A DNA stretch of 45,643 bases from an uncultured Bacteroidia bacterium (lineage in GTDB: Bacteria > Bacteroidota > Bacteroidia > Bacteroidales > UBA932): the NCBI GenBank assembly GCA_902797435.1, contig CADBSV010000077.1:1-45643 (forward strand), given 5' to 3'. The position numbers were made by a program, and so were the translations under genes. The notes under the pieces are model-generated. The model was not told the DNA's origin and did not search any database. It was given only the letters and a program-made list of their open reading frames with translations. Of the stretch, positions 1 through 45,643 are shown piece after piece. How positions within the stretch are numbered: position 1 is the stretch's first letter; each line of letters begins with the position of its first letter.

Positions 1-79
1 GGGTGAGTGGCTGAAACCAGCAGTTTGCTAAACTGCCGTACTCGTAAGGGTACCACGAGTTCGAATCTCGTCCCCACCG
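1..79 (+). tRNA. tRNA-Ser(GCU), 5' end cut by window edge
   Basis: The anticodon stem GCAGT (20-24) pairs with ACTGC (32-36) around a 7-base loop with GCT at 27-29, the anticodon for serine AGC/AGU codons. The T arm is ACGAG (55-59), loop TTCGAAT, CTCGT (67-71). A variable arm between 36 and 54 fits a class II tRNA. The 3' acceptor strand CCCCACC (72-78) pairs with only GGG at the window start, so the first four bases lie upstream. The CCA end is not encoded. Confidence 0.93.
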
Positions 80-80
80 C

Positions 81-117
81 AAAAAGAGTCGCGTCAAGCT
101 TTGTCGCGGCTCTTTTT
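81..117 (+). terminator. Rho-independent terminator of tRNA-Ser
   Basis: AAAAAGAGTCGCG (81-93) pairs with CGCGGCTCTTTTT (105-117), with one G-U pair and an 11-base loop. The right arm ends in a T run. The A run opposite the T run would also let it act on the other strand. The T run leads straight into the first TTTTGCACCCC of the adjacent 51-bp repeats. Confidence 0.8.
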
Positions 118-400
118 GCACCCCGAGCTCTCCTCGCCGACCTTCCGGGGAGCAGGAGCACCCATTTTGCACCCCGGGTCCTCCTCGCTGGCCCTTCGGG
201 GAGCACAGAAGCCTGATTTGCACCCCGGGCCTTCCTCGCAGAACCTCCCGGGAGCAGGGAGGCCCGTTTTGCACCCCGGACCCTCCTCGCAGAACCTCCG
301 GGGAGCAGGGAAGCCTGTTTTGCACCCCGGGTCTTCTTCGCGGACCCTCCGGGGAGCAGGAGCACCCGTTTTGCACCCCGAGGCCATCTCGCCGCCCACC
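112..400. repeat. 51-bp tandem repeat array, about five copies plus a decayed one
   Basis: The phrase TTTGCACCCC recurs with its GCA at 118, 169, 220, 271, 322 and 373, an exact 51-bp period. Between copies the sequence is conserved but not identical and includes a CTCCGGGGAGCAG-like segment. As 51 is 17 codons, frames on both strands stay open across it, but the promoter of the next gene lies downstream at about 515, so I read the array as non-coding. The stretch 400-510 holds nothing else that I recognise. Confidence 0.88.
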
Positions 401-510
401 CGGAGCTTCCCCCGGACCCAGGCGTCCTCTCAAAGCACCATCGGCAGCATCCGGTGGCACTTCTTTTTTTATGCTTCCGGCGGTGCCCTTAGGGGCCCTG
501 TTTTCAATTT

Positions 511-522
511 TTTGTATATTTA
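511..522 (+). promoter_or_regulatory. Promoter of the stress-response gene cluster
   Basis: TTTGTATATTTA contains a -7 box TATATTTA (515-522), close to the Bacteroidota consensus TAnnTTTG, 22 bases before the ATG at 545. No convincing -33 TTTG is seen. It supports choosing ATG 545 over the long open upstream frame. Confidence 0.55.
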
Positions 523-544
523 CAGTCTGTACGAAAGCCGATAT

Positions 545-1651
545 ATGTCAACAGAAAGTTCAAATATCCGTCTCGACGCCCATTCCGAGGCAATCATGGA
601 ACAGTACCGCAGGCTCCTTCCCATCTATGAGCAAATGTCTGAAGTTATTCCCGGGCGAATCCGCGGCTTCTTCGAAGAGGCCGGAATCATAGTGGCGGCC
701 CTGGAGCACAGGGTCAAGACAGAGGCGTCGCTGCGGGGTAAACTGGAGCTTAAGGGCGGCAAGTACAAGGACATATTCGATATAACCGATATCCTCGGCC
801 TGCGCGTGATAACCTTCTACATAGATGACGTGGACAAGGTTGCCACGGTGCTGGAGCGCCTCTTCGAGATAGACTGGGAGAATTCGGTGGACAAGCGCAA
901 GGCCCATGACATCGACAGTTTCGGCTACCTTTCGCTCCACTACATCTGCCGCATCCCGGAGGAGACCTACTCCGTTCCGGAGCATCCGGAGCTCAACAAG
1001 ATACGTTTCGAGGTGCAGATGCGAACCGTCCTTCAGCACGCCTGGGCCAACATGAACCATGACACCGGCTACAAGAGCGGGGTGGAGATTCCGAAAGAGT
1101 ACCTGAGGAACCTGTCCCGCCTTGCAGGAATGCTGGAGCTGGCGGACGAGCAGTTCAGCCGCATCCGCACCGAACTCACCGACTACCGCCGCAGGGTGCA
1201 GACGCTCGTGGCTTCCGGAAATCTGGACGAAGTGACCCTCGACGGCGACAGCTTCCGCAGCTATCTGGAACTGAAGCCTTTCGAGAAGCTGAACAGGAAG
1301 ATTGCCGCCGTCAACCAGGCCGAAATCCAGGAGGTTTCGCTGCTGCCTTATCTTTCGGTGTTCAAGGCGTTGGGGTTCAAAACGGTGGGCGATATAGCGA
1401 GGCTCATCAAAGACTACGGGGATGCCGCATATCAGATAGCCTGTTACCAGATAGGCATTACCGACCTTGACATCATAGCTTCTTCGCTCGGCCCTCAGGA
1501 CCTGTGTGTCGCCCTTATACTCAAAAACGGCGGCGGAAAATCGGGGCTCAAGAGGCTTTTCGACGCTCTTAACGGCGAGTCCGAAAGCAATGAAATGATA
1601 GCAGAAATGCTGCTTGAACAGGCTCAGGACATGCCATTCATGAATCAATAG
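545..1651 (+). CDS. RelA/SpoT-family (p)ppGpp synthetase, synthetase domain only
   Basis: Predicted 368-residue cytosolic enzyme that transfers pyrophosphate from ATP to GDP/GTP to make (p)ppGpp. The RelA_SpoT nucleotidyltransferase domain spans about residues 45-180: RVKTEASLRGKLE (56-68), TDILGLRVI with the likely Mg-binding D82, GYLSLHY (127-133), and FEVQMRTVLQHAWA with the catalytic E156. There is no HD hydrolase, TGS or ACT domain. The C-terminal 190 residues are not a domain that I recognise. The frame is open back to 101, but that part is tandem repeat, so the start is ATG 545 behind a -7 box. The next gene, four bases after the stop codon, encodes the matching hydrolase-type HD protein. 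Confidence 0.85.
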   Translation: MSTESSNIRLDAHSEAIMEQYRRLLPIYEQMSEVIPGRIRGFFEEAGIIVAALEHRVKTEASLRGKLELKGGKYKDIFDITDILGLRVITFYIDDVDKVATVLERLFEIDWENSVDKRKAHDIDSFGYLSLHYICRIPEETYSVPEHPELNKIRFEVQMRTVLQHAWANMNHDTGYKSGVEIPKEYLRNLSRLAGMLELADEQFSRIRTELTDYRRRVQTLVASGNLDEVTLDGDSFRSYLELKPFEKLNRKIAAVNQAEIQEVSLLPYLSVFKALGFKTVGDIARLIKDYGDAAYQIACYQIGITDLDIIASSLGPQDLCVALILKNGGGKSGLKRLFDALNGESESNEMIAEMLLEQAQDMPFMNQ

Positions 1652-1654
1652 CTT

Positions 1655-2233
1655 ATGGTAAACAAACCACTCGATACCGGGCTTCTCGACCGCGCCATCA
1701 TATTTGCGGTAAAGGCCCATGCGGGCACCGAGCGCCGCGGAAAGGGATTCCCCTACATCGTCCATCCCATGGAGGCCATGGAGATAGTGTCCACCATCAC
1801 TTCCGACCAGGAGCTGCTCGCCGCCGCCGCCCTTCATGATACCGTCGAGGACACCGACGTCACCCTGGAACAGATCCGTCAGGAATTCGGGGAGAGGATA
1901 GCGGACCTCGTTGCCGACGAGAGCGATACTATTACTCCGGGCGTGAGCGAAGAGGACAGCTGGCACGCCCGCAAGCAGGCGGCGATAGACCGTCTGGCAA
2001 AGGCTTCGCGCGATGCGAAGATAGTTGCCATCGGGGACAAACTCTCCAACATGCGCGCAATCGCCCGCGACTATGCCGTAAAGGGCGATGCCCTCTGGAA
2101 CCTTTTCCACGCCAAGAACCCCGCCGACCATGCATGGCACTACCGCGGCCTTCTCGAGTCGCTGCGCGCCCTGGAGGGAACGGCACCCTTTACAGAATTT
2201 GAAACCCTTGTAAACCAAGTATTCGGAAAATAA
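1655..2233 (+). CDS. HD-domain protein, MESH1-like (p)ppGpp hydrolase candidate
   Basis: Predicted 192-residue cytosolic metal-dependent phosphohydrolase. The HD motifs match the MESH1/SpoT hydrolase type: AHAGTERRGKGFPYIVHP with H37, AALHDTVEDT with H61-D62 and E65-D66, and GDKLSNMRAI with D128. H37, H61, D62 and D128 would hold Mn2+, which in this family removes the 3' pyrophosphate of ppGpp. The length agrees with single-domain small alarmone hydrolases. It follows the synthetase by three bases and overlaps the next gene by one base (TAATG), so all three are probably one transcript. Substrate is inferred from family and neighbour; other nucleotide phosphohydrolase activity is possible. Confidence 0.82.
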   Translation: MVNKPLDTGLLDRAIIFAVKAHAGTERRGKGFPYIVHPMEAMEIVSTITSDQELLAAAALHDTVEDTDVTLEQIRQEFGERIADLVADESDTITPGVSEEDSWHARKQAAIDRLAKASRDAKIVAIGDKLSNMRAIARDYAVKGDALWNLFHAKNPADHAWHYRGLLESLRALEGTAPFTEFETLVNQVFGK

Positions 2234-3063
2234 TGGAAGCGATAAAAATAACACTCGACGACTACGTCCTCTCCGGAGGAGGCGCCAACGGCGAAAGCTA
2301 CGACCACCGCACCGACCCTTCGGTGATGCTGAAACTCTATTTTCCAGGCAAGATACAACAGCCGCTCGATGAAATGCTGCTGGCCCGCAAGGTTTACGAC
2401 CTTGGCATCCCGACTCCCGAACCCGGCGAATACGTGGTTACGGAGGACGGCCGCTATGGTATCCGTTTTCACCGCATCCTGGGCAAGAAGTCCTACTCGC
2501 GCGCAACTGCCGACAATCCCGAAAAGATTGACCAGTACGCCGCGGAGTTCGCGCAGATGTGCCTCCAGCTGCACTCCACCAAGGTTCCTGTGGAAGAATT
2601 CGAGAACGTGAAGGACCGTTACTACCGCCTGCTGGAAGAGAATCCCTTCTTCACTGCGGCAGAAAAGGATAAAATCGGCCGCTTCATTTCCGACGTTCCC
2701 GACGAGTCCACCGCCATCCACGGCGACCTGCAGTACAGCAATGCCATTTTTGCCGGTGACAGGCGTTACTTCATCGACCTGGGAGACTTCTGCTACGGGA
2801 ATCATCTTTTCGATACCGGAATGGTATATCTGTGCACCAATCTCAGCGACGACGCCTTCATAGAGGAGACCTTCCACATGGGAAAACCGCTCGCGATCGA
2901 GTTCTGGCGCCGCTTTGCAAAGCATTACTTCGGAGCAGACCGGAGCATAGCCTCCATAGAGGAGGAAATCCGCCCGTACGCCGGGCTCAAAACACTTATT
3001 GTCGAACGTGATACGCGTCGCCCCATGCCGGAGATGCGTTCCGCCCTCAAATCCATAATATGA
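2233..3063 (+). CDS. APH-fold phosphotransferase (aminoglycoside kinase-like)
   Basis: Predicted 276-residue small-molecule kinase of the APH / choline kinase superfamily. The catalytic loop IHGDLQYSN has H163, D165 and N170; the metal-binding segment FIDLGDF carries D182. An N-terminal lobe (VMLKLYF, E47 region) would bind ATP. The substrate cannot be read from sequence. Such stand-alone kinases in Bacteroidota and Fibrobacter are usually uncharacterised and need not give antibiotic resistance. It starts within the stop codon of the HD gene and overlaps the phosphatase gene by four bases (ATGA), so translation is probably coupled and its role may belong to the same stress-response cluster. 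Confidence 0.8.
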   Translation: MEAIKITLDDYVLSGGGANGESYDHRTDPSVMLKLYFPGKIQQPLDEMLLARKVYDLGIPTPEPGEYVVTEDGRYGIRFHRILGKKSYSRATADNPEKIDQYAAEFAQMCLQLHSTKVPVEEFENVKDRYYRLLEENPFFTAAEKDKIGRFISDVPDESTAIHGDLQYSNAIFAGDRRYFIDLGDFCYGNHLFDTGMVYLCTNLSDDAFIEETFHMGKPLAIEFWRRFAKHYFGADRSIASIEEEIRPYAGLKTLIVERDTRRPMPEMRSALKSII

Positions 3064-5234
3064 AATTCCGCGACGTAATAGACAAGGTGTTCGTAAGGCA
3101 GTCGGCCAGGGCCGGCCTGATGCTTGTCATAGTGGCTGCAGTAACGCTGGAGGCAACCTCGCTGATTCAGTATATCTTCTCCCAGAAGGGAATCAGGGAA
3201 GAGGCCACAAGACGTGCCGAAAGCCAGCTTGAAGCTACCAAGCTCAAGATTCTCAACATCGTTGACCAGACCGAAACGGCCATTCACAACAGTGTCTGGC
3301 TGGCGCAGTGGGCTCTCGCAGTCCCCGACAGCCTGGTGGCCGTATCGCGCCGCATAGTCGAAACCAACCCCATCATTGTGGGCTCCACGGTGGCGCTGGT
3401 GCCCGGTTACGACAAAAAGCATCCCCTGTATTCTCCCTACTGCTTCCGAAGTCCCGGAGAAGAGAAGATAAGAGTCTCATCCCTTGCAACGGAAGAGTAC
3501 GACTACACTTCGCAGGAATGGTTCGCAAAGCCGCTTGAACTTGGAAAGGGGTACTGGTCGGAACCTTACATCGACGTAGGGGGAGGTGACATCCTCATGA
3601 CCACCTATTCGGTGCCCGTGCTCGATGCGAAGGGACGGCAGGCTGCGGTTCTTACTGCAGACATTTCCCTTGACTGGCTGACGGAACTTGTGGGCAACGT
3701 AAAGGTTTATCCGGAGGCGTTCTCTATGATGATAAGCCGTTCCGGACAGATAATGGTGTGCCCTGCGGAATCGCTGGTAATGAGGGCTACGGTGCAGCAG
3801 GCCGCTGAGAATCTTGGCGATACGGCCGCTTTCGGAGACCTCAACCGTTCCATGCTCGCCGGGCAGAGCGGAAGCCAGATAATACGCTACAGGAAGACCA
3901 CCACGCATGTGTTCTTCGCCCCGGTAGAGAAGACCGGCTGGTCCATGTCGGTAATGATACCCGACAGTGAAATCTACGGCAGCATCCGCAGGGTAGGCCG
4001 CCTGGTCGTGCTTCTGCAGCTGCTCGGAATCCTGATGCTGGTGTTCATCCTCCGTTCATTCATCATCAACCAGATTAGGTACAACGACCTCAACGACCGC
4101 AAGAAGGTGATGGAGAACGAGCTTCATATAGCCCGCGACATCCAGATGGCAATGATTCCGAAAATCTTTCCTCCCTTCCCGGAACGCAGCGACCTGGACA
4201 TGACGGCCGAAATCGTGCCCGCCAAGGAAGTGGGCGGCGACTTGTACGACTTTTACATACGTGACGAAAAGCTCATCTTCTGCATAGGCGACGTGAGCGG
4301 AAAGGGGATTCCTGCCTCGCTCGTGATGGCGGTCACCCGCAGCATGTTCCGCACCATCTCCAATCATGAGAACAGTCCGGCGAAGATTGTCACCCTCATG
4401 AACGACGCCATGGCTGACGTGAACGAGAACAGCATGTTCGTCACCTTCTTCGTCGGCATCCTTGACCTGAACACCGGTCAAATCCGCTACTGCAACGCAG
4501 GGCACAACTCTCCGGTGATGCTCACTGATTCCAAGTGGCCCCTCCCGGTTGAGGCGAACCTCCCACTCGGGGTGCTTTCCGGTTTCAAATACAAGGAGCA
4601 GGAGATAACCATCGGGGACGATGACGCCATCTTCCTCTATACGGACGGTCTTACCGAAGCCGAGAACTCCTCGCATGAGCTCTTCGGGGAAAGCAGGATG
4701 TACGAAGTGCTGGGCACCCGCCGCAGGTCCGAGGAGCACATGGAGGCCATAAAGGCGGCTGTCCGCGAATTCGTCGGAAAGGCTCCGCAGAGCGACGACC
4801 TCACGATGCTCTTCATCCATTATTTCAGGCGCGTTCACCTTACCCTCGAAAACGACATAAAGGAGGTGGCTAAGATTGCCGGTCTCATGGAGCAGATAGG
4901 CAGCGAACGGAATCTCGACCCGGGTTTGGTGTCGAGCCTCAACCTTGCCCTCGAGGAGGCTGCGAGCAATGTAATAATGTATGCCTATCCCAAGGATACC
5001 GCGGGCGCCCTCGAGATTGATGCCTTCATGCGCAAGGACAGTCTGGAATTCGTTCTCACCGACGGCGGAAAGCCGTTTGACCCCACAGCCGCTCCCGAAG
5101 CGGACGTGACGCTCGGCGTGGAAGAACGCGGCATCGGAGGCCTCGGCATATTTTTGGTCCGCAACATAATGGATTCCGTGACATACTCCAGGGCGGACGG
5201 AAAGAATATTCTGAAATTGATCAAGAAAGTATAA
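3060..5234 (+). CDS. Membrane sensor PP2C phosphatase with C-terminal HATPase (RsbU/RsbW-like fusion)
   Basis: Predicted 724-residue inner-membrane signalling protein. A transmembrane helix (about 17-38) and a second one (about 313-335) flank a periplasmic Cache-like sensor region. A short linker then leads into a SpoIIE/PP2C phosphatase domain (about 375-590; EVGGDLYDF, DVSGKGIPASL, CNAGHNSP, YTDGLTEAEN, SDDLTM), with acidic residues for Mn/Mg. A HATPase_c_2 domain (about 600-720) has the N box EEAASNVIMYAYP and the G-rich ERGIGGLGIF, as in anti-sigma kinases RsbW/SpoIIAB. One protein thus carries both the phosphatase and the kinase of a partner-switching module. The STAS partner follows three bases later. 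No sigma factor gene is nearby. Confidence 0.9.
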   Translation: MKFRDVIDKVFVRQSARAGLMLVIVAAVTLEATSLIQYIFSQKGIREEATRRAESQLEATKLKILNIVDQTETAIHNSVWLAQWALAVPDSLVAVSRRIVETNPIIVGSTVALVPGYDKKHPLYSPYCFRSPGEEKIRVSSLATEEYDYTSQEWFAKPLELGKGYWSEPYIDVGGGDILMTTYSVPVLDAKGRQAAVLTADISLDWLTELVGNVKVYPEAFSMMISRSGQIMVCPAESLVMRATVQQAAENLGDTAAFGDLNRSMLAGQSGSQIIRYRKTTTHVFFAPVEKTGWSMSVMIPDSEIYGSIRRVGRLVVLLQLLGILMLVFILRSFIINQIRYNDLNDRKKVMENELHIARDIQMAMIPKIFPPFPERSDLDMTAEIVPAKEVGGDLYDFYIRDEKLIFCIGDVSGKGIPASLVMAVTRSMFRTISNHENSPAKIVTLMNDAMADVNENSMFVTFFVGILDLNTGQIRYCNAGHNSPVMLTDSKWPLPVEANLPLGVLSGFKYKEQEITIGDDDAIFLYTDGLTEAENSSHELFGESRMYEVLGTRRRSEEHMEAIKAAVREFVGKAPQSDDLTMLFIHYFRRVHLTLENDIKEVAKIAGLMEQIGSERNLDPGLVSSLNLALEEAASNVIMYAYPKDTAGALEIDAFMRKDSLEFVLTDGGKPFDPTAAPEADVTLGVEERGIGGLGIFLVRNIMDSVTYSRADGKNILKLIKKV

Positions 5235-5237
5235 CTA

Positions 5238-5543
5238 ATGGAAGTATTTATCAGCAAGAAAGACGGCGTTACCACCGTCACTTTTGAGGGTCGTCTCGAC
5301 ACCCCTGCCTCGGCGGAAGTCAGCGAGAAACTTGCTCCTGTAGCGGAAGATGCCTCAGGCACCATCATCCTGGACTGCAAAAAACTGGAATACATCTCAA
5401 GTTCCGGCCTGCGAATTTTCCTCACCCTCCGTAAGGCAGCGGCATCGCAGGGCGGGAAGGTTATAGTGCGCAGCATCTGCCAGGATATCCGCACCGTGTT
5501 CATGATGACAGGTTTCCTCAACCTTTTCCAGATAGAAGACTGA
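5238..5543 (+). CDS. STAS-domain anti-sigma factor antagonist
   Basis: Predicted 101-residue cytosolic protein of the SpoIIAA/RsbV family. The STAS fold covers the whole length; the phosphorylation loop reads YISSSGLRIF, with the target serine among S54-S56. The usual Asp before the serines is replaced by Ser, which I have seen in Bacteroidota members. By family, the unphosphorylated form binds the HATPase kinase and frees its target, and the PP2C phosphatase reactivates it. Three bases separate it from the PP2C-HATPase gene, which is its likely partner. It is the last gene of the cluster starting at 545. Confidence 0.88.
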   Translation: MEVFISKKDGVTTVTFEGRLDTPASAEVSEKLAPVAEDASGTIILDCKKLEYISSSGLRIFLTLRKAAASQGGKVIVRSICQDIRTVFMMTGFLNLFQIED

Positions 5544-5866
5544 GCGGCCCGGCGTTTTGCAATTATCGCCGTGCTGGCACATACTGTTATGCCGGGAACA
5601 AGGTTTTGAGTTATTCCCAGAACACCGGGACTCAGATTTATAACGCCTCAAATACCACATCTGTTTACTATACGCCGGCTGAATACACCGCTCATTACAA
5701 TTCTGCCAGCGACAAGAACTATGAAAACTTGTTGATAGCAAAGGGTGATGGCTACTGGACCGTTTCCGGGAATACCTGTTCCAAAGAACGTTGCAAAGGC
5801 ACAAAATATACTGTCGAATGCGAATCCACCGGAGCGACAGCCGGCAACACTTTCGATTTGAAATAG
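5544..5866 (+). pseudogene. Remnant of a secreted protein (C-terminal fragment, no start)
   Basis: The +2 frame is open from before the STAS stop codon to a TAG at 5864-5866 and reads like real protein: CNYRRAGTYCYAGNK, then TGTQIYNASNTTSVYYTP, YNSASDKNYENLL, GDGYWTVSGNTCSKERCKG. Such Cys-, Tyr- and Asn-rich sequence suits a surface or phage-tail-like protein, but I do not recognise the family. The frame has no ATG in the open part; TTG at 5606 would give 86 residues without a signal peptide. No promoter is seen. I interpret it as the tail of a gene whose front was deleted. The remaining stretch 5867-5955 holds a terminator and a promoter. Confidence 0.4.
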
Positions 5867-5892
5867 AATCATATCATCAAATACTATCCCTT

Positions 5893-5928
5893 TCCCGCCG
5901 CGCCAACCCCGCGGCGGGATTTGTTTTT
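5893..5928 (+). terminator. Rho-independent terminator
   Basis: A perfect 10-bp stem TCCCGCCGCG (5893-5902) / CGCGGCGGGA (5910-5919) with a 7-base loop is followed by TTTGTTTTT. It ends transcription coming from the stress cluster or the remnant before the next gene. Confidence 0.85.
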
Positions 5929-5951
5929 CTGCTCCCTTTTGGGTATTTTTA
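5920..5951 (+). promoter_or_regulatory. Promoter of the phosphoesterase-GDPD gene, probably leaderless
   Basis: A -33 TTTG (5920-5923) inside the terminator's T run, a 20-base spacer and a -7 TATTTTTA (5944-5951) match Bacteroidota promoters. Only four bases separate the -7 box from ATG 5956, so the transcript probably begins at or next to the start codon. Confidence 0.6.
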
Positions 5952-5955
5952 CGAT

Positions 5956-8199
5956 ATGAAAAGATTTCTTGTCGCAGTACTTGCCTGCATGCTAGTCATG
6001 AGCCAGGCCGCTGCAAGAACCGTCAAAGGGAGCGTCAAAGGCCCCGACGGACCGCTTGCAGGAGTAATAGTTTCCGATGGGTACGGTTTTGTAAAAACGG
6101 CCCGGGACGGATCGTTCCGCATAAACACAAACAAGGAGGCCCGCTTCGTGTTCGTGGTGACGCCTTCCGGATTTGCGGCTCCCTTTGAAAGCGGTGCTCC
6201 GCAGTTCTATCTGCCTATAAAAGGGACTCGCCGCTTCAATTTCAGCCTGCAGCGTTTCGGGGCCGGGGAAAATTTCTCCATACTCGCAGTGTCTGACCCG
6301 CAGATGCAGAACGAAAAGCACAGGCTGCGTTTCTGCGGACGGCCCCTTGGCGACCTTACGGGTACCGCTACAAGGCTGTCTGCCGAAAGGACCACAGTGG
6401 GTATTGCCCTTGGCGACATCGCCTGGAACCGCCTGGAAATGTTTTCCGAATACAAAAAGGCGATCGCCGGAACCGGAATTCCCTTCTATGCGGTGATAGG
6501 CAATCACGACTATATCCAGAATCTTTCCGGAATTCCTGCTGCAGCATCGTTCGAAAAGGCTTTCGGCCCCTATAACTGGGCTTTTTTCCTTGGGAAGGAC
6601 CTTGTGGTAGGCCTCAATAACATCGAGTTCGTCTCAAGCGGCCACTCGGACGCTGCGAAATCTTCGAACAAATACCATGAGGGCTATTCGGCCGAGACTC
6701 TTGGATTCCTCCGGGGGCTTCTGTCCCTGATTCCTGGGGATACTCATATTTATATCGCGCAGCACTGTCCGGTAAACCATAATGGGCGGTTTATCGGCGC
6801 CTCTAAGGAGCTTCTTTCCCTTCTCGAAGGACGCAATGTGGAATTTCTATCGGGACATACCCATACGCGCGGTGAAGTGCAGCTCGCGCCCGGTATCGTC
6901 GATCACAATCCGGCAGCTGTCGGAGGAGCCTGGTGGGCTACGGACCGCTGCTGCGACGGCACCCCCCGTGGGTACGGAATAGTGAGCAGCACCGCAGGCG
7001 TGCGCCGTTTCGACTGGCACAGCATCGATTATCCCGACGATTACCTGGTTGAATTCATCCCTATGGACAAGTCTCCGATGCATCGCAATTCGGTGGCGGC
7101 ATTCGCCTGGGAGGCCGATGAAGACTGGACCTGTACCTGGACGGAAGACGGTGTCTATAAGGGATCCCTCCAGCTCGATACGGACAAGTCTGCAGCCTAC
7201 ACGGCAGAGATTCTTTCCGTGTACAACGGGGATTCTTCCAAGATTCCGGGCTATAAGAGGCCAGAAGCCAGCCGTCACTACTACATAGCTACCCCGTCGC
7301 AGTATGCATCCAAGGTGGAGATGAAGGTTTCTTCTCCTGACGGCCGTAGCTGGTGTCATGAATTCGACCTGCGCGGTTCATATACCGACCTGCAGGCCCA
7401 CAGGGGAGGTGCAGGCCTGATGCCGGAAAACACTGTTTCTGCGATGCGCAATGCCATCGACCTGAATGTGAATACCCTCGAGTTCGACCTTCAGCTCTCC
7501 TCCGACGGGAAGGTAGTGGTTTCGCACGACAACTACTTCCATCCCCGTTATTCCACCCGTCCCGACGGCACTGTGGTGCGTAAATCCGATCCGAAGGAAT
7601 ACCTCTACACCATGCCATACGACAGCATTGCCCGCTACGACGTGGGGCTCAAGCCGGTGGCCCGCTGGCCCGACCAGAAGAAGGTCGCTGAGCGTAAACC
7701 CCTGGCATCGGAGCTCATCGACTTTGCAGAGGCTTACAGCCTCGAAAAGGGCCATTCCGCCCCAAGGTACAATATAGAAATCAAGTCCACCGAGGGAGAC
7801 GGCGAGGGAGTCCTCTGGCCGGGTTATGAGGAGTTCTGCGACAAGTGCATCCCGCTTCTTCTTTCCAAAAACCTTGGAGACCGCCTCGTGGTTCAGTCGT
7901 TCGATGTGAGGGCGCTGAATTATATTCACGAAAAGTACCCTGAGGTGCAGCTTTCCTATCTTACGGAAGAGGAGCCCGACGTGGTGGAACTTATGAAACT
8001 GCTTACCTTCAAGCCTCGCTGGTGGTCGCCTCACTACAGCGTTGTGACCCATGCAAACGTTGCATGGTGCCACGCCATGGGCATAAAAGTGGTTCCGTGG
8101 ACAGTGGACGATCCCGCCGAGATTCACCGCATGGCCGAGTGCCGCGTAGATGCAGTAATCTCCAATTATCCCGACCGCCTGATTGCCGAATTCAGGTAG
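5956..8199 (+). CDS. Secreted calcineurin-like phosphoesterase fused to glycerophosphodiester phosphodiesterase
   Basis: Predicted 747-residue exported enzyme with a signal peptide (about 1-20). Residues 22-100 form a carboxypeptidase-regulatory-like beta domain (VKGSVKGPDGPLAGV). The calcineurin-like domain spans about 108-320: SDPQMQ (DPQ where most members have DxH), LGDIAW, GNHDY, AQHCP and SGHTHTR. A beta-rich C-terminal segment follows, then a GDPD TIM barrel from about 478 to the end, with AHRGG, PENTVSAM, EFDLQLSSDG, VSHDN and NIEIKS. The GDPD part hydrolyses glycerophosphodiesters to glycerol-3-phosphate and an alcohol. The open frame extends to 5791, but the signal peptide and promoter fix ATG 5956. 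The convergent dipeptidase gene ends four bases away. It may feed the GlpT/GpsA pathway encoded at 33-36 kb. Confidence 0.9.
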   Translation: MKRFLVAVLACMLVMSQAAARTVKGSVKGPDGPLAGVIVSDGYGFVKTARDGSFRINTNKEARFVFVVTPSGFAAPFESGAPQFYLPIKGTRRFNFSLQRFGAGENFSILAVSDPQMQNEKHRLRFCGRPLGDLTGTATRLSAERTTVGIALGDIAWNRLEMFSEYKKAIAGTGIPFYAVIGNHDYIQNLSGIPAAASFEKAFGPYNWAFFLGKDLVVGLNNIEFVSSGHSDAAKSSNKYHEGYSAETLGFLRGLLSLIPGDTHIYIAQHCPVNHNGRFIGASKELLSLLEGRNVEFLSGHTHTRGEVQLAPGIVDHNPAAVGGAWWATDRCCDGTPRGYGIVSSTAGVRRFDWHSIDYPDDYLVEFIPMDKSPMHRNSVAAFAWEADEDWTCTWTEDGVYKGSLQLDTDKSAAYTAEILSVYNGDSSKIPGYKRPEASRHYYIATPSQYASKVEMKVSSPDGRSWCHEFDLRGSYTDLQAHRGGAGLMPENTVSAMRNAIDLNVNTLEFDLQLSSDGKVVVSHDNYFHPRYSTRPDGTVVRKSDPKEYLYTMPYDSIARYDVGLKPVARWPDQKKVAERKPLASELIDFAEAYSLEKGHSAPRYNIEIKSTEGDGEGVLWPGYEEFCDKCIPLLLSKNLGDRLVVQSFDVRALNYIHEKYPEVQLSYLTEEEPDVVELMKLLTFKPRWWSPHYSVVTHANVAWCHAMGIKVVPWTVDDPAEIHRMAECRVDAVISNYPDRLIAEFR

Positions 8200-8203
8200 G
8201 CTC

Positions 8204-9874
8204 TTACCTTGCTTCCAGAACTCCTGCGTGGGGGCTGCCGGCGACGGCCTGCTTCCAGAAGTCGGTGTAGCCCGGCTGGGTGAGCCCCTCGGGGATGCCT
8301 TCGGAGTACTCGCTGTGCTTGAAGGAGCCGTCTTCGTTCTGTGCCTTCACGTTGCCGTCGATGAACTTTACAAGAAGCGTCTCCTCCAGTTTCGCCCAGG
8401 CTGAAAACTGCTTCTGCGCAGTGTTCACCGTATATTTGGTCATAAGGCGGCGGGCCTTGCGTGAGCGGTGTCCATTCACCAGACGGGCGAGTTTTGAATC
8501 CATCTCGGGAACAGAGCTGAACATCTGCTCCTGCTCAAATGCATCCGCACTGCAGCGAGCCACCGGAGCCATGTAGTTGTACATCTTGTAGCAGGCGTTG
8601 GTAACCCTGTTGCACATCCAGAACTGCGACGTGGCCGAATAGTGGAGAAGGTCGCCGTTGCCCTCGCGAAGGCACTCGGGCACCTTCTTTGTGCTCACGT
8701 AAATTGGTGTAAGATAGGAAGTTGCAGCATCATCACAGCCAAACCATACAAGAGCCCCCACTTCGTCGGGAAGCTGCGGCCTGGCCTGCGCCACGAACCA
8801 GAACCCGGTCTGCTGGGTGGCAATGGCCCTTTCGTTCACATAGGTCTTGCCGTTCCACTGAAACTCCATCGGCCTCCAGCGGTAGGGAAGGGCGTTTCCG
8901 CCTGCACCCACGTCCTGGGTCATGTCCATGGGAGACCCCTCGAAGTGGTCGCGCATCACGTCGGCCACATCTTTCGGAGTAATCTTATGCTCAGGCTTTA
9001 TCCATAGCGGCATCTCCCCGGAGAGGTCGTAACCCATTGCGTAAGGCAGGTATTTTTCTGCATCGAAGCTGCTTCCTCCAAGGATGCGGAACATGCTCCA
9101 AACGCGGGCGTCGCAGCCGCGCACGGTGCCGAAGTCCAGCGGACAGTAGGCTTCGCGGAACGAGAACTGCTCGTCGGAACCGCTGAAGTAGCCTTTCTCG
9201 CGGGCGAAGGAAATAACGTCGGGAGCGTAGAGCGTTTCCGGATCGTCGAGTGGGAACCGGGTGATGCGGCACTGGTTGGCATGTCCGCAGATGTAACCGT
9301 CGGGGATGCGGCGTGCCACCCAAACTATTCCCTTGTTGTCCGGGCCCTTGCCGATAAGGTCCATGACCCAGGCTTCGGTTTTGTCTATGATGCTGAAGGT
9401 TTCACCCTCCGATGCATAGCCGTATTCATTTGCAAGAGAGACTATTATGTCTATCGCTTCGCGGGCAGTGCGGGCCCTTTCGAGAGCGGTGTAGATGAGC
9501 GACCCGTAGTCCATTATGCCGGTGGAATCCATCAGCTCGAGCCTGCCTCCCCAGGTGGTTTCGCCTATGGCAACCTGGTTAACGTTCATGTTTCCTACCC
9601 TCTGATAGGTGAAGGGGACCTGCGGAATCTGCCCGAGGGGCTTGGCTGTATCCCATTCGATTATCTGCCGGAACGATCCTTTCGGATGCCGACCTCCTTT
9701 GAGGAAGTAGAGTTCTCCGAAAAGATAGTGGGAGTCTGCCGCGTAGGAGACCATCGCGCTGCCGTCGGCGCTGGCACCTGGGGTGACTATCACGTTGCTG
9801 CAGGCGTCTGCCCGGAGACTGAATGCCGCCATGGCAAGTCCGGCCGCCAGATAAACGAGGATTTTGGATTTCAT
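8204..9874 (-). CDS. Secreted C69-family dipeptidase
   Basis: Predicted 556-residue exported peptidase of family C69 (N-terminal nucleophile dipeptidases). The signal peptide ends ADA and the mature protein would begin with the nucleophile C25 in CSNVIVTPGASADGS, a hallmark of the family. Further family features are FTYQRVGNMNVNQVAIGETTWGG, the GSLIYTALERARTAREAI segment, and EAWVMDLIGKG. Length is normal for the family. By family it cleaves dipeptides in the periplasm. It is alone on its strand, convergent with the phosphoesterase gene and divergent from the gene at 9943, from which it shares a 68-base promoter region. Confidence 0.9.
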   Translation of the reverse strand: MKSKILVYLAAGLAMAAFSLRADACSNVIVTPGASADGSAMVSYAADSHYLFGELYFLKGGRHPKGSFRQIIEWDTAKPLGQIPQVPFTYQRVGNMNVNQVAIGETTWGGRLELMDSTGIMDYGSLIYTALERARTAREAIDIIVSLANEYGYASEGETFSIIDKTEAWVMDLIGKGPDNKGIVWVARRIPDGYICGHANQCRITRFPLDDPETLYAPDVISFAREKGYFSGSDEQFSFREAYCPLDFGTVRGCDARVWSMFRILGGSSFDAEKYLPYAMGYDLSGEMPLWIKPEHKITPKDVADVMRDHFEGSPMDMTQDVGAGGNALPYRWRPMEFQWNGKTYVNERAIATQQTGFWFVAQARPQLPDEVGALVWFGCDDAATSYLTPIYVSTKKVPECLREGNGDLLHYSATSQFWMCNRVTNACYKMYNYMAPVARCSADAFEQEQMFSSVPEMDSKLARLVNGHRSRKARRLMTKYTVNTAQKQFSAWAKLEETLLVKFIDGNVKAQNEDGSFKHSEYSEGIPEGLTQPGYTDFWKQAVAGSPHAGVLEAR

Positions 9875-9897
9875 GTTTCAGCGGTTATAGATTCGGA

Positions 9898-9935
9898 CAA
9901 ATATAACAAAAGTTGCAGTTTATTTCTTAAATTTG
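9898..9935. promoter_or_regulatory. Divergent promoters for the dipeptidase and the pheS operon
   Basis: On the minus strand TATATTTG (9905-9898) lies 23 bases before the dipeptidase ATG. On the plus strand TAAATTTG (9928-9935) lies only seven bases before ATG 9943. Both match the TAnnTTTG -7 consensus exactly. Confidence 0.65.
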
Positions 9936-9942
9936 CAGTCTG

Positions 9943-10368
9943 ATGAATATTAAATCCATAGCATTGTCCTGTGCAGTGCTCCTTTTGGCCGGAGCGGCGG
10001 CTTTTGCCCAGCAGCAGGAGCCCCAGACTCCCGAACAGAGGGAGAAGCAGCTCTATGAGAGCATCCAGAAGCAGGTTGACGGCTATGCGGAATCTCTCGA
10101 CCTGGAGGACTGGCAGGTGTTCTATGCCGATTCCATACTCACCGCAAATTTCGGCAGCCTGGCAAGGGAGTTCGAGCAGCTGGGGCGCAACAAGGTGTCC
10201 GATACCGACGTGTATTCGCGTCTGCAGGACGACTGCATGGAGAAGAACTATAACGCATTCCGCAAGATTCTCTCCGATGCCCAGTGGGCAAAATACCTTA
10301 AGACGGGTGCCGCAAGGGACAAGAAGGCGCGGGATAAACGCGCTGCAAAAAGAGCTAAACAGTTATGA
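9943..10368 (+). CDS. Small exported protein of unknown function
   Basis: Predicted 141 residues with a signal peptide (about 1-22, ending AAAFAQ). The mature part is charged and helical: EQREKQLYESIQKQVD, LEDWQVFYADSIL, then a very basic C-terminus (KKARDKRAAKRAKQ). The arrangement of helices with repeated D/E and a W resembles small periplasmic LTXXQ/Spy-like proteins, but I see no diagnostic motif. Its stop overlaps the pheS start by four bases (ATGA), so pheS is probably translated by coupling to it. That is an odd partner for a tRNA synthetase. The promoter's -7 box is seven bases upstream of the ATG, suggesting a leaderless mRNA. Confidence 0.75.
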   Translation: MNIKSIALSCAVLLLAGAAAFAQQQEPQTPEQREKQLYESIQKQVDGYAESLDLEDWQVFYADSILTANFGSLAREFEQLGRNKVSDTDVYSRLQDDCMEKNYNAFRKILSDAQWAKYLKTGAARDKKARDKRAAKRAKQL

Positions 10369-11402
10369 CAAACGAACAGATACAGCAGGTCGTTGACGAG
10401 CTCAAGGCCCTCAACGTCAAAACGGCAAAGGAAGTGGAGGAGGCCCGTGTACGTTTCCTCGGCAAGAAAGGAAGCATAACATCCCTCTTCGAAGAGTTCC
10501 GCACAATCGCTCCCGAATACAAGAAACTCTACGGCAAGGCCCTCAATGTACTGAAACAGGAGGCCATAGCCAAAATCAACGAGCTCCGTGAGACTGCAGA
10601 GCAGGATATCGCTTCCGGCCGCCCGGCCGAAGACCTTACCCTTCCCGGCGAAAACTTCGAACTCGGTAGCCGCCATCCGGTGAGCATCGTGCGCCAGGAG
10701 ATAGTGGATATCTTCCGTAAATTCGGATACGACGTGGCCGAGGGACCCGAAATCGAGGACGACTGGCATGTGTTCGAGGCGCTCAACTTCCCCCCGAACC
10801 ATCCCGCCCGCGACATGCAGGATACCTTCTTCATAAGTGCAGGGCACAAGAATCCTGTGCTTCTGCGCACCCATACCTCCAGCGTGCAGGTTCGGGCCAT
10901 GGAGAAGATGGAGCTCCCGATACGTGTAATCTGCCCCGGACGCGTGTTCCGCAACGAGGCCATTTCGGCCCGTGCCCACTGCATATTCCATCAGGTGGAG
11001 GGTCTGTATATCGACGAAGGCGTCACGTTTGCCGACCTCAAGCAGGCAATCCTTCTGTTCGCCAGGGAAATGTTCGGAGAAGACGCCAAAATCCGCATGC
11101 GTCCGAGCTACTTCCCCTTCACCGAGCCTTCGAGCGAGGTTGACGTTTCCTGCAACATCTGCCACGGCAAGGGGTGCAACATCTGCAAGGGAACCGGATG
11201 GCTGGAAATACTCGGTTGCGGTATGGTCGATCCCAATGTGCTGGAGGCCAATGGAATAGATTCCAAGAAATATAGCGGATTCGCTTTCGGAATGGGCATA
11301 GAGCGCATAGCCATGCTCAAGTGGCAGGTGAACGACCTGCGTCACTACTTCGAAAACGACCTCCGTTTCCTCCATGAGTTCGACACCGCGGTAGAGGTAT
11401 GA
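10365..11402 (+). CDS. pheS: Phenylalanyl-tRNA synthetase alpha subunit
   Basis: 345-residue cytosolic class II aminoacyl-tRNA synthetase subunit; with PheT it charges tRNA-Phe. The N-terminal coiled coil (1-90) is followed by the catalytic core: motif 1 region GSRHPVSIVRQEI, motif 2 CPGRVFRNE ... HCIFHQVEGL, and motif 3 GFAFGMGIERIAML. A Cys-rich insert CNICHGKGCNICKGTGW at about 260-276 looks like a small metal-binding knuckle; I know similar inserts from other bacterial PheS. pheT is not in this window, so the two subunits are encoded apart. It overlaps the upstream secreted-protein gene and the downstream lipoprotein gene by four bases each. Confidence 0.97.
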   Translation: MTNEQIQQVVDELKALNVKTAKEVEEARVRFLGKKGSITSLFEEFRTIAPEYKKLYGKALNVLKQEAIAKINELRETAEQDIASGRPAEDLTLPGENFELGSRHPVSIVRQEIVDIFRKFGYDVAEGPEIEDDWHVFEALNFPPNHPARDMQDTFFISAGHKNPVLLRTHTSSVQVRAMEKMELPIRVICPGRVFRNEAISARAHCIFHQVEGLYIDEGVTFADLKQAILLFAREMFGEDAKIRMRPSYFPFTEPSSEVDVSCNICHGKGCNICKGTGWLEILGCGMVDPNVLEANGIDSKKYSGFAFGMGIERIAMLKWQVNDLRHYFENDLRFLHEFDTAVEV

Positions 11403-12508
11403 TGCACCGCCCCCTTGTTGTCGCCGCATTACTGCTTGCGCTTTCCACTGCGGCGTGCGGAGGAAGGCCGGCTTCTGACGGAAGGCGGCCCCTTTCCCAC
11501 AGGGACAGCGTCCGCATCGCCCATAGGGCACACCGTGACAGCATCCGTGCGCTGCGCCGCAATATGGAAGGGCGCAGGGACAGCCTCAAGGCGGCGGCCC
11601 TTGCCGAAGCCAGCAAACCTCGCCTGGTGGATACCCTGCAGTACACAGCTCTCATGGACTCCCTTGCAAACGGGGATACTACCGGCCGCTGGCCTGTCAA
11701 ATCGGCACCCTATCCTTACGAAGGGGCGATTCTTCCCTATCACAGGGTTGTCGCCTATTACGGCAATCTATACTCCAAAAAAATGGGGGTGCTGGGAGAG
11801 TATCCGCCAGACACCCTCTGGCAGAAGCTCCGCAGCGAAGTGGCAGCCTGGCAGAAAGCCGATCCCGCCACGCCTGTCGTTCCGGCTATCCACTATATCT
11901 GCACAACCGCGCAGGGATGGCCCGGACGCGATTCCCTCTGGAGACTTCGCATGCCCAAGAAGCAGATTGATTCGGCCCTTGCAATTGCTGCCATGGGGGA
12001 TGCCCTGGTGTTTCTCGACATCCAGGTGGCACTTTCAAGTGTTCAGGCAGAGGTTCCTGTGATTGAGGAATATCTGAAGCTTCCTCACGTTCATCTTGCA
12101 ATAGATCCCGAGTTTATGATGCATGGCGGAAAGAAACCCGGCAGCGTAATAGGCTCTATGGATGCCAGTCAAATCAACTGGTGCGCCAGGTATCTGCAAA
12201 AGATAGTGCAGGACAACAATCTGCCCCCGAAGATGCTTGTAATCCACCGTTTTACCACCAACATGGTGAAAAACAGCGCCGACATAAAGCCGCTTCCGGA
12301 AGTGCAGATAATCATGGATATGGACGGATGGGGAAGCCCTCGCCTGAAGCGCAGCACCTATAACTGGTGCATCTGGCGCGAACCTGTCCAGTTTACCGGC
12401 TTCAAACTGTTCTACAAGAACGACCTCAAGCAGGAACCCCACCGTATGCTAACGCCGGAAGAGGTGCTCAGGCTCTCCCCGAAGCCGATATACATTCAGT
12501 ATCAGTAG
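11399..12508 (+). CDS. Lipoprotein of an uncharacterised TIM-barrel-like family
   Basis: Predicted 369 residues (368 if the second ATG at 11402 is used) with a lipoprotein signal peptide ending STAAC. A linker rich in Arg, Asp and Ser precedes a globular domain from about residue 100: YYGNLYSKKMGVLGEY, VVPAIHYICT, HLAIDPEFMM, VIGSMDASQINW and MLVIHRFTTNM. The pattern of strands ending in His, Asp and Glu suits a TIM-barrel hydrolase. I recall a similar uncharacterised secreted family in Actinobacteria (DPEW, GSVDAAEVN), but no activity is known to me. It overlaps pheS by four bases and is the last gene of that operon, ending just before the 12-bp repeat array. Confidence 0.7.
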   Translation: MMHRPLVVAALLLALSTAACGGRPASDGRRPLSHRDSVRIAHRAHRDSIRALRRNMEGRRDSLKAAALAEASKPRLVDTLQYTALMDSLANGDTTGRWPVKSAPYPYEGAILPYHRVVAYYGNLYSKKMGVLGEYPPDTLWQKLRSEVAAWQKADPATPVVPAIHYICTTAQGWPGRDSLWRLRMPKKQIDSALAIAAMGDALVFLDIQVALSSVQAEVPVIEEYLKLPHVHLAIDPEFMMHGGKKPGSVIGSMDASQINWCARYLQKIVQDNNLPPKMLVIHRFTTNMVKNSADIKPLPEVQIIMDMDGWGSPRLKRSTYNWCIWREPVQFTGFKLFYKNDLKQEPHRMLTPEEVLRLSPKPIYIQYQ

Positions 12509-12531
12509 TTTTTCTGCGGGAGGCCCATCGT

Positions 12532-12804
12532 GCGCCCTATCGAGCGGCGTGTCATGCGGCGTGTCATGCGGCCCGTTGAGCGGCTTGTCATGCGGCGTGT
12601 CGAGCGGCACATAGAGCTGCCTGTCATGCGGCCTGTTGTGCGGCACATAGAGCTGCCTGTCATGCGGCCTGTTGTGCGGCACATAGAGCGGCCTGTCATG
12701 CGGCCCGTCGAGCGGCTTGTCATGCGGCCCGTTGAGCGGCTTGTCATGCGGCGTGTCGAGCACCACATAGAGCGGTCTGTCATGCGCCCTGTTGTGCGGC
12801 ACTG
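12532..12804. repeat. 12-bp tandem repeat array, about 22 copies
   Basis: Units such as GCGGCCTGTCAT, GCGGCCCGTTGA, GCGGCTTGTCAT and GCGGCACATAGA follow each other with an unbroken 12-bp period. A 36-bp block of three units is perfectly duplicated at 12616-12651 and 12652-12687, showing recent expansion. The array fills most of the 374-base gap between the convergent genes ending at 12508 and 12883. Several frames on both strands are open only because the unit lacks stop codons. I see no promoter or start signal in it, and the remaining bases up to 12882 are AT-richer and hold one 18-base copy of another repeat. Confidence 0.9.
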
Positions 12805-12821
12805 AGTAGCAATTTAAGCAA

Positions 12822-12839
12822 AAAACGCGACCAACCCCG
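12822..12839 (+). repeat. Single copy of the 17-bp-array unit, left of the transposase gene
   Basis: The 18-mer AAAACGCGACCAACCCCG here is identical to 15060-15077 at the far end of the 17-bp array. The two copies enclose the acid phosphatase and the RAYT-like transposase genes. Confidence 0.75.
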
Positions 12840-12882
12840 TACTAAAACCATGGGTCAGTTGCATTTTTCGCCATTTTCGCGA

Positions 12883-13665
12883 CTAACGTCCGCTGGTTTT
12901 ACCGGTGCGCGAAAGATGCCGGAACTCCCGCTGCGCATGAGCCATGTCCCGCCGGAACTCTCGGGATGTCTGCAGCCGTGCATAACTGATGGAAGCCACA
13001 GGCCTGCTGGCGTCCACGTCGCTCTGCCAGTGGCAGCCGGCAATCACGCGGCTCTCTCCTGAAGCCCATGCCCGGGAGAAAACAGCCTCGGCTGCATCGG
13101 GGTTAATCTCCGCCATAAGCAAGGCACAAGCCCAGGCGCGTATGGTGTGTCCAGACGGATAAGACCCTTCTGTGGCCAGCCATTCGTCATCTTCAGGAAA
13201 AATGGAAGGCTCTCCGTAGAAGGCAAATGGACGTATGCGAAAATAGTGGGCCTTGGGGCGGTACCGGATGTTTTCTATCGTGGATATTCCACGTGTCAGC
13301 ACCTTGTAAATACGTGGGGTGTCCTTGGCCGAAACCTTGAGCCCGAAAGGCTCGCTCATTATGGCCAGGGTGGTGTCCAGGCTCCAAACCGCATCACGCA
13401 TCGCCATCGCAAGGCGCGCGGAATCCTTCCGTTGCTGCTTTCCCCACTCATAGCGCACCTGGTCGTAGCCGAAATCAGGACTGTCCGCATCTGGAGGTGC
13501 CGGAACGCATTTCACTGCATCGGGAAGGGCTGATTCAGGAATGTAAGGCTGCACGGATGCCGCAGATTCGGGGTCTGGTCCGCAGGCAGCAAGCAGCAGC
13601 GAAAGCATGAGTGCCGCCGCTGAAGCAAGCGCCAAATGTGCCAGGAGTGTACGAGTATTCTTCAT
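12883..13665 (-). CDS. Class A (PhoN-like) acid phosphatase lipoprotein, PAP2 superfamily
   Basis: Predicted 260 residues with a lipoprotein signal peptide (C28, LLLAAC). The three PAP2 motifs are complete: K138-x6-R145-P146 (KAHYFRIRP), PSGH at 170-173, and SRVIAGCHWQSD with S205, R206, H212 and D216. The wide spacing between motif 1 and 2 and the SEGSYPSGHT-like setting are typical of non-specific acid phosphatases such as PhoN, which release phosphate from organic monoesters outside the cytoplasm. I chose ATG 13665 because a -7 box lies six bases upstream; the frame is open for six codons more. The gene converges with the lipoprotein gene across the 12-bp array. Confidence 0.9.
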   Translation of the reverse strand: MKNTRTLLAHLALASAAALMLSLLLAACGPDPESAASVQPYIPESALPDAVKCVPAPPDADSPDFGYDQVRYEWGKQQRKDSARLAMAMRDAVWSLDTTLAIMSEPFGLKVSAKDTPRIYKVLTRGISTIENIRYRPKAHYFRIRPFAFYGEPSIFPEDDEWLATEGSYPSGHTIRAWACALLMAEINPDAAEAVFSRAWASGESRVIAGCHWQSDVDASRPVASISYARLQTSREFRRDMAHAQREFRHLSRTGKTSGR

Positions 13666-13671
13666 ATCGTG

Positions 13672-13679
13672 CAAAGATA
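13672..13679 (-). promoter_or_regulatory. -7 box of the acid phosphatase gene
   Basis: TATCTTTG on the minus strand, an exact TAnnTTTG match, ends six bases before ATG 13665. The mRNA is probably leaderless. Confidence 0.55.
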
Positions 13680-13807
13680 GCATTTCCGGCGTGTTAAACG
13701 TTTATAAACTAGAAGATAAATTTTTCCTTTCTACGAAAACAGAAAAAACTGCCGGCGAAACGTTTTACTCCGTATCAGAAGAGAAAACCAAGTCGTAACT
13801 TGCAGAC

Positions 13808-14683
13808 ATGACTCAGTACTTTCACTATTGTTGCAAGGGCCTCAAAACGGACTTGATATTTGCCGACAAGCGCGAGTTTATTGCCGGCATGAACCGCATA
13901 GGAGTGTGTTATCTCTATTGCATCGGAGAGAAACTGCCGGTGCAAATTGTTGCTTTTTGCCTGCTGAGCAACCATTTCCACTTTGTGTTATATGGGACTG
14001 AGGAAGCGGCGGAGTCCTTCATCAGCCATTATGTCCTCCTGACAGGAAAATGGATTCGAAAACATCGCGGGGAGAGGCTTCACGGTAAAATTGAAATTGG
14101 CCACTGGGTCGCCAGGACAACTGAGGGGGTTCGCAACAAAATGGTATATACCCTCCGCCAGACTCTGGAAGCGGGACTGCCGGTGACTCCGCAAGGATAC
14201 CCGTGGTGCTCCGCAGGCTTGATGTTCAATGACCATGAGTTTGTCTTGAGTTCTGCGGTTCCTGTCTGCAAATACAGTGGAAGGGCGGCACTCAAGGCAT
14301 TCAACACAAAAATCGGGTTGCCGGAAGACTGGGTTGTCGTTTGTGGCAATATGATTTGGCCCGGATGCTACACCGATATAAGCGGCGCCCAGAGGTTGTT
14401 TTCAGGCGTAAAGGATTTCATGTATTGCCTCAACAATGGTAATATAGACAAATCCGTCAGCTCTGAAATGATATTGGAAAGGCCCTCGATTCCGGATACC
14501 GAGTTGAGGAATCGGGCGTGCTCCCTGGCGAAGGGCTTGTTTGGACGGCGCGGCATGGGTTCATGCCCGGCGGAAGAACGGTCTCAAATTGCTGCTTTGC
14601 TCAGGAAGGAATTGCATTGCGGTTATAAACAGCTTGCCCGGATCGTGATGATGGAAGAAGCGGAACTGCGAAATCATATTTAG
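13808..14683 (+). mobile_element. RAYT-like Y1 (IS200/TnpA_REP) transposase gene
   Basis: Predicted 291-residue single-strand DNA transposase of the HUH superfamily. LLSNHFHFVLYG supplies the HUH motif (H56, H58), and NKMVYTLRQTLEAGL carries the probable nucleophile Y114, followed by the PQGYPWCS segment typical of REP-associated tyrosine transposases (RAYTs). The C-terminal 65 residues (RNRACSLAKGLFG, YKQLARIVMMEEAEL) form a helical domain as in other Bacteroidota members. No IS200-type ends or tnpB are visible. RAYTs elsewhere act on short extragenic repeats. Here a repeat array starts 50 bases after the stop codon, and a matching 18-mer lies on the other side. A weak -7 box TAACTTG is five bases before the ATG. 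Confidence 0.82.
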
Positions 14684-14733
14684 GTTGGTTGCAAAAACTG
14701 CCGTAAATGATACTGACCCGGGGTTGCAGCCAA

Positions 14734-15087
14734 GGGTTGGTAGCGTTTCGACCCTAAAACGCGACCAACCCGGAAACCCTGCCAACCCCGAAACCCTGTC
14801 AACCCCGAAACTCTGCCAACCCCGAAACCCTGCCAAGCCTAAAACGCGACCAACCCTAAAACGCGACCAACCTCGAAACGCTGCCAACCTCGAAACCCTG
14901 TCAACCCCGAAACCCTGCCAAGCCTAAAACGCGACCAACCTCGAAACTCTGCCAACCCGGAAACCCTGCAAACCTCGAAACCCTGCAAACCTCGAAACTC
15001 TGCCAACCCGGAAACCCTGCCAATCCAGAAACCCTGCCAACCTAAAACCCTGCCAACCTAAAACGCGACCAACCCCGAAACGCTGCC
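14734..15087. repeat. 17-bp tandem repeat array, G-rich on the minus strand
   Basis: About twenty units of 16-18 bp follow one another, mainly CCGAAACCCTGCCAACC and CTAAAACGCGACCAACC. The first unit (14734-14750, GGGTTGGTAGCGTTTCG) is inverted relative to the rest. On the minus strand runs such as GGGG-N6-GGG-N4-GGGG-N6-GGG fit the G-quadruplex rule. The array fills the gap between the convergent transposase gene and the last gene of the large operon, so it would be transcribed from both sides. I see no coding signal in the 406-base gap. Confidence 0.88.
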
Positions 15088-15089
15088 GC

Positions 15090-17981
15090 CTACTGCTCCA
15101 GCCAGGTCCCCAGTTCGGAGTAAATCTTCTGTGCAATGAATTCCATCCCTTCCTCTGCTGGGTGGCAACCCTTTTTGGTGGAAGGATTGAAGTCGTGCTT
15201 GGGCATCGGATTCCAGTCGGGATTGTTGGTGACTGCATTGAATCCGTTCACGGCATAAAGGTCCACCGGGCGGGCCCCATAGTGGTTTGCCATGTCTATG
15301 ATTGCATCCGGAATTGCGGAGGTGTAGTAGTAGTCACCGGTAATGCAGACTATCTTTACGGAAGGATACTGGTTCTTCAGGAGGCGAAGCAGTTTACAGT
15401 AGGCCTCGCAGAATGTGGTGTCGGGAAGCGCGGCAATTTCTTCAAAACCTTTTGCCCTGTCGGCTACAGAATAGACCGCGTTCATCTGTTCACGCGAAGG
15501 CATGGTTTCGCTTCTCATGGGGTAATTCGGCGCCAGGTTGTCCACATTGTGTCCATGGTCGTTGGTGCCGCCGTGAATAAGGACGATATCCGGACGGCCC
15601 ACTCCGCCGCATTCGAGGTATCGGGCGTTGAAATCGTGTCCGAACCAGGGCTGATCCGCAGACGAAGCTTTTGTGGTCTTTGTCACCGCCGATCCGGAGA
15701 AAGAGATGTTGGTGTCGAATACGGCATCGCTCATATAATTGTAAATGAGCTTGTACCAATAAGTTTGGCTGACCATGGTAACCGTTCCGTCGGCAGCGGG
15801 GTAATGTGTGCGGTAGGTGGAGTTCGCAAGGTATCCGCGGAATGTCGATATGGAATCGCCAATGACACTCACCCTCTTTGCCTTTTTGCTGCGGGGATGG
15901 GGATCTGCCATGAGGCAGGACAGGGTGGGATAGCCGTCAGCTCCTGCAATCCAGTTCTCTGCACCCGGAACCGACGCAGAGGCGTCCTGAAGCTTGCCGA
16001 GCAGCGTTCCGTCTGTGAACTGTCCGTCGGTGAGCCCTTCGCAGGACGTTTCCTCGACGGATGCGGATTTGGTTGAAGTATTAGGATAGGTTTTCGTATA
16101 GTAGCTATGCGAGAACTTTCCGGCAGAAGAGGATCTGCCATAGAGGGGGCCGCAGTTTTTGGTAGCCGCGGCGGCTATGGTAGTACCGCCGGTGAGAGTG
16201 TTTTCGCCCTTGAGGCTGGAGTAACAGGCTGTCATCGTCAGCAGGCTGGAATTGTTGAATCCGTCCAGAGCTGAGATGCCTCCGATGTGGCCGGCCGTGC
16301 TCCAAAGCAGATCCGCCCTGGAGAAGGAATTGAGGATCTGGGCGGAGCCTGTTCCCTGTACCCATCCGACTATTCCTCCGGCGAGGGCGTAGTTGTTGCT
16401 GTTCATCCCCGTAGCCTTGATGGTGGAACCGATGGCGGCACTGTTCTTTATGGTGACGACCACTCCGTCGGGTTTGGTGTAGGCGTGCCCGACAATTCCT
16501 CCCACGTTATATTCTCCCTGAATATCGGCATAAGACACGCATTTGTCGATAAGCGGCGCCTGTCCCTCAGACAGTGTAATGAAAGCTCCGGCAATGCCTC
16601 CCACGGAATAGTGGTAGGCTCCTACCTGGCCGGCGCTTCCTGCGGCGCAATGCTCCACGGTGCCGTCTTCGATGACAGACACTATACCTCCGGCGTAGGA
16701 GCCTTTGCTGTTTACCATCGCCTCCGATATGCAGTCGGCTATGCGGCCTCCCTGGAGATAGCCGGCGATTCCTCCCGCATTGTGATAGTCGGTATGGACT
16801 TCACTTCCTGCAGATATGCTGCAATTCTCGATTGCGGACTCCTCCGCCCAGCCTGCAATGCCGCCGACATATCGGGAGTCCGAAGCTATGGCAGCCTTTG
16901 ATAGGGAGACATTCCTGACGCAGGCCCCTTTCAGATAACCGAACAACCCTGCCCCCGTCTTTCCAAATACCTTGATATGCAGATTTGAAATCGTGTGGGA
17001 GTCTCCGTCGAAGATACCGGTGAAAGGAATATCATCGGCATAGTTGCCTATCGGGACGAACTCTGCAATTGCGGAGAGGTCGATGTCGGCTGTCATCCTG
17101 TATGCCTTTCCGCAGAATTCATTCCTGGTTTTCGGAGATTTTACCAGCGCCGAAAGGGCCTCCAGGGCCATTGGGGAGTCAATGATGTATGGGTTTGTCT
17201 GGGAACCGTCGCCGGATGCAAAATCCTTGGTGTAGTCTCTGGATTCCTTGAGGGAGAAAACCCCGCGGAGCCGGTTGGAACCGCTTCCGAGGGTGGTAAT
17301 GGGATTGCTCCCCGTGGAATTGGTCCGGGTGATTCTGTAATTTGCCGCGACGCGCAGCTTCAAAAGCAGGGTGTCCTTCACCTCTGACGCCAAATTGAAA
17401 GATGCCGTAAAATCACCTGCGCCCTCGTCAAAGCTGTCCTTTGCTTCTGCGTGGTATGAAAAAGTGTCTCCGGCAATTGTCATCTGGGAAGTCCCGTCAG
17501 CCGTCTTCCAGCTGGTGCCTTTGTCCTCGGAATATTCCACGATGAAGAAAGATGCCGCCGAACCGCTGCCGGCAAGGGAGCCGGAGAAAGTCAGTTCCGT
17601 TCCCGACGGGATGGACTCTACTGGGACGGTAACCAGGAACCCGTCGTCCATATAAATGCCTTTGATGTAAGGATGTCCGTTGGCAAAGGTCCAACCATTC
17701 ATCGCACCGGCAGTTTTCCCGTCAGCCTCAAAAGTGGAGATGATGGATTCCCTGTCATTGTCGGAATAAAGGATATGCTTCTCCTCCCAGTCGGGCTGGG
17801 CCAGCGCAAGGGTGGCGTTTTCGGCATCGGAGCCTTTGATGTAGGAGAAGGTCCAGGTCTTTTCCAGAATAATCCTTTCCGGAACGTCCGGCCCGGCGGG
17901 AATCTTTTCATTCTTTTCGGGGGAACATGCCGGGAGAAGGGCTGCCATAGCTGCAGCGGCGGGTATCCATTTCACTTTCAT
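15090..17981 (-). CDS. GLUG-repeat lipoprotein with C-terminal SGNH hydrolase domain
   Basis: Predicted 963-residue surface lipoprotein (C19, ALLPAC). Residues about 41-250 are the module shared by four proteins of this operon. Residues 250-660 form GLUG repeats (VGGIAGW, AGGIAGYLQGG, VGGIVGHAY), ending in WIAGADGYPTL. An SGNH/GDSL hydrolase follows (about 700-963): block I VIGDSISTF with the nucleophile Ser, IHGGTNDHG for the Gly/Asn blocks, and GCHPAEEGM with the catalytic His. The Asp three residues before this His is replaced by Lys, which is unusual. By family it would remove acyl or acetyl esters. Start ATG 17981 lies ten bases after the previous gene; an upstream in-frame ATG at 18002 would overlap it. 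This is the last gene of the 12-gene operon. Confidence 0.85.
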   Translation of the reverse strand: MKVKWIPAAAAMAALLPACSPEKNEKIPAGPDVPERIILEKTWTFSYIKGSDAENATLALAQPDWEEKHILYSDNDRESIISTFEADGKTAGAMNGWTFANGHPYIKGIYMDDGFLVTVPVESIPSGTELTFSGSLAGSGSAASFFIVEYSEDKGTSWKTADGTSQMTIAGDTFSYHAEAKDSFDEGAGDFTASFNLASEVKDTLLLKLRVAANYRITRTNSTGSNPITTLGSGSNRLRGVFSLKESRDYTKDFASGDGSQTNPYIIDSPMALEALSALVKSPKTRNEFCGKAYRMTADIDLSAIAEFVPIGNYADDIPFTGIFDGDSHTISNLHIKVFGKTGAGLFGYLKGACVRNVSLSKAAIASDSRYVGGIAGWAEESAIENCSISAGSEVHTDYHNAGGIAGYLQGGRIADCISEAMVNSKGSYAGGIVSVIEDGTVEHCAAGSAGQVGAYHYSVGGIAGAFITLSEGQAPLIDKCVSYADIQGEYNVGGIVGHAYTKPDGVVVTIKNSAAIGSTIKATGMNSNNYALAGGIVGWVQGTGSAQILNSFSRADLLWSTAGHIGGISALDGFNNSSLLTMTACYSSLKGENTLTGGTTIAAAATKNCGPLYGRSSSAGKFSHSYYTKTYPNTSTKSASVEETSCEGLTDGQFTDGTLLGKLQDASASVPGAENWIAGADGYPTLSCLMADPHPRSKKAKRVSVIGDSISTFRGYLANSTYRTHYPAADGTVTMVSQTYWYKLIYNYMSDAVFDTNISFSGSAVTKTTKASSADQPWFGHDFNARYLECGGVGRPDIVLIHGGTNDHGHNVDNLAPNYPMRSETMPSREQMNAVYSVADRAKGFEEIAALPDTTFCEAYCKLLRLLKNQYPSVKIVCITGDYYYTSAIPDAIIDMANHYGARPVDLYAVNGFNAVTNNPDWNPMPKHDFNPSTKKGCHPAEEGMEFIAQKIYSELGTWLEQ

Positions 17982-17991
17982 AACTCTCTTT

Positions 17992-18792
17992 TTACTTTCC
18001 AAAAATAACGTTCAGCGCTTTTGCCAGCTGATACCCTGCCTTGCGCAACTCAAGTTCGGCAAGGCCGATGTTTTGCTCCACGAACTCCTGTCCGAGTTCG
18101 GCGCCCTGGGGGACGGTTCCGACTATAGGACGAACATCCCTTGCACAATCCTCAAACCACTCCCTGGCCCAGCCTTTGGTAGCCCGGCGTATATCTTTTC
18201 GGCTCCAGGTGTCCAGCCTGGTCGCATACTCGCGAAAATCGGCAAAGACAAGGCCGCTGCCGCGCTCAATCAGTTTGGAATCCCAAACGCGATGAAGCGT
18301 ATCCATGGGTTTCCCGAAGAAGGAGACAGGGTACTTAAGGTCGTTCACATTGTCGGAAAACCGTACATGGGCAGGACAGTGGAAGTCTCCTACCATGTGG
18401 ATTATGCACTTGATTCCCAGTAGGACGGTGCTGTCCGGAACGCTCTCCAGGTCCGAGAGGCATTCGCGCCAGAACTCCATAGCCGAGACGGCGTCCCTCA
18501 GGCCGCGCACTTCCAGCCTTACGGCAGGAGTGCACTTACAGTCGGGCGTGCACACGGAGGCATGCCAGCCTGCAAGTTTGACATCATAGGGCGGAGTCTT
18601 TACCACATCGTCCATCCAGTGGCTGTATTCCCAGAGGGGAGTGCCTTTGGTGTAGCGTTCAATGTTCTGTTTTGCCCGTTTTGTCAGATGCCTTTCGGCA
18701 ATCTCCGCAATCGTTGCATGACCGAGCCGGCCCCAGCCGAATGAGGGGACGCCCAGCAGGCACAAGAGGACAAAAATCAAGGTTCTTTTCAT
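17992..18792 (-). CDS. S1/P1-type zinc-dependent nuclease/phosphodiesterase
   Basis: Predicted 266-residue exported enzyme. Cleavage after SFG leaves Trp20 as the mature N-terminus, the hallmark of S1/P1 nucleases, where its amino group binds zinc. All nine zinc ligands can be placed: W20, H25, D61 or D62, H77, H132, D136, H142, H167 and D171; WGRLGHATIAEIAE, IHMVGDFHCPAH and LHRVWDSKL are typical. The family cleaves single-stranded nucleic acid and 3'-nucleotides. Its fold and tri-zinc site are shared with bacterial phospholipase C, so in this operon a phosphodiester lipid is an alternative substrate. The start overlaps the upstream gene by four bases (ATGA). It has no lipobox and lacks the shared module. 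Confidence 0.9.
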   Translation of the reverse strand: MKRTLIFVLLCLLGVPSFGWGRLGHATIAEIAERHLTKRAKQNIERYTKGTPLWEYSHWMDDVVKTPPYDVKLAGWHASVCTPDCKCTPAVRLEVRGLRDAVSAMEFWRECLSDLESVPDSTVLLGIKCIIHMVGDFHCPAHVRFSDNVNDLKYPVSFFGKPMDTLHRVWDSKLIERGSGLVFADFREYATRLDTWSRKDIRRATKGWAREWFEDCARDVRPIVGTVPQGAELGQEFVEQNIGLAELELRKAGYQLAKALNVIFGK

Positions 18793-20462
18793 TTCAACAC
18801 AAAGTCAACGATGATTGGTTTATGGTCGGAAGGCTCGTAGAGGGGGCTTACGCCGCTCGCTCTCAAAGGAGCCCAGCACGCTCCGAGGACCTCGGCGTCA
18901 CGGACGCTCCTGTAAAGAGCTTCGGAGAGATATACATAGTCGATACGGATGTTTTTCAAATGAGTCGGAACAAACACTCCTTCGTACCATGTGGAAATAA
19001 GATCGGTAAGGTTCGTACCTTCCAGGATTGCGTCCTGGGCAAGGAACTGAGTGTCATCCTCGGGGAGACCATAGTGGAAATTATCCCTTCTGGAATATGA
19101 ATTCATGTCCCCCAGGACAATCCAGTCGTCGGAAGCATACTGCTTGTTGTTTACCGTATTCTTTACAAGCCACTGCATCTCGTACTGGCGGTAATAATCT
19201 CCTCCATGGGCCGCGGCATCTTCTTTCTGGTCTTCCTCCGCGACACCCTTGGCATAGGATTTCGGCCATAGGTGGGCTGTAAGGATGTTGATGTCGTGCC
19301 CCTTGACGCTTACCTTATGGAGCCCGGCCCCGTGGGCGATGGGTTTCGCGGCATCCTCCGTAACGGTAATCTTCATCAGCGTTTCGATTGGATATTTTGA
19401 TGTGACCTCCTGCGGGCAGCGGTCGTGGTGCCCGCCGATTGCCGTGTAGCCGTGTCCATAACGGGAGGCCAGTTCTCCCCAGTGCTCGGGAAGATACAGC
19501 TGCTCTGCGGGAGTTGTGTCGTATGTGCCGGTATCGTATTTTGACGATGCCTCGCAGAATACGCAGATATCGGGATCTACTTCCTTTATCCAATTCACGA
19601 AGTTGTCGTAGCCGTTCGCCTGGTCCGCCCACATGCCGTACTGGATGTTCCAATACAGAAGACGCACGATATCCTTTCTCTGCACATCCGTACTCCGCAC
19701 CGGGGTAATGGAGATGCTGCAGGCTCCCCTCAGACGGTTCGAGCCTCCTCCTCCGGTTGTGATGGGATTGCTCGCCGTAGCGTTGTTTCGGGTTATCCGG
19801 TAATTGGCGTTAGAACGCAGCCTTAGGAGCAGTTCCCCCGCGGAAGAATCCTCGTTTGCGGTAAAGGACGCGGAAAAATCCCCGTCCCCTGCCGCAAAAG
19901 AATCCTTCGGTGCGCTGTGGCAGGCAAAAGTGTTTCCGTTTATCGTCACTTCGTCTGCTCCGGAAGCGATTCTCCAGCTCTGTCCGCCGTCCAGCGAATA
20001 CTCCGCCAGGAAAAAGCCTGCAGCGGAGCCGGACCCGGACATCGACCCGGAAAACACCACCTTTTCACCGACCTTTATCGTATGAGGAACATGAAACTCT
20101 ATCCAGTCCCCGAAGTAAATTCCCTTTACATAGGGGTGACCATTGTAGAATGTCCACGTATTCATGCGCTCCGCCGTCTTGCCTGCAGCCTCTGCTGTGG
20201 TGATGTAGGCGTCCTGTCCCTGATCCGACCACAGCCTGTGGCCGTCTTCGGGCCAGGCACTCTGCCTGGAGGCGAGTGCTTCGTTATATTCGGCTGTGCC
20301 TTTGGCATAGCTGAAAGTCCAGGACCACGACCGGATGCCGCTCTCCTTCGGCATGCCGGCAGAAGGATTCTTGTCCGTACCGTCCGTGCTTACTGCGCCC
20401 GAGTTGCATGACGAGACGCACAGCGCCGCTGCTGCCGAAAGGAGTATCAGTATCTTTTTCAT
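18789..20462 (-). CDS. Endonuclease/exonuclease/phosphatase-fold lipoprotein
   Basis: Predicted 557-residue surface lipoprotein (C19, CVSSC). Residues about 43-257 are the operon's shared module. The C-terminal half (about 261-557) is an EEP domain: LLYWNIQYG with the metal-site Asn, CVFCEAS with the metal-site Glu, LTAHLWPKS, VLGDMNSYS with catalytic Asp/Asn, RIDYVYLS and PSDHKPIIVDF with the final Asp-His pair. The superfamily includes DNase I, neutral sphingomyelinase and inositol phosphatases, all cutting phosphoester bonds with Mg2+; the sequence does not decide between them. It sits between the SGNH gene (ten-base gap) and the S1/P1 gene (four-base overlap). Confidence 0.88.
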   Translation of the reverse strand: MKKILILLSAAAALCVSSCNSGAVSTDGTDKNPSAGMPKESGIRSWSWTFSYAKGTAEYNEALASRQSAWPEDGHRLWSDQGQDAYITTAEAAGKTAERMNTWTFYNGHPYVKGIYFGDWIEFHVPHTIKVGEKVVFSGSMSGSGSAAGFFLAEYSLDGGQSWRIASGADEVTINGNTFACHSAPKDSFAAGDGDFSASFTANEDSSAGELLLRLRSNANYRITRNNATASNPITTGGGGSNRLRGACSISITPVRSTDVQRKDIVRLLYWNIQYGMWADQANGYDNFVNWIKEVDPDICVFCEASSKYDTGTYDTTPAEQLYLPEHWGELASRYGHGYTAIGGHHDRCPQEVTSKYPIETLMKITVTEDAAKPIAHGAGLHKVSVKGHDINILTAHLWPKSYAKGVAEEDQKEDAAAHGGDYYRQYEMQWLVKNTVNNKQYASDDWIVLGDMNSYSRRDNFHYGLPEDDTQFLAQDAILEGTNLTDLISTWYEGVFVPTHLKNIRIDYVYLSEALYRSVRDAEVLGACWAPLRASGVSPLYEPSDHKPIIVDFVLK

Positions 20463-20472
20463 CAGGGATTAA

Positions 20473-22866
20473 TCAGTTCCACTCAATTCCGCTGCCGTCC
20501 CTTGGAGTCATGTTCTCAAGGCTTCCCGCTGCGGCATCGGAGGCAGATTCGGAAGAGGAGAAAACTATCTGTTCCGCTATGCTTCTCATGCGTGCGGCAT
20601 CCTCTGCGGGGAGTCCGCAGTCGGCAGGATTCGCTCCGAATTTCTTTCCGAACAGGGTGAGGTAGTTGACGCAGGATTTGAGATATGCCCCTATCCGGGC
20701 AGGATGGAACGCATCGGTGTAATACATCGAATAGCCCTCCGAACGGGCGACAGCGAAAGCCGGGCCTATACGGGAGACCTTGTCGAACTGGGGAATCAGA
20801 CGCATGAGTGCATCCGTTCCGAGCGCGAGATACTTGTCAAAGCCTTCATAACCGTCATAGCCTTTGAAATCTCCCTGGGTAGTGGCATAGGCCCAGGTAT
20901 GCTCAAGCATTATAGTCGCATCCGGAGAGTAGCGGCGCACCTTTTCGGCAATTTCCTTTGCCGCAAGGAAGATGTCGTCGTCGGCCTTATAGCCGTCGCG
21001 CGCAAAATTCGCCGCCGAGTAGGAAGTTCCCTGAAGGATGGCATAGTCATATCCTCCCTCTTCAATCACCTCGTTGGAAAATTCCAGGTTGTCAAGGTGC
21101 ATGCGGAAACTCTGCCCTCCCTTGAGATTTGCCCTCATTGAAAGCTGGATTCCCTCCCTTCGGGCGATTTCCTTGAGCATCCAAAGCGAGCCGTAGTAGT
21201 AGGTGAAGGAGTTTCCGAGCGCCATCAGCGAACCCTTGTATTCCGCCTCCGGGGCCCCTTCATAAGAGATAAGATAGCAGCTCATGAATGTCATCCTCGG
21301 GAAATAGATTCCTCCGGACACATCGCCTTCGTCCTTGATGCGGCAACGGACTTGCACGAAATCATTCTCCAGGTCCTGCGAGAGAGAGAATGTCTTTATG
21401 AAGGTTGTATGGTTGGCGTCTTCGAAATGCTTGGTGCGGAATTCGCCGGCGCCCTTCCAGGTTTCACCGTCCCTGTACTCGAAAGCCCAGTGAGAGGGGG
21501 AATTGTCTGCAAGGGCATCCAATGTGAGCATGAAATCCACATCGGTTCCGGCGGAGATATGCCTGGTGGGAATGCTCCAGAGGATGTAGTCCCCGGTTCC
21601 CATGCCTTCTACCGCAAGGGTGTTTCCGGTAAGGAAATGCCTGTGCTCAAGGCCGCTTTCGCTAACGGTGGTTATGTACCCTTTGCCGCTTCCGGCAGTG
21701 GCAGTGCTGATGCCTTCCTTTATCCACCTCTGTCCGGCTACGGTTGATTCCGTGTAATAACTGCCGGAGATCTCCCATTTTGCCGGGAAACCCTCTTCGG
21801 AGGAATCCAGTCCGTTCTGCACTACGGGAATCTCGAGCCGTCTTCCTCCCTCCGAGGTGATGATAATCTTTCCTGAGCGATTACCCCTCACATTGGCGCC
21901 GGACGGCGTGAGATAAAGGGTGAAGGAGGAAGAAGCTGCGATTTGAGAAGAAGGATCCTCGGCAAGCCACGAAAGCCCTTCCGCGGTTACGGACACGCTT
22001 TCGGAATAGGTCCTTATGAGAACGGCTTCGGGGGCATAATTGCTCCCCGGGAAGCTTATGGATTCCTTGTTGGCCTCGAAGTCGGCGGGATGTTCGCCGC
22101 TCTGGGGAGAGAGCGACAGGGTGTATTTCCCGCGCAGTCTCGTTGCGCCTCCTCCGGTCGTTGTGATAGTGTTGTTCCCCGAAGGACGCGTTATCCTGTA
22201 ATTGGGAGATGCCACAAGCCGCACGAGCAGCCTTTTTTCCTCAAGGTCCGAAGGGAGAGTAAAGAAAGCGGAGAAATCCCCGTCTCCTGCAGCAAAACTG
22301 TCCTGGGGGGCGCTGTGAAAGGAGAATTCATTTCCATCGATTTCCTCCTTCCGGGTGCCCTCTGCCATGAGCCAGGTGCCCCCTCCGTCCACGGAATACT
22401 CTGCCACAAAGAACCCTGCGGAGGAGCCGGAGCCTGCCATGGAACCGCTGAAAGCTACTTCTGCGCCGGCAGGCATATACTGAACGGGGACGCTCACAAG
22501 GTAATAATCCTTGTAGTAAACGCCTTTTACATAGGGATGTCCGTCCTTGAAGATGAAGGAAGATGCCGCCGTGGCGGTTTTATCTTCATTCTCTACGAAA
22601 CCTATGTATGCAGCCTGGTCGGCATCGCTCGTGAGAATCCACTCCTCCGCCCAGCGGGGCTGAGCGGCTTCAAGGGCGGCGTTCTCTTCTTCCGTTCCCT
22701 TTTCGTAGCAGAAAGACCAGGTCCACGAGACCGCCTCGGCAGCCGGGGGATCCTGAGGCTCCTGCGGCTCGGGAGGAGTAACCGGAGGCGTGTCGCTCTT
22801 GGGCTTCGCGCAGGAAGTCAGAAGCCCAAGGCACAGAAGGAATGAAAGAATAAACTTGGTTTTCAT
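20473..22866 (-). CDS. DUF4886-type SGNH hydrolase lipoprotein with BACON domain
   Basis: Predicted 797-residue surface lipoprotein (C19, LLTSC). Domain order: shared module (about 46-255), a BACON domain (about 262-355; VTAEGLSWLAEDP, GKIIITSEGG), another beta-sandwich resembling a degenerate copy of the shared module (about 358-545), and a DUF4886-like SGNH domain (about 547-797). The hydrolase has ALGNSFT for the nucleophile block and YTDAFHPARIG with a normal Asp-x-x-His pair. The reaction is probably ester hydrolysis; the substrate is unknown. Its C-terminal tail SLENMTPRDGSGIEW resembles the end of the small peptide encoded at 25657. It is 14 bases after the GLUG gene and ten before the EEP gene. 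Confidence 0.85.
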   Translation of the reverse strand: MKTKFILSFLLCLGLLTSCAKPKSDTPPVTPPEPQEPQDPPAAEAVSWTWSFCYEKGTEEENAALEAAQPRWAEEWILTSDADQAAYIGFVENEDKTATAASSFIFKDGHPYVKGVYYKDYYLVSVPVQYMPAGAEVAFSGSMAGSGSSAGFFVAEYSVDGGGTWLMAEGTRKEEIDGNEFSFHSAPQDSFAAGDGDFSAFFTLPSDLEEKRLLVRLVASPNYRITRPSGNNTITTTGGGATRLRGKYTLSLSPQSGEHPADFEANKESISFPGSNYAPEAVLIRTYSESVSVTAEGLSWLAEDPSSQIAASSSFTLYLTPSGANVRGNRSGKIIITSEGGRRLEIPVVQNGLDSSEEGFPAKWEISGSYYTESTVAGQRWIKEGISTATAGSGKGYITTVSESGLEHRHFLTGNTLAVEGMGTGDYILWSIPTRHISAGTDVDFMLTLDALADNSPSHWAFEYRDGETWKGAGEFRTKHFEDANHTTFIKTFSLSQDLENDFVQVRCRIKDEGDVSGGIYFPRMTFMSCYLISYEGAPEAEYKGSLMALGNSFTYYYGSLWMLKEIARREGIQLSMRANLKGGQSFRMHLDNLEFSNEVIEEGGYDYAILQGTSYSAANFARDGYKADDDIFLAAKEIAEKVRRYSPDATIMLEHTWAYATTQGDFKGYDGYEGFDKYLALGTDALMRLIPQFDKVSRIGPAFAVARSEGYSMYYTDAFHPARIGAYLKSCVNYLTLFGKKFGANPADCGLPAEDAARMRSIAEQIVFSSSESASDAAAGSLENMTPRDGSGIEWN

Positions 22867-22880
22867 GGCGATGGAATCAA

Positions 22881-25643
22881 TCAGTCACCTGTGGGAAGTC
22901 CCTGGAGGGTAGGATATCCGTCGGCACCTGCAATCCACAGCGCTGCCTTAAGTTCTTCTGCAGCCGATGCGTTATAGGCATCCCTGCCGGCATTGAGGTT
23001 GGCAAGCAGCGTACCGTCCGTCATCTGGGCGGCAGTAAGGGCTCCGCAATGATTGGCATCGACGAGATAGGTGGAATTGTCTGCTGCGGTGCCGCTGCCG
23101 GAAAGATCGTTAACCCAATAAAGATATGACAACCTATTAGAAGCCCCTGAGGTGTTACTTCCGAACAACCCGCCAAGGAGAGTATATGAACTGGGATCTG
23201 CTATTTGAATTCCATTCACAGCCACATTATCTGCAACCAATGTTGAATAACAGGTATTGACAGTGAACAGTTTTCCCTGATTTTTGATTCCAACAAGTCC
23301 TCCTGAAGAAAATGCTGTTCCGGAGATGCTGCAATTCATTTCTGCCGGCCTGGTATAGCAGTTCCGTATTATCGGTCTATTTTTTGTTCTCAAGAATCCT
23401 GCAATTCCACCTGAATATCCATAGTCCGTGCTGGTGCTAGTCAGTGTACCTTTCTCGAATGCACAATTCAGGATAGTAATGCAACTGGTTGTCGATTCGA
23501 ATGTATTGTTGTTGAGTCCTATTATTCCTCCAACATCATAAAGACCTTGTACAGAAGAGCTTACATAACAATTATTAACAATCAGTGTCCCTGCGCTTTT
23601 ACCTCCTACTATTCCGCCAACGCCAGTTGAGGAACCGGTAATGCTGCCAGATACATAACAATCTGAAATTTTTATGGACGCAGCGACTTCCTTCGCAAGA
23701 ATATCATCATAATAGACACAGTTGCCAGCAATACCGCCTACGAACTGCTTTCCGTAGAGATTCCCTTTGAATGAGCAATCAGATATTACAGTATTTCCCG
23801 TATAGGATTCTGTATAATGTATATACCCGATAATTCCACCAACATTATTTTCGCTAGCGGTGATTGTTGTTCCACTCAGGGCCTCACAGCCGGTTATGGA
23901 AAAATCTCCACGATACAGATACCCGAGGATTCCTGCCACACTCGTTGTCCCGCTGAATGCTCCCTGAACGGTGCAGTTGGAAATTGTTACAGGATTGTTG
24001 GCCTCATTGAAGGCATAAGCCACGATACCTCCTACGCGGTCCGCAGCGGAAGAAAGCGTTGCGTTTACATTGCAATCGGAAATAGATTTATGATTTGTCG
24101 CATCGGATTTCCAATAACCGGCGATACCGCCGACATAATGGGTTGCAGACGTTACCGATGAACCGGAAAGCACATCACAGTTTGCGACAGAGCCGCGCGA
24201 AAGGTGTCCTACGATTCCGCCGGCCCTTTCAGCTTCGTTTGTCAGCGTAACGGCGCCACTATAAGAACAATTCGTGATGGCCGCCCTGGTGGAGCAGACG
24301 CCGGAAATGCCGCCGAAGCCCCATCCTGAGTCCGTACCGGAGACATTTCCTGTTACAGTGCAATGGTCTATCGAGCCGTCGCTCTGAACGGTACCCGCAA
24401 TCGAACCAAGCTTTCCGACGGAAGAAGAGACGTCGCTGCCTTGCAGCACGACATTCTTTACGGTTCCTTCGCTGATAATGCCGAACAGGCCTGCATATTC
24501 GGTAGTTGAATCAATCGTCAGGTTTTCGATAGTCTTGCTGTCTCCGTCATAGATTCCGCCAAACGGGTTGGCTCCGCCCTCGGCAGCTGCGTTGAAAAGA
24601 GGAGTGAAATTAACCACGGATGCGAGATCTATATCTGCGGTCTGCTTGTAATTCCGCTCCTTGAAAGCATTGTAGAACAGGGCGTCGTTGCTGTATTCCT
24701 GAAGTTTGAGCAGATCCTCCTTTGAAGAAATGAGGAAAGGAGACCCGGAAGTACCCATGCCGCCGCCGAGAACCTTCACGGAAAGGGCGTGGAGGGGATA
24801 GATGTCCGTGCGGCCGATGGTGATGGTCTGGCTGGCAGTTTTATCTACAAGGACACCTCCGTCGGCTGTCACGGCCTTGATATTGAGTCCCGAAATCTCT
24901 CCTGCGGGGAGAGGAATGTAAATGCACCCTTCAGAAGTCCTTTCCGCCTCGATGGGAAGGCTGAAAGAGATGGTGCTCTCCTCCGGCACGGATGCATTTG
25001 TGAGCTGAAGCTCCGTGTCCGTGGAAGAAATGGTATAGGTTCCAGCGATTTTCTTTCCGGGAACAGTGACCGTAATCTTGTCGATAGCGGCGTTCACATT
25101 GGAAAGAGGAATTCTAACGCCGCCTCCGAGGTGCTTGAAAGAGTAGCGCGTGACGGTTGAACCGTCGCCTGCGGGAACCTGGGCCGCATTGGATGCAAGC
25201 ATGATGGACCTGGCGTTGGTTGAAGAATACTCATCCCAGAGGGCGGGGAGCACCAGGTTGATGGAAGAGCCGTCGGTAGTGCCGGCAATTTCGAAGGGAT
25301 ACACCGCAATGTTTCCGAGGGACTGACCGGCCTCGAGAGTTCCCTTGAAAACGGGGAATTCATCGGAAAGGGTGCTGGGATCGACTGTGAATTTGGTAAA
25401 TCCGCTTCCGGTGAAAACGCCTATCGCGTCACCTTCTTCCCATGCCATGACACCGGTGGTGTTATTGACGGAGGCCTTGGTAGGCAGTCCGGCCTGGATG
25501 CGGACTTCGCCGCCTGTGGCGGGGGTCACTTCAGTGTTTTCTGAACCGGGGGCGGTATCTTCTGTAACATTTTTCAACTCCTTTGTGCAGGAGAATGTTG
25601 CAAGAGCCACTGCAACAATATAAATAACCTTTTTCATTTCCAT
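22881..25643 (-). CDS. Fimbrillin-like lipoprotein with GLUG repeats
   Basis: Predicted 920-residue surface lipoprotein (C19, ATFSC). Residues about 40-300 look like the fimbrillin family: AWEEGDAIGVFT, FKGTLEAGQS, AVYPFEIAGTT, YSFKHLGGGVRIPL and GCIYIPLPAG. Residues 305-900 carry many GLUG-type repeats (GLFGIIS, VGGIVAY, VGGIAGYW, TDGTLLANLN) and end WIAGADGYPTLQGLP. GLUG repeats form a right-handed beta-helix and are common in adhesins and surface polymers; no catalytic motif is seen. The frame is open to 25676 but that would overlap the small gene, so I start at ATG 25643 (25637 is also possible). Its ending is almost the same as the GLUG segment of the SGNH protein at 15090, suggesting exchange between them. 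Confidence 0.85.
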   Translation of the reverse strand: MEMKKVIYIVAVALATFSCTKELKNVTEDTAPGSENTEVTPATGGEVRIQAGLPTKASVNNTTGVMAWEEGDAIGVFTGSGFTKFTVDPSTLSDEFPVFKGTLEAGQSLGNIAVYPFEIAGTTDGSSINLVLPALWDEYSSTNARSIMLASNAAQVPAGDGSTVTRYSFKHLGGGVRIPLSNVNAAIDKITVTVPGKKIAGTYTISSTDTELQLTNASVPEESTISFSLPIEAERTSEGCIYIPLPAGEISGLNIKAVTADGGVLVDKTASQTITIGRTDIYPLHALSVKVLGGGMGTSGSPFLISSKEDLLKLQEYSNDALFYNAFKERNYKQTADIDLASVVNFTPLFNAAAEGGANPFGGIYDGDSKTIENLTIDSTTEYAGLFGIISEGTVKNVVLQGSDVSSSVGKLGSIAGTVQSDGSIDHCTVTGNVSGTDSGWGFGGISGVCSTRAAITNCSYSGAVTLTNEAERAGGIVGHLSRGSVANCDVLSGSSVTSATHYVGGIAGYWKSDATNHKSISDCNVNATLSSAADRVGGIVAYAFNEANNPVTISNCTVQGAFSGTTSVAGILGYLYRGDFSITGCEALSGTTITASENNVGGIIGYIHYTESYTGNTVISDCSFKGNLYGKQFVGGIAGNCVYYDDILAKEVAASIKISDCYVSGSITGSSTGVGGIVGGKSAGTLIVNNCYVSSSVQGLYDVGGIIGLNNNTFESTTSCITILNCAFEKGTLTSTSTDYGYSGGIAGFLRTKNRPIIRNCYTRPAEMNCSISGTAFSSGGLVGIKNQGKLFTVNTCYSTLVADNVAVNGIQIADPSSYTLLGGLFGSNTSGASNRLSYLYWVNDLSGSGTAADNSTYLVDANHCGALTAAQMTDGTLLANLNAGRDAYNASAAEELKAALWIAGADGYPTLQGLPTGD

Positions 25644-25656
25644 TGCTTTTTTAGTG

Positions 25657-25797
25657 TTACTGCCAGAAATCTTCATCGTTCTCGTAGTCTTTTTTGAGAG
25701 TCATGTCTTCCAGCCCCGATGAATTTTGCAGAAGCGACTCGCTACAAATAATCCTGAACTGGACTATCTGAGGTGGTGTGTACTGTTTTTTGTCCAT
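25657..25797 (-). CDS. 46-residue conserved-type small peptide
   Basis: The ATG at 25797 opens a 46-codon frame ending TAA at 25657: it begins MDKKQYTPPQIVQFRI and ends with SSGLEDMTLKKDYEND plus EDFWQ. It fits a class of short Bacteroidales proteins starting M-K/D-K-K-x-Y-x-x-P next to surface-protein genes; their role is unknown to me. There is no signal peptide. It fills the space between the Ig-domain lipoprotein (24-base gap) and the GLUG gene (13-base gap) exactly as a gene of this operon should. The start is preceded by an A/T-rich stretch rather than a clear Shine-Dalgarno site, as is usual in the group. It is below common gene-finder length cut-offs. Confidence 0.68.
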   Translation of the reverse strand: MDKKQYTPPQIVQFRIICSESLLQNSSGLEDMTLKKDYENDEDFWQ

Positions 25798-25821
25798 AGT
25801 ATATGTGATTTTAGATTATTC

Positions 25822-27240
25822 TTATATACCGCTCAGTTCAGACACGGCGTATCGTAGTATATTGGCTTTTCTGAGTGACGAGGCGTCGTCCCGGCTGGCG
25901 AATCCGAGGAAGATTTCTCCGTCCTTGACCTTGAAGCTTTCCGGTTCCACATAACCGGACTGGGTGATTCCAAGGCTCTTCTGGACTTCCGTATCGGAGA
26001 GGGCCGTAATCCGGGTCCTGGGAACGACGACATCGCCTATATAGTTGAACATGGTCATATACCCCACTCCCTGGAATGTATCGGGGAAGTTTTCATCTTC
26101 CACGGCGTTCCCTTCATAGAAGTAGATATAGTTTCCGTAAATCTCATGCCCCTGGTGGGAATAGGAATACACGTCAGTAGCGGTGTTCTTCCCCACCGGA
26201 ACGGTAATCTGCCCGAGAGCATGGCATTTTCCGAGGTCCCTTCCCATAATCTTCCTCGTCACTTCCGTAACGGGCATTCCCTCATATTCCGGAGTGCCTG
26301 CCTTGACAGTGATCTGCATTTCTTCAAGGGGAAGGTTGAGGGCCTCGTCAAGGTCGAATACCCAGAGGTAACGGGTTCCGGACTTCCGGCTTCCCACCAG
26401 CATCCGGCGGTGAACGAAATCGATGGAGACCTGCTGGTCGTACTGGGAATTGTGGTAGTAGCCGTTTTCGTCGTACGAGCCTCCCCTGTTGAGGAAAAAT
26501 GTCTCGCCTGCATACCCCTGGTCGTAACGCGCGCCGGGTTTGAATTCGATTCTTGAGAACGAAAGGTTCTCATTGTACTCCCCGGTGGTTTCATCAACCG
26601 TTCCGTTGGTATTCACCCAGATGTAGGTTTTCCCGTCTTCTGCTTCCTCTGCCACGATCTGCGTCCCGTGACCGGCCCTGGAAAGCACCATGACGTCGTC
26701 AGTGGCATCCGCTCCCGGTCCTCCGGCCCGGCAGATGTTCACGGTGGAGGGATTGCTTCCGATCTGGGAATAGAAGACTGTGCCGGAAGGAGTGATGTCG
26801 AATCCCTGCATTATGCGCCTGCTCGCGTAAAGCCCCACGCCTTTGGACCATACAAGGGATTCGGTGAGGGGCGCGGAGAAAGCGGCGGCGATGTCGTATG
26901 CGGGCATGCCTCCGATAGTGACGGTGCACGAAGCCCTGTAGCTGCCGGAAACTGCCAGGATGCGTGTGATTCCCAGTCCGAGGCCGGTAACGAGGCCGTC
27001 CTGGGTGACAGACGCCACGGAAGGATTGCTGCTGGACCATTTGATGCTGACATCGGCGTTTTCCGGGCGTGTCAGCGCCTTGAGGCTTACGGTTTCGCCC
27101 ACCTCCAGCCTCAGGGAACGGATGGACGCTCCCGAAGAATCAGTCATGAGCAGAGCCGACAGGACCGATGGCGTGTCGAACCTGCTGGCGCATCCCGTCA
27201 AGGCTGCAAGAGCCGCGATTGCTATAATCCACTTTTTCAT
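25822..27240 (-). CDS. Ig-like (BIG2) lipoprotein with beta-propeller-like domain
   Basis: Predicted 472-residue surface lipoprotein (C18, LTGC). Residues about 28-105 form a BIG2-type Ig-like domain: LEVGETVSLKALTRPENA, IKWSSSNPSVASVTQDG, VTGLGLGITRI. The remaining 360 residues are beta-rich with repeated aromatic segments (QGFDITPSGTVFYSQ, VSIDFVHRRMLVG, YSYSHQGHEIYGNYIYFYE) that resemble a beta-propeller of the helveticin-J kind. I hold that likeness only tentatively. A binding role at the cell surface is likelier than catalysis. The frame is open upstream of 27240 but there it overlaps the BACON gene; ATG 27240 gives a clean signal peptide and a two-base gap. Confidence 0.75.
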   Translation of the reverse strand: MKKWIIAIAALAALTGCASRFDTPSVLSALLMTDSSGASIRSLRLEVGETVSLKALTRPENADVSIKWSSSNPSVASVTQDGLVTGLGLGITRILAVSGSYRASCTVTIGGMPAYDIAAAFSAPLTESLVWSKGVGLYASRRIMQGFDITPSGTVFYSQIGSNPSTVNICRAGGPGADATDDVMVLSRAGHGTQIVAEEAEDGKTYIWVNTNGTVDETTGEYNENLSFSRIEFKPGARYDQGYAGETFFLNRGGSYDENGYYHNSQYDQQVSIDFVHRRMLVGSRKSGTRYLWVFDLDEALNLPLEEMQITVKAGTPEYEGMPVTEVTRKIMGRDLGKCHALGQITVPVGKNTATDVYSYSHQGHEIYGNYIYFYEGNAVEDENFPDTFQGVGYMTMFNYIGDVVVPRTRITALSDTEVQKSLGITQSGYVEPESFKVKDGEIFLGFASRDDASSLRKANILRYAVSELSGI

Positions 27241-27242
27241 TT

Positions 27243-28514
27243 TCAGACCTCCGCTGTTATCTTGAATGAACCTTTCAGGCGGGTGGAACCGCCACCGCCG
27301 GTGGTAATGGTTTTGTCCCGCGTGACCCTGACGTCGGCACATACTCTCAGGCGCACCTGGAGATAGCCGGAAAGCAGCGTCTCCGCTACGTTGAACGTGC
27401 AGCTGAAAGCACCGTCGGATGCAAGGAATGAATCGTAAACGGCTGCATGATAAGAGATTTCCTCATCCATAAGGGTTATCTTCGCAGCATCGGGCACCTC
27501 CGTCCAGACGGTTCCGTCCAGGGAATACTCCATAATGAGGAAGCCTGCCGAAGAACCGGAGCCTCCTATACTGCCGGAGACCGTAACGGCTGTATTTTCC
27601 TTGAGATTCCGCACAGGAACCCTCATCACGATGGCGTCGTTTACGTACAGGCCCTTGAAATATGCGTGACCATTATTGTAGGCGAAGCCGTTCACTGCTG
27701 AAGCGCTCTTGTCGTCGGGTTCCACGATGAAGATATCGCCGCTGCCCTTGTCAGCGTGCAGGACGTGCGTCGTGGCCCAGTCGGGCTGACGTGACTTAAG
27801 GGCATCCCTGTCATCATTCCCGCCCTGTGTTTCACAGAAATTCCATTGGACGGGAAGTCCCTCCAGAGGCAGCTCATCGATGGAATAAACCTTTGAGCGC
27901 AGGGTCCCGACCACCGAGCCGTTTACGGTAACGGAAATATCCGTATAACCGGCCTTTTCGGGCGTGCCTTCGACCGGCAGCACAAGAGTTCCTTCGCTGT
28001 CCAGAAGATTGAAAGCCTTTTCGTTTATCTGAATCCCGTCGCTGTCGCCTTCAAGCGTGGCGCCAAGGGTTATGGTCTCATCGCCGAAAGCCCTTGAAAA
28101 AGCTATTTTGAGGGATGCATCGCAGGGATTTCCCACGACGAGATTGCCTTCCAGTTCCGGGGTGCCCCATTTAAGGGAGCCTTCGGCCTGGGTAACCGTC
28201 AACGGGTATTTCTCTCCTTTGTATGTAAACCAGATGGTTTCGCTCCGTTCGGCGGCACGGTTGTCGCTTACTTTTACTTCGATGAAGATGAACTCTCCGC
28301 TGCCTGTCCCTCCGTCGGGAGTGAGGGTTATCCAGTTGCATCCTTCCGGAATTTCGCTGCCCCACGCTCCCTTGCACCTCAGAGAAATGTTCCTGGACTG
28401 GGCGAGGGCCGTATGGAAGGATATCCTGTCGGTCTCCCGCACAAAAAGGGTTTCATCCTTCTTGCAGGCGAAGAGGATTGTCAGGGCAAAGAGAATATAC
28501 AGCAGTCGTTTCAT
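27243..28514 (-). CDS. BACON lipoprotein in SusE/F position with shared module
   Basis: Predicted 423-residue surface lipoprotein (C17, ILFAC). An N-terminal BACON domain (about 30-120; GAWGSEIPEGCNWITLTP, FIEVKVSDNRAAERSE, YPLTVTQAEGS) is followed by a second beta domain (about 122-215). Residues about 218-423 are the module also found in three hydrolases of this operon (NGHAYFKGLY, SGSIGGSGSSAGF, GGGGSTRLKG). No catalytic residues are seen. Its place directly after susD is that of SusE/F-type surface binding proteins, so it probably binds the substrate. The start is ATG 28514, ten bases after the susD stop; the longer frame to 28562 would overlap susD. Confidence 0.82.
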   Translation of the reverse strand: MKRLLYILFALTILFACKKDETLFVRETDRISFHTALAQSRNISLRCKGAWGSEIPEGCNWITLTPDGGTGSGEFIFIEVKVSDNRAAERSETIWFTYKGEKYPLTVTQAEGSLKWGTPELEGNLVVGNPCDASLKIAFSRAFGDETITLGATLEGDSDGIQINEKAFNLLDSEGTLVLPVEGTPEKAGYTDISVTVNGSVVGTLRSKVYSIDELPLEGLPVQWNFCETQGGNDDRDALKSRQPDWATTHVLHADKGSGDIFIVEPDDKSASAVNGFAYNNGHAYFKGLYVNDAIVMRVPVRNLKENTAVTVSGSIGGSGSSAGFLIMEYSLDGTVWTEVPDAAKITLMDEEISYHAAVYDSFLASDGAFSCTFNVAETLLSGYLQVRLRVCADVRVTRDKTITTGGGGSTRLKGSFKITAEV

Positions 28515-28524
28515 ATGAAGCTCG

Positions 28525-30327
28525 CTATTTTTCCCATCCTGGATTCTGTCCCAGATTTTCATTTACATTCAGTGCGTTTGTAGGGATGGGGTGGACATAT
28601 TTCCGGTCATCCCAGCGGCGGTTAAGCTGGATATAGCATTTCAGATTGCCGGAAGTTCCCCCGGTAAGGGAGAAATCCGACCCGAGTACCCGGTAGGTGA
28701 CTCCGGCCTGGCGGGACGAAGGAGTATTTGCGACAAAGCAGGTCTCCCCGACTCCGTCGCCGTCCATGTCGTACACCTTGCCGAGCTCGCCTACATAAAC
28801 GCCCAGCCACTCCCTTTGGAGCAAGTCGCCCATGGCCCAGCGCATATCATCGTCCCACCGCAGGTTCTCCATAAACAGTTCTATGCCGCGTTCCCGCCTT
28901 ATTTCAAGCAGATCGGCATCGGTTACCCGTCCAAGGAAATAGTCTTTCATATAGGGATCGGCAACCGAAGGCCTTACGGACTTGACGCCGGAGCGCTCCC
29001 GCAGGGGCTTTATGGTCTTGTTCCAGACCGCAGCATCGAATTGTCCGAGTTCCGCTTTCGCCTCGGCATAGTTAAGCAGGATTTCCGCATAACGGATAAT
29101 GGGGATGCAGGTGGCGCAGGGAGACGTGTTGGAGTCCATCGAGGTATCGTCAATCAGCCATTTGATGGGCTGATATCCTGTTACAGAGTAGTTGTAATCT
29201 GGGGCGGTGCGCACCGGGAAACCGCCGCTGAGCCTTGTATATCCCGGATAACGGATGCTCTGGCGGAGCCTCAGGTCGCGGCCCTCGAATTCGGAGGTGA
29301 AAGGTATGGTTTCGTATCCCGGTTTGTTCGTGAAGGGGGTGCCGTCGGTATTGAGATAGGTATTGATGAACTGCTTTACGGGTGAATAACTGCCATACTG
29401 CATGTTCGTGAAATAGCAGTTCAGGTTGTGCACCGCACTGAGGGATTCGTCATATACCCTTGCCCAGATTACTTCTTTGGTGATGACCGACGTGCTCGTG
29501 AAAAGCTCACGGTACTGGACCGAAGTGTTTCCGGGAGCATACAGGGAATAGACCCCCGCGTTCATCAAGGCCTCGCAGGCCGAAACGCATTCGCCGAGAT
29601 AAAGGGCAGACTCGTCTTCACGCCAGTAATCCCCTGTGGAAGGGTCGGCTTCGTGATACTTGCGGTATGTCCCCTCGAAAAGGCAGATGCGGGATTTGAC
29701 AGCGAGGGCGATATAACGGTTGATTCTCGAGGAATTGATAAGGAGCTCCGGAGAATCCGAGCAGTTCTCACAGGCGAAATTGATGTCTTCCAGAACCTTT
29801 TGCATCACATACTCCCGGTTGTCACGTCCTTTGTACAGACGCTCCCTGTCATCCGACGAGATTTCCGTGTCGTAAAACGGGACCGCTCCGAAAGTCTTCA
29901 CCATGTCGAAATAGAAAATGGCCCTCCAGAATCGGGCGACGCCCTCGTAATGGAGGAGAATGTCCTCGGAGACGTCTGCCCTCCGGAAATTGTCCAGGAA
30001 ATAGTTGATGTTGCGGAGCCGTCCCCATACACCCGTGGACCATCCGCCCTGATCGTCGGCGTCGTAGTTGTCCGTAAGGTACTGGTATTCCCCGCGATAG
30101 GCAAGATAATCAGCGCGGGCGTCGCCGGTTGCTATGTCAAGCGCGGAGGGAAGCATATTCTCGATGAAACCGTTGGTATATACCCTCAGGTCGTTCTCTG
30201 TCCTGAAATATGTGGGGCCGTCCACTTTGTTCGGGTCTCCCTGGGTGAGAAAGTCACTGCAGGAGCCCAGGCACAGCAGAAGCGCAGCCGCCGATATGTA
30301 TTTTGTCACCTTCATAACTGTCTTCAT
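28525..30327 (-). CDS. SusD-family substrate-binding lipoprotein
   Basis: Predicted 600-residue outer-membrane lipoprotein (C23, CLGSCSDFL). The SusD/RagB fold is seen in the N-terminal helices (FLTQGDPNKVDGPTYF, WGRLRNINYFLDNF, EGVARFWRAIFYFDMVKTFG), the TPR-like pairs (NRYIALAVKSRICLFEGTYRK, IPIIRYAEILLNYAEAKAEL) and the C-terminal RRERGIELFMENLRWDDDMRW and YVHPIPTNALNVNENLGQN segments. It forms the lid over the SusC barrel and presents ligand for import. It starts one base after the susC stop codon, which is the conserved gene order. Ligand cannot be predicted from the fold. Confidence 0.95.
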   Translation of the reverse strand: MKTVMKVTKYISAAALLLCLGSCSDFLTQGDPNKVDGPTYFRTENDLRVYTNGFIENMLPSALDIATGDARADYLAYRGEYQYLTDNYDADDQGGWSTGVWGRLRNINYFLDNFRRADVSEDILLHYEGVARFWRAIFYFDMVKTFGAVPFYDTEISSDDRERLYKGRDNREYVMQKVLEDINFACENCSDSPELLINSSRINRYIALAVKSRICLFEGTYRKYHEADPSTGDYWREDESALYLGECVSACEALMNAGVYSLYAPGNTSVQYRELFTSTSVITKEVIWARVYDESLSAVHNLNCYFTNMQYGSYSPVKQFINTYLNTDGTPFTNKPGYETIPFTSEFEGRDLRLRQSIRYPGYTRLSGGFPVRTAPDYNYSVTGYQPIKWLIDDTSMDSNTSPCATCIPIIRYAEILLNYAEAKAELGQFDAAVWNKTIKPLRERSGVKSVRPSVADPYMKDYFLGRVTDADLLEIRRERGIELFMENLRWDDDMRWAMGDLLQREWLGVYVGELGKVYDMDGDGVGETCFVANTPSSRQAGVTYRVLGSDFSLTGGTSGNLKCYIQLNRRWDDRKYVHPIPTNALNVNENLGQNPGWEK

Positions 30328-30328
30328 A

Positions 30329-33300
30329 TCAGAATGATGCCGTTACACCGAGAGTCAATTTGCGCAGCATGGGATAACTGTATCCGTCTCCTTCCGAAGT
30401 GCGGAAGTCCGAATCGCCGGAGCTGATTACCTCCGGGTCGTAATTCTGGGTTATCCTGAACATGGGAGACCATGTGAAGAGGTTCTCTCCGGAAATGAAA
30501 ACTTTCAGGGAAGAGACGCCCAGTTTCTCCAGGGCCTTCCGGGGGAAGCTGTAGTCCAAAGTCACATTCTTCAGGCGGATGTACGCGGCATTCTGCATAA
30601 AGCGGTCATTGGCGTAGGAAAGCGGCCTGTTCACGGAGGATTGATGTGTCTGGTAAGCCGCATACTTGGGCCAGTAGGCGGTGTCGTAGTTGTCAAGTTC
30701 CGGACGATAGACATTGTCGCCGGTATGCGCCTTGAGCATGTAGCCGAACGGGCGGTTGTATTGTCCCCAGAAGTAACCGGAGTCGTAGCGGGGGTACCAG
30801 TTCTTCTTGCCTATGCCCTGAAGGAACACGCTGAGGGAGAAACCCTTCCAGTCCGCTCCGAGGCTGATGCCGTAGCTGTACCTTGGCGAAGTGTTTCCGA
30901 TGATTTCCATATCGCCGTGATTGTCAAGCGTATATGTCCCCCTGTCGATGACTCCGTCGCCGTTGAGGTCGGCAAACTTCACCTCGCCCGGACGCGTAAC
31001 CTTGTCCGAAGACTGCAGGAAGGACTGCCTTGCGTGCGAGTCTATGTCGGCCTGGTCCCTGAAAAGGCCTTCCACGCGGTAGCCCCAGATTTCTCCAATC
31101 TCCTTGCCGACGTAATAGTCGGAAAGCGACCCGGTGGGATTGATGTACTTGGTAACGAAAGTCCTTGAATCCCAGAGCATGAATTTGAAGCTGTAACCGA
31201 AGTCGCTTCCTCCGGCACTGAAGCGGTCCCTCCATCCCAGGCTGAATTCCCAGCCGCTTGTGCGCATTGATGCGTTGTTTCCTTTCGGAGACGCCGTTCC
31301 GAACACCGCCGGCAGCGCCACGCCCGTGGTGTACATGTCGTCGGTGATTCTCCTGAAGATGTCAGAGCTGAAGGAAAGACGGTCCCCAAGGATGTCCAAA
31401 TCCAGTCCTGCATCGTATGTCGCCGCCCTTTCCCAGGTGAGGGAAAGCGGTACCGCCCCCGGAGCCTGGGTGTAGGTGTCGAGGGAACTTCCGATGACGG
31501 TGGAACTGGTGGACAGGGACATATAGTCTATATACTGGTAGGGCGAGATGTTTCCGTTCCCCATGGCTCCGGCGGAAATCCTGAGCTTGAGGTTGTCCAT
31601 CCAGTCTTTCGCCCAATGCATGAAATTCTCTTCGTTGATTCGCCACCCGAAGGATGCGGAAGGGAAAAAGCCCCATTTCGAATTCTCGGGAAACTTGGAC
31701 GAGCCGTCATAACGGGCGCTCACCTCGGCGAGGTAACGGCCCTTGTAGCTGTAGTTGATTCTGCCGAAGATGCCTACATAACTCCACTTGTAGCCACCCT
31801 CCGAGGGATCGTCGGTAAGACCGTCCATCAGGGAGAAACTGGGTTTGTCGGCAATAGTGATGCCTTCACGTTTGATGGTTAGGGTGTGATAGTCCTTGGT
31901 CTCGAGGTTCCATCCGGCAAGGATTCGGAGAGTGTTGTCCTTTCCGATCCCGGGGGTGAACTCGGCGTAGATGTTGGAAGCTATGTAGTCCGTATCGTAA
32001 CGCACGTTCTGGTGGGTCGAACCCTGGCTTTCATTCACCGTTACGGTGCTTTGGGCTCCCGTGTGTCCGGTGTATTTGTTCGTTACCCTGTCACGCTCCC
32101 TGCGCGTGTATATATAGGAGAAGTCTCCCTGGAGCTTGAGGATATCCTTGACGATGTCTATATCGACCGATAATTTATCCTTGAGGGTAAGGGTTTTTTC
32201 GTCCTGGTAGGAAGTTCCTTCCGCGAATCCGGCATAGCCGTTGAGGACGGCCGCGTGAGTCCAGGTTCCGTCAGGGTTCCTGGGCAGGGTTACCGGTTGG
32301 CCGCTGTGTTCTATCATCCTCTGGACCAGCTGATTGGAGTAGTAGAGCATGGGCTGGTGGTAGTCCACCTTCGTGAAATCCAGGTTCTGGGTTATCCTCA
32401 GCCACGGACGTATCTGCAGCGAGCCCTTGTCCCTTATATTGTACTGATTGTATCTTTCGTCCCCGACGCGGTATATTCCGTCCTGCCCATAGTATCTTCC
32501 TGACACGTAGTAGGTTAAGGTCTTGTTTCCGCCGGAAACGGAAAGGTTGTGCTCCTGGGACATGTTGGCGTCCTTGTAGAACAGGGAATGCCAGTCTGTG
32601 TTCCCGAAGTATTCATACATTCCGTCGTCGTTGAGACGGACCCTTTCCAAAGAAAAGTCTGTGGAACGGCGTTCCAGCTCGGCAAGGTAGTCGTCGCTGA
32701 ACGGAACGATGTTGTTGATGGTGTTGTTGTAAGGGCGCGAACCGTTGTAATATCCGTCCCAGGCGTTCATATAGCCGTTAACCCAGGTGTATCCGTCCGT
32801 AACCAGCTGCGGGATCACCGTCCTCTGGTTGACGGATACATTTCCGTTGTAGGTTACATTCACCTTGCCTTCGGAGGCATTCTTTGTGGTTACCAGGATT
32901 ACGCCGAAAGCTCCCCTTGCGCCGTAAATGGCGGTTGAGGAGGCGTCCTTCAGCACGGAGACGCTTTCAATATCCTGCGGATTCACTGTTTCCAGGTCTC
33001 CCTCCACTCCGTCTATGAGCACCAGTGCGCTGCCTCCCGAGCCTATGGAACCGGTGCCGCGGACATTGATGGAAGCGCTCCTGGACGGTTTTCCGTCCCG
33101 CATCGTGATGTTGAGATTGGGAATGGATCCCTGCAGGGAGCGGGATATGCTGGGATTCGAACGGCTTTCGAACTGTTTGGAAGAGACGGCATCCACGCTT
33201 CCCACAAGGTCGCGTTTCTTTACGGTTCCGTATCCCACTACTACGATTTCATCCAGAAGGTTGGTGTCTGAATCGAGTACAATGGAAAGCGGCTCCGTCA

Positions 33301-33565
33301 TTCCTTCAGTCACCGTGATTTCTACGGTCTTGAAACCTATGGTGGATACTTCCAATACGGTTCCCGGCTCGGCGCTGAGAGTGAAGGCGCCGTCAAAATC
33401 CGTCACGGTTCCGGATGTAGTCCCTTTCACAAGAACGCCGGCGCCGATAAGGGGTTCCCCCTGGGCGTCGGTCACCGTCCCCCTCAGATTAATGTTCTGG
33501 GCGGAAAGTCCAAGCGGGAATAAGACTCCCGCAAAAAGCATCAATATCTTTCCGGATAATCTCAT
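30329..33565 (-). CDS. SusC-family TonB-dependent outer-membrane transporter
   Basis: Predicted 1078-residue outer-membrane beta-barrel. A signal peptide (about 1-22, LGLSAQ) is followed by a carboxypeptidase-regulatory-like domain (about 25-100; LRGTVTDAQGEPLIGAGV), the SusC signature EIVVVGYGTVKKRDLVGSV, the plug (about 115-230; NVRGTGSIGSGGSALVLIDG) and the barrel up to the aromatic terminus KLTLGVTASF. By family it imports oligomers too large for porins using TonB energy. The frame is open to 33907, but ATG 33565 overlaps the glpT stop by four bases (ATGA) and gives a proper signal peptide. A SusC gene translationally coupled to a cytoplasmic-membrane transporter gene is uncommon. Confidence 0.95.
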   Translation of the reverse strand: MRLSGKILMLFAGVLFPLGLSAQNINLRGTVTDAQGEPLIGAGVLVKGTTSGTVTDFDGAFTLSAEPGTVLEVSTIGFKTVEITVTEGMTEPLSIVLDSDTNLLDEIVVVGYGTVKKRDLVGSVDAVSSKQFESRSNPSISRSLQGSIPNLNITMRDGKPSRSASINVRGTGSIGSGGSALVLIDGVEGDLETVNPQDIESVSVLKDASSTAIYGARGAFGVILVTTKNASEGKVNVTYNGNVSVNQRTVIPQLVTDGYTWVNGYMNAWDGYYNGSRPYNNTINNIVPFSDDYLAELERRSTDFSLERVRLNDDGMYEYFGNTDWHSLFYKDANMSQEHNLSVSGGNKTLTYYVSGRYYGQDGIYRVGDERYNQYNIRDKGSLQIRPWLRITQNLDFTKVDYHQPMLYYSNQLVQRMIEHSGQPVTLPRNPDGTWTHAAVLNGYAGFAEGTSYQDEKTLTLKDKLSVDIDIVKDILKLQGDFSYIYTRRERDRVTNKYTGHTGAQSTVTVNESQGSTHQNVRYDTDYIASNIYAEFTPGIGKDNTLRILAGWNLETKDYHTLTIKREGITIADKPSFSLMDGLTDDPSEGGYKWSYVGIFGRINYSYKGRYLAEVSARYDGSSKFPENSKWGFFPSASFGWRINEENFMHWAKDWMDNLKLRISAGAMGNGNISPYQYIDYMSLSTSSTVIGSSLDTYTQAPGAVPLSLTWERAATYDAGLDLDILGDRLSFSSDIFRRITDDMYTTGVALPAVFGTASPKGNNASMRTSGWEFSLGWRDRFSAGGSDFGYSFKFMLWDSRTFVTKYINPTGSLSDYYVGKEIGEIWGYRVEGLFRDQADIDSHARQSFLQSSDKVTRPGEVKFADLNGDGVIDRGTYTLDNHGDMEIIGNTSPRYSYGISLGADWKGFSLSVFLQGIGKKNWYPRYDSGYFWGQYNRPFGYMLKAHTGDNVYRPELDNYDTAYWPKYAAYQTHQSSVNRPLSYANDRFMQNAAYIRLKNVTLDYSFPRKALEKLGVSSLKVFISGENLFTWSPMFRITQNYDPEVISSGDSDFRTSEGDGYSYPMLRKLTLGVTASF

Positions 33566-34893
33566 GCCTTTTCTTCGTGAATATAACCGTCGTCCTTTAT
33601 GTTCCAGAGGAAGGCGCAAAGCACTCCTCCCAGGACTGCAAATCCAGCCATAAGTATAAACAGATTGTCCCAGCCGAAACGGTCGCTGAACCAACCGAGC
33701 CCGGCTCCCGTGATGATGACCGAGACATAGCTCATCAGCCCTATCAGGCCGACGGCCGAGGATGCCGCCTTCTTGGTGGCATGTTTTGATGCCGTTACTC
33801 CGAGAAGGGCCTGCGGGCCATAGAGGAAGAATCCCGCCAGAGAAAGGATTCCGAGCACCACGACAGGCGATGTGGAATCCGGAATCAGATGGAGTATAAC
33901 GAGGCATACTGCCACCAGGCCCATTTCAACCGCACATACGCGGTGCGTCTTTCCACCGAAGAAGTGGTCGGAAATCCACCCGGCGCAAAGCATTCCGGCG
34001 CATCCTGCCACTTCGAATATTCCGATGGTCCATCCGGCGAGGTGCGGAGAAAGGGGGACGGACATCTTCCCGAGGAAGGTGGGCCCCCAGTCCAGCACGG
34101 CGAAACGTACCACATAGACGAACAGGTCCGTGATTGCAAGGACCCAGATTACAGGGTTGAGGAAAACTTTTTTCCGCACGAAAGCCCGGTAGGCATCGCT
34201 TGAGTCGTTGCCGTCAAGTTCCGTTTTTGTGTCCGGGAGTTCCGGAAGTCCGACCGAGGAAGGCGTGTCCCTCAGTGTTATATAAATGAACAGAATACCT
34301 GCAGCGGCGATTGCTCCAGGAATCCAGAAGCACAGGCGCCAGTCGCCGGTGCTGCTTACTATATAGCCGCAGAGGACGGCGAGGACTCCTGCCCCTATGG
34401 AATGCGAGGTGTTCCAGATGGCGGTTTTCGTTGCAAGTTCCCTGGGGGCTACCCAGTGGTTGAGAAGCCGGTTGCAAGGGGGAAATCCGCAGCCCTGGAA
34501 TACATTGTTGAGCACAAGCAGAATGCCCATTACCAGCACCATCGTTCCCACGAAATCGGGGCCTCCCTGCTGGCCGGTTATCAGGGCCGATATCCTGTCG
34601 CTCCAGCCAAACAGGAAATTGAGCCCGACGCAGGCGCTGAGTCCTATTACGAGGTGCCAGCGCGCATTGAAGCGGTCTGCGATGAACCCGTTGAGGAACT
34701 TGGACACTCCATATATTATTCCCACAAGGGAAAGGATGATACCGAAATCCGTATTGGTTATGCCATATTGGGCGCTGAGCACGGGCATCGCAAAGGAAAA
34801 GTTCTTCCTCACGAAATAGAACATGGAATAGCCTATCATCGAAGAGATGATGACACGCCATTGCCAATATGAAAACGACCGCTTAGTCTGCAT
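33562..34893 (-). CDS. glpT: GlpT/UhpT-type organophosphate:phosphate antiporter
   Basis: Predicted 443-residue inner-membrane protein with 12 transmembrane segments, major facilitator superfamily, OPA family. The residues that bind the phosphate group in GlpT are present: R29 in YFVRKNFSFAMP, H164 in NTSHSIGAG, and R263 in VVRFAVLDWGPTFL. By family it exchanges internal phosphate for external glycerol-3-phosphate or a hexose phosphate. The next gene upstream is a glycerol-3-phosphate dehydrogenase, which favours glycerol-3-phosphate as substrate; this is inference. Gaps are nine bases to gpsA and a four-base overlap with susC. Confidence 0.88.
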   Translation of the reverse strand: MQTKRSFSYWQWRVIISSMIGYSMFYFVRKNFSFAMPVLSAQYGITNTDFGIILSLVGIIYGVSKFLNGFIADRFNARWHLVIGLSACVGLNFLFGWSDRISALITGQQGGPDFVGTMVLVMGILLVLNNVFQGCGFPPCNRLLNHWVAPRELATKTAIWNTSHSIGAGVLAVLCGYIVSSTGDWRLCFWIPGAIAAAGILFIYITLRDTPSSVGLPELPDTKTELDGNDSSDAYRAFVRKKVFLNPVIWVLAITDLFVYVVRFAVLDWGPTFLGKMSVPLSPHLAGWTIGIFEVAGCAGMLCAGWISDHFFGGKTHRVCAVEMGLVAVCLVILHLIPDSTSPVVVLGILSLAGFFLYGPQALLGVTASKHATKKAASSAVGLIGLMSYVSVIITGAGLGWFSDRFGWDNLFILMAGFAVLGGVLCAFLWNIKDDGYIHEEKA

Positions 34894-34902
34894 TGTCGAT
34901 TA

Positions 34903-35955
34903 TTATATGTGTTCGTATGTGAAAGCCTCCCAGGGAAGGTCTGCATCTGCCTTGCCCTTGTCGAGTATATCGACAATATGCATGAGGAGGGGGAAATCCT
35001 TCAGGTCAACCAGGCCGAGTTCTGCCTTGCGGCGGATGGCGCGGCCCATTACGCGTGTGATGACGAGGCTCTCCAGAGTGATGCCGGCGAGGGCTTCGGT
35101 AACCTCGTCATAGTTGAGCCCGCGGCCCATCAGCACTCCGCATTTACGGGTTCTGCCGCTGAAAATCGTCACATACAGGTCTCCGAGGCCGATGCATTCG
35201 GATTCGAATGTTCCTCCCTGCATTTTCATGAGGGCGTGGGTCTCGCGGACGGCCTGGGTGAATGTTCCGGCCTGGGAGTTATAGTGCTGGGGCTCATCTT
35301 CTCCGTGCCAGCGGGTATTGAGCCCGACGGCGAGGGTGACAGCCATTGCGTATGCGTTCTTAAGAGCTACCGCACTCTCCAGCCCGATCACGTCGTCGGT
35401 GAGGGAAATGTGGTAATAGGGACGCTGCATGGCCTCTTTCATCATTCTGAGCGCCTTGGGATCCTTGCCGCAGAAGCCGACCTCGGAGGGGTCCATGAAT
35501 ACGAGTTCGTAAGACGTGCACGGGCCGCCGATGGCGCATATTGTCCTGTGGATGCCCCGCTTTGCGAGTTCACTCTCCCAGAATCCGGGATAGGAAAGAA
35601 GCGAGCCGTCCTCCGTGGCCCTGAGCCCTTTAGTGACGGAAAGAACCGGCAGCGATGGGTCGAGCTTTGTGAGAATCTCCTCGAGGAACCAGTCCACTCC
35701 GAAAGAAGAAACGCCGCCAATCATGAAATCGGCTCCCTTAACGACTTCCTGCCAGTCTTTGAAATAATGGAATTTTACATTCTCCGGGAAAGGACGGCAG
35801 AACTTCTCGTGCTTCCTGGTGGCGATATAACCATCGATGATTCCGTCATCCAGACATGTACCTACGATATGGACATCATTTCCATTTTCTGCGGCGGGGA
35901 AGGCCAAGGCGGACCCCATCATTCCTGCTCCTAAAATAACAATCTTACGTTTCAT
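34903..35955 (-). CDS. gpsA: NAD(P)-dependent glycerol-3-phosphate dehydrogenase
   Basis: Predicted 350-residue cytosolic enzyme interconverting glycerol-3-phosphate and dihydroxyacetone phosphate. The Rossmann motif VILGAGMMGSALAF is at the N-terminus. The GpsA catalytic region is seen in VTKGLRATEDG, GGPCTSYEL, ALKNAYAMAVTLAVGLN with the catalytic Lys, and CIGLGDLYVTIFSGRTRKCG. As first gene of a catabolic operon it probably runs in the oxidising direction, feeding imported glycerol-3-phosphate into glycolysis. A housekeeping gpsA for lipid synthesis may exist elsewhere. The frame is open to 36150, but that would pass through the operator and promoter, so ATG 35955 is the start. Confidence 0.9.
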   Translation of the reverse strand: MKRKIVILGAGMMGSALAFPAAENGNDVHIVGTCLDDGIIDGYIATRKHEKFCRPFPENVKFHYFKDWQEVVKGADFMIGGVSSFGVDWFLEEILTKLDPSLPVLSVTKGLRATEDGSLLSYPGFWESELAKRGIHRTICAIGGPCTSYELVFMDPSEVGFCGKDPKALRMMKEAMQRPYYHISLTDDVIGLESAVALKNAYAMAVTLAVGLNTRWHGEDEPQHYNSQAGTFTQAVRETHALMKMQGGTFESECIGLGDLYVTIFSGRTRKCGVLMGRGLNYDEVTEALAGITLESLVITRVMGRAIRRKAELGLVDLKDFPLLMHIVDILDKGKADADLPWEAFTYEHI

Positions 35956-35992
35956 ACTGAAATATCTGTTTCTAAATCCTTCTTTTTTATTT

Positions 35993-36008
35993 GAGTGCAC
36001 GTGCACTC
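35993..36008. promoter_or_regulatory. Operator: perfect 16-bp palindrome for the LacI-type regulator
   Basis: GAGTGCAC (35993-36000) and GTGCACTC (36001-36008) form a perfect palindrome with the central CG typical of LacI-family operators. It starts five bases downstream of the -7 box of the gpsA promoter, covering the expected transcription start, so bound repressor would block initiation. I saw no second copy in the window. Confidence 0.8.
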
Positions 36009-36013
36009 TTTTG

Positions 36014-36043
36014 CAAAGATAAGCCATAAAAATTAAAATCAAA
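36014..36043 (-). promoter_or_regulatory. Promoter of the 12-gene gpsA-glpT-susCD operon
   Basis: On the minus strand a -33 TTTG (36043-36040), an 18-base spacer and a -7 TATCTTTG (36021-36014) match the Bacteroidota consensus. The leader to ATG 35955 would be about 50 bases and begins within the palindrome. No other promoter is evident within the operon, though I could not search exhaustively. Confidence 0.75.
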
Positions 36044-36052
36044 AAATAATTA

Positions 36053-36060
36053 GTACTTTT
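36053..36060 (+). promoter_or_regulatory. -7 box of the LacI-type regulator gene
   Basis: TACTTTTG, an exact TAnnTTTG match, lies 19 bases before GTG 36080. It overlaps the TTG at 36059, which rules that codon out as start. Confidence 0.5.
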
Positions 36061-36079
36061 GGAGAAAACACGACGAATA

Positions 36080-37135
36080 GTGCAAGAAACAGACAATAAA
36101 ACTCCTACTGTCTTTGATGTAGCCGATTTGGCCGGAGTCTCCAGAGGCACCGTGGACAGAGTTCTATATGGTAGAGGGCGCGTGTCTCAATCAACGCGCG
36201 AAAAGGTGCTTTCCGCAATTTCATCCCTCAACTATATCCCCAACTCCCACGCATCACAGCTTGCCTCCCGGAAAGAGTACCTTTTCTGCTGTCTCATTCC
36301 TGAGTTCTCGAAGGGGGAATACTGGGAATATATAAACACCGGATTTGTGGAGGCGGCCAAGAACTTCTCCTCCTACAGCCTGAAGCTGAGAATATACTAC
36401 TACAACCAGAACGAAGAGTCCTCATTTGTAGAGAACAGCCGGAAGATACTGGAAAGTTCCCCCTCCGGTGTAATCATGAACGCCGTGTTCCGCGACGAAG
36501 TCACCCTATTTGCCCACAAACTGGAAGAAAAGGGGATTCCCTACGCTTTCGTGGACAACAAAATCGACGAACTGGATTATACTCTTTACCACGGAGTCGA
36601 TCCATACAAGAGCGGCGCACTGGGAGCATACCTTCTTACCGTGAGGAGCGATGTCAAGGATGTACTGATGGTGCGTCTGAAACGAGATCCCCGACGCAAG
36701 GCAGACCCCAACAGGCCCAGGAGGCACGGCTTCACCGACTATGTTGAAGACCACTTCCCGCAGTGCCGGATACATACCGTTTTCATAGACCCGGAAGATT
36801 CGGAAGGAACTCTCCTCGTGATGGAGGACTTTTTCAAAAGGCATCCCGACGTTCATCATATAGCCATGACGAACTCGCGCGTGTTCCTGCTCGGGGAGTA
36901 CCTGAAAAAGCATCCGGATCCGCAGAGGATCGTCGTCGGATTCGACGATCTTGACAACAACCTGAATGCTGTAAAGGACGGGCTGGTCAACTGCCTTGTG
37001 ATACGACACATTTCGCAGCAGTCATACGCTTCACTCACCTCGTTTGCGGAGTTTGTCATTCTTGGCCGCACCCCCAGGCACAGGAACAATTTCGTGCACA
37101 TGGGCATCCTGACCAAGATGAATATGGATTCATAG
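36080..37135 (+). CDS. LacI-family transcriptional regulator
   Basis: Predicted 351-residue DNA-binding regulator. The N-terminal helix-turn-helix TVFDVADLAGVSRGTVDRVL is followed by the hinge region of LacI proteins (SSLNYIPNSHASQLASR) and a periplasmic-binding-like sensor domain (about 60-340; CLIPEFSKGEYW, GVIMNAVFRDE, RRHGFTDYVED, RIVVGFDDLDNN). I start at GTG 36080 because the TTG at 36059 overlaps the gene's own -7 box. It is transcribed away from the gpsA operon, and the palindrome between them is its probable operator. The inducer is unknown; glycerol-3-phosphate or a sugar phosphate would fit the operon. Confidence 0.88.
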   Translation: MQETDNKTPTVFDVADLAGVSRGTVDRVLYGRGRVSQSTREKVLSAISSLNYIPNSHASQLASRKEYLFCCLIPEFSKGEYWEYINTGFVEAAKNFSSYSLKLRIYYYNQNEESSFVENSRKILESSPSGVIMNAVFRDEVTLFAHKLEEKGIPYAFVDNKIDELDYTLYHGVDPYKSGALGAYLLTVRSDVKDVLMVRLKRDPRRKADPNRPRRHGFTDYVEDHFPQCRIHTVFIDPEDSEGTLLVMEDFFKRHPDVHHIAMTNSRVFLLGEYLKKHPDPQRIVVGFDDLDNNLNAVKDGLVNCLVIRHISQQSYASLTSFAEFVILGRTPRHRNNFVHMGILTKMNMDS

Positions 37136-37146
37136 ACGATCTGGCG

Positions 37147-37923
37147 CTATCCGAGCGCCACGTCGAGCACCATCATCAGGGCGAATCCTATTGCGACGCC
37201 CACGGTGGCTATGTTGCTGTGGCGCCCGCTCTGGCTCTCCGGAATCAGTTCTTCAACCACCACATAGATCATGGCTCCGGCGGCAAAAGCCAGAAGGTGC
37301 GGCATTATGTTCACCACGGCCGAAGTGAGCAGCACGGTTACGGCTCCGGCAATCGGCTCCACCGCCCCGGAAAGGGTGCCAAGGCCGAAGGATTTCCACT
37401 TAGACCGGCCTGCCGTGGCAAGAGGCATGGATACGATGGCCCCTTCGGGAAAATTCTGAATGGCGATTCCGAGCGAGAGTGCCAGCGCGCCGGCCATGGT
37501 GAGTCCGCCAGAACCGGCGAGAGCTCCCGCCAGCGTGACTCCTACGGCCATTCCTTCGGGAATATTGTGAAGGGTGATTGCCAGCACCAGCATGGTGGTC
37601 TTTTTCCAGTTGGATTTGGGCCCTTCGGGTTCTTCTGTAGCCAGATGAAGATGCGGCGTTATGCTGTCGAGAAGCAGAAGGAAGGCCATTCCGGCGAGGA
37701 ATCCAACGGTGGCGGGCAGCCATGCCGGACCCGGTCTCGAGGCGCTCATCTCCAGGGAGGGTATCAGCAGCGACCACACCGAAGCCGCGATCATCACTCC
37801 GGCGGCAAATCCCATAAGCAGTTTTTCCACCCAGGACGGCATTTCGCGCCGCAAAACGAACACCATCGCTGCACCAAGGGTGGTGCCGATGAACGGTATC
37901 AGAAGTCCCCAGAACAATTCCAT
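37147..37923 (-). CDS. ZIP-family divalent metal transporter
   Basis: Predicted 258-residue inner-membrane protein with about eight transmembrane segments. The two metal-site helices carry the family motifs: ITLHNIPEGMAVGV (about 117-130) and GIAIQNFPEGAIVSMPL. A His/Glu-rich loop (TPHLHLATEEPEG) lies in the usual variable region. By family it imports zinc or related metals. It begins one base after the stop of the outer-membrane protein gene upstream, so the two are probably cotranscribed. Its 3' end carries a hairpin TGGCGCT / AGCGCCA (37142-37160) facing the convergent LacI gene, without a T run. Zinc supply would suit the tri-zinc S1/P1 enzyme, but that link is speculative. Confidence 0.92.
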   Translation of the reverse strand: MELFWGLLIPFIGTTLGAAMVFVLRREMPSWVEKLLMGFAAGVMIAASVWSLLIPSLEMSASRPGPAWLPATVGFLAGMAFLLLLDSITPHLHLATEEPEGPKSNWKKTTMLVLAITLHNIPEGMAVGVTLAGALAGSGGLTMAGALALSLGIAIQNFPEGAIVSMPLATAGRSKWKSFGLGTLSGAVEPIAGAVTVLLTSAVVNIMPHLLAFAAGAMIYVVVEELIPESQSGRHSNIATVGVAIGFALMMVLDVALG

Positions 37924-37924
37924 A

Positions 37925-38482
37925 TCAGTTCCAAAGATTTCCGAGGTTAAGGCCTATTCCGCCGTACATTGCAAAGCGCGTTGCAACCAGATGAAGGCTT
38001 ATCCATTTTGCAGGCTTGATGGCTATGCCGGCCCCATAATTGAACTGATGTACCGTCCAGTTTGCGGTATACTCGTTCCAGCGGGTTACGGAGTTGTCCT
38101 CGTAGTCATAGTCGTAATCGTAATTGGTGCCGTCGGTCACCCCTGTGCTCCTTTCGCTATACCCGACGAGGGGATATACGCTGAGGAATTTGTTGATAGG
38201 GATATGGTAGCCGATGTTCAGAGTGAATGCCTGTTTATCATTCCATGTCCTGTTTTCGGGCGTGTGAGCATGTGCCGGCCCGCGGCCGAGGAAATCCAGG
38301 GAAACACCCCATGCGGTAATGTTCGCCCCGAATCCGATGGCCTGCTGCCCGGTAGAGAATCCTACAACTCCTCCGAGCATGCCCAGGGAGTAATAGCCCC
38401 GGTTGAGGCTGAAATCGGGCCTCCACGCCTTAAGCATCATGGGGCAGAGAGCCAAAATGATAAATAGTGCGGTCTTTTTCAT
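37925..38482 (-). CDS. Small outer-membrane beta-barrel-like protein
   Basis: Predicted 185 residues with a signal peptide (about 1-19, MMLKAW). Alternating strands with aromatic girdles are seen (YYSLGMLGGVVGF, ITAWGVSLDFLGRG, FTLNIGYHIPINKFLSVYPLVGY, FNYGAGIAIKPAKWISLHLVATRF), and the chain ends in GGIGLNLGNLWN, like small porin-type barrels. An acidic, Tyr-rich loop DYDYDYED could bind cations. I know no exact family. The frame is open upstream to 38734, but ATG 38482 gives the signal peptide and lies 19 bases after a -7 box. It precedes the ZIP gene by one base, so a role in metal uptake across the outer membrane is possible. Confidence 0.72.
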   Translation of the reverse strand: MKKTALFIILALCPMMLKAWRPDFSLNRGYYSLGMLGGVVGFSTGQQAIGFGANITAWGVSLDFLGRGPAHAHTPENRTWNDKQAFTLNIGYHIPINKFLSVYPLVGYSERSTGVTDGTNYDYDYDYEDNSVTRWNEYTANWTVHQFNYGAGIAIKPAKWISLHLVATRFAMYGGIGLNLGNLWN

Positions 38483-38501
38483 TCTGTTTGTTTTGTAGGC
38501 A

Positions 38502-38532
38502 CAAAGGTAAAAAGAAAAAAGTGTTATTTTTG
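38502..38532. promoter_or_regulatory. Divergent promoters at 38.5 kb
   Basis: TACCTTTG on the minus strand (38509-38502) serves the barrel-ZIP pair, and TATTTTTG on the plus strand (38525-38532) serves the gene at 38552. Both are exact TAnnTTTG matches, 15 bases apart, so the two transcription units may compete or be co-regulated. Confidence 0.6.
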
Positions 38533-38551
38533 CAAAACCAACAGTTGCATT

Positions 38552-39181
38552 ATGAGCATTAAAAGCTTTGTATCGTCGATTGCGGCCCTTTTTGTGGGCA
38601 TATCCGCACTTTCGGCGCAGACCCCCGAGGAGATTGTAAAAGAAATGACCACCCAGCTGGCCCGGTGCGAATCGGAGGGATTCTCCATGGATTTTTCCAT
38701 CGGCCTGCCGATAGTCGGCACTTTCGTATCCCACAATATGGTGCGCGGCGAGAAACTGCGTTCCGAAATGGAGAAAGAGGGAAAGAAAAGCATTTCGTGG
38801 ACAGACGCGACCACAAAATGGTCGTATGACGTAAATGCCGGGGAAATCACTATCAGCACGAAGGACTCCTCGACCTCTTCCGACACATCGGATATGGAGG
38901 CTTTCGAAGGCATTGTGGACGGGTACGACCTTGTCCTTCAGAAAGAGACCGTGGACACTTGGTATATCCTTTGCAAAAAGTCCCGAAAGAACAAAGACAA
39001 GAACGATCCTAAGAGAATGGAACTCGCAGTAGCCAAGGCAACATATCTTCCCGTTTACCTGAGGGCGAGGCAGTCGCTGTTTTCGTTCAGCATAGAGAAC
39101 ATAACGCCCGGCGTTTCCGAGGAGAGCGTGACATTCGACCCGGCAGGGTTCCCTGGAGTAAAAATCATAGACAACCGATAA
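38552..39181 (+). CDS. LolA-like periplasmic protein
   Basis: Predicted 209 residues with a signal peptide (about 1-22, ALSAQ). The pattern EIVKEMTTQLARCESEGFSMDFSI, then GEKLRSEM, TTKWSYDVNAGEITIS and the late strands FSFSIENITPGVSEESVTFDP fits the half-barrel of outer-membrane lipoprotein carrier LolA or its relatives in Bacteroidota. Identity with LolA itself is uncertain. One base separates it from the next secreted protein gene, so they form a pair, ended by the terminator at 39755. Confidence 0.65.
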   Translation: MSIKSFVSSIAALFVGISALSAQTPEEIVKEMTTQLARCESEGFSMDFSIGLPIVGTFVSHNMVRGEKLRSEMEKEGKKSISWTDATTKWSYDVNAGEITISTKDSSTSSDTSDMEAFEGIVDGYDLVLQKETVDTWYILCKKSRKNKDKNDPKRMELAVAKATYLPVYLRARQSLFSFSIENITPGVSEESVTFDPAGFPGVKIIDNR

Positions 39182-39182
39182 T

Positions 39183-39731
39183 ATGAGAACAATCAGAAAT
39201 GCAGTGGCAGTGCTGCTTCTTGCGGTACTCCCCGTCCTGGCATCCGCCCAGGGAAAGAAAATTCCTCAGAGAATAGAGATAAGCTCCTTGGAGATTGAGG
39301 ATGTTACCGGCACCGATGAGATTGAAGTCTTCAACAGTCCGGCAAACGGAGCAAACCATTACTATCTCTCCGCAGGCCATCCGGGAATCGGCGACAAGGT
39401 GGTGCAGGTGATGATCGATCCGGCGTCGGAACTGTTCATTTATCTCGGCGACACTTTGGAAGATGCAATCAAAACCCTTGAAGGGTTGAAGGCGCTCTTC
39501 AAAAATGCTCCGGAGGAGCCTGTCGAATATCAAGGTTGCCTGTGCGTCGGTTTCCCGAAAGAGAATCTTGAGCCCGTAAGCGTATCTCTTGTAAAGGTGT
39601 TGCTTGGCAAGAATCTGCAGTTCAGCGTCAAGCGCGGCGAATATTACCGTGCTGCATACGTCAGCAAGTCCAGCGTGTCTTCCATGCTGTCGGGGGCCAA
39701 GTTCTACCGTAAACTGCATCCTAAGGAGTAA
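39183..39731 (+). CDS. Exported protein of unknown function
   Basis: Predicted 182 residues with a signal peptide (about 1-23, VLASAQ). The mature part is mixed alpha/beta (KKIPQRIEISSLEIEDVTG, KVVQVMIDPASELFIYLGDTLED, YRAAYVSKSSVSSML). FIYLGDTLEDAIKTLEGLKALF and the final SMLSGAKFYRKLHP may be helices. I do not recognise the family. It starts one base after the stop of the LolA-like gene and is followed by a strong terminator. Two cysteines (CLCVG) are close together. Confidence 0.65.
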   Translation: MRTIRNAVAVLLLAVLPVLASAQGKKIPQRIEISSLEIEDVTGTDEIEVFNSPANGANHYYLSAGHPGIGDKVVQVMIDPASELFIYLGDTLEDAIKTLEGLKALFKNAPEEPVEYQGCLCVGFPKENLEPVSVSLVKVLLGKNLQFSVKRGEYYRAAYVSKSSVSSMLSGAKFYRKLHPKE

Positions 39732-39754
39732 ATTTTCAAAACACCCCGTTTTAG

Positions 39755-39800
39755 CCTCCCTGTCAAATCATTTAAAAATTTGGCAGGGAGGTTTCCTTGT
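39755..39800 (+). terminator. Rho-independent terminator
   Basis: CCTCCCTGTCAAAT (39755-39768) pairs with ATTTGGCAGGGAGG (39778-39791) over 14 bp with one G-U pair and a nine-base A/T loop, followed by TTTCCTTGTTTT. Confidence 0.85.
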
Positions 39801-39830
39801 TTTGTCACGGCGGTTTATGTGTCAGGTCGG

Positions 39831-39838
39831 TACTTTTG
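39831..39838 (+). promoter_or_regulatory. -7 box of the lipocalin-like lipoprotein gene
   Basis: TACTTTTG, an exact TAnnTTTG match, lies 33 bases before ATG 39872. No well-spaced -33 box is seen. Confidence 0.5.
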
Positions 39839-39871
39839 TACGGACACTGACAACAATCAACAGTTAACGAT

Positions 39872-40726
39872 ATGAAAAAGATTCTCTATTCCATTTTGGT
39901 CGCGGTGGCGGCTTTTGCAGTTTCCTGCAGCAAGGATGACGGTTCACAGAATGAGGACGGCGGATTCACGGGTACTTGGCTCATGCGGGCGAACGAGTAC
40001 CATTACTTCGACGCAACATTCAATTCTAACGGCACTTACGAGTGGGAGTGGAAGGGTGTTGCAAGGTTTAAGGATACAGGCTCCTACACTGAAAAGGACG
40101 GCGTCATCACGATGACTCCGGAAAAATTGTATGAATCCGACTACGAAACAGGAGAGCTTGTGCAGGTGTCCCTCAGCGACTTCCAGTGGAGCGGCCCCCG
40201 AAAGGTTACCATATTATCCGTCGAAGGCGGAGTGGCCTGGTGGAAGTGGGAAGGAGACTTCCTGATGCAAAACACCGATGACTTTAAGGGAGGTGTAATG
40301 CTTTTCAAGAAAGGATACAATTTCAATATCAAAAAATCCGACCTGCTCGGAACCTGGGAAATCAAGAGAGAGGACGGATTTGTAGAAAGCCGCATTGTAA
40401 TCGGTGACGGTACGTTCTCCTGGTATGATGCATATGAGCAGCCAGACGCTGAATGCGGCATAGCCGTCCGCAAGGACAGCGGCACATGGACGCTCGATGA
40501 AAATGTCCTGCAGATAAAGGCCACCGGTTCGGCCAGCTCTGCCAAAAGCCTTGGCTATAACCAGTCGCTGGGCAAAAACGAGTATATCTATTCCAATGTG
40601 AATCCCGAAACTCTTGAGGCCGATCAGTGGTATTCGACAACCGTAAATTGGGATTCAACTTACTATATCTACCTCAAGGATAGTGAGCTCTCCCTCGGCA
40701 TGGCTGGCGTATTTGCAAGGAAATAG
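39872..40726 (+). CDS. Lipoprotein with two lipocalin-like domains
   Basis: Predicted 284 residues with a lipoprotein signal peptide (C19, FAVSC). Two similar beta-rich halves each start with a G-x-W motif, the mark of lipocalin-like domains: FTGTWLMRANEYHYFDATF (about 33) and LLGTWEIKREDGF (about 160). SNGTYEWEWKGVARFKDTGS and GDGTFSWYDAYE are matching later strands. Such proteins in Bacteroidota are surface or periplasmic binders of unknown ligand. It is a single gene between a terminator and the Kelch-AraC regulator promoter, 34 bases before the latter's ATG. Confidence 0.75.
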   Translation: MKKILYSILVAVAAFAVSCSKDDGSQNEDGGFTGTWLMRANEYHYFDATFNSNGTYEWEWKGVARFKDTGSYTEKDGVITMTPEKLYESDYETGELVQVSLSDFQWSGPRKVTILSVEGGVAWWKWEGDFLMQNTDDFKGGVMLFKKGYNFNIKKSDLLGTWEIKREDGFVESRIVIGDGTFSWYDAYEQPDAECGIAVRKDSGTWTLDENVLQIKATGSASSAKSLGYNQSLGKNEYIYSNVNPETLEADQWYSTTVNWDSTYYIYLKDSELSLGMAGVFARK

Positions 40727-40748
40727 TTTTCAATTATTTGAAAATCAC

Positions 40749-40756
40749 TATATTTG
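40749..40756 (+). promoter_or_regulatory. -7 box of the Kelch-AraC gene, probably leaderless
   Basis: TATATTTG, an exact TAnnTTTG match, ends four bases before ATG 40761. Confidence 0.6.
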
Positions 40757-40760
40757 GCAA

Positions 40761-42398
40761 ATGACGAACCGGATTCTCCTGCTGCCACTTGTCCTGTCGC
40801 TTCCCGCCTGCAGCGGTAAGCCAACGGTTTTGGAAGACAAGTGGCAGGAGAATCCGGTTCCTTTTGCCCATGTGGTCTGCGAAAAACTCGAGCCCATGGC
40901 TGTCCCGAGGGCTGCCCATGCCCTTCTCAGGACAAAAGACGGAATGATTGCGGTAGGAGGCCATACCTCGGCTTTTATTCCTACTGCCACGGCAGAACTC
41001 TTCGACGGAAAGAACTGGACCAGGATTTCCACCTGCTATGCCCATGACGGGGCTTTCGCCGCTCCGCTCTCAGACGGCCGCATCCTTTTCGGCGGCGGGA
41101 GCAGCGAGGCTTTCGGCATAGGCCAGAGCTGGGGAGTGGAGTTGTATGATCCGGCCTCCGGGGAATTCTCCTCCGTTGCCATAATGCAGCAGAAGAGGGC
41201 TTATGCGTCTGCCTTGGCCATACCAGGCGACACCGTCATCGTCAGCGGAAACTGGTATGCCGACGACAGCATAGAGCGCTATGTTCCGGGAAAAGGGTTC
41301 GAAACTGTGAAGGCGACTTCGCAGAACCGCTGCCAGCCTTATATTTTTCGCTCTTCGGAGGAAGATGTCCTTGTTTTTTCGGGCTTCGATATCCATGGGA
41401 AACCTCTCCCGGGAGTGGTGGACCGTCTTCGCGGCGAGCCGTTCGAGCCACCTCTGCTCAAGGAGTGGCGGCCGTCTCCCGTTCAGGGCTGCTCTCTTCC
41501 TCAGGACTATGAGATAGGGGAGTTCACTTACCTTGTACCGGGGCGTACCAGGAAAGGGGACACCCTTCGCATTGCCAAGATTCAGGGAGAGCGTTTCTCC
41601 TATCTTCCCACAGTCAGCCCCGTTCCTACAGTGGCGCCGGACGGAGCAGAGCTGTTTTACTGCGAACGGCTTGTGGTTGCAAGGGCCGAAAGGCATGCCT
41701 ACATGTTCGCCACAGATTCGCTAAGGCGCCTCTATCTGCTTGACATCGACTATGATCCGGCATTGGACGGGGGAAAGGCCCCTTTGCGGGTGCTGTGGAC
41801 AAATTCGCAGATTGCCCTCTTCAACGACGCTCCGATGGCGCTCACGCCCGAAGGAAACCTGATGCTGGCCGGAGGCAGCCTTGCAGACAATTTCCATCCT
41901 ATCCGGGATGTCCTGCTTATCCGGCTCCATTCCAAGGAATCGGCAGGCAGCCCGCTTTGGTGGCTACTGTTGCTGGTTCCTGCGTCAGCAGTCATAATCC
42001 TGCTTGCGGTGCGGAGGAAAACCGCCCCGGCTGCTCCCGCCGGAGATACTCCCCAGGACATGATGTCCCGTATCCGCAAGCTGGTCGAAAAAGAAGAACT
42101 GTTCCGAAGGCCGGATCTGCGACTTGGGGATATCGCCTCCCGTCTCGGCACCAACAATACCTATATATCGGCCTGCATTAATTCCCAGGCCAATCAGTCC
42201 TTCTCCGATTTCATCGCAGGTTATCGGGTGCGCTATGCCGCTTCCCTTCTGAAGAACAATCCTTCGATGCGCGTAGCCGAGGTTGCAGAGGAATCCGGTT
42301 TTACTTCGGAAAGGAGTTTTTTCCGCGTTTTCAAAGCCGAAACAGGCACGACTCCATCCCGGTTCCGCATGCTTTATAAATATACGAAAAACAGGTAA
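40761..42398 (+). CDS. Membrane-spanning Kelch-sensor AraC-type transcription regulator
   Basis: Predicted 545 residues. A lipoprotein-type signal peptide (C17, LSLPAC) precedes a periplasmic beta-propeller of Kelch-like blades (about 45-390; PRAAHALLRTKDGMIAVGG, ATAELFDGKNW, LSDGRILFGGG, LTPEGNLMLAGG). One transmembrane helix (about 397-416, WWLLLLVPASAVIILLAV) leads to a cytosolic AraC domain (about 440-545; LRLGDIASRLGTNNTYISAC, MRVAEVAEESGFTSERSFFRVFK). It is thus a one-component sensor linking an external signal to transcription without a histidine kinase. The frame is open to 40683, but signal peptide and -7 box fix ATG 40761. Codons 3-11 and 26-33 form a long inverted repeat. Target genes are not evident; a FISUMP-like remnant follows. 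Confidence 0.85.
   Translation: MTNRILLLPLVLSLPACSGKPTVLEDKWQENPVPFAHVVCEKLEPMAVPRAAHALLRTKDGMIAVGGHTSAFIPTATAELFDGKNWTRISTCYAHDGAFAAPLSDGRILFGGGSSEAFGIGQSWGVELYDPASGEFSSVAIMQQKRAYASALAIPGDTVIVSGNWYADDSIERYVPGKGFETVKATSQNRCQPYIFRSSEEDVLVFSGFDIHGKPLPGVVDRLRGEPFEPPLLKEWRPSPVQGCSLPQDYEIGEFTYLVPGRTRKGDTLRIAKIQGERFSYLPTVSPVPTVAPDGAELFYCERLVVARAERHAYMFATDSLRRLYLLDIDYDPALDGGKAPLRVLWTNSQIALFNDAPMALTPEGNLMLAGGSLADNFHPIRDVLLIRLHSKESAGSPLWWLLLLVPASAVIILLAVRRKTAPAAPAGDTPQDMMSRIRKLVEKEELFRRPDLRLGDIASRLGTNNTYISACINSQANQSFSDFIAGYRVRYAASLLKNNPSMRVAEVAEESGFTSERSFFRVFKAETGTTPSRFRMLYKYTKNR
40767..40859 (+). repeat. Inverted repeat with 24-bp arms at the start of the Kelch-AraC gene
   Basis: The left arm (40767-40793) and the right arm (40836-40859, GACAAGTGGCAGGAG then AATCCGGTT) are perfectly complementary over 24 bp except for a three-base CTG insertion in the left arm. 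The loop is 42 bases. Both arms lie in frame, in codons 3-11 and 26-33. In mRNA this would be a very stable hairpin starting six bases after the A of ATG. Confidence 0.92.
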
Positions 42399-42406
42399 GT
42401 TTTTTG

Positions 42407-42414
42407 TATATTTG
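42407..42414 (+). promoter_or_regulatory. -7 box of the FISUMP-like pseudogene
   Basis: TATATTTG, an exact TAnnTTTG match, ends five bases before ATG 42420. The promoter seems intact although the gene behind it is broken. Confidence 0.55.
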
Positions 42415-42419
42415 CGCTC

Positions 42420-42803
42420 ATGCGACGCTTGCTGCCCATTTTGATGATGCTTGTCGTTTGTCTTACGGCAGGCGGCAGCCCTAACCCCTATGGTATTTCC
42501 GACGAGTGTTACAAACTTTTTCTGAAGGCCGATTCACTGATTGACGGTTGCTCATTCGAGGATACTGACAATGGGTGGATCGCGATTGGGAAGAATGGGA
42601 ATTCCATTTTTATTCCCGCCACAGGTGTTGCAAACCACAATGGAAAGATAGCGCAGCAGTCCAAAAGTTGCGGGTTCTATTGGAGTTCCAAGAAAATAAA
42701 CGATTTTTATTCCACACCAGGCGGCGGTGAGTCATGAAGATTCGAATACGATTCGACCGGCCTGGATAGAATATCAGTCGTTACGGGTTTGGCTGGTCAA
42801 TAA
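42420..42803 (+). pseudogene. FISUMP-like secreted protein with in-frame TGA
   Basis: From ATG 42420 the frame encodes a signal peptide (about 1-18) and 105 residues to a TGA at 42735-42737. Reading on in the same frame gives RFEYDSTGLDRISVVTGLAGQ-like sequence to a TAA at 42801-42803, which looks like a genuine protein end. NGNSIFIPATG ... GFYWSSKK (about 60-95) matches the FISUMP C-terminal region, as in the next gene (NGNSIFLPAAG, GYYWSS). The N-terminal NPYGISDECYKLFLKADSL instead resembles the front of Bacteroidota TPR sensor proteins, so a fusion by recombination is likely. The TGA may have arisen from a Trp or Arg codon. Confidence 0.6.
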
Positions 42804-42824
42804 ATAGGCTTTGTGTATATTCAC

Positions 42825-43847
42825 ATGAAAAAATATTTGTTTGGTTTTGCAGCGTCCGTGCTGCTTTTGGCTTGTGCGCCGGAGAGCCTTCACACTGGCA
42901 GCCCTGACGATACGGAGGAAGTTACTATTACCTGTGACGCATCGGATATAACTGGTTTTTCTGTGGTTTTCACGGGTTCTGCCAACCTTCCGTCCGGGGC
43001 GGGAGAAGCGGAAGTCGGTATAATGTACGACAAAAGCCAATCTTTCGAAAAAGGGAAAAAGCTTGTGGCGACAAGGTCGGATGACAACAAGTTTAAGGTT
43101 CGTGTCACAGGGCTCTCTCCAAGCACGACGTATTATTATAAATACTATGTTCAGAGCGGAACGGACATCGAGTACGGCGCCGTGAAATCCTTTACAACCA
43201 AGGAGTCCCATGCCCCGGCGGGAACCGTTGATCTTGGTGTTGTAATGACAAGGGAAGACGGTTCGGAATACGATCTGTACTGGGCGAAGAGCAACTTGTC
43301 TGCGGATGGTTTTTGCGCAAAACCGGAAGACTACGGCGATTACTATGCATGGGGCGAGCTGGAGCCGAAGAAGGATTACAGCTGGCAGACATATAAGTGG
43401 TGCAACGGCAAGTATAATGAGTTGACAAAGTATTGCCCGGCTGATGATACTCTCAATTGGTATGGTCCTGGTTCTCCGGACGGGAAAACGGAACTCGATC
43501 CGGAAGACGATGCAGCCCATGTGATACTTGGAGGCAAATGGCGTATGCCTACCGAAGCAGAATGGGCGGAACTCAGAAAACAGTGCACTTGGACCACGGA
43601 CACCCTCAACGGTGTTGGCGGCAGACTCGTAACCGGACCCAACGGGAATAGTATATTCCTTCCAGCCGCCGGTTCCGGGCGCAATACCGACATAGTCGAT
43701 GAGGGATCCGAAGGCTACTACTGGTCTTCCAGTCTGTATCCGGGCTACCCGCCAAGCGCGTGGTTCGTGTACTTCTCCTCCGGCAGCGTGAACAGCAGCA
43801 ACCACAGCCGTTACTTCGGACAATCTGTCCGTCCTGTCACGGAATAA
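42825..43847 (+). CDS. FISUMP-domain lipoprotein with fibronectin III-like domain
   Basis: Predicted 340 residues with a lipoprotein signal peptide (C17, LLLAC). Residues about 33-128 form an FN3-like domain (GFSVVFTGSANL, VRVTGLSPSTTYYYKYYVQ). Residues 135-340 are a FISUMP (Fib_succ_major) domain: VDLGVVMTREDGSEYDLYWAK, DYYAWGELEPKKDYSW, LGGKWRMPTEAEWAEL, GNSIFLPAAGSGR, GYYWSSSLY and QSVRPVTE. The domain is common on Bacteroidota and Fibrobacter surfaces; function is unknown. ATG 42825 is preferred to GTG 42813, which would overlap a weak -7 box. It lies 21 bases after the related pseudogene and converges with the acid phosphatase gene across 31 bases. Confidence 0.85.
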   Translation: MKKYLFGFAASVLLLACAPESLHTGSPDDTEEVTITCDASDITGFSVVFTGSANLPSGAGEAEVGIMYDKSQSFEKGKKLVATRSDDNKFKVRVTGLSPSTTYYYKYYVQSGTDIEYGAVKSFTTKESHAPAGTVDLGVVMTREDGSEYDLYWAKSNLSADGFCAKPEDYGDYYAWGELEPKKDYSWQTYKWCNGKYNELTKYCPADDTLNWYGPGSPDGKTELDPEDDAAHVILGGKWRMPTEAEWAELRKQCTWTTDTLNGVGGRLVTGPNGNSIFLPAAGSGRNTDIVDEGSEGYYWSSSLYPGYPPSAWFVYFSSGSVNSSNHSRYFGQSVRPVTE

Positions 43848-43878
43848 GAGACCGGGCAGTTGCGCCGGGATGATTGAC

Positions 43879-45177
43879 CTAAAGGGCGTCGTAAGCAGCG
43901 ATGGCTCCCGAGAGCCGCTGCTCCACATCGCAGAGACGGTATAGCCCGTCGGCATTCTTCTTCAGGCCCTTGAGGCTTACATTGACTGCCATGGGCGGAT
44001 TGCTGTACGAAAGGGCGCTCTCGCCCCGTAGTTGTTCTGCAGAAGCATAAACCAGAATGATGTCTGCATAGGCGGCGCCGTCATGTCCCTTGAAACTTTC
44101 GAATATGAGTTTGCCTCCGATGGGGGTGCGCTGCTCTATGGCCCCGGGAAGTTCTGGCAGCTCGGCTTCGAGGGCGGCCAGGACGCTGCCGATGTTGGAA
44201 TCGTGTCCGCAGAGCATGGTGAAAATGCGATTCTCGTTCTGAATCTCGCCCAGGATTACTTGCAGCAAGGGATGTGCCACATTCACCGCAACGGACGGGG
44301 CCGTGAACAAAATGTCCCCGTACCACTCCTTTACGGATGAGACGGTGACCCAGTCGTCGAAACTGAGGGCATGTCCGAATGCCGCCTTCTCTGCGTCCGC
44401 TTCTTCGTAATACTGAAGGGACAGGGCGTCGGATACCGTGCAGGCCATCTTCAAACCTCCGGACATGGCGGGTTCGGCGTTAAGCTTAAAGCTTACCGAA
44501 GACGGGAAGTCTCTGAAGGAGGAAGTGTCCCTGGATGCTGGAGAGTTTTTTATGTCTATCACCTTCTCCAACATGGAATACCCTTCGGAAATGCCCTCGT
44601 CAATATCCCCGAAGAGGTCTTGAATCTCCTGCAGGGCTTTGTCTTTGAAGCTGTCCGAAAGCTTGGTAATCTGCGGATTGAACACGGGGTCCATTGTGTC
44701 GTACTGTACGTTCATCTCGACCCTTGGGTTCATTCCCGGCAGCAAGGCATCCGCAAAAGTGCGGGCAGTTACCTGGCAGCGCTGCTTGGCATTGGCGTAG
44801 AAGCGGAATGAGTAGTTGTCGGCTGAATACCGGGAGATGAAGTCCTTCTTTTCCAGCCACTCCCGGAAAAAAGCTCCCATCTGCTTTTCCAGCCTTTCGC
44901 CTTTCGGGGTCAGATTGCTGGGGGCGCCATCCCAGGGAAACCACTGGTAGCTGCTGTTGGTGAGCCTGGTGAGGACCGAATTCTTACTCACCAGGGGAGA
45001 ACGTATATTGTGTCTGCTCAGTACAACCATCTGGTCAAGCGTGTAATTGTCCTGAAAACCGTCCGGGCGTCCGATCCATTCGGTCTGCGGTTGTAGTTGT
45101 TCCGGCTGTTTTTCCGGCTGGCAGGCGATCACAAGCACGGAAAGAACAACAAGGATATAAAATTTCAGCTTTGTCAT
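43879..45177 (-). CDS. Histidine acid phosphatase lipoprotein (Agp/AppA-like)
   Basis: Predicted 432 residues with a lipoprotein signal peptide (C19, LVIAC). The catalytic motif of branch-2 histidine phosphatases appears as LSRHNIRSP with the nucleophile H56; Asn in place of the usual Gly is shared with glucose-1-phosphatase Agp (RHNLRAP). LTPKGERLEKQMG and FRFYANAKQRCQVTARTFADALLPG are family segments, and LCGHDSNIGS holds the proton-donor Asp at about 323. It probably frees phosphate from sugar phosphates or phytate in the periplasm or at the surface. It is monocistronic, with a -7 box 25 bases upstream. Confidence 0.88.
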   Translation of the reverse strand: MTKLKFYILVVLSVLVIACQPEKQPEQLQPQTEWIGRPDGFQDNYTLDQMVVLSRHNIRSPLVSKNSVLTRLTNSSYQWFPWDGAPSNLTPKGERLEKQMGAFFREWLEKKDFISRYSADNYSFRFYANAKQRCQVTARTFADALLPGMNPRVEMNVQYDTMDPVFNPQITKLSDSFKDKALQEIQDLFGDIDEGISEGYSMLEKVIDIKNSPASRDTSSFRDFPSSVSFKLNAEPAMSGGLKMACTVSDALSLQYYEEADAEKAAFGHALSFDDWVTVSSVKEWYGDILFTAPSVAVNVAHPLLQVILGEIQNENRIFTMLCGHDSNIGSVLAALEAELPELPGAIEQRTPIGGKLIFESFKGHDGAAYADIILVYASAEQLRGESALSYSNPPMAVNVSLKGLKKNADGLYRLCDVEQRLSGAIAAYDAL

Positions 45178-45202
45178 AATCTTTTCAGTTGAAATATGGC
45201 TG

Positions 45203-45210
45203 CAAAGATA
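45203..45210 (-). promoter_or_regulatory. -7 box of the histidine acid phosphatase gene
   Basis: TATCTTTG on the minus strand, an exact TAnnTTTG match, lies 25 bases before ATG 45177. Confidence 0.55.
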
Positions 45211-45250
45211 CTCTATTTTACCGGGATTCCGTTTTCAGAGAGCATTGGCA

Positions 45251-45643
45251 TCACTTCTCTTTTGCTATACTCGAAAGGCCATGTGTGAGTCCCATTCCAT
45301 ATGAGCGCTCCTTCTCACCTCCAAGGAGCACGTATAACGGGCGCCCGACGGTAAAGGAAAGGCAGGAAAATGTATCTCCCGGCCTAATGCTGGCATTTAT
45401 GGACTCCGTTACTTCAAATAGGTTGCCGCCAAGGTACTTTGCCGTGCAGACCCTGTCCGGAAGCCAGCTGAAACGGATGCTTTCTCCCGGTTCAAGCTCC
45501 TTGGAGTTGACCGAGCCGCGGGTTTGAACTATATCGGACTCAGCTTCCCCGTTTTCGCTGAGGAAATCACAGAAGTCGTCAAAATGCTTCCTGCCTATAT
45601 ATTTCGCAAGTACATTGAGCGTCCTTTCGGACACTGTATTATA
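45251..45643 (-). CDS. C-terminal part of an uncharacterised Bacteroidota protein (start outside window)
   Basis: The frame is open to the window edge (130 codons), so the start is probably beyond 45643; GTG 45634 is the only internal candidate. The N-terminal visible part, RTLNVLAKYIGRKHFDDFCDFL, matches a helical segment that I know from many Bacteroidota proteins (TLxxLaxyxGyxxwxdFc) following a small HTH-like domain. A beta-rich tail follows (SKELEPGESIRFSW, CTAKYLGGNLFEVTES, LSFTVGRPLYVLLGG). Function is unknown; a regulatory protein is possible. It points the same way as the acid phosphatase gene but is separated by 73 bases containing that gene's promoter. Confidence 0.6.
   Translation of the reverse strand, partial: YNTVSERTLNVLAKYIGRKHFDDFCDFLSENGEAESDIVQTRGSVNSKELEPGESIRFSWLPDRVCTAKYLGGNLFEVTESINASIRPGDTFSCLSFTVGRPLYVLLGGEKERSYGMGLTHGLSSIAKEK

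What the first reader, a model, noticed from the sequence alone, without database searches (positions are those of the whole stretch)
15090..37135. A 12-gene LacI-controlled SusC/D operon built around glycerol-3-phosphate
Twelve minus-strand genes from gpsA (35955) to an SGNH protein (15090) are separated by at most 24 bases, several by ATGA overlaps, with one evident promoter and a palindromic operator next to a divergent LacI gene. The contents are gpsA, glpT, susC, susD, two binding-type lipoproteins, a small peptide, a GLUG protein and four secreted hydrolases, two of which attack phosphoester bonds. No glycoside hydrolase is present, unlike a polysaccharide utilisation locus. The inferred system collects a glycerophosphate-containing substrate (phospholipid head groups, teichoic acid or similar), cuts it outside, imports glycerol-3-phosphate by GlpT and oxidises it by GpsA. 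Nucleic acid scavenging is the main alternative.
Basis: partly seen in the sequence, partly recalled or inferred. Interest (0 to 1): 0.87.

Follow-up and report, generated by a model that had tools for sequence, protein, structure and literature searches.

The report
Gut bacterium's teichoic-acid-like feeding operon
A gut-type Bacteroidales bacterium carries one switchable block of twelve genes that appears to bind, cut up, import and burn a glycerol-phosphate polymer, most likely the teichoic acid of Gram-positive neighbours' walls, which would extend a sugar-eating machinery to a phosphate-linked wall polymer.

Summary
In detail: twelve minus-strand genes (15090-35955), at most 24 bp apart, behind one Bacteroidota-type promoter and a perfect 16-bp palindrome beside a divergent LacI gene. 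Among 41 Bacteroidales-type loci with a close GpsA relative, GlpT follows in 25 of 35 with enough sequence, LacI is near in 21 of 37 and SusC is in line in 8 of 24. All 21 with LacI keep the operator. Two relatives have GDPD-glpA-glpB-glpC behind gpsA-glpT; others add GDPD, S1/P1, EEP, metallophosphoesterase and SGNH genes. A glycerol-3-phosphate diester as substrate class is therefore well supported (0.8). New clue: lipoprotein 25822-27240 is an Ig domain plus a propeller weakly related to PF21311, a phage receptor-binding platform; its best fold match is a phage receptor-binding protein. In phage phi11 such a propeller is thought to bind wall teichoic acid. A CBM-like domain recurs on four operon lipoproteins. 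I commit to a poly(glycerol-phosphate) teichoic acid utilisation operon (0.5); phospholipid-derived glycerophosphodiesters are the main rival (0.3). Nothing biochemical was tested.

The parts
36080..37135 (+). LacI-family repressor (ORF opens at TTG 36059; GTG 36080 is my likelier start)
   Evidence: PF00356 and PF13407; relatives near gpsA in 21 of 37 loci
35993..36008 (.). operator GAGTGCACGTGCACTC
   Evidence: exact palindrome, only exact copy in the genome; core GTGCACGTGCAC with at most 2 mismatches in 21 of 21 loci with LacI nearby
36014..36021 (-). Bacteroidota-type -7 element TATCTTTG of the operon promoter
   Evidence: motif recalled
34903..35955 (-). gpsA: divergent NAD(P)-dependent glycerol-3-phosphate dehydrogenase
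33562..34893 (-). glpT-like organophosphate antiporter
30329..33565 (-). susC
   Evidence: TIGR04056, 855.6 bits; start by signal peptide
28525..30327 (-). susD
   Evidence: PF07980
27243..28514 (-). BACON lipoprotein with C-terminal CBM-like domain
   Evidence: PF13004; shared domain
25822..27240 (-). lipoprotein: Big_2 Ig domain plus propeller related to phage receptor-binding platforms (PF21311, under cut-off)
25657..25797 (-). 46-aa ORF; weakly similar small ORFs lie in a like position in L133 and L130
22881..25637 (-). GLUG-repeat lipoprotein
   Evidence: PF07581
20473..22866 (-). CBM-like domain plus DUF4886 (SGNH-like) lipoprotein
18789..20462 (-). CBM-like domain plus EEP phosphodiesterase lipoprotein
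   Evidence: PF03372
17992..18792 (-). S1/P1 nuclease-family secreted protein
   Evidence: PF02265; relatives in L085 and L129
15090..17981 (-). CBM-like domain plus GLUG plus SGNH esterase lipoprotein
5791..8199 (+). metallophosphoesterase-GDPD fusion, outside the operon but possibly serving the same substrate
   Evidence: PF16371, PF00149, PF16370, PF03009
12883..13683 (-). PAP2/PhoC-like acid phosphatase near the operon end; membership not claimed

Best explanation
A LacI-repressed SusC/D operon for a glycerol-3-phosphate diester polymer, most likely poly(glycerol phosphate) teichoic acid of Gram-positive neighbours. Inferred order: surface lipoproteins (phage-RBP-like propeller, four copies of a CBM-like domain, GLUG proteins) hold the polymer; SGNH-type esterases remove ester groups such as D-alanyl or acyl groups; EEP, S1/P1 and, in relatives or elsewhere in the genome, GDPD and metallophosphoesterases cut the phosphodiester backbone; SusC/D imports fragments; GlpT brings G3P across the inner membrane; GpsA makes dihydroxyacetone phosphate. 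LacI bound just downstream of the -7 element blocks the operon until an unknown inducer appears. Shown by sequence: gene content, one tightly packed unit, conserved operator, conserved though patchy linkage, domain homologies. Inferred: substrate, order of steps, direction of GpsA.
For: Packed unit with promoter-operator. Operator core with at most 2 mismatches in 21 of 21 loci with LacI nearby (19 with at most 1, 9 exact), 0 of 21 in a coding control, 0.001 expected per locus from shuffles. Linkage glpT 25 of 35, lacI 21 of 37, susC 8 of 24. gpsA-glpT-GDPD-glpA-glpB-glpC in L050 (GlpA, GlpB, GlpC over equivalog cut-offs; GDPD PF03009 103 bits) and clustered relatives in the same order in L023. 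L034/L129: gpsA-GDPD-glpT-susC-susD-BACON-propeller-S1/P1-metallophosphoesterase in one run. L030/L130: gpsA, susCD, BACON, EEP (PF03372), then a GLUG-SGNH protein. L085: gpsA-GDPD-S1/P1-SusC. For teichoic acid: 8 of 9 propeller relatives match PF21311 at E up to 5 (best 1.8e-4; window 8.8e-4), a model that at E up to 0.1 rings in 2 of 14 control genomes (B. subtilis over cut-off or M. acetivorans; one of the two) and at one place in this genome; top PDB fold match is the RBP of phage NF5, E 1.3e-9, which also aligns the GH-T-E-W stretch in a weak profile match. Relatives add GH123, GH27, GH43, which fits sugar-decorated teichoic acid. GlpQ, a glycerophosphodiesterase, degrades sn-G3P wall teichoic acid (PMC7086022, abstract).
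Confidence: 0.5

Rival explanations
1. Scavenging of membrane phospholipids: the SGNH proteins deacylate phospholipids, EEP, S1/P1 (phospholipase C-like fold, recalled) and GDPD split glycerophosphodiesters, and G3P enters through GlpT.
For: GDPD and GlpT/GlpABC in relatives suit glycerophosphodiesters of the sn-3 series; SGNH proteins are often lipases or esterases (family knowledge).
Against: Small glycerophosphodiesters should need no propeller or CBM-like domains; relatives add GH123, GH27 and GH43; the propeller is related to phage receptor-binding proteins.
Confidence: 0.3
2. A phosphorylated glycan (glycerol-phosphate-substituted capsule, osmoregulated glucan or similar) is the substrate and G3P is only a side group.
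For: GH123 x2 and a histidine phosphatase (L081), GH27 (L082) and GH43 (L061) near related gpsA genes; CBM-like folds of the shared domain.
Against: No glycoside hydrolase family among the window operon proteins (11 scanned with Pfam, 12 with NCBIfam). In L034/L129 none was seen either, but an 839-aa protein at its end has no Pfam match.
Confidence: 0.13
3. Nucleic acid scavenging through S1/P1 and EEP nucleases.
For: S1/P1 and EEP families are best known as nucleases (family knowledge).
Against: No nucleoside transporter, nucleosidase or phosphorylase family among the operon proteins; the linkage to gpsA, glpT, GDPD and glpABC has no evident role in DNA use.
Confidence: 0.04
4. Chance neighbourhood: an ordinary SusC/D locus joined to a gpsA-glpT unit that serves lipid metabolism.
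For: gpsA is 84-97% identical between loci while partners vary more; this GpsA type often is the only GpsA found; 16 of 24 loci lack SusC in line.
Against: Overlapping and closely spaced genes behind one promoter; repeated joining to SusC/D, GDPD, S1/P1 and propeller genes.
Confidence: 0.03

Closest known systems
Bacteroidota polysaccharide utilisation locus (PUL; Sus-type)
   Same: SusC/SusD pair, surface lipoproteins, secreted hydrolases, inner-membrane MFS transporter, local regulator, one unit
   Different: phosphodiesterases and esterases instead of glycoside hydrolases; LacI instead of the usual SusR, hybrid two-component or ECF sigma regulators (recalled); the product would be G3P
glp regulon (GlpT, GlpQ, GlpABC; enterobacteria)
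   Same: GlpT-type import and G3P dehydrogenation; relatives carry GDPD and GlpABC
   Different: GpsA-type dehydrogenase in the operon, LacI regulator and outer-membrane SusC/D capture
Bacillus teichoic acid turnover (GlpQ, PhoD)
   Same: phosphodiesterases that would free sn-G3P from poly(glycerol phosphate) wall polymer (GlpQ: PMC7086022, abstract)
   Different: there an organism recycles its own wall; here a Gram-negative would eat another's; EEP and S1/P1 families in the operon
Phage phi11 receptor-binding protein platform / PF21311
   Same: weak profile match and fold match to a phage RBP propeller; that PF21311 covers the phi11 platform is inferred from its description
   Different: a lipoprotein with an N-terminal Ig domain, below the Pfam cut-off, without phage stem or tower; phi11 itself not among the fold matches shown

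Membership tests
Sus-type utilisation locus | adjacent SusC and SusD genes | tested here: met
   TIGR04056 855.6 bits and PF07980 150.3 bits
Sus-type utilisation locus | carbohydrate-active enzymes in the locus (polysaccharide kind) | tested here: not met
   no glycoside hydrolase or lyase family among 11 proteins scanned with Pfam and 12 with NCBIfam; relatives have some
Sus-type utilisation locus | substrate-induced expression as one unit | tested here: inconclusive
   architecture and operator fit; a -7-like motif before sgnh is not excluded as a promoter; induction not testable
GpsA glycerol-3-phosphate dehydrogenase | N- and C-terminal GPDH domains with catalytic lysines | tested here: met
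   both Pfam domains over cut-off; KGL and LKN lysines align with 1txg (their role is recalled)
GpsA glycerol-3-phosphate dehydrogenase | score over a GpsA NCBIfam cut-off | tested here: not met
   best 98.3 bits against 257 (subfamily) and 86.6 against 423 (equivalog)
GlpT | score over the glpT equivalog cut-off | tested here: not met
   272.5 against 632.55 bits
GlpT | transport of G3P | not testable with these tools
   only context
PF21311 phage receptor-binding propeller | score over Pfam gathering cut-off | tested here: not met
   19.4 against 23.7 bits
PF21311 phage receptor-binding propeller | five-bladed propeller fold | tested here: inconclusive
   all-beta model, mean pLDDT 82; top PDB match phage NF5 RBP, E 1.3e-9 but TM 0.45; blades not counted
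Teichoic acid degradation system | phosphodiesterase that acts on teichoic acid | not testable with these tools
   EEP and S1/P1 here; GDPD in relatives

The most novel reading that the evidence does not exclude
A dedicated teichoic-acid utilisation locus in Gram-negative gut Bacteroidales, in which a surface lipoprotein shares its wall-polymer-recognising propeller with receptor-binding proteins of phages, and may itself be a new class of teichoicase: nine propeller sequences (the window's and eight others at 26-50% identity to it; two of the nine are near-identical) keep 31 invariant positions, many of them charged (H75, E82, D86, R114, D158, R174, E260, R292, E316, E318, K321), more like an active site than a simple lectin.
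Probability: 0.38. Interest if true: 0.82.

Novelty: new variant of a known kind. Interest (0 to 1): 0.6.

Why it matters
Sus-type loci are known for polysaccharides. One aimed at a glycerol-phosphate wall polymer would mean that herbivore-gut Bacteroidales live partly on the walls of Gram-positive neighbours, would open a route for wall carbon and phosphate turnover in the rumen, and would supply a set of testable teichoic-acid-binding and -cleaving proteins. The question what happens to teichoic acids of dead Gram-positive cells in the gut becomes testable with twelve named genes.

Tried and rejected
Nucleic-acid scavenging was considered and rejected as main reading, because the conserved partners are G3P genes.

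An operator-based wider regulon: only one exact site in the genome; with up to 3 mismatches 5 sites against 1 in the control, none compelling.

Internal promoters: the strict pattern was too strict (it missed the proposed promoter); the looser look is what I rely on, and it leaves one -7-like motif before sgnh.

Structure of the EEP domain: the model was poor from residue 298 on (mean pLDDT 55 overall), so only the N-terminal domain was used. Foldseek against viral models was dominated by Ig-domain proteins. PHROGs matches lay essentially in the Ig domain. The c39 protein next to gpsA in L030, L054 and L082 has no Pfam match better than E 0.08 (only the L030 copy was scanned).

Propeller neighbourhoods beyond the gpsA loci: of 11 further stretches, 7 have a phosphoesterase or esterase within about 7 kb (L159, L160, L162, L164, L166, L167 by BLAST label; L161 by Pfam, on the other strand) and 4 (L158, L163, L165, L168) have none that I labelled. 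So the propeller is not always with phosphoesterases.

Co-occurrence of propeller and this GpsA in the family sample (9 genomes with both, 11 with propeller, 19 with GpsA, of 299; Fisher p 1e-10) is weak evidence, because 10 of 11 and 18 of 19 lie in one genus and kinship was not corrected for.

Literature: ten searches in an open-licence library returned no title describing a SusC/D locus for teichoic acid or glycerophosphodiesters; this is judged from the listed rows only (some searches matched more papers than were listed), and subscription papers and preprints are largely missing. Three papers were opened: PMC4901313 (passages), PMC13274773 (passages; umbrella toxin propeller lectins that bind a teichuronic-acid-like wall polymer, a different system) and PMC7086022 (abstract and outline).

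Full report
OBSERVATION. The ORF list and Pfam/NCBIfam scans confirm the twelve genes. With start codons chosen by signal peptide and by eye, intergenic gaps are 9, -4, 1, 10, 2, 24, 19, 14, 10, -4 and 10 bp. A minus-strand TATCTTTG (Bacteroidota -7 type; motif recalled) at 36021-36014, with a TTTG 18 bp before it, is followed 5 bp later by the palindrome GAGTGCACGTGCACTC (35993-36008). A divergent LacI gene starts at 36059 (TTG) or more likely 36080 (GTG). Inside the operon I found one -7-like motif within 150 bp of a gene start, 26 bp before sgnh, which is at the level of the reversed control (1 against 3 in the whole operon); sigma-70-like sites are at background. The operon ends at 15090; the next long ORF that I took for a gene (13808-14683) is on the other strand.

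OPERATOR. I scored the core GTGCACGTGCAC within 150 bp upstream of gpsA in the 44 loci. In the 21 loci with a LacI relative nearby (divergent in 19, same strand in L015 and L024, about 1 kb away in L034), all 21 have it with at most 2 mismatches, 19 with at most 1, 9 exactly; a 150-bp coding control gives 0 of 21 and shuffles 0.001 per locus. Of the 23 other loci 3 have it, one of which (L049) is an artefact of the contig start. So the LacI-operator pair is real and conserved.

LINKAGE. The genome-contig scan found 44 loci: 41 with GpsA 84-97% identical, in records titled Bacteroidales, Bacteroidia or families within them (many titles name ruminant or other herbivore gut samples), and 3 at 52-53% in Oscillospiraceae. 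Of the 41, 35 hold at least 1.5 kb downstream and 25 of these have a GlpT relative on the same strand within 3.3 kb; 37 hold at least 1.3 kb upstream and 21 have LacI within 1.2 kb; 24 hold at least 6 kb downstream and 8 have SusC in line within 9 kb (L021, too short for that count, also has one). Four of 41 show none of the three (L019, L032 at a contig end, L036, L040). The scan uses exact short peptides and therefore sees close relatives only. In whole genomes, 1 of 295 of the order matched at 1e-60 (the window's own) and 19 of 299 of the family at 1e-40, 18 of them in the window's genus. The trait is patchy.

WHAT THE RELATIVES ADD. L050 and L023: gpsA-glpT-GDPD-glpA-glpB-glpC; the L050 proteins exceed equivalog cut-offs for GlpA, GlpB and GlpC and its GDPD exceeds the PF03009 cut-off. 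L034 with its continuation L129: gpsA-GDPD-glpT-susC-susD-BACON-propeller-S1/P1-metallophosphoesterase, all one direction, SusC 62% and SusD 60% identical to the window. L030/L130: LacI, gpsA, an unnamed 295-aa protein, susCD, BACON, EEP, an unnamed lipoprotein, GLUG-SGNH. L085: gpsA-GDPD-S1/P1-SusC. L081/L136: gpsA-glpT-propeller-large lipoprotein-susCD-histidine phosphatase-GH123-GH123, and in the next stretch on the same strand a protein 69% identical to the L050 GDPD and two more propellers. L082: gpsA-glpT-susCD-BACON-propeller-GH27. The own genome's second copy (contig 35, 64% identical) follows GH43, SGNH, a type I phosphodiesterase and a porin-like protein just under cut-off. These partners repeatedly point at phosphodiester-linked glycerol phosphate, sometimes glycosylated.

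THE PROPELLER. The 25822-27240 lipoprotein has an Ig domain (PF02368) and a C-terminal region that Pfam leaves unnamed at the usual threshold. Scanned as a family, 8 of 9 members match PF21311, described as the five-bladed receptor-binding platform of phages, at E up to 5 (best 1.8e-4; window 8.8e-4, 19.4 bits against a cut-off of 23.7). The full L081 relative gives only 12.6 bits. The model is selective at E up to 0.1: 2 of 14 control genomes (B. subtilis, M. acetivorans; one over cut-off) and one place in this genome. AlphaFold gave mean pLDDT 82 and the best PDB match was the receptor-binding protein of phage NF5, E 1.3e-9, 368 columns, TM 0.45 by query length, rmsd 7.4; no phi11 receptor-binding protein is among the 50 rows shown. 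The NF5 sequence also appears weakly (E 0.62, second of two rows) in a profile search with the propeller alone, aligning the conserved GH-T-E-W stretch. In phage phi11 the five-bladed platform carries a cavity that could take the GlcNAc of wall teichoic acid; the contact was modelled and soaking failed (PMC4901313, passages). This step moves me from 'some glycerophosphodiester' to teichoic acid; it is a lead, not a proof.

THE SHARED DOMAIN. Four operon lipoproteins (BACON, DUF4886, EEP, SGNH) carry one ~205-residue domain at 39-51% pairwise identity, without a Pfam match over cut-off there. In the model its region (44-253) is mostly confident and Foldseek finds CBM4, CBM86, CBM6 and CBM22 jelly rolls at E of about 1e-4 to 1e-3. 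Repeating one putative ligand-binding module on three enzymes and one binding protein suggests that they work on the same surface-bound polymer. In the family sample 27 of 299 genomes have a match at E up to 0.001.

GpsA AND ITS DIRECTION. The protein keeps the lysine motifs of 1txg but is remote from the bacterial GpsA models. In 39 of the 299 family genomes (the 19 with a match and the 20 others listed there), PF07479 shows the canonical type in 14, the divergent type in 19, both in 3, neither in 8 and a fragment in 1. So this type may stand in for housekeeping GpsA in the genus, and its catabolic role here is inferred from company (GlpT, GDPD, GlpABC), not proved. Stereochemistry matters: wall teichoic acid is sn-G3P, lipoteichoic acid sn-G1P (PMC7086022, abstract), so GlpT/GpsA fit wall teichoic acid or phospholipid-derived diesters better than lipoteichoic acid; L041 has a glycerol-1-phosphate-dehydrogenase-like gene (145.5 bits against a cut-off of 413) and a HAD phosphatase just before gpsA-glpT, which would fit the other enantiomer.

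CONCLUSION. Ordinary in its parts (SusC/D, GlpT, GpsA), unusual in combination.

Noticed in passing
window 101-5543 (+): Compact run of RelA/SpoT-domain protein, HD protein, APH-type kinase, Cache-SpoIIE-HATPase protein and STAS protein: a possible partner-switching or stringent signalling cluster.
   Followed up: no
window 5791-8199 (+): Fusion of a calcineurin-like phosphoesterase and a GDPD in one protein; L129, L164 and L159 have relatives of the phosphoesterase part in or near propeller loci.
   Followed up: partly
window 25657-25797; L133 10823-10951; L130 2723-2848: A 42-46-aa ORF lies just before a large lipoprotein gene in all three operons; the similarity is weak (E 0.6 and 5.5).
   Followed up: partly
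39 of 299 family genomes examined: 8 genomes, each listed as 96-98% complete, gave no GpsA-family match and 16 gave only the divergent type: the source of G3P for lipid synthesis is unclear.
   Followed up: partly
L041 5501-9965; L033 7664-12152: A GH28-looking protein (by eye), a glycerol-1-phosphate-dehydrogenase-like and a HAD phosphatase gene cluster with or near gpsA-glpT.
   Followed up: no
window 37147-37923; L168 7645-8529: A ZIP zinc transporter lies next to the lacI gene here, and a 61% identical one lies next to a propeller gene in another genome.
   Followed up: no
L011-L054: GpsA is 84-97% identical in 41 loci while the nearby GlpT (46-95%) and LacI (47-87%) vary more: transfer of gpsA or unusually strong constraint.
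   Followed up: no
L051, L052, L053: 52-53% identical GpsA relatives in Oscillospiraceae records, without a GlpT, LacI or SusC match in the held stretch.
   Followed up: no
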